Source: Alphaproteobacteria bacterium
GTDB taxonomy: Bacteria > Pseudomonadota > Alphaproteobacteria > Micavibrionales > Micavibrionaceae
Reading direction: 5' to 3'
DNA: 64,000 nt
Assembly: GCA_030426925.1 (NCBI GenBank)
Contig: JAUHXT010000003.1
Location: forward strand, 1-64,000
A program made the translations under genes and the position numbers. Positions 1-64,000 of this stretch are shown in pieces (positions within the stretch are counted from its first letter, which is position 1; each line of letters begins with the position of its first letter). The notes beneath the pieces were generated by a model. That model searched no databases. It saw only the letters and a program-made list of their open reading frames with translations, and was not told where the DNA came from.

Positions 1-1
1 T

Positions 2-370
2 CATTTCGCCGTTATCGTCGACGATCTGGACGAACTAAGAACTGCGGAAATCCGGCCCAAGGAAGTCCCATACGTCAATAGCCAGCTGACCAACCGGGAA
101 GTAACGGTGGTTTTGCGTCTGGCACCGGTCAGCGCTGATATCAACACCCCTTACATGATGGAAGACGCACCCTACTGGTTGCTTGGCACAAAGGTCGCTT
201 CACTCAGCCTCTGGAACCGTGAAGGTAACATTGTCTACGAACATATTGCTCCTTGGTATTTTTCACCGGCGACAGAAGACATCAGCAAACTGAAAACCAA
301 GCAGGAAGAAATACAGGATTTACTCGATATCGAAATCGATCCAATCCTTATGCCCATCGAAAACCCGTAA
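2..370 (+). CDS. Hypothetical protein, 5' end outside the window
   Basis: An open frame runs from the window edge to a TAA at 368-370, giving 122 residues with no start in view. An internal ATG-like start near 107 exists, but the upstream codons read as ordinary protein, so the gene most likely begins outside the window. There is no signal peptide or obvious motif in the visible part. The segment is rich in beta-type residues, and the last 40 residues are charged. I do not recognise the family. The gene at 427 follows 56 bases downstream on the same strand. Confidence 0.55.
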   Translation, partial: HFAVIVDDLDELRTAEIRPKEVPYVNSQLTNREVTVVLRLAPVSADINTPYMMEDAPYWLLGTKVASLSLWNREGNIVYEHIAPWYFSPATEDISKLKTKQEEIQDLLDIEIDPILMPIENP

Positions 371-426
371 AATGGCCTGATTTTTGCGAAATACTGCTAT
401 AATAGGAATATTAGGCAGGAAAAAAT

Positions 427-954
427 ATGTTTTCGCGATTAGAACCGCTGTTTTTGCGCCAGTTCCGGCAGGCTGAGACCACGGATACACGGCAGGCGAT
501 TCGGGAAGAACACAAAGATGAATCCCGGAGCAAAAACGAACGCGACACACAGACACAGGATGAACAGGATTTATGGACGGACACTACGGTCGTTTCCATT
601 GAATCTCTGCATGCCTTCTTGGTCAATTTCCTGCGCGAACAAATTGATATGGAAACGCAAAACAGCGCGGACGCCACACCACATACGGAATTAGGCTCTA
701 ACGTACCGGCAAGTCCGGGCGGAAAAGCCGCCAGCGCTTACGAAGCCACAGCCCGCCGGTATGAACACCCGCCGATGGAAGACGCCGATGCCGCCCCCCG
801 CAATACAGGGGCAATAGAGTCGGAAGACGTACGGTTGATCAACCATTTGATCCGCCAGCTACAGGATTTATCAAAAAGGGGCATAACGGAACTCACCATA
901 CCGCGGGCAGGAACATTCCTCGAAAGCTTACGGCAAGCCATTGAAAACGCTTGA
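427..954 (+). CDS. Hypothetical protein, low complexity and charged
   Basis: A 175-residue protein, very polar in the middle (rich in D, E, T, Q, A and P), with a more ordered C-terminal part from about residue 130. That part looks like an amphipathic helix pair (around LINHLIRQLQDLSKRG). The start is supported by AGGAAAAAAT just upstream, and a TATAAT hexamer sits at 398-403. It converges with the regulator on the other strand: its stop ends at 954 and the other stop begins at 955. No family is recognised and no membrane segment is seen. It may be an intracellular protein with a disordered linker; function unknown. Confidence 0.6.
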   Translation: MFSRLEPLFLRQFRQAETTDTRQAIREEHKDESRSKNERDTQTQDEQDLWTDTTVVSIESLHAFLVNFLREQIDMETQNSADATPHTELGSNVPASPGGKAASAYEATARRYEHPPMEDADAAPRNTGAIESEDVRLINHLIRQLQDLSKRGITELTIPRAGTFLESLRQAIENA

Positions 955-1566
955 TTATATTTTTAGATTATAGCCGTCCTCAGACGTTACAAGCAGTTTT
1001 GGCTTGGACGGATCGTCTTCAATTTTCTGCCGCAGACGATAAAAATGGGTTTCCAGTGTATGTGTCTCCACCCCGTCCACATACCCCCATAATGTCTGCA
1101 AAATCTCCGCTCTGGATATGGTTTGCCCTTCCCGTACATACAGGAAATACAGCAGGTCCCGCTCTTTCTCAGTCAGTTTGATAGGCACATCCTGGCCGTC
1201 TTTATGCAGCGCCATGGCCGCGGGGAAAAACACGTACGGCCCTATCCGTACTTCACCGGGAAACTCTGGCATCTGGTGCGCTATAGCCTGCCGCATCATA
1301 TTCAGTAAAACCCCTGCCCGTAACGGAAACGGCAGGAGAATCGCAGTTCCGTCAACTTGTTCCAGAACCTCTGCCGGGCCGGCCACAAATACTTTGCCTT
1401 GTCCATTTGCTGGAGTATAGCTCTGTACGTCTGTAATCAGGACCCCGGCCTCTTCGCCTTCTTCTGCCATGGGAAGCCCGGCAAAAGTCACAATTTGGCG
1501 TATATAGGCCTCCAACGGCGCGGATAAAATCTCCAGACGGACCATTTGTGCATGTGGATCAGGCAA
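955..1566 (-). CDS. OmpR-type winged-helix regulator with degenerate receiver
   Basis: A 203-residue protein. Residues from about 105 to the end match the OmpR/PhoB effector fold: LTEKERDLLYFL for helix 1, the recognition-helix region ETHFYRLRQKIE, and a C-terminal hairpin ending in SEDGYNL. The N-terminal 100 residues have the length of a receiver domain and a segment like its third strand (LITDVQS), but the paired acidic residues that bind Mg near the N-terminus are absent. Regulation by phosphorylation is therefore doubtful. No histidine kinase gene lies beside it. It is divergent from the gene at 1691, which could be its target; that is inference. Specificity cannot be read from the sequence. 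Confidence 0.8.
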   Translation of the reverse strand: MPDPHAQMVRLEILSAPLEAYIRQIVTFAGLPMAEEGEEAGVLITDVQSYTPANGQGKVFVAGPAEVLEQVDGTAILLPFPLRAGVLLNMMRQAIAHQMPEFPGEVRIGPYVFFPAAMALHKDGQDVPIKLTEKERDLLYFLYVREGQTISRAEILQTLWGYVDGVETHTLETHFYRLRQKIEDDPSKPKLLVTSEDGYNLKI

Positions 1567-1690
1567 TTTTGTTCTTTTCCTTTACGATTGCTTTGCAACA
1601 CAATCTTATAACATATTGATATTATTATACAATTGCTTTTTAAATTCTGGCATGGCGCTTGCTTTTATATCTGGCAGGGAAGGAGAAGCC

Positions 1691-2347
1691 ATGCAAGTCG
1701 CTTTTCATACAGACAGTTCACGCACCTATCAGCCGCAGAACCACGTGGCAGGACAAAAACGCAATTTTGGCCGCACCCAATTGTCCGGCGATAACGCGCG
1801 CACGGCCGGCAGTATTCACACGCTGACTCTGCCCGGCTCGGCCCAGCAAACAAGCCTGAACAAACTCGCACAGGCAGGAAATCCGGAAGGCAGCTTTGAA
1901 ACGGCCCTGTCTTATGCATCCAATATAGATACGCCTGATACAGCCGCCGGAAAGGACGACTCATACTCTTTCTACGATGTTCTGGATGTCATCAACCCGT
2001 TACAGCATATACCGCTGGTTAGTACACTGTATCGCGGTATTACGGGCGATGAAATTAAACCGGCGGCACAAATTATCGGCGGAGCGGTGTATGGCGGCCC
2101 TGTCGGCGCGGTCAGCAGCACCGTCAACGTGGTGGTTCAACATGAAACCGGGCGGGACCTCGCCGGTAATGCTCTGGCGCTGGTGGCAGGCGATGCCATT
2201 AAACAGCCCGACATTCATATTGATATGACACGCGAACTGCTCGCCTTTGATAATGATGTGCGCACCGCACCGGTCGCTGCGAATAAGAAAGCAAATTTTT
2301 CACAAGTCTCCGGCGCTTATCAAAAAGCCAGCCGTTACAATTCATAA
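1691..2347 (+). CDS. Hypothetical protein
   Basis: A 218-residue protein. I chose the ATG at 1691 because AAGGAGAAG lies directly upstream; the frame stays open to an ATG at 1616, but that start has no ribosome site and would add a 25-residue unlikely leader. The first 90 residues are polar and probably disordered. A glycine/alanine-rich stretch at about residues 130-185 (around GGAVYGGPVGAVS) resembles the flexible membrane-active or packing segments of some exported proteins, but no clear signal peptide is present. It is divergent from the winged-helix regulator and convergent with the YggS gene two bases away. Family not recognised. Confidence 0.6.
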   Translation: MQVAFHTDSSRTYQPQNHVAGQKRNFGRTQLSGDNARTAGSIHTLTLPGSAQQTSLNKLAQAGNPEGSFETALSYASNIDTPDTAAGKDDSYSFYDVLDVINPLQHIPLVSTLYRGITGDEIKPAAQIIGGAVYGGPVGAVSSTVNVVVQHETGRDLAGNALALVAGDAIKQPDIHIDMTRELLAFDNDVRTAPVAANKKANFSQVSGAYQKASRYNS

Positions 2348-2349
2348 AA

Positions 2350-3012
2350 TTATTGGCGTGCGCCAAATACCGCGCTGCCCACACGCACATAAGTTGCGCC
2401 CGCAGCAACGGCTTTCTGGTAATCTCCACTCATACCCATGCTAAGGGTTTTAAGCCCCCGATCCTCTGCCAGCGTTTTTAAAAATGAAAAATGGACGCCC
2501 GGCGCTTCATCGGCTGGCGGAATACACATCAGCCCGCATATGTCCAACCCCTCCTCGCTGCAAACCGCCAGTAAATCATCAAGGTCTTTGGGCATCACGC
2601 CGGCCTTTTGCTCTTCTTCTCCCGTATTCACCTGAATAAGACAAGGGACAGAGCGCCCCTGTTTTTTCATTTCGCTCGCAAGCGCCTTTGCCAGCTTTGG
2701 CCGGTCCACCGTTTCAATAACATTAAAAAGCGCGACAGCATCTTTGACTTTGTTTGTCTGCAAAGGCCCGATGAGATGAAGTACAAGGTCTGGATAGTGT
2801 ACCCGCCGTCTGGCCCAGCGCCCCATGGCTTCCTGTACACGGTTTTCACCATACAGGCGGTGTCCGGCGCTTAACGCTGCATCAATCCGTTCATCGGGCT
2901 GTTTTTTACTAACGGCAATCAGCGAAATATCGGCTGGGTCCCGCCCGAATGTCTGCGCGGCTTTGTCTATTTCTTTAAGGACTTTTTGTATGTTCGTTTC
3001 GATTTGTGACAT
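2350..3012 (-). CDS. YggS/PROSC family PLP-binding protein
   Basis: A 220-residue protein of the usual length for the YggS (PLPBP) family of pyridoxal-phosphate homeostasis proteins, which have an alanine-racemase-like TIM barrel and no established catalytic activity. PLP would be held by Lys36 in AVSKKQP. Other family signatures are the segment YGENRVQE, HLIGPLQTNK and the C-terminal phosphate-binding stretch SMGMSGDYQKAV followed by VRVGSAVFG. It lies downstream of the porin on the same strand but is separated from it by an intrinsic terminator, so it probably has its own promoter. I have given no symbol, because bacterial names vary (yggS, plpR). Confidence 0.95.
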   Translation of the reverse strand: MSQIETNIQKVLKEIDKAAQTFGRDPADISLIAVSKKQPDERIDAALSAGHRLYGENRVQEAMGRWARRRVHYPDLVLHLIGPLQTNKVKDAVALFNVIETVDRPKLAKALASEMKKQGRSVPCLIQVNTGEEEQKAGVMPKDLDDLLAVCSEEGLDICGLMCIPPADEAPGVHFSFLKTLAEDRGLKTLSMGMSGDYQKAVAAGATYVRVGSAVFGARQ

Positions 3013-3037
3013 GACCGCCAGTATCGATCACAAGCTG

Positions 3038-3073
3038 CAAAAAAGCAAAAAGAAAGGAGCCCGAAGGCTCCTT
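3038..3073 (-). terminator. Intrinsic terminator of the porin gene
   Basis: On the minus strand, an 8-bp stem (AAGGAGCC/GGCTCCTT, 3054-3073) closes on a TTCG tetraloop. It is followed by a T-rich run (the complement of 3038-3055). It lies 27 bases after the porin stop and just before the YggS start, so it separates the two genes transcriptionally. Confidence 0.9.
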
Positions 3074-3099
3074 CCCAATTCTTATCTCTAATCAGATGA

Positions 3100-4437
3100 T
3101 TAGAAGTTGAACTGAATACCACCCATAACGGATGTTGCATCAGCATCATCAACCGGACCATCAAGGTCATGTTCGATGTGTGATACAGAACCGCGGAATG
3201 TAAGACCTTCAGCTGCAGTGTAGATAACACCACCTGTGTAACGGTCTGTCTCGATTTCAGCACCTGTACCCAGAATGTCATTCTCGTTGTTCAGGTAAGA
3301 AGCACCGAGTTTGAATGGGCCAGTTGTGTAGTCGATACCAACAACGATTGTTTCGTTTTCGTCGTTTGTACCGTCCATGGCATTGTTGTGTTCAGTGTAG
3401 ATAGCACCGATACCGAACGCACCAATATCCAGGTCAAGACCAACGTTCCACTCTTTGAAGTCATCCAGAGAGCCATTGTAAGTCGTAACGAACGGGTTAG
3501 CCACAGAACCATCTTCATCTTCAAGTTCTACGTGTGTGTAACCAGCACCGATAGCCAGACCAACATTGTTGAATGTACCTTCGTAACGAACGGCACCTTC
3601 ATAGGATTCGCCGAATACATCGAATACATCGTCAGTGTTGAAACCGGCAAGACCTGTACCTGAACCAGCGTCACGTACGTCAGGTGTATAAGATACACCA
3701 GCCTGGAAGCCGTTCATGATCGGAGACAGGTATGTCAGTTTTTCTGAGTAACCAGTGATGTCGTTATCGTAGTCGATACCGGCAAGACCGTAACCAGTCA
3801 GGACACCTGTGTACGCTGTAGCCAACTGACCGAAGTCAGCAATACCTTCAGCACCTTGAGCAGAAGCTGTGAAAGGCTGAGGCAGAGTACCAAGACCTGT
3901 AGCAGCACCGGCAGCACCAACTGTCAACACATCAACTGTGCTTGTGTAGTTAGGATCAACGATACCGGCATAGTTAACTGGTTGAATGTACTGACGGATA
4001 CCGTCAATGTTTGAGTCAGCTGAAGGAGCAGCAACCTGCAACAGGTAAGCAGCACCGTCTTCTGAACCCAGGTTTACACGACCCCAGTCACCAGACAGGA
4101 ACAGGTAAGATTCTTCTGTTACTGTACCGGCAGCGCTGTCGCCGCCATCAACGTTCAGTTCAACCTGGAAACCATACTCCAGACCGTTGTCGGCAACACC
4201 AACAGCGTTGAAGTGCAGTTCTGATTCACGTTGCATGTCGAATGCGCGTGTTTCAACAGATTCACGCAGACCGGCACCAACTGTAGCAGGGTTGTCGCTT
4301 GTTTCGTCCTGGTCTAACCAGCCAACGTAGTTTTTCGTGTGACCGCCAACTGAAACCTCGATTTGCGCTTGAGCTTCAGCAGCTGTAAACGCAACAAGGC
4401 CACAAACGGCAGCACTCGTCATAAGTAGTTTTTTCAT
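3100..4437 (-). CDS. Gram-negative porin
   Basis: A 445-residue outer-membrane beta-barrel porin. The Sec signal peptide is MKKLLMTSAAVCGLVAF followed by AQA, with cleavage expected before QIEVSVGG. The mature part alternates polar and aromatic residues, is acidic (D, E, N and G in the loops), and ends in aromatic FNF, the usual C-terminal sorting signal for the assembly machinery. I placed the start at 4437: the longer frame begins at 4452 with an ATG whose next bases (GGAGGAA) form the ribosome site of the 4437 start. The gene is monocistronic with its own terminator at 3054-3073. Codons look optimised and highly expressed. Substrate unknown. The 295-base gap upstream (4438-4732) holds its leader and a TATATATA stretch near 4546, with no other gene. 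Confidence 0.93.
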   Translation of the reverse strand: MKKLLMTSAAVCGLVAFTAAEAQAQIEVSVGGHTKNYVGWLDQDETSDNPATVGAGLRESVETRAFDMQRESELHFNAVGVADNGLEYGFQVELNVDGGDSAAGTVTEESYLFLSGDWGRVNLGSEDGAAYLLQVAAPSADSNIDGIRQYIQPVNYAGIVDPNYTSTVDVLTVGAAGAATGLGTLPQPFTASAQGAEGIADFGQLATAYTGVLTGYGLAGIDYDNDITGYSEKLTYLSPIMNGFQAGVSYTPDVRDAGSGTGLAGFNTDDVFDVFGESYEGAVRYEGTFNNVGLAIGAGYTHVELEDEDGSVANPFVTTYNGSLDDFKEWNVGLDLDIGAFGIGAIYTEHNNAMDGTNDENETIVVGIDYTTGPFKLGASYLNNENDILGTGAEIETDRYTGGVIYTAAEGLTFRGSVSHIEHDLDGPVDDADATSVMGGIQFNF

Positions 4438-4732
4438 GGTCAATTCCTCCAAATGTTTGAATAACCAACTGAGTTGAACAGACCCCCGTTAGAGAGCCAA
4501 AAGGGAAATTACCCGGTTTCCCAGATAATCTGGATTCATTTAGACCTATATATAAGGAGGCGTCCATCGCGGTTTTTGCACAAATACAACATTTTTTCGT
4601 CGATTGTGACATTTTTGCAACAAATGAGGCAACTATTGCACATTACGTCAAATAAGCCGCCGTGCATCGGCTCTGGACGGGCGTGACATGACGTGGTAAT
4701 CAATCTTACACACCATCAATAAGAGGATTTCC

Positions 4733-5290
4733 ATGGATATGCACGCCAAAAATTTCATTCTGCCTGTTTTCGCGGCTCTGACGCTGATTCTGTTGTCTGC
4801 CTGCGGGACTGACGGCATTGAAACCGAAGCCAAGTACCCTTCCGGCCTGGACCGCACAACAACGGGGGATGACATCTATGGTAAAAAAGAGAGCATTTTT
4901 GGTGATGGCGGTCTCAATATATTTGGCGGCAAAGATGATCCGGCCGACGATGGCTCGACAGGAATCGGCGTCAACAGCTTCCTGTGGCGTGCATCTCTGG
5001 ATACAGTGTCCTTCATGCCGCTGGCGTCTGCGGACCCGTTTGGCGGTGTCATTATTACCGACTGGTACACAGCGCCGGAAAAACCGGACGAACGTTTTAA
5101 AATCAACGTCTTTATCCTCGATAAACAGCTGCGCTCCGATGGTATCAGCGTAAAGGTTTTCCGTCAGGAACAGCGCGGTGGCCGCTGGCAGGACAGCACC
5201 GTGGCCGACAACACGGCCGTACAGCTTGAGGACGCAATCCTGACCCGTGCGCGCCAGCTGCGCGTAGCCCAGCTGGAAGAAGAAGAGTAA
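4733..5290 (+). CDS. DUF3576 lipoprotein
   Basis: A 185-residue lipoprotein. The signal peptide ends in the lipobox LLSAC, with lipidation at Cys24. The mature part contains a glycine/aspartate-rich linker and then a domain (from about residue 75) with VNSFLWRASLDTVSF and GGVIITDWY, which I associate with the alphaproteobacterial DUF3576 family. That family commonly sits directly upstream of leuS, as here (9-base gap). The start has AAGAGG at a good distance. Role unknown; it is expected to be anchored to the inner leaflet of the outer membrane. The ending is very acidic (EEEE). Confidence 0.85.
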   Translation: MDMHAKNFILPVFAALTLILLSACGTDGIETEAKYPSGLDRTTTGDDIYGKKESIFGDGGLNIFGGKDDPADDGSTGIGVNSFLWRASLDTVSFMPLASADPFGGVIITDWYTAPEKPDERFKINVFILDKQLRSDGISVKVFRQEQRGGRWQDSTVADNTAVQLEDAILTRARQLRVAQLEEEE

Positions 5291-5299
5291 ACCGTCACT

Positions 5300-7855
5300 A
5301 TGTCTGAGCGTTACAATATCAAGGAATCGGAAGCCCGGTGGCAAAAGGCATGGGACGACCACAAATCTTTTGAAGTCACGGAAGACAAATCGAAAGAAAA
5401 ATACTACGTCCTCGCTATGTTGCCCTACCCATCCGGACGTATTCACGTTGGACATGTACGCAATTACACACTCTCTGATGTCGTCGCCCGCTATAAAAAA
5501 GCAAAAGGCTTCAATGTTCTGAACCCCATGGGTTGGGACGCGCTCGGACTTCCGGCAGAAAACGCGGCAATGGACAGAAACGTCCACCCGGCGGACTGGA
5601 CCAACGACAATATCGCCCAGATGAAGGCGCAGCTGAAATCCATGGGTCTGGCCATCGACTGGAGCCGCGAAGTTTCCACCTGCGAACCTGACTATTATAA
5701 GCATGAACAAAAAATGTTCATTCAGTTCTACGAAAAGGGGCTGGCCTATAGAAAAGAATCCGTCGTCAACTGGGACCCGGTTGACAACACCGTACTGGCC
5801 AACGAACAGGTTGTGGACGGCAAGGGCTGGCGCACAGGCGCACCCGTTGAACGCAGGAAACTGAATCAATGGTTTTTGAAAATCACCGAATACGCCGATG
5901 AATTGCTGGAAGCGCTGGGCGACCTGCCGCGCTGGCCGGAAAAAGTCCGCATCATGCAGGAAAACTGGATCGGCAAATCACAGGGCCTGCAATTCAAATG
6001 GAATATCGAAGGCCGCGATGAACAACTGGAAGTCTACACAACGCGCCCCGATACTTTATTTGGCGCATCCTTCCTCGCTTTGGCGCCTGACCATCCGATG
6101 GCCGAAACGCTGGCGGGCGATAAAGACGGTTTTGAAGACTTTATAAAACAATGCCAGTCTGTCGGCACATCGGAAGAAGCAATCGAGAAAGCCGAGAAAA
6201 TCGGCTTCGATACCGGCTTTAAGGGCACACATCCTTTACTGCCAGGGCAGGAATTCCCCATATACATCGCCAACTTCATTTTGATGGATTATGGGACAGG
6301 TGCCATTTTCGGCGTGCCCGCGCACGATCAGCGCGACTTTGATTTCGCAACCAAATATGATTTGCCAATCAAACAGGTTATTTCCTCTGCCGAGGAGTGG
6401 GATCGCAAAGAAGCTTACACCGATGCCGGCAAAACCATCAATTCCGACTGGCTCGACGGGCTGGACATTCCCGATGCAAAAGCCGCCGTTATAAAAAAAT
6501 GCGAAGACATCGACAACGGCTTCGGCGTGACAAAATTCCGCCTGCGTGATTGGGGCGTTTCGCGCCAGCGTTACTGGGGCTGCCCGGTTCCATTCATTGA
6601 ATGTGACAGCTGCGGCCTGCAACCCGTGCCGGACGACCAGCTGCCGGTCGAATTACCATACGACATTAATTACGATGAGCCCGGCAACCCGCTGGACCGT
6701 CACCCGACATGGAAAGATGCCACCTGCCATCAATGCGGCGAAAAAGCAAAGCGCATTACCGACACCATGGATACATTTTTTGAATCCAGCTGGTATTTTT
6801 TGCGCTACCTCGACCCGCACAATGACACACGCGGCTTTTCCGATGAAGCATCAAAATATTGGATGGCAGTCGACCAGTATATTGGCGGCGTTGAACACGC
6901 TGTTCTACACCTTTTATATTCCCGTTTCTTCACGCGCGCGCTGAAAGAATGCGGCTATGCCGTCCCGGATGAACCGTTCACCGGATTGTTCACACAAGGA
7001 ATGGTCACACACGAAACCTATCAGGACGCGGACGGTAAATGGCTCTACCCCAACGAAATTCATAAGGTCGACGGAAAATGGGTCACCGTTGATGGTAACA
7101 AACCGGTAAAGGCCGGCGCCATCACCAAAATGTCCAAATCCAAGAAAAACACCGTGGACCCGCAGGATATTATTGATACCTACGGCGCGGATGCTGCCCG
7201 TTTCTTTATCCTGTCCGACTCGCCGCCCGACCGTGATCTTGAATGGTCGGAAGCCGGGATTGAAGGTGCCTGGCGCTACGTCAACAAAATCCATTCCATG
7301 ATTTCAGGCACGGCGTCCTGTATGCCACCTGCCGGAACGGCCAAACCGGATAGTTTTTCTGATAAGGCGACAGAACTGCGCAAAAAAACGCACCAGACAG
7401 TAAAGGCAGTCGCCGATGACATCGAGGCCTTTCACATGAACAAGGCAGTCGCCCGCATTCGTGAGCTGTCAAACGCTGTCACCTCGTTCAAACCGGAATC
7501 CGCCGATGAAATGTGGGCCGTACGCGAAGCGCTGGATGCCTTCATACAGTTAATCGCACCCATGATGCCGCATTTGGCGGAGGAATTATGGAGCGAACTG
7601 GGTCACAAGGAACTGGTCTGCGAAACGCCATGGCCGCAAGCTGACGAAAGCCTGCTGGAATCCGACACCGTCACCATCGGCGTTCAGGTAAACGGCAAGG
7701 TCAAGGCGACGGTAACACTGCCCGCGGATGCCGACGAAACGCAGGCGCGCGAAATCGCCCTGTCTGATCCCGGCGTGCAAAAGGCCGTGAATGACAAGGA
7801 AATCCGCAAATTCATCTACGTACCGGGACGGATCGTCAATGTGGTCGCAAATTAA
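5300..7855 (+). CDS. leuS: Leucyl-tRNA synthetase
   Basis: An 851-residue class Ia aminoacyl-tRNA synthetase that charges tRNA-Leu. The HIGH-type signature is HVGH within [15 protein letters not shown] (about residues 42-56). The CP1 editing domain follows (TTRPDTLFG, the threonine-rich editing motif, and later the [12 protein letters not shown] region). A zinc-type pair of Cys motifs is seen at ECDSCG and [17 protein letters not shown] is the KMSKS loop. The anticodon-binding and C-terminal domains are complete (ending [11 protein letters not shown]). Length is normal. It is translated in a row with the DUF3576 gene upstream and lptE downstream, whose start overlaps its end. Confidence 0.98.
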
Positions 7856-8360
7856 ACCCGCAGCACTGGGAATTTTCGCCATCGGCCTGCTCGCCGCCTG
7901 CGGCTTCGAACCCATGTACGGCGGCACAACAAGGGGCTCGTACGGAAACATCGCGACCGAAGACAAGCTCGCACAGGTAACCATCAGCAATATCCCCGAT
8001 GCGGAAGGGCAACATCTGCGCAATGAACTGATGGACCGTTTTTACCGTCGCGGCCGTCCGGTACAATCGACCTACACGCTTCAGGTCGCACCGTTAAAAG
8101 AAACCGAAACCAATCTCGACATCACCATTGAATCGGAAAGCACGCGCGCGCAGATCCGCATTGATACGACATTTCAGCTGGTGGACAACAACACCGGCGC
8201 AGCCGTGTTAAAACGCGAAATCCGCGCCTTTAACTCGTTCAACGTACTGGGCAGCCAGTTCACGACCTTTGTATCGGAACAGGACGCCCGCGAGGCAACC
8301 TTAAACGATCTCGCTCGTCAGATCGAAACACAACTAATCCTGTATTTCGGCCAGAAATAG
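7839..8360 (+). CDS. lptE: LPS-assembly lipoprotein LptE
   Basis: A 173-residue outer-membrane lipoprotein, the plug partner of LptD in lipopolysaccharide insertion. The lipobox is LLAAC with lipidation at Cys21, and the mature start CGFEPMYGG is the typical alphaproteobacterial LptE opening. I placed the start at 7839 because it gives a normal signal peptide; the frame opens earlier (7791), but that leader would be hydrophilic. It overlaps the leuS stop by 17 bases, indicating translational coupling. The order leuS-lptE-holA is common in this class; here holA is displaced by an inserted methionine operon. Confidence 0.9.
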
Positions 8361-8377
8361 GCGCTCACAGCGCTTTT
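8361..8377 (+). terminator. Short intrinsic terminator after lptE
   Basis: GCGCT-CAC-AGCGC followed by TTTT, directly after the lptE stop. The stem is only 5 bp, so it may be leaky. It separates leuS-lptE from the promoter at 8390. Confidence 0.5.
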
Positions 8378-8389
8378 CGCAAAAAATCT

Positions 8390-8419
8390 TTGACAAATAC
8401 ACTAAACCGGGCGTATAAG
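8390..8419 (+). promoter_or_regulatory. Sigma-70 promoter of the methionine operon
   Basis: TTGACA (8390-8395), an 18-base spacer, then TATAAG (8414-8419). Transcription would start near 8426, about 28 bases before the SAM-II aptamer. The perfect -35 suggests strong transcription held in check by the leader. Confidence 0.8.
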
Positions 8420-8453
8420 TTGTTTTGTTACAGGCTTTCATCCGGCTCGTAAC

Positions 8454-8506
8454 CGTGGCATTTGAAAGGGGCAGCTTGCACCACGTTAAAAAGGCTAAAG
8501 AGCGCC
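8454..8506 (+). ncRNA. SAM-II riboswitch
   Basis: The sequence reads CGTGG (8454-8458), ATTTGAAAGGGGC, GCTTGCA, CCACG (8481-8485), TTAAAAAG, GCTAAAGAG. The P1 helix CGTGG/CCACG, the ATTTG and CTTGCA loop elements and the trailing GCTAAA-AG that forms the pseudoknot are the diagnostic parts of the SAM-II (metA-motif) aptamer found mainly in Alphaproteobacteria. It lies between a strong promoter and an intrinsic terminator, upstream of a set of genes ending in metA, which is the classical target. High SAM would be expected to lower expression. The aptamer identity was judged by eye, without a covariance-model score. Confidence 0.88.
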
Positions 8507-8517
8507 ATGGCGGCGAA

Positions 8518-8555
8518 CCGCTGTGGTCCCTGATGTAGGACCCGGCGGGTTTTTT
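8518..8555 (+). terminator. Intrinsic terminator downstream of SAM-II
   Basis: A long hairpin: CCGCTG (8518-8523) and GGTCC (8525-8529) pair with GGACC (8538-8542) and CGGCGG (8543-8548), with an 8-nt loop, followed by TTTTTT (8550-8555). It starts 12 bases after the aptamer. The intervening GCGCCATGGCGGCG could form a competing antiterminator, so SAM-dependent termination is more likely here than the ribosome-site sequestration often proposed for SAM-II. A second 8-bp inverted repeat (GCTGCCTT/AAGGCAGC, 8576-8608) follows in the remaining leader. Confidence 0.85.
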
Positions 8556-8686
8556 GTGCCTTTTTTTAAGGATGCGCTGCCTTCTTCTCCTTGCTCTTGC
8601 AAGGCAGCCAGCCAAAAAATCTCAAAACCCAACGGACAATTTGAACCCGTACACTTGCGAAATTTTTCGTGAGAAGGAGATTGATA

Positions 8687-9181
8687 ATGGCTGAAACACT
8701 GCTTGTAACAAAAGACGCGCCAAAGGATCAGGTATACGAGGAAATAATCCCGCAGATAAAATCGTTGATTGACGGCGAAGATAACCTGGTCGCAAACCTC
8801 GCCAATATTGCCGCCGTTCTGGACACGGCTTTTGGTCACTTATGGACCGGCTTTTACGTCCGTGAAGGCGAGACACTGGTGTTAGGGCCGTTTCAGGGGC
8901 CCATCGCCTGTACACGTATTCCGCTGCAACCTGTTGCCCGCGGCGTTTGCGGCGCGGCAGCGGCGACAAAGCAAACACAGCTTGTGCCGGATGTTGAAAA
9001 ATTCCCCGGTCATATCGCCTGCTCCAGCGCATCAAAATCCGAAATCGTTGTTCCATTGGTTGCCGATGGTGAAACACAGATCGTTCTCGATATTGATAGC
9101 GAATACCTGAACACGTTCGATGCGACGGACCAGCTCTATTGCGAAAAAATAATCGACCTCCTGAAAGAGCGTCATTTCTAG
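8687..9181 (+). CDS. Free methionine-(R)-sulfoxide reductase (GAF domain)
   Basis: A 164-residue single GAF-domain protein of the fRMsr (YebR/MsrC) family, which reduces free methionine-R-sulfoxide to methionine in the cytoplasm. All three cysteines used in the family's disulfide cascade are present: in GPIACTRI, RGVCGAAAA and HIACSSASKSE. The surrounding VVPL and VLDIDS segments are also typical. The start at 8687 has GAGAAGGAG upstream; the frame opens 18 bases earlier without support. It is the first gene after the SAM-II leader, which makes sense for an enzyme that recovers methionine. Confidence 0.93.
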   Translation: MAETLLVTKDAPKDQVYEEIIPQIKSLIDGEDNLVANLANIAAVLDTAFGHLWTGFYVREGETLVLGPFQGPIACTRIPLQPVARGVCGAAAATKQTQLVPDVEKFPGHIACSSASKSEIVVPLVADGETQIVLDIDSEYLNTFDATDQLYCEKIIDLLKERHF

Positions 9182-9200
9182 AGCAAAAAGGCAGGGTGTG

Positions 9201-10663
9201 ATGAGTAACAATGATAAAATATTTGCAATAGTCGGGGGCGGCTCAACCGGCCCGCTTCAGCTAATCAATATCGCGCTGGAAGCACAGCGTGAAGGGATCG
9301 ATCTGCATGGATATGAATTCCATCTGATCGACCCGAACGGCTTTGGCAATGGCGGTATTGCCTACGGCCAGTCTCTGCGCGGGCAAATTCTTAACAGTGT
9401 TTGCAATGAAATGGATCCGCATAACCCTGGCGGTTTTATCAGATCACTGGAATCCCGCGGCATTAGCGTTCATCCGGCTTTGTTCAATGAACGCTCCGGC
9501 TTCGTCCCGTTCATTAAAGAAGACATGGTAGACCGCGCGATTGCCATACTCGAAGACCTCGGCGCAACAATTATTGAACATGAAAAGGCGGCCTTCGTGC
9601 GCCGCGAACATGACGGCTCTTTTTCTCTGGTCGATTCCGATCCGGCGGACACAGCCAACGATCCCAAACCAATTGATTAAGCGCAGACGATTTTGTGCTG
9701 ACCGTGGGGTACGGCCCGAACACGAATTTCGAAAACCTGCACGGTCTTCCCGGTTATGTTCACGATATTTATGATAGGCATCGCCGTTCACTGGAACAGC
9801 GTGAGCGGCGCCTGCAAGACGGTGTACGCATCGCCATCGCCGGCTCCGGTCCGGGACTAAAGGACGTAACCAATGCATTAACCGTCGCACCGGGTGAACT
9901 GCATGTTTTCTCCGGCTCCGGTAAACCGCTTCAAGCGCGCGACGTATCGATTGAAGAGCACGAAGTCTCTGTTTCTCCTCAGGCCCTACTCGCTCTGAAC
10001 GGTGAATCAACATTGCGCGACGCACTAAATGCGCTGAATGCGGAATTCAATGAATGCGCGCAAGGTCGTTCCGAACGACGCATCGCATTGGATGTTAATA
10101 AAAACCTGCGCGATATTCTCCTGCGCCTGTCCGAAAAAGTTGCAAAAGAATTCCGCTGTTCCGAAGAATTCGCAAAGGTAAAACATCTGGCGACCCCGGT
10201 TCCGCAAGAAAGCCTCGATAAACTCGAAGAACTGGGCGCGCAATATCACAAGGCCCGGCTGAACGGCAACATTAAACCGCGGGAAGACGGAACATTCGCC
10301 ATCACCGCGAACGGACAGGTTTTCATTGCCGATGTAATTATCAACGCCACAGGCCAGGGACAGCACAACGCGCCGATTATCGAGTCATTGAAACGGCAGG
10401 GACTGGCCGCTGTGGACGAAAGGACCGGCGTTCTGGCGACCGATTCATCAAATTACGGGTCCGCGTCGTCCGGCATCCGCATTATCGGGCCGGCCACCCA
10501 TGTCGGAACGCACGGCATCGAAAGCTTTTATCCCTACACCCTGTCTGTCGCGAAAGATTTTGTCCGTAAGGTCCAGACAGCGCAGGACAACGTGCCGGAG
10601 CAACACGCCATCATATTCCGCCGTCCGCCGCGTTTGCAGGAACCCGCCGCAGCCTACGGCTAA
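9201..10663 (+). pseudogene. FAD/NAD(P)-binding protein split by a -1 frameshift
   Basis: Two frames together make one FAD/NAD(P)-binding protein of about 487 residues. Frame one starts at 9201 (preceded by AAGGCAGGG) with the Rossmann motif IVGGGSTGP, and ends at TAA 9678-9680. Frame two, which would otherwise need a GTG start at 9695, reads DDFVLTVGYGPN, the segment expected after the first domain, then a second dinucleotide motif IAIAGSGPG and a C-terminal NATGQGQ. Reading back one base at 9677 joins them as ...ID-LS-ADDFVLT. One T lost from a TTT run would explain it, and no X-XXY-YYZ slippery heptamer is present. It may be a true pseudogene or a sequencing error. The family resembles the NAD_binding_9 type. 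Its role in a methionine operon is unknown. Confidence 0.75.
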
Positions 10664-10740
10664 AAAACTGGATAAAACCTTGAAGGTGAAGAGATATATG
10701 TATACAACCCCCGAAACAAAGAAAAAAAGGTAATAGTAAT

Positions 10741-11589
10741 ATGACTGCACACGTACAACTTCAGGAATTCTATGAATCCGCTGCCTCTATCCTTGTTCCT
10801 TATGATCCGGATGTTTTTGAACCGGACGGATGGACCGCAACACTGGCAAAAGCATTGGTTAAACTGCAAAGTCAGGGCCATTTCGAAGGAAAGCACGTGG
10901 CGGAAGTCGGCGTTGGCACCGGGATCAATCCGGCTGGAATTTTAAGCTCGCCGCGCGCACCGAGCCGCTTTACAGGCGGCGATGTTGTACAGGATGCGGT
11001 AGACGATACGGCAGCACTCATCAAGAAAAACAACTTGAACGGTATTCGCGATATCTGGATCGGATCAAGCGACCTGATGGCGAATTTCCCGAAAGAAAGA
11101 CTGGGCGATATCAGCACCGTGTTTGCCTGTATCCCGCAATTGCCGGAAACAGCAAAAAGCCGCGAGGAATTAACCGATGTCCGCTCCCATACCTATAAAC
11201 CAACAGGGCAGGTATGGGATAAATTTTATCTTGGCCTGAATTCTGATTTATTGAGACAGGCGCGAGTTCTGGTTCCATCGGCAGACGTTATTTTGAACCT
11301 TTCCGGTCGTCCCGGCCTTGATACTCTGAAGAAATTTTTTGATGACCACGGCTATGAAGCCCAGGTAGTGCAAAAACTGATAGTGCAAAACCATAAAGGC
11401 AGCAGTGTCGCGGCATTTGAAGAAGTTGAGCAACGGGACGGCCATGTTTTTGATTTCTTTGCTGATGCAGCGGGCACACAGCGTATAACAGTCGTGGAAG
11501 CAGAGCAGCGCAGGATTGCCCAAAATCCGGACAGACCTGTTTTCCATCCTGTTTTCGCTATACGGGGAACACCAAAACTGGCAGCATAA
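10741..11589 (+). CDS. Methionine S-methyltransferase-like (MmtN/MMT N-domain) SAM methyltransferase
   Basis: A 282-residue class I methyltransferase. Motif I is EVGVGTG (56-62), the acidic residue after strand 2 is in GGDVVQ (79-84), and the catalytic-loop position carries ACIPQ (129-133) instead of NPPY. ACIPQ, then LNLSGRPG (185-192), then a short segment leading to VQKLIVQ, and later HVFDFF, recall the order of motifs in the N-terminal domain of plant methionine S-methyltransferase and its bacterial counterpart MmtN, which make S-methylmethionine from methionine and SAM. Its place between a fRMsr gene and metA, behind a SAM-II riboswitch, fits methionine as substrate. The assignment rests on remembered motifs, not an alignment; a different SAM-dependent methyltransferase remains possible. 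AAAAAAGG precedes the start. Confidence 0.62.
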   Translation: MTAHVQLQEFYESAASILVPYDPDVFEPDGWTATLAKALVKLQSQGHFEGKHVAEVGVGTGINPAGILSSPRAPSRFTGGDVVQDAVDDTAALIKKNNLNGIRDIWIGSSDLMANFPKERLGDISTVFACIPQLPETAKSREELTDVRSHTYKPTGQVWDKFYLGLNSDLLRQARVLVPSADVILNLSGRPGLDTLKKFFDDHGYEAQVVQKLIVQNHKGSSVAAFEEVEQRDGHVFDFFADAAGTQRITVVEAEQRRIAQNPDRPVFHPVFAIRGTPKLAA

Positions 11590-11592
11590 TCT

Positions 11593-12513
11593 ATGCCCAT
11601 AAAAATTCCTGATAACCTGCCGGCACTGGAAACGCTTCACAAGGAACGCGTGCAGGTTATCACGGAAGACCGTGCGATACGCCAGGATATCCGTCCGCTA
11701 AAAATCGCAATCCTGAACCTGATGCCGGACAAAATCCGAACGGAAACACAGCTGCTCCGCGTGCTTGGCTCCACCCCTTTGCAAATTTCCGTGACGCTGT
11801 TACGCACCGCCAGTTACGAATCCAAAAACACGGCAAAGGATCATCTGATCAGCTTTTATGAGACCCTCGATGATGTCCGTGATCAGCGCTTTGACGCCAT
11901 CATTATTACCGGCGCGCCGGTGGAAGACCTGGAATTCGAAGACGTCGCTTACTGGCCGGAACTCGCTGAAATTTTTGATTGGGCAAAAACAAACACATTT
12001 GGCCGACTTCACATTTGCTGGGGCGCGCAGGCCGGATTATTCTATAATCACGGCATTGAAAAACACCAGACAGATAAAAAACTGTTCGGCGTTTACAACA
12101 CAAAATTACATGACCCGTACCATCCATTAACGCAAGGCTTCGACGATATTTTCAATGTTCCGGTATCGCGCCACACATATATTAAAGCGCAGGATATCCA
12201 AAACATACCGGAACTGAAAATCCTGGCGGAAAGCACGGACGGGGAACTATGCCTCGTTCACAACGACCACACGCACGATACTTACATGTTCAACCATCTG
12301 GAATATGACAGCGACACCCTCAAACGTGAATATGACCGGGATTCCAGCGTACGCGACGATGTCGACGTGCCTATCAATTACTTCCCGGATAACGACCCGT
12401 CACAAAACCCGCTCATGACTTGGCGCGCGCATCGCTACATCCTGTTTTCCAACTGGATTAACATGATTTATCAGGGAACTCCTTTTGATTTATCGGAATT
12501 GCCTGTAACATAG
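11593..12513 (+). CDS. metA: Homoserine O-acyltransferase MetA, probably acetyl-specific
   Basis: A 306-residue MetA, the first committed step of methionine synthesis (acylation of homoserine). The catalytic Cys142 is in HICWGAQAG; the His and Glu of the triad are in FNHLEYD. Residue 111 is Glu (TGAPVED), where E. coli MetA has Gly. In the family, Glu at this site goes with acetyl-CoA and Gly with succinyl-CoA, so O-acetylhomoserine is the predicted product. The gene begins three bases after the methyltransferase stop and ends five bases before holA, so it is translated as part of the SAM-II operon. Confidence 0.95.
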   Translation: MPIKIPDNLPALETLHKERVQVITEDRAIRQDIRPLKIAILNLMPDKIRTETQLLRVLGSTPLQISVTLLRTASYESKNTAKDHLISFYETLDDVRDQRFDAIIITGAPVEDLEFEDVAYWPELAEIFDWAKTNTFGRLHICWGAQAGLFYNHGIEKHQTDKKLFGVYNTKLHDPYHPLTQGFDDIFNVPVSRHTYIKAQDIQNIPELKILAESTDGELCLVHNDHTHDTYMFNHLEYDSDTLKREYDRDSSVRDDVDVPINYFPDNDPSQNPLMTWRAHRYILFSNWINMIYQGTPFDLSELPVT

Positions 12514-12518
12514 GCCGC

Positions 12519-13553
12519 ATGAAACTCACCTGGAAACAGATTGAACCTTTTGTAAAGGCGCCGGAATCTTATGCCCGCGTCATACTGGTATACGGCCCCG
12601 ACAGCGGCCTGATGCGTGAACGCGCAAAGACGATGGGACAGACAATCGTTTCCGATATCAATGATCCGTTTAACGCCGTTGCCTTTACAGGCGATCAGCT
12701 GCTCGACGATCCCGCCCGCCTGGCGGATGAAGCTGGCGCCATGTCCATGATGGGCGGCGCGCGCTTAATTCGTATTCAGGACGGCGGCGATAAAATCGCC
12801 CCTCTGGTAAAGGATTATCTTGAGAATCCCAGCGCGGAAAATCTCGTCATTATTGAATCTGGTGAACTGGGACCGAAATCGCCCTTGCGCCAGCTATGCG
12901 AAAAATCGAAGGCGGCGGCGGCCGTTCCCTGCTATGTGGAAGACGAAAGAAATTTAAGTCAGTTGATCCGCGAAACGTTAAAAACCGCGGGGTTCGGAAT
13001 ACAGGCGGATGCCGTTGTCTGGCTCTCCGGCGCAATTGCCGGCGACCGTTTGCGTGTGCGCGGGGAACTGGAAAAACTGGTAACGTTCATGGGGACGCCG
13101 CCCGCCAATATTACTTTGGAAGACGTCCGCAACTGCTGCGGCGAAGCGGGTGCACAAAGCCTGGATGATCTGGTGTACGCAGTCGGCAGCGGCAAAACCG
13201 AAGCGGCCTTAAAGGCCTTTCATAAATTACAGGAAGAGGGAATCGCGGATATTGCCATCCTGCGCAGCCTGCAAACACACTTCCGCAAACTGCATCTGGT
13301 AAAATCAATGATAGAGCAGGGCAGTCACATGGATGACGCCATAAAAATTCTCCAGCCCCCCCTATTTTTTAAACTGGAACAGCCTTTTAAGGCGCAAATC
13401 AGTCGCTGGCCGTTGCCGGCGCTGGCAAACATGCTGTCCCGTCTGTCCGATCTGGAAGCGCAAAGCAAACAAACGGCAATGCCGGTAAACACACTGATTG
13501 CGCAGGCATTACTGGCCATTTCCAAATCCGGCCCGGCCGCGAAGGCCGCGTAA
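12519..13553 (+). CDS. holA: DNA polymerase III delta subunit
   Basis: A 344-residue clamp-loader delta subunit. The N-terminal segment VILVYGPDSGLMRERA is the family opening (a P-loop-like strand without a functional Walker A). The middle has VVWLSGAIAGDRLRVRGELEKL, and the C-terminal collar domain contains DIAILRSLQTHFRKLH. Length is normal. It lies five bases after metA and probably receives transcripts from the methionine operon, unless an internal promoter exists. In most relatives it directly follows lptE. Downstream, a weak CTGA/TCAG hairpin with a T-run near 13560 could be a terminator. Confidence 0.93.
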   Translation: MKLTWKQIEPFVKAPESYARVILVYGPDSGLMRERAKTMGQTIVSDINDPFNAVAFTGDQLLDDPARLADEAGAMSMMGGARLIRIQDGGDKIAPLVKDYLENPSAENLVIIESGELGPKSPLRQLCEKSKAAAAVPCYVEDERNLSQLIRETLKTAGFGIQADAVVWLSGAIAGDRLRVRGELEKLVTFMGTPPANITLEDVRNCCGEAGAQSLDDLVYAVGSGKTEAALKAFHKLQEEGIADIAILRSLQTHFRKLHLVKSMIEQGSHMDDAIKILQPPLFFKLEQPFKAQISRWPLPALANMLSRLSDLEAQSKQTAMPVNTLIAQALLAISKSGPAAKAA

Positions 13554-13634
13554 GCCCTGAACTTCAGAATTTTTTAACCTGACGCCGGTACAATCAATGT
13601 GGGGAGATTTCCGGGGCGGGAAAGGGTAAGAACA

Positions 13635-13997
13635 ATGAGAATTCTTGTTGTCGATGATGAACCGTTTTGCTTAACGCTCACGTATAAATTTTTAAGAGAA
13701 AATAATCATTCAGTCGTCACGGCCAGTCAGGTCGATGAAGCGCTGCAAATCCTTGAAACAATTGAATTTGATCTCGTAATTACGGATATCCTGATGCCCA
13801 ATACCAACGGCACGGAGCTTATCCGCCACATTAAGGCTTCAAACAAGCCTATACCCGTTCTGGCAATGACCGGCGGCTTTGAAAATGCGCAGGCAGACTA
13901 CCTGATCGAAGCGGAAATGTTCGCAGACGCCGCTGTCAGCAAGCCTTTGCACAAGGATCAGTTCCTGGAAATTGTAGAAGCGCTGGGGAACGCGTAA
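13635..13997 (+). CDS. Single-domain response regulator (CheY-like)
   Basis: A 120-residue receiver domain without an output domain. Asp7, Asp8 and Glu9 form the acidic pocket. Asp51 in ITDILMP is the phosphorylation site. The Thr of AMTGG and the Lys of SKPLH complete the active site. I used the ATG at 13635, preceded by AAAGGG; the frame extends to 13599, but those 12 residues are unlike a receiver. No kinase lies nearby, so its partner is unknown. It converges on parB with nine bases between stops. Confidence 0.9.
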   Translation: MRILVVDDEPFCLTLTYKFLRENNHSVVTASQVDEALQILETIEFDLVITDILMPNTNGTELIRHIKASNKPIPVLAMTGGFENAQADYLIEAEMFADAAVSKPLHKDQFLEIVEALGNA

Positions 13998-14006
13998 AAA
14001 ACCCGT

Positions 14007-14951
14007 CTATTCAATATGGCTTTTTGGTGTCTGTGACAGCCGTTGCAGCAAGTCGTCCAACTGGTCTAAGTCTTTAAAATCAATAGACAATTGCCCTGCC
14101 TTGTCCGATTTCATGCTCAAAAGGACATGCATGCCCAGTAAATTGGACATCTCCCGTTCAAGCGCCAGCGTATCGGCATCTTTTTCTGCTCCGCCTTTTT
14201 TCTTGCTGCCGCCCGATGAACCGCCGCGGGATTGAATATCGCGCCCTTCGCTATCGGCCGCCAGCTGTTCTGTCTGACGTACGCTTAGGCCTTTGGACAT
14301 GACTTCCTGCGCCAAAAGTGTCGGATTCGGTGCTTTTAACAACGCCCTGGCGTGTCCGGCGGTAATATCGCCCTGCATCACCATCACTTGCACACTGTTG
14401 GGAAGCTGTAACAGGCGCACCATATTGACCACATGGCTCCGGCTTTTGCCGATAACTTCACCAACGTCCTCCGCTTTGTGCCCGAAATCATCAATAAGCC
14501 TTTGATATCCCTTGGCTTCCTCAATCGGATTCAAATCATGCCGCTGCAGGTTTTCGATCAATGCGATCTGCAAGGCCTGCGCATCGTCCATTTCGCGGAT
14601 AACCACCGGCACTTCATGCAGCTGCGCCCGTTGCGATGCCCGCCACCGGCGTTCCCCGGCTACAATTTCGTACGTGTCTGGACTGACCTTGCTCGGCCTC
14701 ACAAGTATAGGCTGCAGTACACCATGCTCTTTAATAGAGTTGGTCAGGTCTTCCAGCGCCTGCTCGTCAAAGATTTGCCGTGGCTGGTCGGGGTGCGGTT
14801 CGATCTGCTCAATACCCAGCATCTTACGCTGTAAACCCGGTGTGTGGCCTTCGGGGTCAACCTGCGGGTATTCGCCTTCTTCGTCTTCAAAAAGCGCATT
14901 CAGCCCGCGGCCGAGGCCTCTGTTCTTTGGATTCAGGATGTCCTCTTCCAT
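14007..14951 (-). CDS. parB: Chromosome partitioning protein ParB
   Basis: A 314-residue ParB/Spo0J that binds parS and loads as a CTP-dependent clamp. It opens with RGLGRGLNALFE, the ParA-stimulating segment. The CTP-binding boxes follow, including GERRWRA (99-105) and ENLQRHDLNPIEEA. The helix-turn-helix is VGEVIGKSRSHVVNMV. A low-complexity Gly/Ser/Lys linker (around SRGGSSGGSKKKGG) leads to the C-terminal dimer domain ending LLQRLSQ. It lies 11 bases after parA in the same operon. Seven near-perfect target sites are visible in the window. Confidence 0.97.
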   Translation of the reverse strand: MEEDILNPKNRGLGRGLNALFEDEEGEYPQVDPEGHTPGLQRKMLGIEQIEPHPDQPRQIFDEQALEDLTNSIKEHGVLQPILVRPSKVSPDTYEIVAGERRWRASQRAQLHEVPVVIREMDDAQALQIALIENLQRHDLNPIEEAKGYQRLIDDFGHKAEDVGEVIGKSRSHVVNMVRLLQLPNSVQVMVMQGDITAGHARALLKAPNPTLLAQEVMSKGLSVRQTEQLAADSEGRDIQSRGGSSGGSKKKGGAEKDADTLALEREMSNLLGMHVLLSMKSDKAGQLSIDFKDLDQLDDLLQRLSQTPKSHIE

Positions 14952-14962
14952 ACAAAACCCCT

Positions 14963-15847
14963 CTAAGCCGCGCTGGTCAAGGGTTCAGACGTTTTGAGAA
15001 TCTTCCGTTCTCTTTTGATAACTTCACTCGCCAGATGGATATAGGCGCGCGCGCCCGGACAGCGCATATCATAAACAATGGCCGGCAAGCCATAGGACGG
15101 CGCTTCGGACAGCCGGATATTACGCGGGATAATCGTCTTATACACCTTGTCGCCGAAATACTCGCGCACATCCTGCGCCACCATGCCCGACAGATTGTTA
15201 CGCTTGTCGTACATGGTCAGAAGCACGCCATGGATATCCAACCTTGGGTTGAAAGTCTTTTTCACCCGTTCGATTGTTTTCACAAGATGGCTCAGCCCTT
15301 CCAATGCATAAAATTCGCACTGCAGCGGCACAACAATAGAATCCGACGCCACAAGCGCATTCAGCGTCAAAAGGCTCAATGACGGCGGGCAGTCAATAAT
15401 CACATAATCGTAGGGCAGGGGAACGCGCAAAGCCTCCTGCAGGCGAAACTCCCGCCGGCTGGTAGTCACAAGCTCAATTTCCGCCCCTGACAGGTGAATA
15501 GAGGACGGCAAAACCGCCAATCCCGGCACTTTCGTGCGGATCGCGCCTTCGGCCACATGCGCCTCGTTAAAAATCACATCATATGTGCTGGTCTGAATAT
15601 CGGAACGCTTGACCCCCAAACCTGTCGTCGCGTTACCTTGTGGGTCCAGATCCACCAGCAAAACCTGCTTCCCGATGGCGCTCAACGCCGTCGCCAGGTT
15701 AACGGCCGTTGTTGTCTTGCCGACCCCGCCTTTCTGGTTCGCAACCGACAAAATACGTGGAATGCGCGTTACTGTAATTGGCTTGCCGCCTTCGCGGTCC
15801 GGTGACAGTTTTTTAGACAGAGAAGGGCCGAAAGGGGTGCGGGTCAT
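14963..15847 (-). CDS. parA: Chromosome partitioning ATPase ParA
   Basis: A 294-residue deviant Walker ATPase. The Walker A is KGGVGKTT (39-46) with the signature Lys; LLVDLDPQGNATTGL and IIDCPPSL follow. It is about 25 residues longer at the N-terminus than usual. The start at 15847 is kept because AAAGGA lies just upstream and no ATG or GTG occurs nearer the domain. It is transcribed with parB. rsmG, mnmG and mnmE lie upstream on the same strand, the order usual in this class. Its gradient on the nucleoid moves ParB-parS complexes. Confidence 0.96.
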   Translation of the reverse strand: MTRTPFGPSLSKKLSPDREGGKPITVTRIPRILSVANQKGGVGKTTTAVNLATALSAIGKQVLLVDLDPQGNATTGLGVKRSDIQTSTYDVIFNEAHVAEGAIRTKVPGLAVLPSSIHLSGAEIELVTTSRREFRLQEALRVPLPYDYVIIDCPPSLSLLTLNALVASDSIVVPLQCEFYALEGLSHLVKTIERVKKTFNPRLDIHGVLLTMYDKRNNLSGMVAQDVREYFGDKVYKTIIPRNIRLSEAPSYGLPAIVYDMRCPGARAYIHLASEVIKRERKILKTSEPLTSAA

Positions 15848-15940
15848 AACGCAAATCCTTTGTTTTTGGGGGTTTGGAATATCCCAACAATAGGGAATCT
15901 ACTGGCAAAGAGTCAAGTATTACGCGTACACCTGAAAAAA

Positions 15941-16528
15941 TTATACACAGCGCCTTATTTCTTTTAAAACAATGACTTGTGCGTCTTTGTCCGTCCTGCT
16001 TGTGAATTTCTGTAGCTCAAAATCGTACTTTTTGCGTGCCAGATCAATTTCGTCGTCCGCCTGTGCCCCTTTCAGGAAAATCGCGATTACGTTCGATTGT
16101 CCCCCCCACCACGGCTCCGTCAGGCCCAGAAGATCGGGAAGGGCAGCAAGCGCCCGGGCGGTTATAACGTCCGGGTAAATGTCTGTTTCACGTGAAATAT
16201 TCTCGATTCTCCCCATGTGGATAATAACGGGGGTATCTGTTTCACGTGAAACAGTTTTCAGGAACGCGCATTTCTTCTGGTCCGATTCGACCAGATGTAC
16301 CGTTAACTCCGGTTTGGCAGCCGCAAGCACCAAACCGGGAAATCCGGCTCCTGTCCCGATATCCACCAACGTAGCGGCAGAATCAGGCAAATAATCCAAA
16401 ATTTGCAAGGAATCTTCAAAATGCCGCTCCCAGGCATTTTGGATCGTGCCGGGGCTGATCAGGTTGATTTTCTCCTGCCATTTGAGCAGAAGCTTATGAT
16501 ATTGCGCTAATTTGGGATTACGCTGCAT
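15941..16528 (-). CDS. rsmG: 16S rRNA (guanine-N7) methyltransferase RsmG
   Basis: A 195-residue SAM methyltransferase that modifies G527 of 16S rRNA. Motif I is [15 protein letters not shown]. The opening [17 protein letters not shown] and the segment [15 protein letters not shown] are family typical. Two parS copies lie inside it and are read as SRET peptides. Its start overlaps the mnmG stop by 11 bases, so translation is coupled. Confidence 0.96.
16184..16199. promoter_or_regulatory. parS site 1 (15/16)
   Basis: TGTTTCACGTGAAATA, one mismatch to the alphaproteobacterial parS palindrome TGTTTCACGTGAAACA. It lies within rsmG and encodes ISRET there. It is a ParB-loading site. Confidence 0.85.
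16238..16253. promoter_or_regulatory. parS site 2 (16/16)
   Basis: A perfect TGTTTCACGTGAAACA within rsmG, only 38 bases from site 1. It encodes VSRET. Confidence 0.93.
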
Positions 16529-18401
16529 TGCTGTCAGCCACGCGGCGTTTGACGTGGCGGAGCAGAGCGGTCACAGCCGCGGGGGTCACACCGGGAATAC
16601 GGGCCGCCGCACCCAGCGTTGTAGGACGCACATGCTCCAGCTTTTGACGCACTTCGTTCGATAAACTGCCCACATCGGCATAATTCAGATCATCCGGCAA
16701 TAACAAAGCCTCATCCTTGCGAAAGGCGAGGATATCTGCCTCCTGCCGCTCCATATACCCGGCATATCCTGCATCAACCTCGATTTGCGCCCGGATATCC
16801 GGCTCAATACCCGCTAGTTCCGGCCACGCGGAAATCAGCTCATTCCAGCCAATATCGGGGTAACGCAGCAGGTCAAAGGGCGAACGGCGGCGCCCATCCA
16901 TATTGACCGCAATACCCTTGGCCTGAAGCTCGTTCGGCGTGGCGTCTAGCGCCCGAATCGTCGTATTTCCGCCCTCCAGCTTGGCTTTCTTGGCTTTCCA
17001 TACTGTTTCACGTGAAACCGACACGCAGCCCAATGATAGACCCTGATCCGTCAGCCGCTGGTCGGCATTATCTGCCCGCAGCCGCAGGCGGTATTCCGCG
17101 CGGGACGTAAACATCCGGTACGGCTCCGGCGCACCGCGGGAAATCAGGTCGTCGATCAAAACCCCGATATAAGCATCTGCCCGGTCCAGACAGAAGGTTT
17201 TCGTTGATTCACGTGAAACAGCGCCCGCCTGAAGCGCGGCATTCAAACCGGCCATCAAGCCCTGTGCCCCGGCCTCTTCATAGCCCGTTGTGCCGTTGAT
17301 CTGCCCGGCCAGGAACAATCCCGGCACTTTCTTGGTTTCCAGCGTAGCCTTCAAATCCCGCGGGTCGACATAGTCATACTCAATCGCATAGGCCCATTCC
17401 AAGACCTCCGCATTCTCAAGCCCCGGAATGGTTTTCAACATTTCGGTCTGAACCTCGATTGGCAGAGCATTGGAAATACCGTTCGGGTAGACCGTGGGAT
17501 CGTCCAGCCCCTCCGGCTCCAGGAAAATCTGGTGGCGGACCTTGTCAGCAAAGCGCACAACCTTGTCTTCAATAGAGGGGCAATAGCGCGGCCCGGTCCC
17601 GTCAATCTGTCCGGAATACATCGGCGCGCGGTGCAAATTATCACGGATAATCTGGTGCGTTTGTTCATTGGTGTAAGTGACATAGCAGGGGATCTGCGGC
17701 ACTGTAATTGTGTCCGTCATATAAGAAAAAGGCTGGGGCGGTGTATCCCCTTGCTGCTCCTCCAGAATAGACCAGTCAATGGTCCGGCCATCCAGACGGG
17801 CAGGCGTTCCGGTTTTCAACCGCCCAAGCGGAAACCCAAGTCTGTCAAGGGTTTCAGCAAGCCCTATAGCCGGCTTTTCGCCGACACGTCCCGCCGGTCT
17901 CGTCTCTTCACCCCGGTGGATCAGTCCCCGCAAAAACGTCCCTGTGGTCAGCACCACCGCCCGGCAGAACAGCTCTTTTCCGTCCCCCGTAACAACGCCC
18001 CTGATCTCTCCGCGCTCATCAAGAATCAGGTCTTCGGCCCCGCCTTCCAGTAAAGTAAGATTAGGATAATCATGGAGCTCAGCCTGCATGGCCTCACGGT
18101 ATAATTTCCGGTCTGCCTGCGCCCGCGGCCCACGAACCGCCGGTCCCTTGGATGCATTCAGCACCCGGAACTGGATTCCGGCCTGGTCGATAATCCGGCC
18201 CATCAGCCCGTCCAGCGCATCAATCTCCCGTACCAGGTGCCCTTTGCCCAAGCCGCCAATGGCCGGGTTGCACGACATGACGCCGATCGTATCCAGCCTG
18301 TGGGTGAGCAACGCCGTGCGTGCACCCATGCGCGCCGCAGCCGCAGCGGCCTCACAGCCGGCATGCCCACCGCCAACAACAATGACATCAAATGAATTCA
18401 T
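16518..18401 (-). CDS. mnmG: tRNA uridine 5-carboxymethylaminomethyl modification enzyme MnmG
   Basis: A 627-residue FAD protein that, with MnmE, installs the carboxymethylaminomethyl group at U34 of certain tRNAs. The N-terminal dinucleotide motif is [12 protein letters not shown]. The signatures [13 protein letters not shown] and [14 protein letters not shown] and a complete C-terminal helical domain are present. Two parS-like sites lie in it (17004 and 17205), read as VSRET and VSRES. mnmE is 36 bases upstream and rsmG overlaps its end. Length is normal. Confidence 0.98.
17004..17019. promoter_or_regulatory. parS site 3 (15/16)
   Basis: TGTTTCACGTGAAACC within mnmG, one mismatch at the last base. 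Confidence 0.85.
17205..17220. promoter_or_regulatory. parS site 4 (15/16)
   Basis: TGATTCACGTGAAACA within mnmG, one mismatch at the third base. Confidence 0.8.
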
Positions 18402-18437
18402 GCGTGCTTTATATACTGAAACCGCCGGAAAAATCCA

Positions 18438-19787
18438 TTATTTTCCGATGCAGAAGTCGCGGAAAATAACGTCCAGCAGGTCTTCAACATCCACCCGCCC
18501 GGTAATACGCCCCAAAGCCCGGATTGCCAGCCGCAAATCCTCCGCCATCAATTCGGGCACGGAAGCCGATAACGCACCCTCCAGCGCATCCAGCGTTTTG
18601 GTCAGCTGGTCACGGTGACGTTGGCGGGTGAGGGAAGGGGTTTCACGTGAAACATTTAAAAGCGCCGAAATTCGATTTTCCAAAGCTATCAACAATTCAT
18701 CCACACCATCACCATTTTGAACAGAAAGTGCGACTCGCGGGATTTCATGTTTCCATTCCTGTTTCACGTGAAACAAATCACATTTGTTAATAACCGCAAT
18801 CGAATCACTGTTGATGAGATTCAGGGTATGAGAATCGTATTTTTCGTCCTCTGCATCGAATACCAAAAGGCGAATATCGGCCTCTTCGGCCTTTTGTATC
18901 GCACGGCGTATCCCTTCCGATTCGATTCGGTCATGGTCGCCGCTTCCCAGCTGGTCCGGGCGCAATCCGGCAGTATCAGACAGAATAACGGGATATCCGC
19001 CGATATTGAGATGAACATCGATCACATCCCGCGTCGTTCCGGCCATGTCGGACACAATCGCCACGTCCCGCTGCGCCAGCAGGTTGACGAGCGAAGACTT
19101 CCCGGCATTGGGCGCCCCGATCACAGCCACGCGAATACCGTCCCGCAAGCGCTCTCCGCGGCGGTTATCGTTCAGATGGTCATGGATTTCAGCCGCCAGT
19201 TCTTCTACCTGCGGACGGGCCTTGTTTATTTCATCGTCCGGGACGTCTTCGTCTGGAAAATCAATGACGGCCTCCGTATAAGCCAGGATTTTGACAAGCC
19301 GATCGGCCCAACCCTGGTACAGCGACGATAGCGCCCCGCCCATTTGTTCCAAAGCCTGCTGTTTTTGTGCCTGCGTTTCCGCATCGATCAGGTCGGCAAT
19401 CGCTTCCGCTTCGGTAAGGTCCATTTTGCCGTTTTCAAACGCACGGCGTGTAAATTCTCCCGGCTCCGCCATCCTATGGTCAGGCAGCGCGGAAAAAATA
19501 CGGAAGAGGGACTCCAGCACGGCCGGCGATCCGTGCAAGTGGTATTCGACAACGTTTTCTCCGGTAAAGCTGCCCGGCGCCTCAAAAGCAATGGCAAGCG
19601 CTTTGTCAATCAGGCTGCCGTCAGCAGGATCATATAAATTAACCAAATCGGCCATACGAAAAACAGGAAGTTTATCCTTATTTATCAATAGCTTAAATGA
19701 ATTTAAAGCGGCCGGGCCGGATACCCGCACGACGGCCACTCCCGCCTTGCCCGGTGCCGATGACAATGCGTAAACCGTATCGCTCAT
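18438..19787 (-). CDS. mnmE: tRNA modification GTPase MnmE
   Basis: A 449-residue GTPase that works with MnmG. An N-terminal folate-binding domain (residues 1-120) comes first. The helical domain holds the inserted G domain, with G1 GAPNAGKSS, the G2/G3 region TTRDVIDVH and DTAGLR, and NKCD as G4. The protein ends in CIGK, the conserved C-terminal cysteine motif. Two parS sites (18639 and 18760) lie in the G-domain and linker region, read as VSRET and FHVKQ. Its start overlaps the upstream DUF6489 stop by four bases (ATGA). Confidence 0.98.
   Translation of the reverse strand: MSDTVYALSSAPGKAGVAVVRVSGPAALNSFKLLINKDKLPVFRMADLVNLYDPADGSLIDKALAIAFEAPGSFTGENVVEYHLHGSPAVLESLFRIFSALPDHRMAEPGEFTRRAFENGKMDLTEAEAIADLIDAETQAQKQQALEQMGGALSSLYQGWADRLVKILAYTEAVIDFPDEDVPDDEINKARPQVEELAAEIHDHLNDNRRGERLRDGIRVAVIGAPNAGKSSLVNLLAQRDVAIVSDMAGTTRDVIDVHLNIGGYPVILSDTAGLRPDQLGSGDHDRIESEGIRRAIQKAEEADIRLLVFDAEDEKYDSHTLNLINSDSIAVINKCDLFHVKQEWKHEIPRVALSVQNGDGVDELLIALENRISALLNVSRETPSLTRQRHRDQLTKTLDALEGALSASVPELMAEDLRLAIRALGRITGRVDVEDLLDVIFRDFCIGK
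18639..18654. promoter_or_regulatory. parS site 5 (15/16)
   Basis: GGTTTCACGTGAAACA within mnmE, one mismatch at the first base. Confidence 0.85.
18760..18775. promoter_or_regulatory. parS site 6 (16/16)
   Basis: A perfect TGTTTCACGTGAAACA within mnmE, read in a different frame from the other sites (FHVKQ). Confidence 0.93.
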
Positions 19788-20044
19788 TCGTCCTGATTGG
19801 CTCCGCTCATTGGTGCCTTCATGCCCATCTGCGCCCAGAACATTTTCTGTACTTCGCCCCAGCCCTGAATGCTAAGTGGCAGCCAGGTCTTCACCAGCTG
19901 CTCCGGATCCAGGCTCTGAATATTCTCAGCCATTTTGGTTTCCAGATCATCCATCAGGCGCTGCTGCATCGGAACGACGTCCGGCAAGCCAAAAAAGGTG
20001 CGCGCTTCTTCCGGTGTACATTCCACGTCGAATTTAATTTTCAT
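19784..20044 (-). CDS. DUF6489 family protein
   Basis: An 86-residue small acidic protein opening MKIKFDVECTPEEAR followed by FFGLPDVVPMQ. This is the pattern I associate with the alphaproteobacterial DUF6489 family, often next to mnmE. The C-terminal half (around WLPLSIQGWGEVQKMFW) looks like an aromatic helix. It overlaps the mnmE start by four bases, so the two are translationally coupled. AGGAAAGGA precedes the start. Function unknown. Confidence 0.85.
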   Translation of the reverse strand: MKIKFDVECTPEEARTFFGLPDVVPMQQRLMDDLETKMAENIQSLDPEQLVKTWLPLSIQGWGEVQKMFWAQMGMKAPMSGANQDE

Positions 20045-20149
20045 CCGTTTCGTCCTTTCCTGATCCTAGGGTATAGCAGACTGGAATGGTTTGAAAAGCC
20101 ATGTTAGGCTTTTCAGAACGTTACCAGAGTATGGAAGAGGGTATTTCTG

Positions 20150-20842
20150 ATGACTTATATAACCATTCCGGCCAAAGACGGCGGCAATTTCAAAGCCTAT
20201 ATCGCCATGCCGGATACAACTCCGGCACCGGCCGTCATCGTGATACAGGAAATTTTCGGCATTAATAATGTCATGCGTGAAAAATGCGACTGGCTGGCAA
20301 CGCAAGGATATATTGCAATTTGCCCTGACCTGTTCTGGCGCATTGAACCGGGCATTGAACTGACCGACCAGACAGACGCCGAATGGGCCCGCGCATTTGA
20401 ATTGTTTCAGGCATTCGATGTCGACAAGGGGATCGAAGATTTACGCGCAGCCAAACACACCATGCGCGGCCATGCGGATTGCACAGGAAAAGTTGGATGC
20501 CTTGGGTATTGCCTGGGCGGCAAGCTGGCATACCTGATGGCGGCCCGTTCAAAAATTGACACGTCGATCGGGTATTACGGCGTCGGAATTCAGGACTTGC
20601 TGGACGAAGCCACGAACATAGAAAAACCGCTGCTGCTTCATATCGCAGAAAAAGACGAATACACCGATGCGCAGGCGCAAGAAAAAATTAAATCGATATT
20701 AAGTGGCAACAACCATGTAACGATTTATTCTTATCCCGGCATGGACCATGCGTTTTCACGCCCCGGCGGCGTGCACTATGATAAAGCCGCAGCCACATTG
20801 GCCGACGAACGTTCACTAAACTTCCTAAAGGACAACCTTTGA
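20150..20842 (+). CDS. Dienelactone hydrolase family protein
   Basis: A 230-residue alpha/beta hydrolase. The nucleophile is Cys121 in LGYCLGG, as in dienelactone hydrolase. The acid is likely the Asp of AEKDEYTD and the base the His of GMDHAF. The oxyanion-hole segment is IQEIFGIN. The gene's stop overlaps the TTG start of the next gene (TTGA), so the two are translated together. In this setting a general carboxyl-ester or lactone hydrolase is more likely than aromatic degradation, since no catechol-pathway genes are near. Confidence 0.9.
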   Translation: MTYITIPAKDGGNFKAYIAMPDTTPAPAVIVIQEIFGINNVMREKCDWLATQGYIAICPDLFWRIEPGIELTDQTDAEWARAFELFQAFDVDKGIEDLRAAKHTMRGHADCTGKVGCLGYCLGGKLAYLMAARSKIDTSIGYYGVGIQDLLDEATNIEKPLLLHIAEKDEYTDAQAQEKIKSILSGNNHVTIYSYPGMDHAFSRPGGVHYDKAAATLADERSLNFLKDNL

Positions 20843-22482
20843 GTGATCATCAGGTACAACCGCTGGATAAAGAACTTGCCGCGAGCCTTGAAAAAAAGGC
20901 CTTAAAGACCCTGCGCGCCGTGTGTGCGGGCAACGGCATTAAAGTCGCATCCGTTCGCCTGAACGGTTTTGAACCGCAATATTATAAAACTGTCTGCAGC
21001 GTCATATTTACGATCAAACCGGACATTGACGAAAAAACCATACATGGGCGTCACCCGGGCGAAGTCTGTGGATCGAAACAGCAGGCGCATGAAACTATCA
21101 ATACCTATGTACACGATTTGAGAAATGACAAGGCTTTTCATGAATCGCTGAAGCAATCGCTGATCAGCCGGAAAGACCACGGACTTGGCATACAAAAAGA
21201 CGAAAAAATCGCCATGACAAATTACCAGCGCAGCATGGTGTGTCATGAAGAATGCAGTCAATGCCGTGGCAAAGGCCAGACAACATGCCATCAATGTAAC
21301 GGCAACAAGCAGGAACGTTGTATGCGTTGCCACGGCACATCAAAGATCCAGTGCGTGCATTGCGGCTCCACAGGCCGGTTAAGGCAGAATAACCAGGAAG
21401 TCCAGTGCCATTACTGCCGCGGGACGGGGCAGGCTCCGTGTGACTTATGCCGCAACACCGGCAAAACACCGTGCCGCACCTGTGGCGCGCGCGGCGTAAT
21501 AAATTGCCAGACTTGTTCGGGTTCCGGCTGGTTTACACATATATACCATGTAATCGTCACGGCCTTTGGTCGCTTAAATTTCAACAAGGACCATATTCCT
21601 CCAAAACTCGTAGGGCTTTTTGAGCGCTCAATGGGAAAACTCATCGAAAACGAGGCGCTGAAAATTGAAAATGTCGGCGAAAGCGTCGGGGTATATGAAG
21701 ACGGCGCATTATCTATCTCCTACGAAATCGGCTTTCCTTATGGCGACGTGCATTTTGTTTTGAAAGACAAACCTGTGGACGCATCCATTTTTGGTTATAA
21801 CGGTAAGATCGTAAACCTTCCGCCCGTACTGGATAAGTTAATCGCACCGGGACTAAGAAAACTGGAAAACGCCGCCCGCCAAAAAGGCGACATCGCAAAA
21901 CAGCTCAAAGAAGCCAGTAAATACAAGATCATTGCGATGGCCTTGCTGCAATCAGCACGCTATTCCGCTAAAAAGACGGCTATGATTATTAAACGCAGAT
22001 ATCCGATGGGTATATCGTCAAGCACCTTGGAAAACATGGCAAAAATGGCGGATAAAGCCACATCCGACATAAGCAAAAAACCAAAATCTCTCGGCCTTAT
22101 CATAGGATTAATGGTATCCGCCGCATTATATGGCCTATATCTTATTACACCTGTAAGAACCATGGCAACGAGCGAACTCGCAAACCCGATGCTGCATATT
22201 GTTCTTGATGTAATCCTGGTCGGCCTGTGCAGTTACCTGTCTATCTTTATATCACAGATGACGGCCAAGAAAGCGATGCAGACAGCGCTTGGACACTTAC
22301 TGCCGCCAAATCAAAGACAGGGATTGGTCCCCAAGGCAGGGAACATTATTTATTTTGCGATTGTCGGCTGTGCTCTCTTGTTCGCCGGACTATGCGAAGC
22401 CAGCATTTATATTCCTGACATCACAACGCCGTCATGGTATGCCGACCTGCGCGGCGTAACACCTGCACAGACGGCGCAATAA
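20839..22482 (+). CDS. Membrane protein with eight CxxC zinc-finger repeats (DnaJ-like)
   Basis: A 547-residue protein. Residues 139-230 hold eight CxxC pairs (139/142, 150/153, 161/164, 172/175, 190/193, 201/204, 212/215, 223/226). Most are followed by G-x-G or a similar turn, as in the cysteine-rich zinc domain of DnaJ, which usually has four. There is no J domain. The N-terminal 130 residues and the segment 240-400 are of unknown fold. The C-terminus has three probable membrane helices (around LGLIIGLMVSAALYGLYLI, IVLDVILVGLCSYLSIFI and IIYFAIVGCALLFAGL). The start is a TTG that overlaps the hydrolase stop; no other start fits. A zinc-binding, membrane-tethered adaptor or chaperone is a reasonable guess only. 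Confidence 0.8.
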   Translation: MSDHQVQPLDKELAASLEKKALKTLRAVCAGNGIKVASVRLNGFEPQYYKTVCSVIFTIKPDIDEKTIHGRHPGEVCGSKQQAHETINTYVHDLRNDKAFHESLKQSLISRKDHGLGIQKDEKIAMTNYQRSMVCHEECSQCRGKGQTTCHQCNGNKQERCMRCHGTSKIQCVHCGSTGRLRQNNQEVQCHYCRGTGQAPCDLCRNTGKTPCRTCGARGVINCQTCSGSGWFTHIYHVIVTAFGRLNFNKDHIPPKLVGLFERSMGKLIENEALKIENVGESVGVYEDGALSISYEIGFPYGDVHFVLKDKPVDASIFGYNGKIVNLPPVLDKLIAPGLRKLENAARQKGDIAKQLKEASKYKIIAMALLQSARYSAKKTAMIIKRRYPMGISSSTLENMAKMADKATSDISKKPKSLGLIIGLMVSAALYGLYLITPVRTMATSELANPMLHIVLDVILVGLCSYLSIFISQMTAKKAMQTALGHLLPPNQRQGLVPKAGNIIYFAIVGCALLFAGLCEASIYIPDITTPSWYADLRGVTPAQTAQ

Positions 22483-22483
22483 G

Positions 22484-22517
22484 ACTGCCCCCACTTCAAT
22501 TCAGAAGCAGGGGCAGT
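22484..22517. terminator. Hairpin between convergent genes
   Basis: ACTGCCCC (22484-22491) pairs with GGGGCAGT (22510-22517), with an inner CTTC/GAAG stem. It begins directly after the stop of the CxxC gene and could act for both strands. T-runs are poor on either side. Confidence 0.5.
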
Positions 22518-22555
22518 AAAGCGACGCGAGGGACATCGAGTTTAAGCGGGTAACT

Positions 22556-23086
22556 TTATTGGTTCCAATCTGTCGTCTTGTTCAGGGCGTTCAGGGCCTC
22601 TTTATTTTTACACGCGCGGTAATCGGCGACAGCGAGGGCATGAGAGCTGCCGTCGTCGCGTGTATCAACAATTTGCGGGCCTACTGTAACGCGGTTAGAA
22701 CCAGTGACTTCGGTTGGTCCGAGGGCTATTCGAAGACCAATAACAAAGCCAACAGTTGCCGCTTTATGGCCGGCCGGGCGCCGGTTTGGATCCATGGCAG
22801 ATAGAGAAGAGGTATGGCGGACTTTATTGAGAAGGGGAAGGCATTTATCTGCCATGTCCATGGAAGGGGAAGGTTGGAGAGAGGTTGTTCCCCTGCCTTT
22901 GAGGGTTAGATCAAAAGCAGAAGCACGTGTTGTTTCAAACGCGCCAGCCTGACTGGCCAGCAGTGCGCTTAAAGCAAAAACTGTTGTAACAACGAGCAGC
23001 CATTTTTTCAGGCGCGTACGCTGAAGAATTTTGGGAAGTTTTCCAACGGATGCATTCGCACCCTTGATTTGACATTGCACAGACAT
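22556..23086 (-). CDS. Hypothetical exported or membrane-anchored protein
   Basis: A 176-residue protein. I place the start at 23086 (MSVQCQIKG), preceded by AGGGTGA; the frame is open to 23200, but that part is Asn/Arg-rich and has no ribosome site. Residues about 25-48 (LKKWLLVVTTVFALSALL, then ASQAGA) look like a signal peptide with an AGA cleavage site. The mature part has four or five cysteine-poor segments and resembles no family I know. It lies in the accessory stretch between the CxxC protein and the beta-helix fragment. Confidence 0.5.
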   Translation of the reverse strand: MSVQCQIKGANASVGKLPKILQRTRLKKWLLVVTTVFALSALLASQAGAFETTRASAFDLTLKGRGTTSLQPSPSMDMADKCLPLLNKVRHTSSLSAMDPNRRPAGHKAATVGFVIGLRIALGPTEVTGSNRVTVGPQIVDTRDDGSSHALAVADYRACKNKEALNALNKTTDWNQ

Positions 23087-23295
23087 TGATCTCACCCTAT
23101 TCCGGTTGTTTCCGAACTTATTATTTCGTTGTTGTTGTTCGTTCCTGCTTACGATCTGCTCTGACTGCGAATTTAAAATGTTGCCCCGCAGACGGCTCAT
23201 CGGTTTATAGAACCATTAGACCACGAGTCCAAGAATTATGACAAGAAGTTTCGTTTCGAAATTAAAGCGAAACAAGTTCAAAAAAATATAAAATT

Positions 23296-24417
23296 TTAGG
23301 GAGCAGACGTCAGGAACGGGTCGAAATCAATATCGGAGAAATCCTCGAGTGTTCTCTCACCAACGGCCAATCCCGTCGCAACGCCCCACCAGTTGTTTTC
23401 CGCATTCAGCGTCTCGCCATCCACATCAACCCGCATTTCCACGCCGGTATTATTGAAGATGGAGTTACCGCCGCCCGACCCCAGCGATCCCCCGCCAAAA
23501 TCAATATTCCACTGTGTGCCGCTTTCGTCGTTCATGTAAACGCCGTTGCCCGTATTGTTATATATCTGGTTCCCGCTCGCGCTTAAATTAAGTGTGCCGT
23601 TCGCACCCGTGTTTTGCGCATATACTCCTGCATTGCCGGTGTTGGAATGAAAAACGTTGTTGTTAAGTGTTGCGTTCAATACAGATGCCGTCGACCCCGG
23701 CTGTAAACGAACGCCTTCACCATTACCATACGATGTGTTGTTCAGGATGTTTGCAGTAACAACCGATGTGTTCGGCGTCGCCCCGCCGAAATCAAAATAG
23801 TTCGCGACATAAATGCCATTGGCCTGGGTCCCTGCCATTTCGGTATAGGCCGTATTGCCGGTGAAATTGAATGTAACAAGGGCATTGGCCTGCGCCTCAC
23901 CAACCAGCCCTGCATTAGAGTTATTGACGAACGTGCTATCAGAAACAGATCCTGTAAATCCATTGGCGGAACTGTTATTCGCGGCAATCCAGACACCACG
24001 GCCGAAATTATTCGCGGCGGTTGCATTGCTTATCGTAACGCTGCCTTCACCCGACGATTGGAAATATATAAATGCACCCGCCTCAACGCCCGCATTGCCG
24101 TTCTGGTTATATGTCCCGCCATTTATGTCGGCATACATATTCGATGTATTGCGCGCAATCATACGGAACCCGTAATCCATATTCTGGTTCGCTGAAAACT
24201 GGTTCGCTGAAAGGGACAACGTCCCCGCATTCTGAACTTCCAGCCATGACCCGTGTGTTCCGCTCATCTCCGCTGTAACGTCCGATATATTCAAACTATG
24301 TGTGCGGCTATCCGTCCACAAACCATCAATGCCAATATTCCCCGCGCCTGAAATTGTAATATTGTCCAGTGTGACGTTATTCGCATTCGCGATATCGACA
24401 CCATTTGCCGTCGGCAT
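23296..24417 (-). pseudogene. Right-handed beta-helix protein, 5' end missing
   Basis: A 373-residue frame made of parallel beta-helix rungs of about 22-25 residues with the usual Asn ladder and G-I/V-x-h pattern (NNVTLDNITISGAGNIG, NNTGNGVYMND and ENNWWG near the end). The C-terminus is complete. At the N-terminus it starts mid-rung, with no signal peptide and no ribosome site. A stop lies four codons upstream of the ATG at 24417, and from 24420 on the DNA is visibly AT-richer. It looks like the 3' part of a larger surface or autotransporter-like gene cut by a recombination event that brought in the acetyltransferase gene. A functional short version cannot be excluded. Confidence 0.65.
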
Positions 24418-24474
24418 CGAAATTCTTTAATCGCGCTATTGAGGTCAAGAAAAAAATCAAATAAAACATAAATT

Positions 24475-24918
24475 ATGTCGAAACTAAATATTCGTAAAGC
24501 GGTTGCAAGTGATGTTGAAGCCCTCAAAAAGCTTATTAAGCAACTTGGCTATGATATAACCAAAGAACAACTTGAAAAAAATATAGAACTTCCGACTTCA
24601 AAAGCAGGACATCATATTTATGTTGCAGAGAATACGGAAGGTGTCGTTGGCTTTGCAAGCCTTCATATTAACTATTGGTTTCATCGCTGTGATGGTTTTG
24701 CACGAATGAGCTCTATTGTTACAGATCAAAAATATAGAGGAACAGGAATAGGCAAGACCCTTGTTCAATTCTTGGAAAATATAGCTAAAGAGGCAGGTTG
24801 CACAACGATTGAGGTTACAAGCAGCCTTCGTAGAAAAGAAGATGGAACTTATGATTTCTACGTTTTACAAGGATACAACGATGAATGTCAAAGCACTTAC
24901 TTTCGTAAATCTTTGTAA
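24475..24918 (+). CDS. GNAT acetyltransferase, AT-rich (probably acquired)
   Basis: A 147-residue GNAT enzyme. The acetyl-CoA-binding motif A is YRGTGIGKTLV (Q/R-x-x-G-x-G). Before it lies SSIVTDQKYRG, and the C-terminal strand is FYVLQGYN. Substrate unknown. Codons favour A/T endings (aaa, gaa, ata, ttt), unlike neighbouring genes, and the gene abuts the broken beta-helix gene, both signs of horizontal transfer. It is single-domain, cytoplasmic and standard in length. There is no clear ribosome site before the ATG. Confidence 0.85.
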   Translation: MSKLNIRKAVASDVEALKKLIKQLGYDITKEQLEKNIELPTSKAGHHIYVAENTEGVVGFASLHINYWFHRCDGFARMSSIVTDQKYRGTGIGKTLVQFLENIAKEAGCTTIEVTSSLRRKEDGTYDFYVLQGYNDECQSTYFRKSL

Positions 24919-24929
24919 AATATTTTATC

Positions 24930-25115
24930 CCCGTTAGAGATCGGTATTCTCTTCGGACTCCGGGGCAGTGCTGTTCAGAACTTTGATAATGCCCGTGGTG
25001 AATATGGGATAAGACAAAGGGAGGTGTCTCTAATATACAAGACACAGTCTAAAGCTGCATTCCGCTTGCCCGAGGCCACCTGATCCCTTCGCCCTCTCGG
25101 AGGTTGGCTACACTT
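24930..25115. other. Gene-free stretch with possible structured RNA
   Basis: The 556 bases between the GNAT gene and rho (24919-25474) hold no convincing long gene. Bases 24930-25115 contain many pairing segments: AGAGA/TCTCT, GTGTCT/AGACAC around an AATATA loop, and CTCCGGGG near 24960 facing CCC-TCT-CGGAG near 25090. The latter pair could close a single structure of about 175 nt. The size and the long closing stem with a central open region recall 6S RNA, but I could not match conserved 6S sequence, and the strand is uncertain. Confidence 0.25.
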
Positions 25116-25187
25116 TACAAGTGTATTCTTATGCTGCCTGTGGTTTTGATATGTTCCCGTATTCAAAACAGGTGCCATCACGCCACA

Positions 25188-25376
25188 TCAGAAACAGTAT
25201 GATTGAAAGCTTTCTGGCCACGGCAGCTCCGTCATCAGAATACTGCGCTCGCTGCCGTACCGCCAGTTCGCCTCCGCACGTCCTTCCAGTGGTTTACGCG
25301 CAGGAACAGGCGCCGGATCGGCATATGCAGCCGAACCGCCCATCACAATAAGGGAAAAAATAGCCACTATTGGCAT
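25188..25376 (-). CDS. Small ORF with signal peptide, perhaps a gene remnant
   Basis: 62 residues. The first 19 (MPIVAIFSLIVMGGSAAYA) make a good Sec signal peptide, followed by the proline-rich DPAPVPARKP, a typical start of a periplasmic protein linker. The rest is short and ends abruptly. There is no good ribosome site. It could be the 5' remnant of a larger periplasmic protein gene or a short secreted peptide. Confidence 0.3.
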   Translation of the reverse strand: MPIVAIFSLIVMGGSAAYADPAPVPARKPLEGRAEANWRYGSERSILMTELPWPESFQSYCF

Positions 25377-25474
25377 GCGTATGGATGAATACCCCGCGTA
25401 GATACGAAGCAGTATAGCGCAAAAACAGCGGCTTATGAAGAGGTTAAATGATTATGGGAATATTCTGAAAACGC

Positions 25475-26731
25475 CTACTGGTTCATGGAATCGAAGAAGT
25501 CGTTGTTCGTCTTCGTCGTCTTCATTTTGTCCAGCAGGAACTCGATCGCATCGACCGTACCCATCGGATTGAGAATACGGCGCAAAATCCACATTTTCTG
25601 CAATGTGTCCTTGTCGACCAGCAGCTCTTCTTTCCGTGTACCGGATTTCTGGATATCGATGGCCGGGAATACACGCTTGTCCGCAATCTTGCGGTCCATA
25701 ACGATTTCCGCGTTACCTGTACCCTTGAATTCTTCGAAGATAACTTCGTCCATACGGGATCCGGTATCGATCAGTGCTGTCGCGATGATCGTCAGCGACC
25801 CGCCTTGTTCGATATTACGCGCGGCACCAAAGAAACGTTTCGGGCGTTGCAGCGCATTAGCGTCCACACCACCGGTCAAAACCTTGCCGGATGACGGCAC
25901 AACCGTGTTGTACGCACGTGCCAGCCGGGTAATAGAGTCCAGCAAAATCACCACATCGCGCTTATGCTCTACCAGGCGTTTTGCCTTCTCAAGAACCATT
26001 TCCGCGACCTGTACGTGTCTGGCTGCCGGCTCGTCAAACGTAGAGGAAATCACTTCCCCGCGCACGGAACGCGCCATATCGGTCACTTCTTCCGGACGCT
26101 CGTCAATTAGCAGAACAATCAGGTAAGCATCTGGATGATTTGTAGAAATCGACTTAGCGATATTCTGCAACATCACCGTTTTACCGGTCCGTGGCGGTGC
26201 TACCAGCAAAGCGCGCTGCCCGAAACCAAGCGGCGATGTCAGCTCAATAACACGCTGCGTGTACGCCTTTTGCGTCGGATCTTCGATTTCCAGCTGGATT
26301 TTCCGTTCTGGATATAAAGGCGTTAAGTTATCAAAGTTAATACGGTGGCGGATTTTGTCCGGCGCTTCACCGTTGATAGTGTTCACTTTTAAAAGCGCAA
26401 AATAACGCTCTGAATCTTTAGGGGCGCGGATTTCGCCCTCAACAATGTCCCCGGTCCGCAGGCCAAAACGGCGTACTTGTGACGGGGATACATAAATATC
26501 GTCCGGCCCCGGCAGGTAATTTTCTTCCGGCGAGCGCAGGAAACCAAAGCCGTCCTGCAGGACTTCCAGCACCCCGGCGCCGGAAATCGGCACGCCCTGG
26601 GACGCCAGCTGTTTCAGGATAGAGAACATCATGTCCTGCTTGCGCATGGAGTTACAATTCTCGATATCCAGCTCTTCAGCGAAGGCCAGTAATTCGGCAG
26701 GGGATTGTGTTTTTAATTCCGTTAGATTCAT
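25475..26731 (-). CDS. rho: Transcription termination factor Rho
   Basis: A 418-residue hexameric RNA helicase. The N-terminal Rho domain runs to about residue 50, then the cold-shock-like RNA-binding domain ([22 protein letters not shown]). Walker A lies in [12 protein letters not shown], Walker B in [11 protein letters not shown], and the Q- and R-loops in [14 protein letters not shown]. The C-terminus [15 protein letters not shown] is typical. Length is normal. It lies downstream of hemE-hemH-hemJ on the same strand, as in Caulobacter. Confidence 0.98.
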
Positions 26732-26899
26732 AGGAAATGCTTTATTTACAAAGGCTTAAGAAACTAATGTGCAAATAATCTCTGTTGTTAATGAAATCGT
26801 CTTTTTAATTTGTTCGGGGAAACCCTCGTTTCCGTGTCTCAAAGCGGCCTGCGCCTGCGTACTCACAATGTTTTGTGGAAGTCTTAAAAAGATAAGTAG

Positions 26900-26928
26900 G
26901 TTTTAACCTTAGCCCAAGTGCTTGTCAA
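26900..26928 (-). promoter_or_regulatory. Probable rho promoter
   Basis: On the minus strand, TTGACA (complement of 26923-26928), a 17-base spacer, then TAAAAC (complement of 26900-26905). The leader to rho is about 165 bases and contains a GGAAAC/GTTTCC hairpin near 26820. Long leaders are common for rho and may allow self-regulation. The remainder of the gap 26732-26967 shows nothing else. Confidence 0.5.
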
Positions 26929-26967
26929 CACATTCTTACCTTAAGGCCTTTTCCCTTAAAAAAAGGT

Positions 26968-27414
26968 TTAAAACGGCTCCGCAACAGCCATGAAAACAAT
27001 AATAATCATCAACACCGTCGGCACTTCGTTCCAGTAGCGGTAGAATGTATGGGGTTTCACGTTTTCGTCGCGGGCAAATTTTTTCAGCCACGCCGCATAA
27101 ATATGGTGAACACCCGTCATCAGGACCACACATGTCAGTTTCGCATGCATCCATGCCTGCTCCAGCAGCCCCGGATTCCCCCATAACATCAGTCCGCCAA
27201 ACACCCAGGCCGCAATGCTGGCCGGATTCATAATGTATTTCAGTAGCTTACGCTCCATTACTTTCAGAGTTTCGGACGTTGCAGACCCCTTTTCCTCCTG
27301 CGCGTGATAGACGTACAGCCGCGGCAGGTACAAAAGCCCGGCCATCCACGCCATCACGGAAACAACGTGTAATGCCTTGATATATAAGTAATATTGCCCG
27401 ATAAAGTCAGCCAT
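26968..27414 (-). CDS. hemJ: Protoporphyrinogen oxidase HemJ
   Basis: A 148-residue inner-membrane protein of the UPF0093/HemJ family that oxidises protoporphyrinogen IX in heme synthesis. The signature ALHVVSVMAWMAGLLYLPRL carries the conserved His, and YVYHAQ the second. Four membrane helices are predicted (about 5-25, 55-75, 80-100 and 125-145). It sits between hemH and rho, close to the other two heme genes. Confidence 0.93.
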   Translation of the reverse strand: MADFIGQYYLYIKALHVVSVMAWMAGLLYLPRLYVYHAQEEKGSATSETLKVMERKLLKYIMNPASIAAWVFGGLMLWGNPGLLEQAWMHAKLTCVVLMTGVHHIYAAWLKKFARDENVKPHTFYRYWNEVPTVLMIIIVFMAVAEPF

Positions 27415-27483
27415 ATTTGACGTAAATCCTGAATTTCTTTACTTTTTATTAATAACAAAACAAAGAACGGCGGAGAAGAGGAA

Positions 27484-27621
27484 ATGGCAATCGTCCCCGA
27501 TTTCACAATCGCCCATGACAAAATTCGTATAATTACGCTGCCAAACGGATTCAGGATTCTCGGCGGTTCCGCAGCGAGGCACGGCCACGAATTAACGGAA
27601 AAGAGTTACGAACCTTCATAA
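27484..27621 (+). CDS. Small ORF, 45 residues
   Basis: An ATG at 27484 with GAGAAGAGGAA directly upstream opens a 45-codon frame ending at TAA 27619-27621. The product (starting MAIVPDFTIAHDKIRI and containing LPNGFRILGG) looks protein-like, but no family is known. Its end overlaps the hemH 3' end by 16 bases on the opposite strand. The good ribosome site is the main reason to list it. Confidence 0.4.
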   Translation: MAIVPDFTIAHDKIRIITLPNGFRILGGSAARHGHELTEKSYEPS

Positions 27622-28667
27622 GATATATTCATACAGCACTTGCTCCATTCTTTTCCGCAAAGCTGAGCCTTTGTATCCGGCAGCGTGTCGGTATCATCTA
27701 ACCGGGCCAAAACCATGTTTTTCAGACCCGCGATATAGGCTTCATGCGTACTGACCGTCGGAACACGGTAATAATCGGTAAAACCTATTTCCTTTGCCAT
27801 GTGCCGGTATTCGATTTCAATTTCGACCAGCGTCTCAACGTGCTCCTGTGTAAACGCGTGAGGCAAAATAACAACCGGAACTTGATCGGCTGCGGCCTGT
27901 TTTATCGCGTCTTCCGTCGATGGCCCAATCCATTCCAGCGGCCCGACACGTGATTGATAACAAATCTGCCAGTCGGCATTTTCGATTCCGGTCGCCTGCG
28001 CGATTGCGGCGGCAGATTGTTCACACTGCCATTGATACGGATCGCCCTGCGCGATAATTTTTTTCGGCAGACCGTGAGCGGAAAATAAAATACGCGGTTT
28101 TTTTCCGGTCTCGCTCAATGCCTGCTCATATACTTTCCGAACGTTATCGGCATTGGCCTGAACAAAACCGTTTTCCATCGGGTAACAGCATACGGTCGCA
28201 GTTGAAATTTTCAGGCCGGCCTGCTTCGCCGCCAGATGCCATTGTTCCAGCGATGAATTGGTCGTCGTCGTCGAAAACTGCGGATACAGTGGCAGCAGGA
28301 CGATATGATCGGGTCCCCAGTCCTGCACCTCCTTCACCACCTGCGGCGCCATCGGATGCCAGTACCGCATACAGATAAAGGTCTTAAACGACCCTTCTCC
28401 GGATGAATTCAGCATCTCTTCCAGCGCCCTGATCTGCGCGCGTGAATTTTCCAGCAGCGGTGATTTATCACCCAGCAATTTATAACTGTCACCCGCTTCT
28501 TTTTTCGTTCGCTTAAATGCGATCAGGCGTGACAGGAAAAAGCGCACCGGCCATGGTGCCTGGATAATATTTTTGTCCATGAAGAAATTGGTGAGAAACG
28601 GCTTAATTGTTTCACGTGAATCAGGGCCGCCAAGATTAAACAGCACAACGGCAATTTTTTTGCTCAT
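27606..28667 (-). CDS. hemH: Ferrochelatase
   Basis: A 353-residue enzyme that inserts Fe(II) into protoporphyrin IX. The opening VVLFNLGGPDS is typical. The metal-site His lies in FSAHGLP and the Glu in FTQEHVETLVEIE. The C-terminus has a cluster of cysteines. It overlaps hemE by four bases (ATGA), so the two are coupled. A parS-like site at 28608 near its 5' end is read as DSRET. Length is normal. Confidence 0.97.
   Translation of the reverse strand: MSKKIAVVLFNLGGPDSRETIKPFLTNFFMDKNIIQAPWPVRFFLSRLIAFKRTKKEAGDSYKLLGDKSPLLENSRAQIRALEEMLNSSGEGSFKTFICMRYWHPMAPQVVKEVQDWGPDHIVLLPLYPQFSTTTTNSSLEQWHLAAKQAGLKISTATVCCYPMENGFVQANADNVRKVYEQALSETGKKPRILFSAHGLPKKIIAQGDPYQWQCEQSAAAIAQATGIENADWQICYQSRVGPLEWIGPSTEDAIKQAAADQVPVVILPHAFTQEHVETLVEIEIEYRHMAKEIGFTDYYRVPTVSTHEAYIAGLKNMVLARLDDTDTLPDTKAQLCGKEWSKCCMNISYEGS
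28608..28623. promoter_or_regulatory. parS-like site 7 (15/16), near the origin
   Basis: TGTTTCACGTGAATCA within hemH, one mismatch. It is about 1.1 kb from the candidate origin and 10 kb away from the main cluster. Confidence 0.75.
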
Positions 28668-29716
28668 CGTTCAAACTCCCTGATCAATGTTACAAGTTCT
28701 TCGACATGCTCCACCGGCGTATCTTTTATCACCCCGTGTCCGAGATTGAAAACAAATGGAGCACTTCCCAGTTCGTTCAATATTTTTTCTGCGGAAAGTT
28801 TCAGCGTGTCCCCTCCGGCCAGAAGAGCAACAGGATCCAGATTTCCCTGCACCGGAACCAATGGCTGAAGCGCATTTCCAATCCACTGCACCGGTAACAT
28901 GTGATCCGTTGAAACCGCACTTACCCCTGTATCGCGCACATAATCGCGGTACAAAACACCTGCACCGCGCGGAAAACCGATGATTGGAACGTCCGGATGC
29001 TCCATCCTGACTTTCTCCACCAGCCGTTTAGTCGGTGCAATCACCCAGCGGTGGAACTGGTTTGCCTCCAGCACCCCCGCCCAGCTGTCGAATATCTGGA
29101 CCGCCTCGGCCCCGGCCTTGATTTGCCCGCACAGATACTCCGCCGTCACCTCTACCAGAATATCAATCAGCTGCTGAAATTCTTCCGGGCCGCGGTAAGC
29201 CCAGCTCCGCACAGTTTCAAAATCCTTGCTTCCGCCGCCTTCGACCATGTAACAGGCAACGGTCCACGGCGCGCCAGCAAAACCGATCAGGGCCGTCTGC
29301 CCGAACCCTTCCGATTGCATCGCCTGCCTCGTCCGTTCAATCGCTTCGTAAACTTTCGAAAAGATCTCGCCTGTTATTCCAGGTTTTAGTTTCCCGATAT
29401 CGGTAACGCTACGCACAGGATCGAGTTTCGGTCCTTCCCCCGCCGCAAATTCCAGATGCTGTCCCATCGCGTGCGGCACCACCAGAATATCCGAAAATAT
29501 AATTCCGGCATCCATCGAAAACCGCCGGATCGGCTGCATCGTAATCTCACAGGCCGTTTCCGGGTTATACGCCATATCCAGAAAACCGCCGGCCTTCGCC
29601 CGCAACTCCTTGTATTCCGGCAGATACCGTCCGGCTTGCCGCATAAACCAGAACGGAACTTTTTCCGTTACCTGTCCGTTTAACGTCTGTAAAAATATCT
29701 TATCGTTCTCTTCCAT
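28664..29716 (-). CDS. hemE: Uroporphyrinogen decarboxylase
   Basis: A 350-residue enzyme of heme synthesis converting uroporphyrinogen III to coproporphyrinogen III. The signature VPFWFMRQAGRYLPEY near the N-terminus and the second signature GFAGAPWTVACYM are intact. It heads the hemE-hemH-hemJ set, and its promoter must lie in the origin candidate region upstream. In Caulobacter the chromosomal origin lies immediately next to hemE, as here. Confidence 0.98.
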   Translation of the reverse strand: MEENDKIFLQTLNGQVTEKVPFWFMRQAGRYLPEYKELRAKAGGFLDMAYNPETACEITMQPIRRFSMDAGIIFSDILVVPHAMGQHLEFAAGEGPKLDPVRSVTDIGKLKPGITGEIFSKVYEAIERTRQAMQSEGFGQTALIGFAGAPWTVACYMVEGGGSKDFETVRSWAYRGPEEFQQLIDILVEVTAEYLCGQIKAGAEAVQIFDSWAGVLEANQFHRWVIAPTKRLVEKVRMEHPDVPIIGFPRGAGVLYRDYVRDTGVSAVSTDHMLPVQWIGNALQPLVPVQGNLDPVALLAGGDTLKLSAEKILNELGSAPFVFNLGHGVIKDTPVEHVEELVTLIREFER

Positions 29717-30108
29717 GACGAAGCATCAAATCAGATTACTCCGCCAAATTACAATCCCTTTTTATATTTTTAAAAAGAGGTTTTTATAGTTATTGGGGGT
29801 GTGAAGGATGGGGATTGAATCTTTTCCCTTTTTTTACTCACATTTACACATCAGTGAATTCACTTAGGACTTTCATGGATTCGCATCCATTCCGAAACGA
29901 ACTGATTAGTTGGTACCCAAACAGATACGCACAAGGATAAACCACGGGCATAAAAATCGCATCGCATGCGTATAATTTCACACACAGATTTATCAGGTCC
30001 AAACCAGTAGTTTTTCACACAGGGTCATACCGTGAACATCTCTGGATGATATGTCATAAGCCTGCGCAACCGCTTGGATAAACCGAATCACTATGCTATT
30101 GAAATAGA
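29717..30108. other. Candidate chromosomal origin of replication (oriC)
   Basis: A 392-base gap with no gene, between the divergent hemE and the gene at 30109. An AT-rich tract (29755-29802, with TTTTTATATTTTTAAAAAG) could be the unwinding element. DnaA-box-like 9-mers with one mismatch to TTATNCACA are at 29834-29842 (TTACTCACA), 29967-29975 (TGCGTATAA on the other strand) and 30011-30019 (TTTTTCACA); weaker ones are at 29842 and 30073. Three GANTC methylation sites (29817, 29878, 30085) lie in it. Housekeeping genes on both sides read away from it. The order hemE-origin-ppsR-maf-aroE-coaE-dnaQ is that of the Caulobacter origin, with four genes inserted on the right. Confidence 0.75.
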
Positions 30109-30723
30109 ATGTTTCGGAACGCTTTCAAGAAAATGGAACCCGATGAAGCCGCGCCTATCCTGATGGAAGTAAATCAGGCGCTGGAAGGATCGCCCTTTGT
30201 AGGTGAGAGCATTGTGGTGCTGTCGCAGGACCTGCCATTTTACCCCGGATACAAGTTCCTGGAGATTTCAGATCATACCGCTCAGCCGGTACGCACACAA
30301 AATATCATATATAAGCAAGGCGATGTTACCGTCCTGAACTGGACCAATGAACCGATTTACGCCTTGAACGCCAAAGCCCCTATCCAGCTTAATAAGGACA
30401 CCGCCCCTTTATATGCGAAATTCTTCTTCACATATGTCAGGGGTCGTCATGGACGTTTTTTGATTGTCGAAGGCGTGGACGAAATACAATGGCGTGAAGA
30501 ACCGCCACCGGCCGCACGCAAAGCTGTCGGCAAACTGTTAACTCCCGTAACGCTCAGCAATATAGACGCTGACGGCACTTTCAACCTGGTTGGGCAGATG
30601 ATGTTCAAGGATTCGCTGTTTCAAAGCGCAATCCACGTCAAACCGGACGGTCTTGTCTCTTTATCCGATGAAGAACTGTTGATCGAGGATATGCCGGTAC
30701 AGGACGATACGCTTGGCCTTTAA
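30109..30723 (+). CDS. Hypothetical protein next to the origin
   Basis: A 204-residue protein without signal peptide or membrane helix. It is a mix of strands and acidic stretches, with TYVRGRHGRFLIVEGVDEIQW in the middle and an acidic tail. The start is uncertain: the ATG at 30109 has no clear ribosome site, and 30133 (MEPDEAAP) is also possible. I do not recognise the family. It converges with the membrane protein at 30733. Confidence 0.6.
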   Translation: MFRNAFKKMEPDEAAPILMEVNQALEGSPFVGESIVVLSQDLPFYPGYKFLEISDHTAQPVRTQNIIYKQGDVTVLNWTNEPIYALNAKAPIQLNKDTAPLYAKFFFTYVRGRHGRFLIVEGVDEIQWREEPPPAARKAVGKLLTPVTLSNIDADGTFNLVGQMMFKDSLFQSAIHVKPDGLVSLSDEELLIEDMPVQDDTLGL

Positions 30724-30732
30724 TCACAAAAA

Positions 30733-31728
30733 TTACCGGCAGTAATAAAGCAGCTCCTCTACGGAAGAAGGGTCAACGTCTTTTGGCATATATTGCATAC
30801 CGTTATAAGCAAGCAGGACGCTACCTTCCAAATTCTCATCAAGCATCTCACCTTTTACGGTCAATTTCAGATCATGGAATCCCGTATTTGAAGGGATGAC
30901 ATCAAGCGTTGTTTCCACCAGGTCCGTGCTTTCTACCAATTCACCGTTCTCTTCTATGAAATTGTTGTAGGAATAGCGAGTGCAGATATCCAGCACCTCT
31001 TTATATTCATCAGCAATCTTCACATAAATCGACTTAAAGAACATGGCCGCCCCCTGGGACCCGTAGCCATTATCAATGAATATGCCGAATATATTATTGC
31101 CGATGGGGTAAACATTGACCGAATTCGGCAATAATAGCCCCCACGTACCGGTATGGATAACATCAATATCCTGTAGAACGAGGTCCCAGCCTTCCGGTTT
31201 TTTTTCAAATTCAAAAATACTGACGGTCACACCGCAAACATGACATTCACCCTGCGAAATGCCGTACACGAGGACAATGCTCTCTTTATCATGGTACGCA
31301 AGGTTGTATGTTCCAACCTCGCGAATAACAGTATCGCACCCGACTTCGTATCCCCCGGTGTCAGCATCGCATGTTTTTTTTCGGCTGGCATAGGCCTCGC
31401 TGCTTTCCCGTATCTTGTTTTTAGCCAATCCTGTCGCAATCTCCGGGTTCCAGCGTCCGGCAATCTCCAAATCGTCTTTATTTCCGGCTATATGGCTTTG
31501 AATAGTGTCAATTTTGTCTTCCATATGCGTGATCTGGATCGTTGTACTCTTTGATTCCGCCCGGTCTTTCTCATATCCCACAATGGAAATGAGCAATCCA
31601 ATCAATCCAAGCAGCGCAAAAAGGCCGGTTGCAAAGGGATGATTCCCGCAAAATTCGATTATTTGCCGGGAATAAGTAAGGGTTTTTGAAAAAAATAGCC
31701 GCATTTCATTTTTTACGGAAATTTTCAT
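30733..31728 (-). CDS. Hypothetical protein with one membrane helix
   Basis: A 331-residue protein. A membrane helix lies at about residues 32-50 (FATGLFALLGLIGLLISIV), then a short coiled segment (ITHMEDKIDTIQSHI), then a large domain with several cysteines (KTCDADTGGYEVGCD, then GECHVCGV), likely periplasmic. The start at 31728 has GCGAGG upstream; the frame also allows a TTG at 31755. The 203-base gap to 31932 is AT-rich and holds only a doubtful 62-codon frame on the plus strand. Function unknown. Confidence 0.6.
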   Translation of the reverse strand: MKISVKNEMRLFFSKTLTYSRQIIEFCGNHPFATGLFALLGLIGLLISIVGYEKDRAESKSTTIQITHMEDKIDTIQSHIAGNKDDLEIAGRWNPEIATGLAKNKIRESSEAYASRKKTCDADTGGYEVGCDTVIREVGTYNLAYHDKESIVLVYGISQGECHVCGVTVSIFEFEKKPEGWDLVLQDIDVIHTGTWGLLLPNSVNVYPIGNNIFGIFIDNGYGSQGAAMFFKSIYVKIADEYKEVLDICTRYSYNNFIEENGELVESTDLVETTLDVIPSNTGFHDLKLTVKGEMLDENLEGSVLLAYNGMQYMPKDVDPSSVEELLYYCR

Positions 31729-31931
31729 GGCGGATTTAAACCTCGCAACTTCCAAATATCATATTGATTTATATATATATTTTCTGCTTTTGCCAATTTT
31801 TTTAAATTTATTCGAATTTAATCATATGCGGCAAGAAAACATTAATCTTTTTATCCCCATAATAGAGGCTGGACATTCGGAAAGGCTTGATTTTCTTAGC
31901 TTTTCGTTAATTTAGGAAGCGATTAGGGTTC

Positions 31932-33215
31932 ATGGATAACAAGACAGATAATTCTTCATCCTCTCAGGATATAGGATATCGACGCCATTGCCGCGTCGCA
32001 TATTCAATTAACAACAACCAGCCGGTTCTGTGTTCGATCATTAGCGACCAGCCGTTGTTTTATTTTGAAGAAGATATTTATGAGGACGATGACGACATCC
32101 TGATGGATGAAGAACTGATCGCCCTTGACCGCGATATTCAGGCTTTAAAGCAAAAAGTGGAAGCTTACGATCGCCTGTCACTGGAATTTGCCCAGCCGGC
32201 CGACGCCCGCATGCGCGAATTCATGGCCGACAGCAAATTGATCGGCGAGCAAAGCGTATCAGGCGATCAGGACATTGAAGAATTTTTGGAAGAGCTGCGC
32301 AAAAGCCGTATGGCTGCCGCCCTTCTGGCCTGCGCCGAAGAACATCATGTGGCCGTTCGTTACAGCCGCGAAGTTTTCAGCGCCCAGTACGACAGGAACG
32401 GGCAGCAAATCCTTATTCATCCTGATCTGCCGTTTGCAGACAAGCTGCTGGTCGCCGCGCGCGAACTGCGCCGTCACTGGCAGGCCCGTCAGGGTGCGTT
32501 GATCAACCCGCTGCTGTTCCAGCCGGACCAGGCCATTTTGGTGAACCGCGCACAGCTGGCAGACCTGCATGTCTTTATGGTGCGCATCGCATGGGAACTG
32601 CAATTGTCCGGTATCAAGGATGCATGGACACGTGTTGAAAATTCATCCATGTCCGATCTGGGCCGCACATTCGCCCGCGAAGCCTATGTCGATTTCCGCA
32701 CGCTGAATAACGGCAATGCCTCCAGCGCAGTTTTCGAAACATGGTTTTTGTCAGAACGCTGCCGCATGGCGGACAAGGCGATTATCCAGAAAATGCTGGC
32801 GGATTATGAAGGCCACGTCTTCAACCTCGACCAGGTATCAAAAAACGTCAGCATGGAACTGGTTTCCGCTCTGGGCAGCGCGCCTTTCGGCAAAAATTAC
32901 CTGGCGCCTTATGCCCAGTTGATCCTGAGCGACCCGATCTTTACAGATGTGCGGGACCGCTCAAACGCCAATTTCCTTTGGTTTATCAAGTTCGAGAAGT
33001 CTTTCCGGGAAACGGAACAGGAGTTGCAAAGTGAGGAGTCCAACCTCAAGCCGGGCGTTCGTTCCGGCGATCAAGCCAAAAATAAGGACACCCACGATGC
33101 CCAGGAAAGCCAAATCCTCAACCTACCTATCCACAGGCAGGAAACACAAGAAGCAGGCAGAAAACTTGACGGAACGAACGACAGCGCAAATGTCGTTTAC
33201 GTGCAGTTCTGCTAA
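31932..33215 (+). CDS. DUF6782-like protein A (putative metallopeptidase-related)
   Basis: A 427-residue soluble protein. An acidic leader (EEDIYEDDDDILMDEE) is followed by a helical middle and a C-terminal tail of low complexity. Segments such as VRIAWELQLSGIKDAW, FETWFLSERCRMAD and LILSDPIFTDVRDR recur in related form in the next gene, so the two are tandem paralogues. I associate this architecture with DUF6782, noted as a putative metallopeptidase family; no HExxH is seen here, so activity is doubtful. The ATG follows GAAGCGATTAGGGTTC. Confidence 0.6.
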   Translation: MDNKTDNSSSSQDIGYRRHCRVAYSINNNQPVLCSIISDQPLFYFEEDIYEDDDDILMDEELIALDRDIQALKQKVEAYDRLSLEFAQPADARMREFMADSKLIGEQSVSGDQDIEEFLEELRKSRMAAALLACAEEHHVAVRYSREVFSAQYDRNGQQILIHPDLPFADKLLVAARELRRHWQARQGALINPLLFQPDQAILVNRAQLADLHVFMVRIAWELQLSGIKDAWTRVENSSMSDLGRTFAREAYVDFRTLNNGNASSAVFETWFLSERCRMADKAIIQKMLADYEGHVFNLDQVSKNVSMELVSALGSAPFGKNYLAPYAQLILSDPIFTDVRDRSNANFLWFIKFEKSFRETEQELQSEESNLKPGVRSGDQAKNKDTHDAQESQILNLPIHRQETQEAGRKLDGTNDSANVVYVQFC

Positions 33216-33288
33216 TTCACAAAGCCGCAGAAAACAGCCGGTTTTCATAGATTGCATCGCGGCAGGTACGCAGGGAGACGTTTGTACG

Positions 33289-34344
33289 ATGGTCCAGCAA
33301 CGGGCAGGAAACAACAGCGATAAATCAGAATATTATGACTATTCTGGCGCCCCGGAATTCGGGACTCCCCATACTCAATATGCTATAGTCGAAACTATGA
33401 GAGAGCTGTTTGAGGAAACTCTGCTTCACACGGATGAGCAGGCCGACCTTCTGGGCGCCGTCAGGGATGACAACAGCCTGTTTTTATGGGCGCTCGATTG
33501 TCTGGCGCATTGCCCGACCGGTTTGGGCCTGATACGCCGTGCGATGGATCATGACTGGTCCATTCATGTATCCGATTTGGGCACGGGCGGCTTTCACCTC
33601 GATATACCGGAAAAAGAACTGACGCTCGACCACTACGGCCTGACAGCGGATTCGCTGGCCCGTAATGCCTTTTTCCGCAATGAATTTATCTTCAGCCTCA
33701 TTCGCGGTCTGCGCGATATCTGGCAGGAAATACGTTTCGGTGCGATGGAACGCGATTACCGTCCGGAAGCCTTGTTGATGCTGGAACGCGTACGGGCGGC
33801 CGATGCCGACACGTTGTGCGTGGCTATCGCATGGGAATTGCGCAAGGCAGGCTTCGGCGATATCTGGCGCCATTTGTTAAGCAGCGATATCGGCGACCTT
33901 GCGTCCCTGTATAGCGAATATATGAATGAATCCGGCGCCGCCTTCCTGAACAACAAGGAAGCGATGGCCACCATTTTCGAACACTGGTTCTATAACGAAG
34001 CCCGTGTAAACCGTGTCGACCATGAAACACTGAACGCGCTCGACATGGTTCTGGAATGGGCGGAAGAGCAGGAAGACTGTGCCCGTCCGTTCGGTGACAA
34101 GCACCTGGATTATAAAGTAGTGACGCTGATCTCCTGTATGCCGGACGGCAAGCCGTATCTGGGTGAACTGGCAAAACGTGTCAGCAGTGATCCGGAATTT
34201 GCCACGATCCATGATTCCTTTAACGAAGCGCACCTGTTCCAGATCGTCCATGACATGGATGTCGTGATGGTAGGTCACGTGCCCTTCCGCGATGGCGCCC
34301 TGGCGCGCCGAATATTCCCCGACGGAAAAATACAGCGCATATAA
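33289..34344 (+). CDS. DUF6782-like protein B (paralogue of A)
   Basis: A 351-residue protein. The start at 33289 is preceded by AGGGAG; the frame stays open to 32947, but that part overlaps the previous gene in another frame. Segments VAIAWELRKAGFGDIW, IFEHWFYNEARVNRVDHET and RVSSDPEFATIHDSFNEAH align with the upstream gene. A Gly-rich strand HVSDLGTGGFHLDI lies in the first third. No membrane segment is seen. Function unknown. It lies 75 bases before ppsR and may be co-transcribed. Confidence 0.65.
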   Translation: MVQQRAGNNSDKSEYYDYSGAPEFGTPHTQYAIVETMRELFEETLLHTDEQADLLGAVRDDNSLFLWALDCLAHCPTGLGLIRRAMDHDWSIHVSDLGTGGFHLDIPEKELTLDHYGLTADSLARNAFFRNEFIFSLIRGLRDIWQEIRFGAMERDYRPEALLMLERVRAADADTLCVAIAWELRKAGFGDIWRHLLSSDIGDLASLYSEYMNESGAAFLNNKEAMATIFEHWFYNEARVNRVDHETLNALDMVLEWAEEQEDCARPFGDKHLDYKVVTLISCMPDGKPYLGELAKRVSSDPEFATIHDSFNEAHLFQIVHDMDVVMVGHVPFRDGALARRIFPDGKIQRI

Positions 34345-34419
34345 GAACGTTAAGCGTTTGAATGTAGCCGCAGCCTTGCTATTCTGTCCCACATGCTAGG
34401 ACAGGTTGATAAGGAAATA

Positions 34420-35271
34420 ATGCAGCGCTTCACCATTCACCTTGTGTCGGATGCCACCGGCACGACGCTGCAAGGGCTGGCGCGCGCGGCACTGGCGCAG
34501 TTTGAAGGCATCGAACCCGCAGAACGTTTCTGGCCGATGGTGAGAACGCCCGCCCAGTTAAAGCGGGTGATGGTGGAAATAGAAGAGAACCCCGGACCGG
34601 TTATTTTCACATTGGTGGACCGCGATATGCGCCGCCAGCTGCAAAAACTCTGTCACGACCTTCATGTCCCCTGTATGCCGATTATGGACCCGATCCTGCG
34701 CAGCTTATCATCTTATCTTGGACGCCCAACGAAGGGGATACCGGGCTTGCAACATGCGCTGGACGAAGCGTACTTTAAACGCATCGATGCTGTCGATTTC
34801 GCTTTGAGTTACGACGATGGCCAAACACTCGACGGTATTGAGGACGCGGATGTTATTCTGGTCGGCGTGTCGCGGACATCGAAAACACCCACCTGTATTT
34901 TTCTTGCACGCCGTGGCATCAAGGCCGCGAACATTCCCATTACGCCGGGCAACCCGTTCCCGGAAAAGATTTTTGATTTAAAGGAAGCGCTGGTCGTCGG
35001 CCTGACGGAATCGCCCGACCGGCTGGTCCATATTCGCCGCAACAGGTTGAAAGCGGACGAGGAAGACAGCGAGCATTACCAGGAAAACGCGTATCTCGAC
35101 CTTGAAAAAGTAGAGGACGAAGTGCGCATGGCGCGCCGTCTGTTTTCAAAACACAAATGGCCGGTGATTGATGTGACACGCCGTTCAGTGGAAGAAACTA
35201 CGGCAGAAATAATTATTCTCTGGCAAAAACACAGAGCAAAACTGGAAAGAGAAAAAAATGGCAATTCCTAG
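34420..35271 (+). CDS. ppsR: Pyruvate, phosphate dikinase regulatory protein (kinase/pyrophosphorylase)
   Basis: A 283-residue bifunctional regulator of the DUF299/PSRP family that phosphorylates and dephosphorylates PEP synthase or PPDK. The opening IHLVSDATGTTLQGLARA is the family signature. The P-loop is GVSRTSKTPT. I used the ATG at 34420 after AAGGA; a longer frame begins at 34393. Its end overlaps the maf start by 14 bases. It is the first conserved gene to the right of the origin. Confidence 0.95.
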   Translation: MQRFTIHLVSDATGTTLQGLARAALAQFEGIEPAERFWPMVRTPAQLKRVMVEIEENPGPVIFTLVDRDMRRQLQKLCHDLHVPCMPIMDPILRSLSSYLGRPTKGIPGLQHALDEAYFKRIDAVDFALSYDDGQTLDGIEDADVILVGVSRTSKTPTCIFLARRGIKAANIPITPGNPFPEKIFDLKEALVVGLTESPDRLVHIRRNRLKADEEDSEHYQENAYLDLEKVEDEVRMARRLFSKHKWPVIDVTRRSVEETTAEIIILWQKHRAKLEREKNGNS

Positions 35272-35857
35272 AATTATTCTCGCATCGCGCAGCAAGGCCC
35301 GCAACGCCATGTTGCGCAATGTCGGCATCCCGTTTGAAACAATCCCTGCCAGCATCAACGAAAGTGAAATGATGCGCCAGATGCGGGACATGAACACCAC
35401 GCCGGAAAATATTGCAATGAGTTTGGCCGAAGCAAAAGCCGCGCGCATTTCGCGTGAATATCCGGACAATACTGTCATCGGAAGCGACCAGGTTTTGGTA
35501 CTCGATGGAAAGATACTTCAAAAGGCGGAAAAGCGCGAAGACGCCAAAGAGAAGCTGAAACTCTTACGCGGAAAAACACACGAGCTGGTCTCCGCCGTCT
35601 GCCTGGCCAAAAAAGGTGAAGTGATTTGGGAGGCGCGGTCTTCGGCCAAGCTGACCATGCGCGATTTTGACGATGAATTTTTGAACGACTATCTGGCGTC
35701 CGCAGGTGACGTGCTGACCGATTGCGCAGGATGCTATGCGCTGGAAGAAAGCGGTTCCTGGCTGTTCGAGAAAGTCGAAGGCGATATTTTCACCATTATG
35801 GGCATGCCGCTGTTACCGCTTTTAGGGTTTTTACATGAACTGGGTTTCCGTCCATGA
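35258..35857 (+). CDS. maf: Maf family nucleotide pyrophosphatase
   Basis: A 199-residue Maf protein that hydrolyses non-canonical or methylated NTPs. ILASRSKARNAML is the opening signature; VIGSDQVLVLDG carries the catalytic Asp. The substrate class (dTTP/UTP or 7-methyl-GTP) cannot be read with certainty. It overlaps ppsR by 14 bases and aroE by four, in a tightly coupled operon. Confidence 0.94.
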   Translation: MAIPRIILASRSKARNAMLRNVGIPFETIPASINESEMMRQMRDMNTTPENIAMSLAEAKAARISREYPDNTVIGSDQVLVLDGKILQKAEKREDAKEKLKLLRGKTHELVSAVCLAKKGEVIWEARSSAKLTMRDFDDEFLNDYLASAGDVLTDCAGCYALEESGSWLFEKVEGDIFTIMGMPLLPLLGFLHELGFRP

Positions 35858-36663
35858 CCATGAAACTGGCTGTCATAGGCTATCCGCTGGGGCAAAGCAA
35901 ATCTCCGGTCATTTATAATCACTGGATAGAAAAATACGGCGTGGATGCAGTGTACGGTCCGCTTGAAATTGCACCGGATACGTTTGAAAGCCGCATCCGC
36001 TCAATGATTGATGAAGGCTATGGCGGCTTTAACATTACCATTCCGTACAAGGAAAAAATTATTCCTTTGTGTGCCGAACTCGACGATACCGCGCGTGCAA
36101 TCGGCGCCGTGAACACTGTTAAAATCACCGATGGTAAACTGTTCGGTACCAATACCGACGCCTATGGGTTCATTCAAAATTTAAAAGAAGAAACCGGCAA
36201 GACGGATTTCAAAGGCAAAGCGGTCGTATTGGGTGCTGGCGGCGCGGCGCGTGCCGTTGTCTATGCGCTAAAGCAGGAAAATTTTGATGAAGTGCTAATT
36301 CTAAACCGTACCCGCGAACGCGCAGACATAATTGCCAGGGATATGGATGCCGGAACGGACGAATGGGAAAAGCGTAACGAATTACTGGCAGATACCACAT
36401 TACTGGTGAATACAACATCGCTGGGCATGACAGGCCAGCCGCCGCTGGACATTGATGTATCAGCGCTTCCTGCGGATGCGGTCGTGTATGACATAGTTTA
36501 CAAACCGTTGATGACAGACTTGCTAAAAGATGCAAAAAACAAAGGAAATCAGATAGTTACAGGCATTGGCATGTTGCTGAACCAGGCGCGCCCGGCCTTC
36601 GAGTTATGGACAGGTATCGCGCCGGACATGGAGCCGGCATTGCGGGATGAATTGCTGAAATGA
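35854..36663 (+). CDS. aroE: Shikimate dehydrogenase
   Basis: A 269-residue NADPH-dependent enzyme of the shikimate pathway. The shikimate-binding serines are in QSKSP (14-18), the catalytic Lys66 is in ITIPYK, and the Asp of NTDAYGF follows. The nucleotide motif is VLGAGGAARA. Overlaps of four bases with maf and coaE indicate translational coupling. Confidence 0.97.
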   Translation: MTMKLAVIGYPLGQSKSPVIYNHWIEKYGVDAVYGPLEIAPDTFESRIRSMIDEGYGGFNITIPYKEKIIPLCAELDDTARAIGAVNTVKITDGKLFGTNTDAYGFIQNLKEETGKTDFKGKAVVLGAGGAARAVVYALKQENFDEVLILNRTRERADIIARDMDAGTDEWEKRNELLADTTLLVNTTSLGMTGQPPLDIDVSALPADAVVYDIVYKPLMTDLLKDAKNKGNQIVTGIGMLLNQARPAFELWTGIAPDMEPALRDELLK

Positions 36664-37247
36664 TTGTATACGGCTTAACAGGTTCCATCGGAATGGGAAA
36701 ATCGACCGCCGCCGCGATGCTAAAACGTATGCGCGTACCCGTTCACGATTCAGATGCCGAAGTCCGTTTTCAGCTCAGTTCCCATGGGCAGGCCTTTGAG
36801 GAAGTCGCCGTAACATTTCCCGAATGTTGGGACAAAAAACATCATATTATTCACCGCAACATTTTGGCCGATATTGTATTCAATGATGAAAGGCAGCGCG
36901 AAGTGCTGGAATCCATTTTGCATCCCTATGTGCGAATGGCGCAGCAGGAATTCATTCGCAAAACGCGGAGCTTTGGTCAGGATACGGCCGTGCTGGATAT
37001 ACCGCTGCTATACGAAACCGGTGCGCAGAGCCGTGTTGACGCGGTCATAGTCGTAACTGCTCCGTATTTTATCCAGCGCCAGCGGGTTCTATCACGCCCG
37101 AATATAGACGAAGAGCTGTTTGAAAAAATTCTGCGGACGCAGGTGCCGGATGCTACCAAACGCGTGATGGCGGATTACATTGTTCATACGGGATTGGGTC
37201 ACGCACACACATATAACGGCTTAAAGAAAATAATAGAAGGTGTCTAA
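36660..37247 (+). CDS. coaE: Dephospho-CoA kinase
   Basis: A 195-residue kinase for the last step of CoA synthesis. The P-loop GSIGMGKST (8-16) begins the protein, followed by HDSDAEV. DIPLLYETGAQSRVD is typical of the lid region. It overlaps aroE by four bases (ATGA), and the next gene starts immediately after its stop. Confidence 0.96.
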   Translation: MIVYGLTGSIGMGKSTAAAMLKRMRVPVHDSDAEVRFQLSSHGQAFEEVAVTFPECWDKKHHIIHRNILADIVFNDERQREVLESILHPYVRMAQQEFIRKTRSFGQDTAVLDIPLLYETGAQSRVDAVIVVTAPYFIQRQRVLSRPNIDEELFEKILRTQVPDATKRVMADYIVHTGLGHAHTYNGLKKIIEGV

Positions 37248-37973
37248 ATGAACATTACAGCCATACATCACAAACCGTTCTTTCACGAAGGAACAATCGA
37301 GGAAGCCTTAAGAGAATCCGGCGCCGAGATTACGTATTTCAGGGCATGGGAAGACGATTTAGACCGTATTGATCCGATGGATAAAAACCCGATGGTGTTT
37401 TTTGGTGGGCCGATGGGCGTATATCAAGCGGATTTATTTCCGTTTTTGACCAAGGAAATTAAAATCCTCGAAACAAGGCTGACAAACGACTTGCCGACGA
37501 TGGGGGTATGTCTTGGGGCGCAAATGATGGCAAAAGCGCTCGGCAGCGAGGTTTACAAGGGAAAGCAAGGCCCGGAAATCGGCTGGCAGGAAATAAAAAT
37601 CAATGAAGCGGGGATGAAGACGCCCGCGCGTCATCTGGATACATCAAAAACCAAAATGATCCAGTGGCATGGTGATACATTCGATTTCCCGAAAGACGCC
37701 ACGCTTCTTGCGTCCTCCGAACTCTATACAAACCAGATATACAGCTATGGCAAAAATGCGATTGCCATGCAGTGTCATCCGGAAGTGAATGAAAAAATCC
37801 TCGAATACTGGATATTGATTGGCGGATTCAGTGACCTTGCCAAAACCGGCCAGAACCTTCCGGAGTTCCGCAAGCAGACCGAAGATTATATGGGCGCCTT
37901 AAAAGCACAGACAAAACTCTTTGTCCATGAATGGCTGGATACTATACTGGGTAAAAAGGAAGATGCCGCATAA
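37248..37973 (+). CDS. Class I glutamine amidotransferase
   Basis: A 241-residue protein with the GATase1 triad: nucleophile Cys88 in GVCLGAQMMA, His in MQCHPEVNE, and the following Glu. An oxyanion GGPMGVY precedes it. It resembles the stand-alone GMP-synthase-like amidotransferases (YfeJ type) rather than a subunit of guaA. It is inserted between coaE and dnaQ, which are adjacent in many relatives. Its stop overlaps the dnaQ ATG by one base. Substrate unknown. Confidence 0.85.
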   Translation: MNITAIHHKPFFHEGTIEEALRESGAEITYFRAWEDDLDRIDPMDKNPMVFFGGPMGVYQADLFPFLTKEIKILETRLTNDLPTMGVCLGAQMMAKALGSEVYKGKQGPEIGWQEIKINEAGMKTPARHLDTSKTKMIQWHGDTFDFPKDATLLASSELYTNQIYSYGKNAIAMQCHPEVNEKILEYWILIGGFSDLAKTGQNLPEFRKQTEDYMGALKAQTKLFVHEWLDTILGKKEDAA

Positions 37974-38650
37974 TGCGTGAGATTGTATTTGATACCGAAA
38001 CAACCGGAATGGAGCCGTCGGAAGGGCATAAGTTACTGGAAATCGGTTGCGTTGAACTGATCAACCACCTGCCGACAGGCCGTACCTATCACCAGTATAT
38101 CAACCCGGAACGCGATGTTCCGGCAGAAGCCGTTGCTGTGCATGGCTTGACGGAAGAACGGCTAAAAAATGAACCGACATTCGGCGAGGTTGTCGGAGAT
38201 TTTCTGGACTTTATCGGTAACGATTCAAAACTGGTTGCACACAACGCATCATTCGACATGAAATTCATCAATGCCGAGCTGAAAACTTTCGGTTTTCCAT
38301 CCGTTGATAAAAAACGCGTGATTGATACGCTTGTCATGGCGCGTGAGAAATTTCCCGGATCACCCGCAAACCTAGATGCCTTGTGCCGCCGTTTTAACAT
38401 TGATAATTCCAACCGTGAACTGCACGGCGCGTTACTTGACTCCGAACTTTTGGCGGAGGTCTATCTGGAATTATTGGGTGGCCGTCAACATGGCCTGAGC
38501 ATAGAAGTCGACAAGCAGTCCGTAGAAATATCACAAACGATTGAACGCCCGTTTCGTGAACCGCGCACATTCAATGTCAGCGAAGAAGAATTGTCCGCAC
38601 ACGAAAAACTTTTGGAAGATCTGTCCGATCCGGTCTGGAAATCCGCTTAG
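37973..38650 (+). CDS. dnaQ: DNA polymerase III epsilon subunit
   Basis: A 225-residue 3'-5' proofreading exonuclease. Exo I is DTETTG (Asp7, Glu9), Exo II HNASFD, and Exo III HGALLDSELLAEVY. The C-terminal 45 residues form the polymerase-binding tail. It is the last conserved gene before the giant-protein operon, whose last stop is two bases away on the opposite strand. No terminator is visible between them. Confidence 0.97.
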   Translation: MREIVFDTETTGMEPSEGHKLLEIGCVELINHLPTGRTYHQYINPERDVPAEAVAVHGLTEERLKNEPTFGEVVGDFLDFIGNDSKLVAHNASFDMKFINAELKTFGFPSVDKKRVIDTLVMAREKFPGSPANLDALCRRFNIDNSNRELHGALLDSELLAEVYLELLGGRQHGLSIEVDKQSVEISQTIERPFREPRTFNVSEEELSAHEKLLEDLSDPVWKSA

Positions 38651-38652
38651 AC

Positions 38653-41600
38653 CTATTGCTGGAAGCAATAAATGGGTTTGGCCGACCAGCAAACAACAAC
38701 GGACGAATTATCCGACCATCTGTTATCATCTTCATAGGTAATGCCTTCATTACCCGATGCTCCGTCCCAACCGTGGGTCCATCCATTACAGTGATTGGGC
38801 AGCGCCGTCCCGTCATCATCTGTCCCTGTCCATGCATCCCAGGGGAAGTCGGTTCCCGCTTCGTCTGTCCTTGGCTCTGCGTCAAGCGTACCATCGGTCA
38901 GATCCATCCAGTCATCGGCAATTTTCGTGCCGATTGTATCATAATAAGCGCCGGTATTCTGGTTAAAGCGCTGTGACGGCGATGTTTCATCGCTCGATAA
39001 CCATGCGTAATAGGTGCCGGGAAGATTTTCTTTATCGGCATGAATCTGGCAGAATTTATCCGCACCCTCAATGCCGCCAAGGTCACCCTCTGTAAAACCG
39101 GACGTAACAAACATGATTTTATCAGCCTCACAGTCCAGCGGGTTCAGGACATTTTCGGGGGTGTTACTGTCGGATGATCCGCCGTTCCCAATTTGTCTAT
39201 GGTTGTTTCTACCCATACATTGCGATGTACCATCGGCAAGAATGAAACACATAGTGTCACTGTGCGAGCCGGCCTCACCCAAGGCAACAACATCTGTCAA
39301 TCCTGGGATAGTATTTGGTGTCGTCATACCTGGAGTAACCAGTCCTAATTCACCTGAATCATCTTCACCCCACGCCAGAACGGTGCCATCGTCTTTTAAT
39401 GCATATACAGCATCTGTGACCGCTGAAATATCAATAATATCGCTGACAGTGGTAACATTTGCTGGCGAATTCTGGTCAGCGCCCGCACCATTACCCAACT
39501 GTTGCTTCGAATTATCGCCCCAGCACCACACCGTGCCATCAGTCTTTAATGCGCAAGTAAAGTCGGTTGTCGACGTATTCCCGCCGGATGTGATGTCAAT
39601 GACGTCTGTAATGGAAACACTCTCTGCGATATCATAGTTTCCGCCGGTAGATCCAATGCCTAGTTCGCCATTAGCATTCTGCCCCCAACACTTCACCGTT
39701 CCGTCCTTTAATACGGCGCAGGTATGTCGGTCGCCCGTCGTGACCTTCACGGCATTCGAAACATTGTAGGCGTAGGTCGGTACGCTCAGGTCTATGGAAG
39801 ATTCGTTGTTTCCAAGTCGTCCATTACCGGATTCACCCCAGCATGCGACACGTCCTTTATTTGTCACGGCGCAGGTATGACCATATCCGCCGTCCAGATT
39901 GACAAATTTTTCGAGCGATACAACCGGTGCCGGGATAGGGTTATAGGCGGTGGCCGCACCTTGCCCCAGCTCACCTTTCGAGTTGATACCCCAACATTTC
40001 ATACTGCCGTCTGATAGAATTGCGCATGCTGTTCTGGGACCAGCCGCGAGGTATTTTGCGCCCTCAACATAAGTTTTTGGGATTATTTGGGGTTTAGGAA
40101 CATAACTATCGCCGGTCGTGCCATCGCCCAGATATCCTTGATAACTTCTACCCCAGCATGCCACGCGGCCATTATCATACAAACCGCAGGTAAATTGCTG
40201 TCCGACTTCGATCTGTATGAAATTATGATCGTGCTCACACAATGGCTCAGAGCCGCCACCTCCGCCTCCGCCACCTCCGCCGGCTGCAAAGGGCTGCCAG
40301 CCGCCGCCATCACAGTATTCGACCGCCGCACCGGTGTAACGCAAGGTTCCTTCATCAGTGCCGCCACAGCTTGAATCATTGCCAAGTTTAACGCCGTTAT
40401 CCGCCGCGCCCCGGCCGCCGACATGCAGTTTACTGTCCGCCGTGGCAACCCCGATACCGACATCACCGTCCGGTTCAACAATAATGTCTTCTCCGGTCGG
40501 GTCGCCCGCCGGGTCTGCCGAAATTTTAAGTTTGGAAGGAACCGTGCCCGCACCGACCGCGCCCACGCTTTCTGCACCGATGGCCAAGACACCGTCCGCA
40601 TCAGTTGCCGTGCCGTCATGTGCGGTAAAGCGGATGTTCCCTAGCTCAGTATTGGATGGAATAGCCGACGGGCTGCCGGACGTTCCGCCATACCGGTCAA
40701 AACGCAACATGGCCGTATCGGCCGGGGTGCTGGAATAGACGCTGGCCTTAAACGATGCGTAGCTTGCGTTGCTTTGTGCAAATTTTGCATAGAGGTCAAC
40801 CGGGCTTCCGCTGATGAAATAGGCGATAGTCTGCAGGCCCGTACCGTCTTCGGCTACACCGCCAATGAAGAAATCCTTTGAAAACAGTAGCAGGGCATTG
40901 CCAGTGGTTTCATCAATACCAAAGAAGCCCGCTGTATCCGTTGCGTTATCGTCATCTGCTAACAATAATCCGTAATAATAATCAGGGTTCCAGGTTCTGG
41001 TATTTGTCGGCCCGGTCGCAAGAATTGCATCGTTATTTGCCCCTGCCGTATTCGCATGAGTACCAAGGCCGCCTTCCGGATCAATAAACATGTGCGTGAC
41101 GGCCGCCGTTCCACCGCCATTTTGTATTTTGAAGTCCAGTTCGGTTCCGGCTGCACCGCGGTTTTTTCCGGACAGGGCAGCGGACAATGTATCACCTCCG
41201 GCAATGCTGGTCGCATCAATCGCGAACCCGATCCCGGCCTCGTGCCCCGCCGTCGCACTATTACGTGTGATCGCAAGAGCGTGGCTGTCGATAGTGTCAC
41301 CGGAATTCCGTTGCTGGCGAATATCATACGCGGATGTTGGTGCCGTCTCACTACCTTGTGTCGGTGTAATGGCCAGTCCCCACGCGTCTGCAAGCCCGCC
41401 ACCACTAACCGAAATAAACGTACTGACATTGATTACTTCTGTCGGAGATTGTTTATCAGACGTCGTACCGTCCCCCTGATACGCGCCATATCCCCAGCAG
41501 TAGGCCTTACCGTCGGCTTTAAGGGAACAATATCCTTCTGCGTCAATAAAGTTCTGGTCTGTGTCGTTTGTCAGGACGGGTGTATTCGAATCGCCGACGC

Positions 41601-44070
41601 TGCCACCGTTGCCTAGATTACCGGCATTATCACTACCCCAGCACCAGATTTCGTTATTCACGGAAATACCGCAGCTGTAAAAATGCTCGATATTTAATTT
41701 TCTGAATTTAACATCGGTATCAACCTTTACCGGAACGCCAGAGTCTACGCCGGTGTTTCCGTCACCAAGCTGTCCGCCGCCATTGTTACCCCAGCACCAG
41801 ACGTCACCGTTTTTGCGCAACCCGCATGCATGCGTGGCGCCGGTACCGACATCAACAAAATCTGTAATATTCGCGACAGGGACAGGAACATCGGAATAAC
41901 TGCCCATAGTTTCATCATCGCCCAGTTGTCCGAAACTGTCATTTCCCCAACAGTAAATAAGGTTGCCGGTGGTAAGACCGCATGTAACCTGCCCGTCATA
42001 TCCGGAATCTATTTTCACAAAATTCGTAATGTTCGACACTTGAACCGGTGACGTTGACCCGGCTGTAGAATTGTTGCCTAATACGCCTAAGTTACCTTTA
42101 CCCCAACACCATACTGTTCCGGAAACATTCAGCCCGCATGTATGGTCCTGTGCTGCTGCTATATCGACAATACCGGTCAGGTCGGTTACCTGAACGTAAT
42201 CATCGCTGCCCAGATGATCGGCGGTATCGCTGTTCCCCAGCCGTCCGTCATCTCCGTGCCCCCAGCACCATACTGTTCCATCGCCTTTCAGGCCGCACCC
42301 GTGACCGATAAGCATGCCTTGGTTCCAGCCCCCGCTGACATTGATAAAGTCTGCTGCTTCACCTGTCGCCAGTGTGGGCGTGCCGCTTGCCTGATTACCC
42401 CATTTGTACATCACGGTACTGATACCTGATGCCTTGATATTCGTATTGGCAACGATACTGCCGCCGCCGCCGCCGCCGCCGCCGCCGGTCATGGTATACA
42501 ACGAGTTAATATCCGCCTGTTCCAGCGCACGGGTATAAATACGCACGTCATCAAAGATACCGTTGGCAAAACGCTGTGAGGTATTTTCACCCGCGCCGAT
42601 ATGCCAGTCGACAGTCAGCGGGGAATCGGCCGGGGCATTAATTGTTCCTGTCGCTGCATTTGTATCTTCCAGCGCGCCATTAAGATAAATTTTTGCCTCC
42701 GCTCCGTCATAGGTTGCTACAATGTGATGAAATCCGGAATCCAGATCAATATTCGGTGTTGTTGCCCCATATGTCCCATTGGCGGTAATCACCAAAAATT
42801 CCGGCCGCCACGTAGTGCCGGAGGTTTTAATAGCATCAAGCCTGATAGTTTCGTTGTTATTACCGTCTTTGGCAGATTCCCACATGATGAGCGTATCGGC
42901 ACCATCTGTCGTATTGACGTCCTGTATATCTACCCAAAGGGAAAGACTGACTTCGCTTCTGCCTGTGAAGTTAAGGGTCGTCGTTGTCGGAATTTCAATT
43001 AGTTCGTCTGTACCGTCCATATCAAGGCCGCCATTAAGGTGCCCGGTAACCCAGTCATCCGTTGTATCGCCGGGATAGTTTGTCAGCGCGCCGTCCGGTC
43101 CGACAGTGGCCGAAGCGGTCGACGTGTTGCCACTCTCATCCAGCTTATAGTGGGCGACAAGCCCGGTGGTTGTGTCTGCCGCCGATCCGCCGGCAACGAT
43201 CGATTCAACTGTACCCGCGTTACACAACACCAGTGATGGCGGGGTGGTCGAAGTATCGAGGAATATCTGCGCCTCCTGCGCGACTGTACAGGTAGTGCCG
43301 GGAGAGCTGGGTAAAACCAGTCCGGCAGTGGATGCGTTGAAGGTCAAAAGACCTGACATGGAAACATCGCTGCGCAGATCCAGGTTCTTGTCTATTTTTA
43401 CGACGGTCTCGGTGCTGCCCGCGTCAATGCCGAACGCCCACATATCGCCCATTGTGCTCGTAGCTTCGGTGTAATCGTAAGATACAATGACATCATCGCT
43501 GCCACTCGGTTTGACAAGACCTTCGGGCGCGGCATCACCATAGGCATAGCATCCTGTTTCAAATACACGGTTCGGCCCGGCAGACACGAGAGCGATATGA
43601 ATATTGCTTGCGTCATCCTGTCCGTTCAACCTGTCATCGGTACCTGTACCCGCATCGTTTTTACCGTTGCTCGCGCTTCCGTTATCCCATGTACAGTACC
43701 CGAACTGCGTACCCCACGGGTCAAGGTCATTAATACCCAGGCTTGCGGGTATAACCCCGCCACCGGTTATGGATCCGGCTTCATATTCCGGTAATTCGAT
43801 AAATTCGGTCGCATCGACATTGTTCAGGGACGCGAAATTTTGTACCGCATCAGCCATGATAAGCTTAGATGCGATTTCCATGCGCAGTTCTGTAATGCTT
43901 TGCTTGTTCAATGAAACCATCGAGGAAACAGGCCCTTTCAACAAAGAAACGGAACCCGCGCCGACAACGCCGACAACGGCCACAGCGGCAAACAGTGTCG
44001 CGAAAACGTTACCGCTTTCGTTTACGATACTGTCTTTGCGTTTCCGCCATGGTTTAAAAAAGCTTTTCAT
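38653..44070 (-). CDS. Giant modular surface protein C (pseudopilin-like head, LamG, RCC1, DUF1554-like)
   Basis: A 1805-residue protein, the third gene of the giant operon. Its basic N-terminus MKSFFKPWRKRKD is followed by NESGNVFATLFAAVAVVGVVG, a single membrane segment, then LKGPVSSM. A head of about 230 residues has DPWGTQFGYC and VSAGPNRVFETGC, resembling the globular part of type II pseudopilins. It is followed by a tail-fibre-like part, a LamG domain (SGLVAHYKLDE type), about six RCC1 blades with paired cysteines (CGL ... WCWG), a nine-Gly linker, another tail-fibre part (DGDVGIGVATADSKLHVGG), about seven more blades and a C-terminal DUF1554-like domain ending IYCFQQ. It starts 12 bases after the previous stop. 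It may be exposed through a secretion machine and may bind a partner cell or matrix; this is inference. Confidence 0.8.
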   Translation of the reverse strand: MKSFFKPWRKRKDSIVNESGNVFATLFAAVAVVGVVGAGSVSLLKGPVSSMVSLNKQSITELRMEIASKLIMADAVQNFASLNNVDATEFIELPEYEAGSITGGGVIPASLGINDLDPWGTQFGYCTWDNGSASNGKNDAGTGTDDRLNGQDDASNIHIALVSAGPNRVFETGCYAYGDAAPEGLVKPSGSDDVIVSYDYTEATSTMGDMWAFGIDAGSTETVVKIDKNLDLRSDVSMSGLLTFNASTAGLVLPSSPGTTCTVAQEAQIFLDTSTTPPSLVLCNAGTVESIVAGGSAADTTTGLVAHYKLDESGNTSTASATVGPDGALTNYPGDTTDDWVTGHLNGGLDMDGTDELIEIPTTTTLNFTGRSEVSLSLWVDIQDVNTTDGADTLIMWESAKDGNNNETIRLDAIKTSGTTWRPEFLVITANGTYGATTPNIDLDSGFHHIVATYDGAEAKIYLNGALEDTNAATGTINAPADSPLTVDWHIGAGENTSQRFANGIFDDVRIYTRALEQADINSLYTMTGGGGGGGGGSIVANTNIKASGISTVMYKWGNQASGTPTLATGEAADFINVSGGWNQGMLIGHGCGLKGDGTVWCWGHGDDGRLGNSDTADHLGSDDYVQVTDLTGIVDIAAAQDHTCGLNVSGTVWCWGKGNLGVLGNNSTAGSTSPVQVSNITNFVKIDSGYDGQVTCGLTTGNLIYCWGNDSFGQLGDDETMGSYSDVPVPVANITDFVDVGTGATHACGLRKNGDVWCWGNNGGGQLGDGNTGVDSGVPVKVDTDVKFRKLNIEHFYSCGISVNNEIWCWGSDNAGNLGNGGSVGDSNTPVLTNDTDQNFIDAEGYCSLKADGKAYCWGYGAYQGDGTTSDKQSPTEVINVSTFISVSGGGLADAWGLAITPTQGSETAPTSAYDIRQQRNSGDTIDSHALAITRNSATAGHEAGIGFAIDATSIAGGDTLSAALSGKNRGAAGTELDFKIQNGGGTAAVTHMFIDPEGGLGTHANTAGANNDAILATGPTNTRTWNPDYYYGLLLADDDNATDTAGFFGIDETTGNALLLFSKDFFIGGVAEDGTGLQTIAYFISGSPVDLYAKFAQSNASYASFKASVYSSTPADTAMLRFDRYGGTSGSPSAIPSNTELGNIRFTAHDGTATDADGVLAIGAESVGAVGAGTVPSKLKISADPAGDPTGEDIIVEPDGDVGIGVATADSKLHVGGRGAADNGVKLGNDSSCGGTDEGTLRYTGAAVEYCDGGGWQPFAAGGGGGGGGGGSEPLCEHDHNFIQIEVGQQFTCGLYDNGRVACWGRSYQGYLGDGTTGDSYVPKPQIIPKTYVEGAKYLAAGPRTACAILSDGSMKCWGINSKGELGQGAATAYNPIPAPVVSLEKFVNLDGGYGHTCAVTNKGRVACWGESGNGRLGNNESSIDLSVPTYAYNVSNAVKVTTGDRHTCAVLKDGTVKCWGQNANGELGIGSTGGNYDIAESVSITDVIDITSGGNTSTTDFTCALKTDGTVWCWGDNSKQQLGNGAGADQNSPANVTTVSDIIDISAVTDAVYALKDDGTVLAWGEDDSGELGLVTPGMTTPNTIPGLTDVVALGEAGSHSDTMCFILADGTSQCMGRNNHRQIGNGGSSDSNTPENVLNPLDCEADKIMFVTSGFTEGDLGGIEGADKFCQIHADKENLPGTYYAWLSSDETSPSQRFNQNTGAYYDTIGTKIADDWMDLTDGTLDAEPRTDEAGTDFPWDAWTGTDDDGTALPNHCNGWTHGWDGASGNEGITYEDDNRWSDNSSVVVCWSAKPIYCFQQ

Positions 44071-44082
44071 ATTTCCTGTTTC

Positions 44083-47000
44083 CTATTGTTCAAAGCAATA
44101 AAGACGCTTTGAATTAAAGCAACCGTGAGTAGTATATACAGTCCATTGACTATTGGTCGTGTAAGTATTCCCGTAAGTAGAGGAATAAGAAAAACCTCCG
44201 TCTGACCAGTTAAGGCAGCTATCCACCGTTGCACGCGTTCCATCTGAATTGGTATTCGTCCATGCCATTGACGTTACACCCCCGCCGACTTCGTTCACGC
44301 CCATAGTTGCATCAAGAGATCCATCGGTAAGATCTGCCCAGTCATCAGCTATTTTCGTTCCGGTCACGCGGTAGTATCCGCCATCGTATTTAGTGAACCG
44401 ATTGGCAGGGGCGCTATCATCGCTATCATCCGAAATCCATGCAAAGAACTTTCCGCCCAGTCCGGCAGCTTCTGCAACTGCCTGGCATTTTGCGTCTGCG
44501 CCTGTAACACCGCCAAGCATCCCGTTATATGATGAGGAAGTAACAAAAGCTATCTTCCCTTCTGTTTGAAAATCAATAGCGTCAGAATGACTGCCAAGGC
44601 TGACATGCGCAGTAACATGTCCGGCCACACTCGCGGATGTCTGCATTTTTATGCTGATACGGTCACCGTTGCTAACGCTGACGATCGTTCCGCTTTCATC
44701 CGAACCGTTTTTGACTATGGTCATCGCGGCGCTATCGGACGAAACGGTCAGGGCACAGCTTCCGGTAACATTTCCAATCATCACGGTATTCGACTGGTAC
44801 ACCGTGCTGGCCGTCAGGTCGTCACGGTCATAAAAATCGAACGGTATAGGTGTGCAGCTGGAAGAAACATCGCCGCCACCGCCGCCACCGCCGCCGATGG
44901 CATTGAAACTGGATCCATCACATAATTCGTATGTGCCGCCGTTATAAGCGAGAGTGCCGCTGTCAACCGCCGTAGAACAGGTTGAATCAGAGCCGATCAG
45001 CACGCCTTCATCGGAGACCAGGCGTCCGCCAAGATGGAATTTGGCTTCGGGTGCAGATTTGCCAACGCCGACATCACCGGCAGAATTAAGCCGCAGCCCT
45101 TCATCTGATGTAGAATCGCCCGTCGCGTCAACGCCGAATATCAGGTCAGCTGGCACATCACCTGCGGACACCGCGCCGTTAACGGCTGCGCGAATAGATG
45201 CGTTTGAACCGCTTGTATTGGCAGTACCACGGAATAAGATTGATCCGATCCTGTCGCCGTCATTCACCGCCCCTGATCCGCCGCGGTTACGAACAAAATC
45301 AAAATTCGATACCACGCCGGCTGTACCATCGTATCGTTCAATCCTGTAACCGGAACTGGTGTCCTCGTCCGAAATTTCAACGTTCGAAAATGCGGTAATT
45401 TGCGGCGTGCTTTCAAACCGTAAATATTCGCTAATAGAGCCGCCGGTTGCGTTGCTGCTTTGAAGCTTCAACATTTTTGAAAATAACAGCATAGTGCTGG
45501 CATTATCTGCCGCGCTATCGCCAAAATATGTCAGCTGGTTCAAAAGCTGGTCATTGCCGGTTACCAAAAGTCCCGGCGTGTAATTGTTATCCCATGCGGG
45601 ATCGTAGTGCTCACCGATCTGTATATTTGTTTCCTGTGTAACACCTGCATTGTTGTCAAGCACAAACCCTGTCTGGTCGGTTGTATTGACCATGCGGGTG
45701 CTAAGGAATGATCCGTCATTCGTCTGGAACAACAAATGCGCACGCGATGGGGCGGCTTGGCGGGACGCTACGACTGCGGCGGACGGGGCGTCCGTCAGGC
45801 TGTAAGTATCTCTCAGGTTAAACGCTATTCCGGCAGAGGAACCGGCAACATCAGTAGCAAGCAACGTCGTCCATCCGGTAGAGCTGACCGTATTCCCTAA
45901 AGTTCCTGTCATCGCGACATTCACCTGTGAAATGTAGTTGGTGAAGTGGTAAAGGTTTGCAATTTCTCCATCAGACAGAGCTCTGTGGTATATACGAATA
46001 TCGTCTAGCTTCCCATCCAAACGAATAGGGTTATTGTACGCACCAATTTTGAGATCTCCGTCACCATCCAATTCTACACCGGTAAAATTCGAGTTTTCGT
46101 TAACCTTTTCACCATTCGCATACAATCTAAGGTCTGCCCCCTCTTTAACAGCCACTATATGATACCAGGTGTTTGCTGATGGTGAAGCGGTCCATTGAAC
46201 ACTAGCTGCGCCACCAGCTGCGTTAACAACATAAAATTGAAATTGTGTAGATCCATTGACGTCAATGCCCCAACTATACCATGGGGCAGCACCATGATTT
46301 TTAAGTAAAAGACTTTTTACAGCGACGACCGCATCAAGCTTTACCCAAAGGCTAACAGTAAAATCGGGCTGAAGGTCAAGTGTATCATCAGAATCTGCAA
46401 CAATTATCTCATGATCGGTTCCATCAAAATCCAGGGCATTGTTAAAAATACCTGCAACGCTGTCGTCAGCAGCGTCCATGCTGCCGCCCATGGTTCCATT
46501 GTTGGCACCTATACCGTCAAAAACAGTTGTACCACTTGTTTCATCCATCCGCCAGTAAGCAACCAGACCGCTTGTGGGCCCAACAATCCCGTAATTGGTA
46601 TTACTGCCTGCGCCTGTTCCCATGCCGAAGCCAGGGTTTGATCCGCCGCCGGATTCGCCACCACCACCACCGCTTTCCCCGGTTGCGGTTCCGGAAATTT
46701 CCTGAAATCCGCCCGCACCAAAATCACAAAGCTCAAGGATTGGGCTTGCGCCCCCCATGTTTCGCCTGACCTGTCCGTTTGTACCGGCCGTACAGGACGG
46801 GAAAGCAATTTCATCCGGTAGCAACAGACCCAGCTGCCCGATCATTTCAATGCGCGTAGGGGCAAAAACATCATTACCGGTAAATTCAACGGCGTCACGC
46901 GCCACAATTTCCGGTGTTGTGCCTTCCACTTCGATACTCCAGATATCCGGACTGTCTACTTTCCAAAGGGACGGAAGCTCCTGCGCCGCTTCTGCGTATG

Positions 47001-47613
47001 AATAAACAACATAAATATCGTCGCCGCCCGGTTCAAAGAGCGGATTATCAGCTTCGCCGTCTGCCGGCGTTGTATCAACATAATCACGGCAGGTTGAATC
47101 AAACGCGCCGTTTGGCCCGGCTGAAATAACGGCCACGGTCGGATAATCCCGCTTGTTCGTACCGGTCAGAAGATTGTACGAATCACAGCCCTTATCATCC
47201 GTAACTGTTTCCTTGTCTGTCACGACTGATCCATGATCCCACGCACAGTACCCAAGCTGCGTTCCCCATGTGTCACGTTTCATGGATCCGATTTCATGCG
47301 GGACAAATCCCCCGCCGGTGGGTGGTGTGTCGGCATGCGTGCGCCACGGTCGCGGTTCCACCACCCGGTCGGAGTCGCAGTCGCCGCCGCCTGTCCAGTT
47401 TTCCGCATCCAGCAGTACCATTTTAGCGGCCGTATAAATGTTGCCTTCGGTCATGGTATTCTGATTGACATCGGACATGGTAGAGAGCGGACCGCGCATC
47501 AGCACGGTCGCGCTTCCGCCAATTGTTCCAATAACGGCGACAGCAGCGAACAGGGCCAGGAGAACATTCCCTGACTCTTTACCTTTGTTTATATGTTGCC
47601 GTTTATCGTTCAT
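44083..47613 (-). CDS. Giant modular surface protein B (pseudopilin-like head, LamG, DUF1554-like)
   Basis: A 1176-residue protein, the middle gene. The N-terminus KESGNVLLALFAAVAVIGT and then LMRGPLSTM gives the same membrane segment as A and C. The head has DTWGTQLGYCAWDHG. One LamG domain (VAYWRMDETSGT, ending DDIRIYHRALSDGEI) follows a Gly/Ser linker. There are no RCC1 blades. The tail-fibre-like part (AGDVGVGKSAPEAKFHLGG) and a DUF1554-like end (LYCFEQ) are present. It is the simplest of the three and may define the minimal architecture. The spacing of 12 bases on each side shows a single operon. Confidence 0.8.
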   Translation of the reverse strand: MNDKRQHINKGKESGNVLLALFAAVAVIGTIGGSATVLMRGPLSTMSDVNQNTMTEGNIYTAAKMVLLDAENWTGGGDCDSDRVVEPRPWRTHADTPPTGGGFVPHEIGSMKRDTWGTQLGYCAWDHGSVVTDKETVTDDKGCDSYNLLTGTNKRDYPTVAVISAGPNGAFDSTCRDYVDTTPADGEADNPLFEPGGDDIYVVYSYAEAAQELPSLWKVDSPDIWSIEVEGTTPEIVARDAVEFTGNDVFAPTRIEMIGQLGLLLPDEIAFPSCTAGTNGQVRRNMGGASPILELCDFGAGGFQEISGTATGESGGGGGESGGGSNPGFGMGTGAGSNTNYGIVGPTSGLVAYWRMDETSGTTVFDGIGANNGTMGGSMDAADDSVAGIFNNALDFDGTDHEIIVADSDDTLDLQPDFTVSLWVKLDAVVAVKSLLLKNHGAAPWYSWGIDVNGSTQFQFYVVNAAGGAASVQWTASPSANTWYHIVAVKEGADLRLYANGEKVNENSNFTGVELDGDGDLKIGAYNNPIRLDGKLDDIRIYHRALSDGEIANLYHFTNYISQVNVAMTGTLGNTVSSTGWTTLLATDVAGSSAGIAFNLRDTYSLTDAPSAAVVASRQAAPSRAHLLFQTNDGSFLSTRMVNTTDQTGFVLDNNAGVTQETNIQIGEHYDPAWDNNYTPGLLVTGNDQLLNQLTYFGDSAADNASTMLLFSKMLKLQSSNATGGSISEYLRFESTPQITAFSNVEISDEDTSSGYRIERYDGTAGVVSNFDFVRNRGGSGAVNDGDRIGSILFRGTANTSGSNASIRAAVNGAVSAGDVPADLIFGVDATGDSTSDEGLRLNSAGDVGVGKSAPEAKFHLGGRLVSDEGVLIGSDSTCSTAVDSGTLAYNGGTYELCDGSSFNAIGGGGGGGGDVSSSCTPIPFDFYDRDDLTASTVYQSNTVMIGNVTGSCALTVSSDSAAMTIVKNGSDESGTIVSVSNGDRISIKMQTSASVAGHVTAHVSLGSHSDAIDFQTEGKIAFVTSSSYNGMLGGVTGADAKCQAVAEAAGLGGKFFAWISDDSDDSAPANRFTKYDGGYYRVTGTKIADDWADLTDGSLDATMGVNEVGGGVTSMAWTNTNSDGTRATVDSCLNWSDGGFSYSSTYGNTYTTNSQWTVYTTHGCFNSKRLYCFEQ

Positions 47614-47625
47614 ATAGTCTCTTTC

Positions 47626-50600
47626 TTATTGCTCGAAACAGTACAGTGTTTTTTGGTTTATACAGGGTTGGGTTGTAATATTTGTCCACCGTCCGTCTAA
47701 GGCCCAGTTATCACCATAAGTGGATGAAATAGCAAAATTATTGTCAGTCCAATTATTGCAATTATCGGAGCTGGCAGGCGTTCCGTCTGCATTAGTATTT
47801 GTCCAGGCTGACCAACCAAGAGATCCGCCTGTCTCCGTCAGGTTGATTTGTGCATCGATAGACGCGTCAGTAAGATCGCTCCAGTCATCGGCAATTTTTG
47901 TAGAACCGTTGCTTAAGACATATTGGTAGTTCCAGTGTGAAAATCTTGCTGCCGGATATCCATCAATAGAATCAGAAATCCATGCTTTATAGGTGCCGCC
48001 GAGAGATTCCGCATCAGCTGCAGCCTGACATATCGAATCTGCTGCCGTTATGCCCCCAAGATTGCCCGCCATAGTATTATCTGATGTAATAAATACAATT
48101 TTACGGTCTGTAGTCGTAGTTTGTGTTGTTTGCTTGTCACCAAGTGATACATATGTTGTATAGCTGCTGCCGACACTGCCCGGACTTTCAATCTCCAGAT
48201 AGACTTTGTCGCCGTTTTCTACGTCAACGAAACTGCCGCTTTGTGCGACTGTGTTCAGGTAAATTGTTACGGTCGGGCTTTCAGATGCAACAGACAGTCT
48301 GCAGGTGCCGTCTACACCAGTGATTTCAATTTCATCCGTGGTAAGATCTGCGCTTGTCGATGAGGTGTATAAATCAGCAAAAACAACATCGCCAGGGTGG
48401 CATGAAGTGGAAAAATTCTCCTCTGGATTGCGTATAATGGCAAAACCGCCGTCATTGGTAACAGTGAAATCATCGGCGGATGTTTCCAGCAAAACTTTCG
48501 TCGGGGTATTGACATCGGTAGGGACATTGCCGTCCCCAAGCTGCCCGGCATAGTTGTCACCCCAGCAATAAAGAACATTGGTAACTGTCATGCCGCACAT
48601 TGTTCCGTAGGCCCCTTCAATTTTTTTCCATTTATGACCGCCTGATACCAAAGTGCCTGCAGCAGGCTGTGGGTTATTGAGAGTATTGCCGCCATTGCCC
48701 ATTTCACCGCTATCACCCCGGCCCCAACAATGGGCATCGCCCGTGCCAGTAATTCCGCAATAAGTATGTGCTCCCCCGATATCGACGAATGTATAGCCTC
48801 CAGAAACCTGAACCGGGCTTGCTTGGTCTGTTGATGTTCCTGATCCGTTACCAAGCTGTCCGGCATTGTCAGCTCCCCAGCACCATGCTTCACCGTTAGT
48901 TTTCAAACCGCAGGTTGACGCAAGTGGATTAATTCCACCAGCCAGTATTTTTTTCCATTTGTGGCTGCCGGTCACCAGGACAGGGGAACTGGAGAAATCT
49001 GCCAGTCCGCCGCCATTACCCATTTCACCGTCTATTTCTGTTCCCCAGCAATAACCATCACCGTCTTTTGTAACGCCGCAAACGACTGTATTCCCGGCAG
49101 ATAAACTCAGCCATTTATGGCCACCGACAACCATTTCTGTCGGTTCGTCTCTGTCAGTTGTCGTGCCATCGCCCAGTTTTCCGGCACCGGTTCCGTTATT
49201 ATCGCCCCAGCAATAGGCATCATCATCAAGGGTAATGCCGCAGGTAACATTGGCCGCTGTGGTAACATTTTTCCATTTATAACCCCCGGCAACCAGCGTT
49301 GGTATGTCTTTATCACCCGTACTGTTATCGCCCAGTTCCCCGTCATTGTTTCGGCCCCAACAATACATATCTCCGTTCGCAACGATCCCGCAGGTATGTT
49401 CATAAGCCCCGCTTATCTTGATCCAGTCGTAATGTCCGTAAACAAGTTTCGGCACATCCTGGTTTGTTGCGTCTGAATCGTTGCCTAACTGATTATAATT
49501 ATCGACCCCCCATCCTACGGCAAGAGACACCTTGGAATAATCAGGGTGTGTGAGGGCCAGCGCCGTATCATTTCCGGGCGCAATAAAAGAAAAACGTAAA
49601 TCTGAAGAAACTTCCTGCGGGGTTGTCGCAGTGTCATCTGTTGCGCCATCGCCACGTTCACCGGATCCGCCTTGTCCCCAGCAATAGGCCTTTCCTTCCG
49701 TACTAAGGCCACAGTTGGTGCCCTGACCTGCTTTGACCTGCGCCCATTTGATACCTGCACCCATTGGGGTGGGCCAGGCTCTTGCAGGGATCACGACAGT
49801 ACCGCCACCGCCAGTACCCGTTGAAGTAGTTCCCCAACACAAAAGAGTATTTTGTGTCGTCACGCCACATACGTTACGGTTAGCAGAAATATGACTCCAC
49901 GTAATCCCGACATTCAGTTTTTGCGGTGTATTCTGGTTGCCGCTTGTTGTGCCGTTACCTAATGCTCCTTCGCTCGCGCGTCCCCAGCAGTACCCGTCGC
50001 CATCGGTTGTAACACCGCAGGAAATTTCTTCACCGGTTGAAATATGTCGCCATGTATATCCGCCGCTGACAGGTTGTGGCGTGTTCTGGTTTGAAAAGGC
50101 GCCGTTACCGAGCTGTCCTCTCGTTCCCCATCCCCAGCAATATCCTGCCCCTGCCGTTGTCACACCACAGGTTGTGCTTCTGCCCATTGAAACAGATGCC
50201 CATTTATGGCCGCCGCTGACAATACTGGGGGTCGGATTGTTCGTATCGCTGCCGTCACCCATTTCTCCAGTGGTGCCCTGTCCCCAGCAATACATATCGC
50301 CCGCACTGTCAATCGCACACCCATTGAGATAACCCAAAGCAAAGTTTACCCACCTTGCGTTATTTTGCTGAGGAACTTCTATGGGCCTGTACACATTGAC
50401 AGACCAGTTGGATACGTTATTCCCCAGTCTGTAGTTACTTTGAGCTCCATAAATCCATATACGCCCTTCGTCTGTTAAATATGCCGCACCATCTGTTTCT
50501 ACATCAATCTTTGTTATGCCATAGGCATTGGCTGTCATAACGGGGACGTTAGATGTGGCTTCGGACTCTGGATACATTCCTATGGCCCCGCCACTGTTTT

Positions 50601-53600
50601 TCCCCCATGCCCAGACCATTCTGGTTCCGTCAGTATTGAGGGAGACGAAGTCACCTGATCCGCCACCGCCGCCGCCGCTTCCCATCAGGGACGTCCAGGC
50701 AGCGCCTTCGCAGTATTCAAGATTGCCGGAATTGACGCGCAATACGCCATCATCGCCTGCATCAATACAGGTATCGTCACCGATCCGCAGCCCTTTATCA
50801 AAGGTCGTCCGGCCGGCAACCTGCACCTTTCCATCCACGGTAGTTGTACCGATCCCGAGATCGCCGTCGCTGCGTAATACCATGTCGGAAGAAGAGAGAG
50901 CATTGCCGCCTGTGTCCGTACTGAAATGGATGTCTGCCGGTATATTTGCGCCGCTCGGTGCGCCGTTGACCTTGGCATATATGGCAGCGTTTGCTTCTGA
51001 TGTAATACCGCTACTGTTGCGCCCGGAAAATGTGATAGCGCCCAGAATATCGCCGTCGGCAACATCGGTCGGGGAACTTTCGGTTCCGCGTCCGCGCTCC
51101 AGAATAATCTGACCACTTAACAGGGCGTTACTGGATTGAGACTCAGTGCTCATATCCTGATTAATGATATCAACGAAAGTGGTAGAGAAAATAGTGTAGC
51201 CGCTGGCGTCCAGTCGCATCATTTCAGTGATGGCAGAGCCGTCAACATCCGTATCCGCAATGACAAGATTGTTTCCGTACAATACAGTCGATGCCGCATC
51301 GTTCGATCCTTCCAGCCCAAGATAAGACATTGCCGCTACAGCGCCGGATGTTCTGATCCCTTCGGGCGGAGATACAGAGAAATCGGTCAGCTCGCCAAAT
51401 TCAATGAACCCGGTGCCTTCCCCTTTATTGGTGTGCCAGTCGGTTGTATTGCCAGTGAAATAAATATCAGGTGTGGATCCTGTCGGCAGGCTTCCATCGG
51501 AGCCAAGATAGACAGGACCACCATCGTAGTAGAATTTTTGTCTGTTGGCCGGGTCTGACAAGTCGATATACGTTCCGAAATCAACCCAGTAATCTGCCAG
51601 TCCGCCGTTCAGTTTTTCAAGGCCCGTCGAGCTTGCGCCGACACCGAGATTTTGCGCGGCATCGATGTAATTAACAGCCGCGTCTGTATATGTAGAAAAT
51701 GACGAGTCGCTTACACCATCAAGATAGACATGAAGCTTGTTATTGTCTGACATGTCCCAGCTGGCCATAAAATGGTGCCAACCGGTCGTATCACCGTTGA
51801 GATTGGATGTTGTGACATTCAGTATTTCTGTGCCGCCGGAATTATTGCCGCGGATCTGGATTTCCTGTGTGCCGGATCTGTAGCGAATATCAAAGTCAGC
51901 AGACGTTGTGTTGATAAAGCGCGTATCCGTTGCCGCATCCAGCTTAAACCAGAAACTGACCGTTCCCATTTTACTGGTGATCGGGCCATTGAAATACGTT
52001 TCATCAACGCCCATGTAATCGTTTGCTCCATCAAAGTGGACTGCATTGGGTGTATAGCTTCCTGCAGTAGTTATAGCCTCAGTTTTCCATGGCCCGGAGT
52101 CATTTACCTGGTCCGGACTTTCTTGTGTGCCGGTTGTGCCGCCGTTCCCGATGGCTCCCTGGCTATCATCGCCCCAGCACCAGACCGTGCCGTCAGTTTT
52201 GGTTCCGCAAGCAAAGCCGTGACCGGCCTTAATGCCTTTCCACGGTCCGGCATCGTTAACCTGAACCGGATTAATCTGGTCGCCGCTTGTCGCACCATTC
52301 CCAAGTTGTCCATTGTCCTCATTCCCCCAGCACCATGCCGTGCCATCGGTTTTAATACCGCAGGTCATTTGATAAAGGGCGGAAATGCTAGCCCACGGCC
52401 CGGCGTCATTCACCTGGTCCGGGCTTTCCTGTCCACCATCAGTATCATTACCAATTTGTCCCTGACTGTCTTCGCCCCAGCACCACGCTGTGCCGTCTTT
52501 TTTAATGCCGCATGTATGTGTATAGCCAGCGGAAATACTTGCCCATGGCCCGGCATCGTTAACCTGAACGGGGGTTTGCTGTGTACCTGTTGTCGCCCCG
52601 TTTCCAAGTGTAAGTTGTGAATCATCGCCCCAGCACCATGCTGTGCCGTCTGTTTTGATACCGCACGCATGGACAGATCCGGCAGAAATGCTTGCCCACG
52701 GCCCGGCATCATTCACCTGAACGGGGGTTTGTTGTGTCCCTGATGTTGCACCATTTCCTAACTGTCCCGCACCATCGTCGCCCCAGCACCATGCCGTTCC
52801 GTCTGTTTTGATACCGCAAGTAAATGTTGCCCCGGCAGAAATGGCCGTCCATGGCCCTGCATCGCTAACCTGACCCGGACTGTATTGATGGCTTCCTGCA
52901 CCGTTGCCTTGTTGGCCAATCCAGTCATCACCCCAGCACCATGCCGTTCCGTCTGTTTTGATACCGCACGTATGGTTTGCTTCGGACGATATACTAATCC
53001 AGCTGTCTGTATCATCAACCTGATCGGGACTGGTCTGATTACCGCCAGTATTCCCAAGCTGGCCCGTATTGTCAGAGCCCCAGCACCATGCCGTGCCGTC
53101 TTCTTTTATGCCGCAGGCATGATTATAGCCAACAGACAGGAAAAGAAATTCCTGTGTAATCTGATTTAGTCCGCCTATATCTGTGTCCAGTCCGCCATTG
53201 ACCAGCAGTCCACGGTTATAGGTCGACGGCCAGGTAGCGCCCACAATATCGCGGATTTGAAGCTTGGCCTTCACGTCGCTGGGCGCAGCCACCGCAAGAC
53301 CGAAATCTCCGTCATGGTCGAGGAACGCACGCGCTTGATAATCTCCATCCGCATTTTGTGTTTTAAACGCCAGTCCGGTTTGCCCGGTCAGTCCGGATTT
53401 AATGGCGCTGATCCCCGCGCCCGCTTCGTCATCATCTGCCGGTGTTCCCTTAACAAGGAACCCGATACCTGCCTCCGCGCCGTAAGCATCGCTTTCCCGT
53501 GAGAGAATGGTGCCGTATGATTCAAGGGCGCTGCCGGAAACCATATCCTGCGTCACGGTCTGGTTCGCGGTAAAGTCTTCGACAATGGCAACGCCCGCGG

Positions 53601-56600
53601 CACTCGCAACATGACAATTAGTTCCAGTATCTGGCGCTGAAGCCGCATCGGTCAAAGCCCCGGTTTCTGTGAATGTGCCAGCCGTCCCGAGATTTTCATG
53701 CCAGTCTGCGGTAACGCCGGAAAAATAAAGGTCCGGCGCATTGCCTGTGGGGTAATTCCCATTGGCGCCCAGATAGGCCGGATTGCCGGAAGAGTTGAGG
53801 AATTTTTTTCTGTTTTCTGCAACCGATAGATCAATATAGGTTCCAAAATCTAGCCAGAAATCCGCCATATCGCCGGAGAATTTACAGCAAAGGCTTACGG
53901 CATCTCCTATGGCTTCTGCCGACCCCGAAAAGTCCATCGTTTCAGCTGTATTATATGTAGCGACGTTGTTAATAGCAGAGGCCCCGTCTATATATACGTG
54001 TCTTTTTAAAGAATCTGATAAATCAAAACTAAACATGACATGGTGCCAGTCGGTATCGGTAATAGGATCTGATTCAAGATTGAGCACGGTAACATTGGAG
54101 GAATTCTGTGCTAAAAAGGAAATTCTGTCATTAGCCGCTAAAAAATCTATATCGACACGTTTTAAGTCGCCCGGATCCCTTCTATCATATATAACATCCA
54201 AAACTCCTGTAGCGGCACGCTTGATCCAGAAACTGCCAGACCATTTTGTCTCAGATGTTGAACCGCTAGAAGAGTTATTAATTAAATAATCGCCTGTACC
54301 GTCAAAAGTTACGGCATTCGGCGTATAGGCGGGGCAAACGCCTTCCGGGCAGTTTTCACCGGTTGTGGCGTCGGACGAGGAATCCGTGACCGTACCTGTT
54401 TCGGTAAATCCGCCGCCTGATCCTTTATTGGTGTGCCAGTCCGCGGCTGCACCGCTCATGAAGATGAGGGGTGTTGTTCCGGTCGGTGTGCTGCCATCGT
54501 CGCCCAAGTCAACACCGCCATAATTATAAAATTTCTGCCTGTTTTCGGGATTCGATAAATCGATATACGTGTTTACATCCACCCAGATATCGGCGAGCGA
54601 TCCGGTAAATGCGCCGCCGCCGCCAACCAGAGATCCGACGGCATATGACGCCGCGGTAAAATCAATATTGTCATTGGTATAGGTTACAGGGCTCCAGTTT
54701 GCTTCCTGTCCGTCAATATACATGTGACGCTTGTTTGAATCGGTCAGGTCGAAACTGACCATGAAATGATGCCAGTTTGTATCGGTATAAGTATCCGTGG
54801 TGCGCAGGCTGGCGATAACGGTGCCGCCGCTGTTTTCGGCCATAACCTGGAACCGGTCGGAAGAATCAAGACGAATTCTTATGGCGCTGCCGGAACTGGC
54901 AACCAGCGTTTCGTCGACGCCGGACGTCGTCCGCTTGAACCACCCGGCGACGGTCATGGTTTTTCCATCGCTTCCGGGATCGATGGAGTTTGTAGACAGA
55001 TACGTACTACCGTTAAAATCGACGCCGTTAGGCGTTGCCGCCTGACAATAGCCTCCTGTTTCGCTGTCGCCACTGCCACTGTCGCCACCACCGGGGATTC
55101 CGATCAGCGCCGTGGTATGGCTGTCCAGTGCATCAATCTGAGCAAATTTCTTGCTGGTATTAACGAGCGTTGGCGCTACCTGGTTGCTGGAACCAGCGCC
55201 ATCCCCGAGCGTCTCGCTGACATTGTCCTCACCCCAGCAATAGGCGGTACCATCGGTCGTCAGGCCGCATGAATGAAAGTTCCCCACTGTGATGGCAACA
55301 AAATCCGTTATGTCCGCCACCTGTGTCGGTGTTGTCTGATCGCCTGTAATGCCTGCCCCGTTCCCTAGCTGCCCGTCAGTATCATCGCCCCAGCACCAGG
55401 CAGTGCCATCGGCCTTTACGCCACAGGCATGATCCTGCCCGACGCTGACGTCTACCCATGGGCCGGACTCGGAAATAGCATTCGGTACTAGATTTGCGGA
55501 GGTTGCCCCATCCCCAAGCTTACCGTTGGCGCCGTTACCCCAGCAGTAAATTTCGTTATCGGCCTTAATACCGCATTGAGAATAATTACCCAATGCAACT
55601 TTAATCCAGGTCCCGCCACCGCTAATCAGGCCCGGCGTATTAAGAACAGTGGTGGTGTCGTTATTCCCGTTCCTTCCCTCACCCGGCATACCCCAGCAAT
55701 AGCCTGTGCCGTCTGATGCAATGCCGCAACTGTTTTCATACCCTGCTTCAATGTGCTGCCATAAATGGCCGCCGGTCACGAGGGCGGGGCCCGTTTCTTC
55801 GTTTGTACTGTTGGTGCCGTTACCGACTTTTCCGTTTGAATTAAAGCCCCAGCAATACCCTGCTCCCGATGTCGTCACGCCGCAGACAAAGTCTTCACCG
55901 GCACTAATTTGCGCCCATGTGTAACCGCCGGTAACTTTGACTGGCACGTCCTGGTTTCCGGTAGTCGCGCCGCCATCGCCGAGCTTCCCTGCGGATCTGT
56001 TCCCCCAGCACCATGCGTCACCGGCACTGTCGATACCACAGGCGTGATATTTTCCTGAAGAGACATAAACAAAATCTGAAATATCCGAAACATAAACGGG
56101 AGACGCCTGGTCTGATGTACCTGCACCTTCACCAATCTTCTCGTAATCCCCTTCACCCCACGCCATGGCCTGCGCCGGTTGGACGGCAACATTGCCCCCC
56201 GTATAATAATTATACAGGCTGTTAATTTCTGTTGCGCTCAGTGCCCGGTGATACACGCGCATATCATCCATAACACCATCGTAATAACGGTTGAATGGCG
56301 AGGATTGGCAGGTGTCTTCGTTACCGATAGCACCAGATGAACTGGTTGAATCTGTTGTTGCTGTTGCGGCATGGGAGAACGCACCGGTCGTTCCTACCGG
56401 TTCCCCGTTAATATAAATAGATGCAGAATCATTCGCGTAGTCACTGACAGTCACAATATGATACCAGGTATCCGCCGCCAACGTTGGAATCGATTCAATC
56501 GCCTGCCATGCACCGCCATCAGGCGCACGGCCGCCTAAGCCTATTATATCTGTCAATGTAAATTCTGCCGTCAGGCGTGAATTTTCTGTCGCGCCGTTTT

Positions 56601-58650
56601 CGGCAATCGCAAACAAAACATAGCGGTTCCCGGCGACAGAGGGCAGGACTTCCGGCTTTATCCAGAATGATAATGTCACTGCGCCTACATTTTGCGCAAG
56701 GTCATTGGCGGCGGGTAACAAAATACAATCATTCATCCCGTCAAAATCAAACGCCGTTCCGTCGATGCCTTCAACCGAATTGACTGTCGCATTACCGTAA
56801 AATGTAGCGTTATAAGATCCGACAGAATCAACGACCGTGGTCGTGCCTGTATCATCCATCTTCCAGTGTGCGACCAGCCCGTCTGTAACATCGGATCCGC
56901 CGCTGCCGCCGCCGCCGCTGCCACTCGGGCAAACGCCGGTTGTTGATGTACTGGCATCCGTTAACGCGCCCGTTTCTGTAAATCCGCCACCCGTACCTTT
57001 GTTGGTATGCCATGTCGCCGTGTCGCCGGATAAAAAGATGTCCGGCGCGCTGCCTGTCGGCAGGCTGCCATCATCACCAAGAAAAACAGCCGAACCTGAT
57101 TTATAGAATTTATCCCTGTTGGCCGGGTCGGACAAATCAATATAAGTGCCGAAATCAACCCAGAAGTCCGCGACATCGCCGATCACATCACTGCCTCCCC
57201 AATCAGAGTTTCCAACATGGAGAGTCGTAGTCGTAAAGTCCATGTCCTCATTTGTATAGGTCATAACCTGTTTGACATCGACCCCGTCGATATAAAGGTG
57301 TCTTTTGTTACTGTCTGTCAGGTCAACCGACCACATGGCATGGTGCCAGTCTCCGTCATCCTGGTTTGTAGTGGTTGCCTTGATCCGCATGACGTCGGTT
57401 CCGGCAGAGTTTTCAGCATCGATAGTAAAAATGCTGTTATTGGCATTGTCACTAATGTAAACGCTCAATTCGCCCGCGCCGTTATCCGTATCAAGAAACT
57501 CTATGTAATCCGCCGTGTCGGATATACGGAACCACAAGCTGCCCGTCCATAATTTACTGTCACTGACACCGGCTAAACTTCCAACGCTCAGTTCATCGTC
57601 GGCCGTAAATTCAACTGAGTTTGGAGTATAACCCGTACATTCACCGCCACCACCACCGCCGACACCGACATCGCCGCCGATTTGCGTCCACACGCCGCCG
57701 GTACAGATTTCCAGCGTGTCCGGATCTTCCGCCGTGTTGACGCGCAATTGTTTGTCATTCAGGCCGCCATCGACACACGCCCCCGTATCGGCGTTGGTCG
57801 CCGGGTTTGATTCGCGCGGCAGCATCAACCCGCCTGCGGACAGGTCAAGAAGGCCGGTAGGCTGTCCGCTCTCACCGATTTGTACCTGGCTGCCGGACAA
57901 TTCAACGCTTTGTTCCATTGCAACGGTTGCAGATCCTTGCGCGCCGGATTCCGCATCTTTCAATTTCCACTTGGATGATGTGGCAACAGACGCTTCACCG
58001 TAATTAAATGTCATTGCTATATCGTCATTGCCGCGCTGGACCAGTTCCGTATCAGGATCACCATCAGTATTGGCGTCGGCAAAATCATTACAGGTCGTGT
58101 TAAAGGTCCGGTCCGGCCCTGCTGATATAACGGCAAACACCGTCTGCCTGCGCACCAATGGGCTGCCGCCGCCGCTGGGGTCTGCGCCTGCGAGCCTGTT
58201 TTGCGCACCGCCGCCGCATCCTACATCATCAATGGCGGTTCCATGGTCCCAGACACAATAACCGTATTGAGTGCCCCACGGGTCGGTTGTATTGGATGAC
58301 CGGATATTGGCAGGCAGCAATCCTCCGCCGGTAGGACCGGTACCGACAGTCCATTCTGCGGGTTCAACAATGCCATCCTTGTCACAGTCCTGATCGGCCA
58401 TGTCGGATACGCTTAAGGAAACCAGCTGCATGTTGGAGATAATTTCGGCTTCCGCTTCGGCCTTTTGGCTGACTTCGGCCATCGTTTTCATGGGCCCGCG
58501 CATGATGCTGGTCGCAGTCACGCCGATAGCGCCGACCATAACGACAGCACCAAACATGGCGAAAAAGACATTCCCGGACTGGGATGCCCCTGGTTTTTTG
58601 CTGGCTTTTTGGCGCTGATTCGCGCCTGTTATACTCAAAACCTTAATCAT
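47626..58650 (-). CDS. Giant modular surface protein A (pseudopilin-like head, LamG x5, RCC1 arrays, DUF1554-like)
   Basis: A 3674-residue protein, first gene of the operon. I chose the ATG at 58650, with AAGGGG upstream; the frame opens 14 codons earlier without support. Membrane segment: residues 27-48 (SGNVFFAMFGAVVMVGAIG). Head: residues to about 230, with DPWGTQYGYC at 123. From about 338 five LamG-like domains are interspersed; four are a variant type (YTPN-V-F at the start, FWVDFGTYIDLSDP and WHTNKG at the end) and one is standard (VAHWKMDD). Three RCC1 arrays have about 6, 7 and 11 blades with a Cys pair each. Tail-fibre-like segments separate them. The C-terminus is a DUF1554-like domain. 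Codon use does not stand out from the neighbourhood. Function unknown; adhesion is a guess. Confidence 0.82.
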   Translation of the reverse strand: MIKVLSITGANQRQKASKKPGASQSGNVFFAMFGAVVMVGAIGVTATSIMRGPMKTMAEVSQKAEAEAEIISNMQLVSLSVSDMADQDCDKDGIVEPAEWTVGTGPTGGGLLPANIRSSNTTDPWGTQYGYCVWDHGTAIDDVGCGGGAQNRLAGADPSGGGSPLVRRQTVFAVISAGPDRTFNTTCNDFADANTDGDPDTELVQRGNDDIAMTFNYGEASVATSSKWKLKDAESGAQGSATVAMEQSVELSGSQVQIGESGQPTGLLDLSAGGLMLPRESNPATNADTGACVDGGLNDKQLRVNTAEDPDTLEICTGGVWTQIGGDVGVGGGGGGECTGYTPNSVEFTADDELSVGSLAGVSDSKLWTGSLWFRISDTADYIEFLDTDNGAGELSVYISDNANNSIFTIDAENSAGTDVMRIKATTTNQDDGDWHHAMWSVDLTDSNKRHLYIDGVDVKQVMTYTNEDMDFTTTTLHVGNSDWGGSDVIGDVADFWVDFGTYIDLSDPANRDKFYKSGSAVFLGDDGSLPTGSAPDIFLSGDTATWHTNKGTGGGFTETGALTDASTSTTGVCPSGSGGGGSGGSDVTDGLVAHWKMDDTGTTTVVDSVGSYNATFYGNATVNSVEGIDGTAFDFDGMNDCILLPAANDLAQNVGAVTLSFWIKPEVLPSVAGNRYVLFAIAENGATENSRLTAEFTLTDIIGLGGRAPDGGAWQAIESIPTLAADTWYHIVTVSDYANDSASIYINGEPVGTTGAFSHAATATTDSTSSSGAIGNEDTCQSSPFNRYYDGVMDDMRVYHRALSATEINSLYNYYTGGNVAVQPAQAMAWGEGDYEKIGEGAGTSDQASPVYVSDISDFVYVSSGKYHACGIDSAGDAWCWGNRSAGKLGDGGATTGNQDVPVKVTGGYTWAQISAGEDFVCGVTTSGAGYCWGFNSNGKVGNGTNSTNEETGPALVTGGHLWQHIEAGYENSCGIASDGTGYCWGMPGEGRNGNNDTTTVLNTPGLISGGGTWIKVALGNYSQCGIKADNEIYCWGNGANGKLGDGATSANLVPNAISESGPWVDVSVGQDHACGVKADGTAWCWGDDTDGQLGNGAGITGDQTTPTQVADITDFVAITVGNFHSCGLTTDGTAYCWGEDNVSETLGDGAGSSNQVAPTLVNTSKKFAQIDALDSHTTALIGIPGGGDSGSGDSETGGYCQAATPNGVDFNGSTYLSTNSIDPGSDGKTMTVAGWFKRTTSGVDETLVASSGSAIRIRLDSSDRFQVMAENSGGTVIASLRTTDTYTDTNWHHFMVSFDLTDSNKRHMYIDGQEANWSPVTYTNDNIDFTAASYAVGSLVGGGGAFTGSLADIWVDVNTYIDLSNPENRQKFYNYGGVDLGDDGSTPTGTTPLIFMSGAAADWHTNKGSGGGFTETGTVTDSSSDATTGENCPEGVCPAYTPNAVTFDGTGDYLINNSSSGSTSETKWSGSFWIKRAATGVLDVIYDRRDPGDLKRVDIDFLAANDRISFLAQNSSNVTVLNLESDPITDTDWHHVMFSFDLSDSLKRHVYIDGASAINNVATYNTAETMDFSGSAEAIGDAVSLCCKFSGDMADFWLDFGTYIDLSVAENRKKFLNSSGNPAYLGANGNYPTGNAPDLYFSGVTADWHENLGTAGTFTETGALTDAASAPDTGTNCHVASAAGVAIVEDFTANQTVTQDMVSGSALESYGTILSRESDAYGAEAGIGFLVKGTPADDDEAGAGISAIKSGLTGQTGLAFKTQNADGDYQARAFLDHDGDFGLAVAAPSDVKAKLQIRDIVGATWPSTYNRGLLVNGGLDTDIGGLNQITQEFLFLSVGYNHACGIKEDGTAWCWGSDNTGQLGNTGGNQTSPDQVDDTDSWISISSEANHTCGIKTDGTAWCWGDDWIGQQGNGAGSHQYSPGQVSDAGPWTAISAGATFTCGIKTDGTAWCWGDDGAGQLGNGATSGTQQTPVQVNDAGPWASISAGSVHACGIKTDGTAWCWGDDSQLTLGNGATTGTQQTPVQVNDAGPWASISAGYTHTCGIKKDGTAWCWGEDSQGQIGNDTDGGQESPDQVNDAGPWASISALYQMTCGIKTDGTAWCWGNEDNGQLGNGATSGDQINPVQVNDAGPWKGIKAGHGFACGTKTDGTVWCWGDDSQGAIGNGGTTGTQESPDQVNDSGPWKTEAITTAGSYTPNAVHFDGANDYMGVDETYFNGPITSKMGTVSFWFKLDAATDTRFINTTSADFDIRYRSGTQEIQIRGNNSGGTEILNVTTSNLNGDTTGWHHFMASWDMSDNNKLHVYLDGVSDSSFSTYTDAAVNYIDAAQNLGVGASSTGLEKLNGGLADYWVDFGTYIDLSDPANRQKFYYDGGPVYLGSDGSLPTGSTPDIYFTGNTTDWHTNKGEGTGFIEFGELTDFSVSPPEGIRTSGAVAAMSYLGLEGSNDAASTVLYGNNLVIADTDVDGSAITEMMRLDASGYTIFSTTFVDIINQDMSTESQSSNALLSGQIILERGRGTESSPTDVADGDILGAITFSGRNSSGITSEANAAIYAKVNGAPSGANIPADIHFSTDTGGNALSSSDMVLRSDGDLGIGTTTVDGKVQVAGRTTFDKGLRIGDDTCIDAGDDGVLRVNSGNLEYCEGAAWTSLMGSGGGGGGSGDFVSLNTDGTRMVWAWGKNSGGAIGMYPESEATSNVPVMTANAYGITKIDVETDGAAYLTDEGRIWIYGAQSNYRLGNNVSNWSVNVYRPIEVPQQNNARWVNFALGYLNGCAIDSAGDMYCWGQGTTGEMGDGSDTNNPTPSIVSGGHKWASVSMGRSTTCGVTTAGAGYCWGWGTRGQLGNGAFSNQNTPQPVSGGYTWRHISTGEEISCGVTTDGDGYCWGRASEGALGNGTTSGNQNTPQKLNVGITWSHISANRNVCGVTTQNTLLCWGTTSTGTGGGGTVVIPARAWPTPMGAGIKWAQVKAGQGTNCGLSTEGKAYCWGQGGSGERGDGATDDTATTPQEVSSDLRFSFIAPGNDTALALTHPDYSKVSLAVGWGVDNYNQLGNDSDATNQDVPKLVYGHYDWIKISGAYEHTCGIVANGDMYCWGRNNDGELGDNSTGDKDIPTLVAGGYKWKNVTTAANVTCGITLDDDAYCWGDNNGTGAGKLGDGTTTDRDEPTEMVVGGHKWLSLSAGNTVVCGVTKDGDGYCWGTEIDGEMGNGGGLADFSSSPVLVTGSHKWKKILAGGINPLASTCGLKTNGEAWCWGADNAGQLGNGSGTSTDQASPVQVSGGYTFVDIGGAHTYCGITGTGDAHCWGRGDSGEMGNGGNTLNNPQPAAGTLVSGGHKWKKIEGAYGTMCGMTVTNVLYCWGDNYAGQLGDGNVPTDVNTPTKVLLETSADDFTVTNDGGFAIIRNPEENFSTSCHPGDVVFADLYTSSTSADLTTDEIEITGVDGTCRLSVASESPTVTIYLNTVAQSGSFVDVENGDKVYLEIESPGSVGSSYTTYVSLGDKQTTQTTTTDRKIVFITSDNTMAGNLGGITAADSICQAAADAESLGGTYKAWISDSIDGYPAARFSHWNYQYVLSNGSTKIADDWSDLTDASIDAQINLTETGGSLGWSAWTNTNADGTPASSDNCNNWTDNNFAISSTYGDNWALDGRWTNITTQPCINQKTLYCFEQ
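52085..53130 (-). repeat. Seven near-identical RCC1 units of about 150 bp
   Basis: Within protein A, a common block (CAGCACCA, with 52178, 52331, 52481, 52634, 52787, 52937 and 53084 as marks) repeats at 147-153-base spacing. Each unit codes for about 50 residues with CGIKTDGTAWCWG. Neighbouring units are much closer to each other than to the blades in the other two arrays, which indicates recent expansion or gene conversion. Confidence 0.85.
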
Positions 58651-58675
58651 GACCCCTTGTAATCTGCTGTACACA

Positions 58676-58715
58676 CAGATAATTGTGGGCAAAATTGCCC
58701 TTCTTTAATTATCTG
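58676..58715. promoter_or_regulatory. Nested palindrome in the leader of the giant operon
   Basis: CAGATAATT (58676-58684) and AATTATCTG (58707-58715) are perfect inverted arms around GGGCAAAATTGCCC (58687-58700), itself a perfect palindrome. It lies 26-65 bases upstream of the operon's first ATG and has no T-run on either strand, so it is a regulatory dyad or leader hairpin rather than a terminator. The rest of the gap to secB (58716-58844) is AT-rich and would carry the promoter. Confidence 0.6.
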
Positions 58716-58844
58716 CTTCTCTGATTAAGATTTTATAAAATTTTAGATGAATTCGAAACGATTATTGCCTGTGGATTTTCCGAAATAGGTAAGTTTTTTC
58801 AATAGCTTCCCCTATTTTCTTCATATGACAACTTCCCGGCAGGC

Positions 58845-59375
58845 TTAGGCCGACTTCTGTGATTCCTCGACATCCTCGTTAATATCCCCTTCCGGCGCAT
58901 TGCCGAACCGGTTGAAATACATTTGCCGGAAATTAACGGGACTAAGCAAAAGCGGCGGAAATCCTCCGCTTTGGACGGTGTCGGAAATAATCTGCCGCGC
59001 ATACGGGAACATATAGTGTGGTGTCTGCATCAACAGCAGGGGATGGTGCTTTTCTTCCGGCACATTGTTGAGGGATACGGTCGCCGCGTACACCAGTTCT
59101 ATAATAAAAACAGTGCCTTGTGGGCGTTCTGCCTTAACCTTCAGGACCAGCTGTACTTCATACAAATTCTCGATTTGCTCGTGATTAATGCGGGCGGCCT
59201 CTATATTAATGTCGACATCCATTTTTGGATTGTCCTGTCCGGGGAACAAGGCTTGCGGCGCGTTCGGGCTTTCGAAGGACATGTCCTTGATGTACTGGCT
59301 GTGAATCACAAGGGGAAGACCGGGAGCCTTTTGCGGGTTGTCTTCGGTTTCACCTGTGGCTGACGTATCACTCAT
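58845..59375 (-). CDS. secB: Protein-export chaperone SecB
   Basis: A 176-residue SecB that keeps preproteins unfolded and hands them to SecA. Family segments HSQYIKDMSFESPNAP, LVYAATVSLNNVPEE and PYARQIISDTVQSGGFPPLLL are all present. An N-terminal and a C-terminal acidic extension are normal in this class. It lies between fxsA and the giant operon on the same strand. Confidence 0.96.
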   Translation of the reverse strand: MSDTSATGETEDNPQKAPGLPLVIHSQYIKDMSFESPNAPQALFPGQDNPKMDVDINIEAARINHEQIENLYEVQLVLKVKAERPQGTVFIIELVYAATVSLNNVPEEKHHPLLLMQTPHYMFPYARQIISDTVQSGGFPPLLLSPVNFRQMYFNRFGNAPEGDINEDVEESQKSA

Positions 59376-59456
59376 AAAAAATCTCTCTCTGATCGTAAAA
59401 ATCTGTGTTATTTCAATAACATTGCCCTATGTGAATACACAAACAGGTGGCGGAAT

Positions 59457-59930
59457 TCAAGGCCTATCATCGTTTTTGCCGTTGTCATTGAGTTGTTCGG
59501 GCGTATCCACGCGCTCATAATCCCCGTCAATGATATCGCCTTGGGACGTACGCCCGTATTGCTGCGCGGATGCTTCGGTAACAATTTCCATATGCTTCGA
59601 AAGCTCGCGTCGCAGGAGCTGCCGAATGGGCGGGATCAGCAACGCAAACCCCATAGCGTCGGTAAAAAAGCCCGGCGTAAACAGCATCGATCCGGCAATC
59701 ACGATGCAAAACCCGTCAAACAGCTCTTCGATTGGCAAAAAACCGTCCCGCAGTGCGCGCTGGCCGCGCATCAGGGTATCCAGCCCCTGCCTGCGCACCA
59801 CAAATCCGCCTATCAGGGCCGTCAACAGGCACAACAGCAAAGTTGTACTTAGTCCGATTTCTTCTCCGATGATGCTGAACAGGCTCAGCTCTATTAACGG
59901 GATTATAATGAATATAATGAACAATATCAT
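59457..59930 (-). CDS. fxsA: FxsA family membrane protein
   Basis: A 157-residue inner-membrane protein. Three or four hydrophobic segments occur (ILFIIFIIIPLIELSLFS, TLLLCLLTALIGGFVV, and FCIVIAGSMLFTPGFFTDAMG). The sequence LRRQGL-type linker is represented by VRRQGLDTLMRGQRAL, and the tail is hydrophilic. FxsA suppresses F-exclusion of phage T7 when overproduced in E. coli; its normal role is unclear. It is divergent from the Tim44 gene. Confidence 0.93.
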   Translation of the reverse strand: MILFIIFIIIPLIELSLFSIIGEEIGLSTTLLLCLLTALIGGFVVRRQGLDTLMRGQRALRDGFLPIEELFDGFCIVIAGSMLFTPGFFTDAMGFALLIPPIRQLLRRELSKHMEIVTEASAQQYGRTSQGDIIDGDYERVDTPEQLNDNGKNDDRP

Positions 59931-60090
59931 AAGACTGCCGCTTGTATTCTGCCCTTGCCTTTACGTGTAATCAGGTTAAGTTACAGATATAGTCTTCAGC
60001 ATGGAAAGACAAGCGGCATAGGGACAGTTCTGCCTTTTCGCCTGGGGTCAGGCAAATATGGTAGGATATAAGGACGAAAGGATAGACAGG

Positions 60091-60810
60091 GTGCCAGCAG
60101 ATATTATTCTTTATGCATTGGTTGCCGCAGGGCTGGTTGTGTGGCTGCGCAGCATTCTAGGTACGCGCCACGAAGATGAGCCGACCCATTCCAATCCGTT
60201 TTCATCAACACAGGAAGAACCGGATCAGGCCCCGGCCGCATACGCGCCGCAGGGTAATGACATGACATTCTCTCTGGCTGACCGGATTCAGCAACTGCCC
60301 CGGCACGTGAGTATCGCGGAAAAGGCGGAAGCCGGCCTCTCCGATATTGCAAAATCCATGAAAGGGTTCGACACCGTTCACTTTACCGAAGGCGCGGAAG
60401 GCGCGTTCATTATGATCGTCGAAGCTTTTGCCAAGGGCGAGCGCGATACATTAAAAGATTTGTTAAGTGAGCCGGTCTATAACGCTTTTGAATCCGTTAT
60501 CGCCCAGCGTGAAAAGGACGGCGAAAAAATTGACACTGAAATTCACGCCGTGCGTAAGCTCGATATCCTCGATGCCGCTGTCTCTGGTGGAAAAGCATAT
60601 ATCACAGTACAATTCACGGCGGATGAAACATGCGTCACCCGTAATACCGATGGCGAAATAACTTCTGGTGACCCGGAACGCGTGTCTGAAATGCGCGATA
60701 TCTGGGTGTTTGCGAAGGGTGTAAAGTCCAAAGACCCGGTATGGGAACTGGTGTCAACGCGCGATGGCGAAACAGAAGATCACAACGCGCCCGTGCCGGA
60801 CGCATCGTAA
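60091..60810 (+). CDS. Tim44/TimA domain protein
   Basis: A 239-residue protein. A single N-terminal membrane anchor (about residues 4-20, ILYALVAAGLVVWLRSIL) and a GTRHED linker lead to a C-terminal Tim44-like domain (from about 110), with HFTEGAEGAFIMIVEAFAKG and a conserved RDIWVFAKGVKS-type ending. I chose the GTG at 60091, with AAAGGA 8 bases upstream; an ATG at 60058 would add an unlikely polar leader. Next to secB-fxsA and mltA this is the usual order in the class. A role in membrane-protein or respiratory-complex assembly is proposed for bacterial relatives. Confidence 0.9.
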   Translation: MPADIILYALVAAGLVVWLRSILGTRHEDEPTHSNPFSSTQEEPDQAPAAYAPQGNDMTFSLADRIQQLPRHVSIAEKAEAGLSDIAKSMKGFDTVHFTEGAEGAFIMIVEAFAKGERDTLKDLLSEPVYNAFESVIAQREKDGEKIDTEIHAVRKLDILDAAVSGGKAYITVQFTADETCVTRNTDGEITSGDPERVSEMRDIWVFAKGVKSKDPVWELVSTRDGETEDHNAPVPDAS

Positions 60811-60861
60811 TTTTCGCTTAACCACAAAAAACACACACGTCTTACCTGATTTCTCCATAAG

Positions 60862-60900
60862 AAAACCGCAAAGCATCATATACTGCTGTCATGCGGTTTT
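60862..60900 (+). terminator. Hairpin over the mltA start codon
   Basis: AAAACCGCA (60862-60870) pairs perfectly with TGCGGTTTT (60892-60900), followed by TATTT. It looks like a terminator for the Tim44 gene, but the 3' arm covers the mltA ATG at 60891, so it could also hide the start from ribosomes. Confidence 0.5.
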
Positions 60901-62039
60901 TATTTATGACATGCGTTTTGGCTTTAATGCTTGGCAGCTGTACGACAGCAGACCAGTCAGGAAAGAAAACATCCGAAGGAAAACTCGTCCTGCGCCCCGT
61001 TTCATTTTCAAATCTCCCCGGTTGGCAGCAGGAAGATTTCGATAGATTTGGTAGTGCATTAACAAAAAGCTGTAACGTCTTTCAAAAAAAATCATCCTAT
61101 AAGGGCGAAGGGCAGTGGGGGACTTTGGCCCGGTGGAAAGAATTATGTGCGCAGTTCGTGACGTTAAACCCGTCATCGTACCGCCGGTTTTTCGAGCAGA
61201 ATTTTCAGCCTCATGCCATTACTGATAACGGCAAGGCCGAAGGACTATTTACCGGATATTACGAAGCGTCGCTGAAAGGATCGCTGACCCGTCACGGGCC
61301 GTACCAATATCCGTTACGCGCGCGTCCCGATGATCTGGTGATGGTTGACCTCGGTGAATTTCGCGAAGAGTTGAAAGGCCAGCGCATTGCAGGCCGTGTC
61401 CGCGATGGACGCTTAAAACCCTACGAAACCCGCGCACAGATAGAAGCGGGTGGCTTGCCGCCAGCGCAGGATAAGGTTCTGCTTTGGGTAAATGACCCGG
61501 TCGATGCATTCTTTGTACAGATACAGGGGTCGGGTTTGGTGCAAATGGATGATGGGTCGCTTATGCGCATCGGCTATGACGGACAAAACGGTCATGTTTA
61601 TTACGCAATCGGGCGTGAATTGATTGCCCGCGGCGAACTGACAAAAGACAACGTGTCGATGCAATCTATCAGTGAATGGCTGAAAGCAAACCCGCAACAA
61701 GCCGAAGAGGTGATGAACACAAACAAGTCATATGTGTTCTTTAAAACGCTGGAGGGTGAAGGGCCGGTTGGCGGGCAGGGAGTTGCCCTGACACCGACAC
61801 GATCGCTGGCGGTTGATCATTCTCTTCTGCCTTACGGATTGCCGATATGGCTGGACGCGGAATATCCGCTCGGCGAATACCGGAATATCCAAAGACTGGT
61901 CGTCGCGCAGGACACGGGCGGTGCGATCCGCGGCCCGGTGCGTGGTGATTTTTTCTGGGGGTATGGCGATTTCGCGCAGGAACATGCCGGTGTCATGAAA
62001 TCAAAAGGACGTTACTGGGTGTTACTGCCGCGGGAATAG
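60891..62039 (+). CDS. mltA: Membrane-bound lytic murein transglycosylase A
   Basis: A 382-residue outer-membrane lipoprotein. The lipobox is LMLGSC, with lipidation at Cys17. The MltA domain has FTGYYEASLKGSLT and the acidic catalytic region in VVAQDTGGAIRGPVRGDFFWG (the 3D domain). It cleaves peptidoglycan glycan strands. The start at 60891 has no clear ribosome site; a second ATG at 60906 lies in the same frame. It converges with the GNAT gene 10 bases away. Confidence 0.95.
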   Translation: MRFLFMTCVLALMLGSCTTADQSGKKTSEGKLVLRPVSFSNLPGWQQEDFDRFGSALTKSCNVFQKKSSYKGEGQWGTLARWKELCAQFVTLNPSSYRRFFEQNFQPHAITDNGKAEGLFTGYYEASLKGSLTRHGPYQYPLRARPDDLVMVDLGEFREELKGQRIAGRVRDGRLKPYETRAQIEAGGLPPAQDKVLLWVNDPVDAFFVQIQGSGLVQMDDGSLMRIGYDGQNGHVYYAIGRELIARGELTKDNVSMQSISEWLKANPQQAEEVMNTNKSYVFFKTLEGEGPVGGQGVALTPTRSLAVDHSLLPYGLPIWLDAEYPLGEYRNIQRLVVAQDTGGAIRGPVRGDFFWGYGDFAQEHAGVMKSKGRYWVLLPRE

Positions 62040-62049
62040 GGCAGGCAGT

Positions 62050-62505
62050 TTATTCTTCACCGTCACGTTTCAGTTTTTTGTGAAAATAATGACCGCACAC
62101 GCTGTAGCCGCTTTTTTTGTATAGTAATTCCGCGCGTTCTTCACCCAGATCGGTATCAAGTTCGATCAGGTAACATCCTTCTTCCTGCGCCCTGTGTTCG
62201 GCAAATTCAATCAGTTGCGATCCGAAACCGCGGCCGCGATAGCCTTCATCAACAACCACGTGTTCAATATACGTTACAAAGCCGTCATGGATATTGTGGT
62301 TATGCATGATACCGATAACACCGACGATGTCATCGTCATATTCACCGACGAACATGCGGTATCCGGTTGCCCGCGCAACAAAAACCCGCTGCGCATATGT
62401 TTGCATGTCCAGATGCGGAAAAAGTTGTAACAGAATAGGGTAAGCGCTGTGATAATCGGAATCCGATCGCGCTTCCCAGATTTTGAGCTTGTCATTCTCG
62501 CTCAT
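62050..62505 (-). CDS. GNAT acetyltransferase
   Basis: A 151-residue GNAT enzyme. Motif A is YRGRGFGSQLIEFA, preceded by IEHVVVDEG. The C-terminal strand region is LYKKSGYSVCGHYFHKK, typical of amine N-acetyltransferases of the PA4794/aminoglycoside-like group, but the substrate cannot be named. Codon use agrees with neighbours, unlike the GNAT gene at 24475. The start follows AGAGAGGG. Confidence 0.9.
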   Translation of the reverse strand: MSENDKLKIWEARSDSDYHSAYPILLQLFPHLDMQTYAQRVFVARATGYRMFVGEYDDDIVGVIGIMHNHNIHDGFVTYIEHVVVDEGYRGRGFGSQLIEFAEHRAQEEGCYLIELDTDLGEERAELLYKKSGYSVCGHYFHKKLKRDGEE

Positions 62506-62545
62506 ATGGCCCTCTCTTTAGTTAAGAAATTACTCCTAAACCAGT

Positions 62546-62580
62546 AAAAAGAAAACCCCTGAAAACTTCTGTTTCGGGGG
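62546..62580 (-). terminator. Intrinsic terminator of the beta-helix gene
   Basis: On the minus strand the stem CCCC...GGGG (62556-62559 and 62576-62580) is extended by GAAAC/GTTTTC, followed by a T-run (complement of 62546-62555). It ends transcripts of the gene at 62627. Confidence 0.85.
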
Positions 62581-62626
62581 CTTTCTCATGTCGTCTAACC
62601 CCGAAGATCGGAGCAAGAGTAAACTG

Positions 62627-64000
62627 TTAGTTGCTTGTAACACCATTGGCGCAATTGATTGCGCTGTTCACACGGGACTCAAAACTTGTTTCCGCGCTGA
62701 TGTTGGAAACAGTTCCGCTACCCGCCACATTCACGGCATCTGCCCAGCAAGTAGAGTTCTGTCCCTGGCCTGCCGCTGTTTCAATTGCGTTCAGACTTTC
62801 CGGTGTAACATCACCTCCTTCGCCATCTTCACCACCGGCAAACGGCGTAATGTTAGCAAAGTTTTGCGGTGCACCCGGAATATTAACCGGTCCTGTAATC
62901 GTTGCGCTGAAGCCGCCTTCTTCAAGGTTCAGCGGATCGAACAGGTTAAAGATGTCTTCCTGCGCGATTGTAATCAGTTGTGGTGTGCCAAAGAAGAACA
63001 GGCCGAGATCAAAACCGTCAGCGAAATCTATAATACGCTGGTCGATTTCAGTCAGGAACTGTGCATCCGGATTGCCGGTCGGGAACAATGCGCTCGGTGT
63101 ACCGTTGTAACTCGGCAGGACGAATGTACTGTTCCATGCGTTCAGCAATGTCGGGAAGCCCGGTGACCAGAATGCTTCGTTATCAAGCACGATGAACAGC
63201 GGGCTTTCTCCGTTAAAGAATTGTGCACCGATAGAACCGCCAAAATTCGCACCCAATGCGGATGTGTCATCATCAATCAGGCTCATCTGTGCAAAACCGT
63301 CTTCCGGTGTTTCCGGGTAACGGAAGTATGGCCATTTGCGAACTTCACGTGATGTAGTCAGTTTGGCGTCTTCATCACCGAAGTCGAACGGTTTGAACAA
63401 CAGGTCGATATTACCGCCCAGGAAGTTGTTTCCGTCGCCGTTGACCAGGTCAATCAAGCCACTTTCGAAATGCGCACCGACATCATAGATATCGAACGTA
63501 TTGCCAAAGACCTGTGTTTCACCGTTAAACGGACCGGAAACATACAGGGCGTTTTCAACGCTGTTTGTCACCGTATTGTCCTGAACCAGGCTATAATCGT
63601 AGTTGTCGATATGGATACCGTTGCCGCCATATTGCTGGCCGTAATGACCGCCACCGAAGTAACCGTCGATACGCAATTCATCAGCATACATGTCCGTAGG
63701 TGCTTCCGGCTCTTCTGTGCCGGAATTTGTTACCGTGTTGTTTGTAATGACAGCTTCGAAGTTCGGCAGAATGTCATCAATACCAAATTCCAGATCCGGT
63801 GAGACAAGGCTGACGGTCCGGTAATACTCTTCGTCCATGTCTTCTTCATCGTCAAAGAACTGGTCGAAGAAGCCAGCATATCCCGTTACCTTGATACCAT
63901 TATGGCCGCTTTCGTCGACAGTGTTCGTGTCAACCAGCAGATTGGTAACGCCTTCCGCTTCAATGCCGTCATCGGCAGAGTTCACAACATTGTTGTTTGT
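62627..64000 (-). CDS. Right-handed beta-helix protein, 5' end outside the window
   Basis: An open frame from the window edge to the stop at 62627, at least 457 residues. The visible N-terminal third consists of beta-helix rungs (TNNNVVNSADDGIEA, TNLLVDTNTVDESGHNGIKV, NNTVTNSGT, GNGIHIDNY, QDNTVTNSVENALYV), and the remainder is a globular region without known motif. The C-terminus has two cysteines in STCWADAV and AINCANGV. A start near 63985 has been considered, but the frame continues in the same rung pattern to the edge. It is likely secreted or on the cell surface. A good terminator follows. Confidence 0.8.
   Translation of the reverse strand, partial: TNNNVVNSADDGIEAEGVTNLLVDTNTVDESGHNGIKVTGYAGFFDQFFDDEEDMDEEYYRTVSLVSPDLEFGIDDILPNFEAVITNNTVTNSGTEEPEAPTDMYADELRIDGYFGGGHYGQQYGGNGIHIDNYDYSLVQDNTVTNSVENALYVSGPFNGETQVFGNTFDIYDVGAHFESGLIDLVNGDGNNFLGGNIDLLFKPFDFGDEDAKLTTSREVRKWPYFRYPETPEDGFAQMSLIDDDTSALGANFGGSIGAQFFNGESPLFIVLDNEAFWSPGFPTLLNAWNSTFVLPSYNGTPSALFPTGNPDAQFLTEIDQRIIDFADGFDLGLFFFGTPQLITIAQEDIFNLFDPLNLEEGGFSATITGPVNIPGAPQNFANITPFAGGEDGEGGDVTPESLNAIETAAGQGQNSTCWADAVNVAGSGTVSNISAETSFESRVNSAINCANGVTSN

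Follow-up and report, generated by a model that had tools for sequence, protein, structure and literature searches.

Type IV pilins in which a binding module is grafted onto an N-terminal pilin module, such as PilB and PilC of S. sanguinis, have been surveyed by means of IPR012902, and the largest modular pilin in that published survey comprises 860 residues (PMC8179133). The minor pilins PilV, TcpB and CofB of type IVb pili are described as sitting at the tip and carrying a large C-terminal module, with PilV setting partner specificity by exchange of its end (PMC9045228, PMC9565799). Chimeric fibres and pilus tips are known from predators as well, namely the MAT fibres of Bdellovibrio, which lack a PDB homologue for their N-terminal domain and are described in a paper whose main text makes no mention of pilins (PMC10769870), and the Kil Tad pilus of Myxococcus, a predator pilus whose interchangeable minor-pilin tips expose variable domains (PMC12075869).

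The window, i.e. the whole stretch of 64,000 nucleotides that was analyzed, belongs to contig C99 of a 2.14 Mb genome assembled in 111 contigs. Three giant genes are found on its minus strand, separated by gaps of 12 bases each (47614-47625 and 44071-44082). Giant 1 (P0003, 47626..58692), the first in the operon, encodes 3,688 aa when read from a TTG codon and 3,674 aa if translation begins with the ATG at 58650, and is made up of a pilin head, five LamG domains, several RCC1 arrays and an endostatin-type C-terminus. Giant 2 (P0002, 44083..47613; 1,176 aa) has a pilin head, one LamG domain, a fibre-like middle and an endostatin-type C-terminus, and giant 3 (P0001, 38653..44070; 1,805 aa), which is last in the operon and adjoins dnaQ, has a pilin head, one LamG domain, two RCC1 arrays and the same type of C-terminus. 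Each giant contains one hydrophobic segment near its N-terminus. A preliminary description of this DNA had regarded the three ORFs as one unit, and both the ORFs and the 12-base gaps were recovered here. Elsewhere in the window, a partial repeat protein, right-handed beta-helix-like by eye, runs off the end (62627-64000), and two overlapping, paralogue-like ORFs in different frames (31932-33215 and 32947-34344) are located upstream of a PPSR-like gene.

Pfam searches agreed with the earlier assignment of LamG to all three proteins and of RCC1 to two of them. LamG_3 was matched in P0001 (E 1e-20), P0002 (E 4e-27) and, over five stretches, P0003 (E 1.5e-61), while RCC1 matches occurred in P0001 and P0003 only. 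In giant 3, the LamG_3 domain (residues 353-522; 42505..43014, minus strand as for all giant features below) is followed by a first RCC1 propeller with Cys-paired blades ending in CWG (residues 590-892; 41395..42303), a middle region with no Pfam match (residues 905-1262; 40285..41358) and a second RCC1 propeller (about residues 1275-1643; 39142..40248). A stretch homologous to the middle region was found in 20 head-bearing ORFs of relatives. The LamG_3 domain of giant 2 spans residues 398-552 (45958..46422), and the top-scoring of the five in giant 1 lies at 56221..56733, with the top-scoring RCC1 propeller of that protein at residues 842-1194 (55111..56169). Matches in PHROGs were to RCC1 for P0001 and P0003 and to the LamG region only for P0002; no tail-fibre family was hit by name in any of the three giants, and the "phage-fibre-like" look of the middle regions is thus an impression by eye. 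NCBIfam TafC matches fall in the LamG region, far below the cut-off. LamG, RCC1 and the endostatin-type domain are, as in modular pilins, extra modules that are not specific to pilus biology.

The C-terminal domains (47629..48120 in giant 1, 44086..44571 in giant 2 and 38656..39123 in giant 3) align mutually and all close in YCF(E/Q)Q. The DUF1554 profile scored 27.0 bits in P0001, against a cut-off of 27.5, and 20.2 in P0002, with no match in P0003, whose domain was assigned by alignment; a positional relative (L036) reached 47.9 bits. The model of the giant 2 domain (pLDDT 90) matched endostatin 1dy1 in Foldseek (E 1.7e-9) and 1dy0 in VIA (Z 20.2, 2.1 A over 157 of 162 residues), the best non-endostatin match in VIA having a Z of 5.4. 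The shared DUF1554-like ends of the preliminary description can consequently be specified as an endostatin-type fold. This fold of DUF1554 is already known, since the family has been tied to endostatin in the Len adhesins of Leptospira (PMC2387172), whereas no description of such a domain closing giant pilins was found in the literature consulted.

The heads are located at 57880..58650 (giant 1), 46909..47613 (giant 2) and 43366..44070 (giant 3), and align over about 235 residues with about 33% identity. That of giant 1 comprises a basic leader, SG followed by NVFF, a long helix and a DPWGTQYGYC core. The motifs that had been put forward as common to all three, SGNV, (M/L)(R/K)GP and D(P/T)WGTQxGYC, are all borne out by the alignment, which adds SAGP...DD. 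The head was found in 15 of 19 near relatives (E down to 1e-71), and these motifs are therefore not due to chance. A search of the genome itself gave no heads besides the three in the window. In an alignment of 48 homologues, the Gly at position -1 of the presumed cleavage site is invariant (48/48), position +1 is Asn or Ser within N/S-V-F-F, a Gly is found at +14 in 46 of the 48, and a hydrophobic tract reaches from +2 to +20, as in the leaders of modular pilins. In the globular part, D, W, YC, GG and DD are invariant. Glu5 occurs in none of the 48 mature heads. The head is seldom met outside the order, with weak to moderate scores in four genomes of two families among the 385 genomes drawn from the class. 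In three Burkholderiales proteins (L064, L065 and L068), the globular part of the head is preceded by a signal-peptide-like N-terminus and the pilin helix is lacking.

An AlphaFold2 model of the giant 3 head (pLDDT 80.8) consists of a single helix of 56 residues (22-77) followed by a beta-sheet, so that the predicted architecture, an N-terminal helix of about 50 residues on a beta-sheet head, would correspond to that of a modular pilin. When 66 chains were aligned to this model with VIA-align, 14 reached Z>=2, all of them with Z>=5, and the eight aligning entries that were listed all belong to the type IV pilins or GspG-type pseudopilins. The best match was EpsG (3gn9; Z 6.6, 2.0 A over 81 residues) and PulG (5o2y) scored Z 6.4, values of 6-7 being modest. 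Foldseek alone returned nothing significant for the head model (best E 2.3), and the claim about the fold therefore rests on the specificity of the alignments, the helix and independent sequence matches to EpsG and the GspG profile. Of these, EpsG chain 3gn9 is the one PDB sequence that the head profile matched at E<=10, albeit weakly (E 0.44), and the globular head aligns with the GspG profile at the DPWG block (hhalign 64%, E 6.6e-5; controls 0.1%). A pseudopilin-like structure of the head, as first suspected from the sequence, is thereby supported by a model whose listed structural matches are all pilins or pseudopilins. The proposed resemblance to GspG holds for the fold and the DPWG block and fails for membership in GspG or the type II secretion system. 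Such membership of the giants was rejected, given that the T2SSG profile has no match in the genome, that neither it nor the N_methyl profile of Pfam matches any of the 48 heads, and that Glu5 is missing.

Weak matches of the head profile elsewhere in the order revealed a family of proteins of 230-300 aa, here called SGN proteins, which have their leader and membrane segment in common with the heads; outside the window, the genome contains nine matches of full length and a partial one. Two of them, the SGN pilins, stand at the end of a locus on contig C98, after a secretin, an ASH-domain protein, a T2SSE ATPase, a T2SSF protein, a 330-aa protein and a 179-aa protein, in this order. Pfam matches recorded for the SGN locus had E values of 3e-14 for Secretin, 1.6e-77 for T2SSE, 8.6e-7 for T2SSF and 2.7e-19 for Peptidase_A24. 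The gene order is kept in L134, L136, L137 and the fetched part of L135, and L138 retains the machine genes with one extra SGN gene and no detected match to the 179-aa protein. In L134, L137 and L138, the genes on the far side of the secretin include those for a response regulator and a divergent prepilin peptidase. The matching regulator and peptidase of the present genome are adjacent on contig C93, a contig separate from that of the SGN locus, and it is likely that C93 and C98 adjoin. The giants have no chromosomal linkage to the SGN locus, and the genome has two other filament systems, a PilD-type type IV pilus (C84) and a Tad pilus (C27). The ASH-domain protein (in L128 at 8916-10493, Pfam 1.7e-16) belongs to the constant part of the SGN locus and adjoins the ATPase. 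In L110, overlapping small SGN genes (966-1898 and 1846-2724) have C-termini that look DUF1566-like by eye and appear to be small modular SGN pilins, and the neighbour of a small SGN gene of genome G018 (L102, 1553-2407) looks by eye like the gene of an IcmO/TraD-like ATPase, a hint of a conjugation-type link.

The leader and membrane segment of the heads align with those of the SGN pilins (hhalign 98%, E 1.3e-13) and not with those of GspG (1.9%), and the small SGN pilins that were inspected also lack Glu5, which is uncommon among bacterial type IV systems. No alignment was obtained between the globular parts of heads and SGN pilins (hhalign 1.3%). The idea that the small SGN proteins are homologous to the heads over their full length was accordingly discarded, as only the leader and membrane segment match and an earlier value of 97.4% would overstate the relationship.

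Co-occurrence was assessed in 142 genomes of the order, with the 330-aa protein as marker of the SGN locus. The marker was found in 104 genomes and heads, strictly scored, in 90, the nine weakest "head" genomes (best E about 1e-6 to 1e-3) being counted as head-less by a cut-off that was chosen after seeing the data; where fetched, such weak matches were small SGN proteins. Both were present in 84 genomes, the head only in six, the marker only in 20 and neither in 32 (Fisher p=1.6e-12), and all six head-only assemblies are incomplete or fragmented. At the level of genera, which controls for relatedness in part, the corresponding numbers were 31, 0, 5 and 10 (p=7e-7), and none of 20,000 permutations of genera within families gave as high a value as that observed. 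The PilD N-domain (PF06750), used as a control, occurs in 128 of the 142 genomes independently of heads (odds ratio 0.96, p 1), and as a link to the heads this near-ubiquitous domain was set aside as uninformative. The heads do, then, co-occur with pilin-type assembly genes, i.e. the SGN locus, with a prepilin peptidase in relatives, as the pilin reading had predicted.

The giants' address in the chromosome is bordered by a dnaQ-like gene (37973..38650, plus strand) and a secB-like gene (58845..59375, minus strand), and giants sit between dnaQ and secB in several relatives. Two of these (G028 and G030) have three giants in a row as in the window, and the heads of all three genomes form three positional clades (support 0.97-0.997). 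The modules of the first gene differ, however, LamG and RCC1 in the window standing against FG-GAP and LVIVD repeats in G028. A single giant of 5,719 aa occupies the address in L141. Several genomes devoid of giants, e.g. G003, G033, G062 and G122, have dnaQ and secB 24-58 bp apart as judged from the match ends, and in G099 the site is empty, yet heads are found on another contig. Other relatives carry YadA_head and S74 modules, S74 being present in L113, L084, L075 and L041; no S74 was found by Pfam in the three window giants. Some S74-ending giants of relatives also have a C-terminal membrane segment and would need cleavage before release of a filament. At one address, the heads are hence conserved while the display modules are exchanged. 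One giant ORF of 2,739 aa occurs in G055 (L115), a genome of 2.46 Mb in one contig, whereas in G056, a member of the same genus, the giant is broken up into two ORFs, of 462 and 2,375 aa (L139, 11360-12748 and 4216-11343).

We consider it probable that the giants are modular pilins, probably at the tip, of a dedicated type IV filament without Glu5, most likely assembled by the SGN machine. A prepilin peptidase would presumably remove the basic leader, which ends in SG; what remains would be a hydrophobic helix able to pack into a type IV filament and the small GspG-like head, behind which follow 900-3,400 residues of display modules with the endostatin-type domain as their end. Assembly would most likely be carried out by the SGN machine of the same genome, encoded away from the giants and comprising a secretin, an ASH-domain protein, a GspE/PilB-type ATPase, a GspF-like protein, two further components and two small SGN pilins, joined in relatives by the nearby prepilin peptidase; the filament would leave through the secretin. 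Because of their bulk, the giants would probably be placed at or near the filament tip, with the recognition modules exposed to other cells, and the precedents of PilV, CofB and Kil also speak for the tip rather than the shaft. From the general workings of type IV filaments and the parts present, we infer processing, filament insertion, exit through the secretin and display at the tip. The giants may thus act in contact with other cells or recognition of prey, the natural targets in a Micavibrio-like lineage being prey or partner cells. A wider proposal, put forward tentatively, is that an order-wide, Micavibrio-like lineage possesses a dedicated and so far undescribed Glu5-less filament with single giant tips of up to 5,700 residues, whose modules are swapped at one address under fixed heads and so set prey or partner recognition.

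The heads could instead be ordinary signal anchors, and the giants adhesins outside any filament, tethered to the inner membrane and spanning the periplasm or associated with the outer membrane, so that the pilin likeness would reflect only the ancestry of the head. The absence of Glu5, the weak Foldseek result, the Burkholderiales heads without a pilin helix and the second, C-terminal membrane segment of some relatives all fit this; we nevertheless find it unlikely in view of the invariant Gly at the cleavage position, the one continuous pilin-like helix of the model, a leader and membrane segment specifically common to the SGN-locus pilins, and the near absence of giant heads from genomes without the SGN locus.

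Alternatively, the giants might ride the PilD-type pilus or the Tad pilus, both of which the genome has, just as the variable predation tips of Myxococcus ride a Tad pilus (PMC12075869). The independence of heads from the PilD N-domain and a leader resembling that of SGN pilins, not of GspG, make this quite doubtful. A further reading, in which the heads make up the pseudopilus of a secretion system resembling the T2SS that pushes the giants out to be secreted or released instead of kept as stable tips, is suggested by GspG-type pseudopilins being the nearest folds and by S74 self-cleavage in relatives, which would free fibres. In the M. aeruginosavorus genome, furthermore, GspC, G, H and K were reported missing, so that a replacement is conceivable (PMC3189940). 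With T2SSG absent from the present genome, a display module of its own on every giant, unlike a piston, and two small pilins already owned by the SGN locus, we judge a pseudopilus improbable.

The combination of a giant pilin and a separate SGN assembly locus provides definite genes with which to ask how epibiotic predators such as Micavibrio recognize their prey. It also points to a pilin family and a machine missed by the standard N-terminal methylation motif, and such systems may consequently be overlooked elsewhere.

In comparison with known systems, the giants share the pilin module with grafted binding module of the S. sanguinis proteins, where the PilC module is concanavalin-like, as is LamG, and S74 modules are on record too; they extend modular pilins several-fold in size, with 1,176-3,674 residues in the window and 5,719 in a relative against at most 860, and the Pfam motif corresponding to the IPR012902 of that survey has no match in their family (PMC8179133). 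Len adhesins have the same Pfam family, DUF1554, and endostatin fold, but are lipoproteins, whereas the domain here caps a pilin-headed protein (PMC2387172). GspG-type major pseudopilins share the fold, the DPWG block and the SxGxD...DD end with the heads, the giants differing in the lack of Glu5 and of a T2SSG match and in their giant C-terminal additions. MAT fibres are chimeric fibres of a predator and resemble relatives of the giants in having S74, unlike the giants of the window (PMC10769870). PilV, TcpB and CofB, which the giants would resemble as tip minor pilins with a large C-terminal module, are much smaller, and the shufflon swaps ends by site-specific inversion (PMC9045228, PMC9565799). 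The Kil pilus, finally, has interchangeable, variable tips on the pilus of a predator, a feature that the giants would share, but uses Tad machinery and tips of multiple minor pilins, where the giants are single chains accompanied by a GspE/GspF/secretin locus with SGN pilins (PMC12075869).
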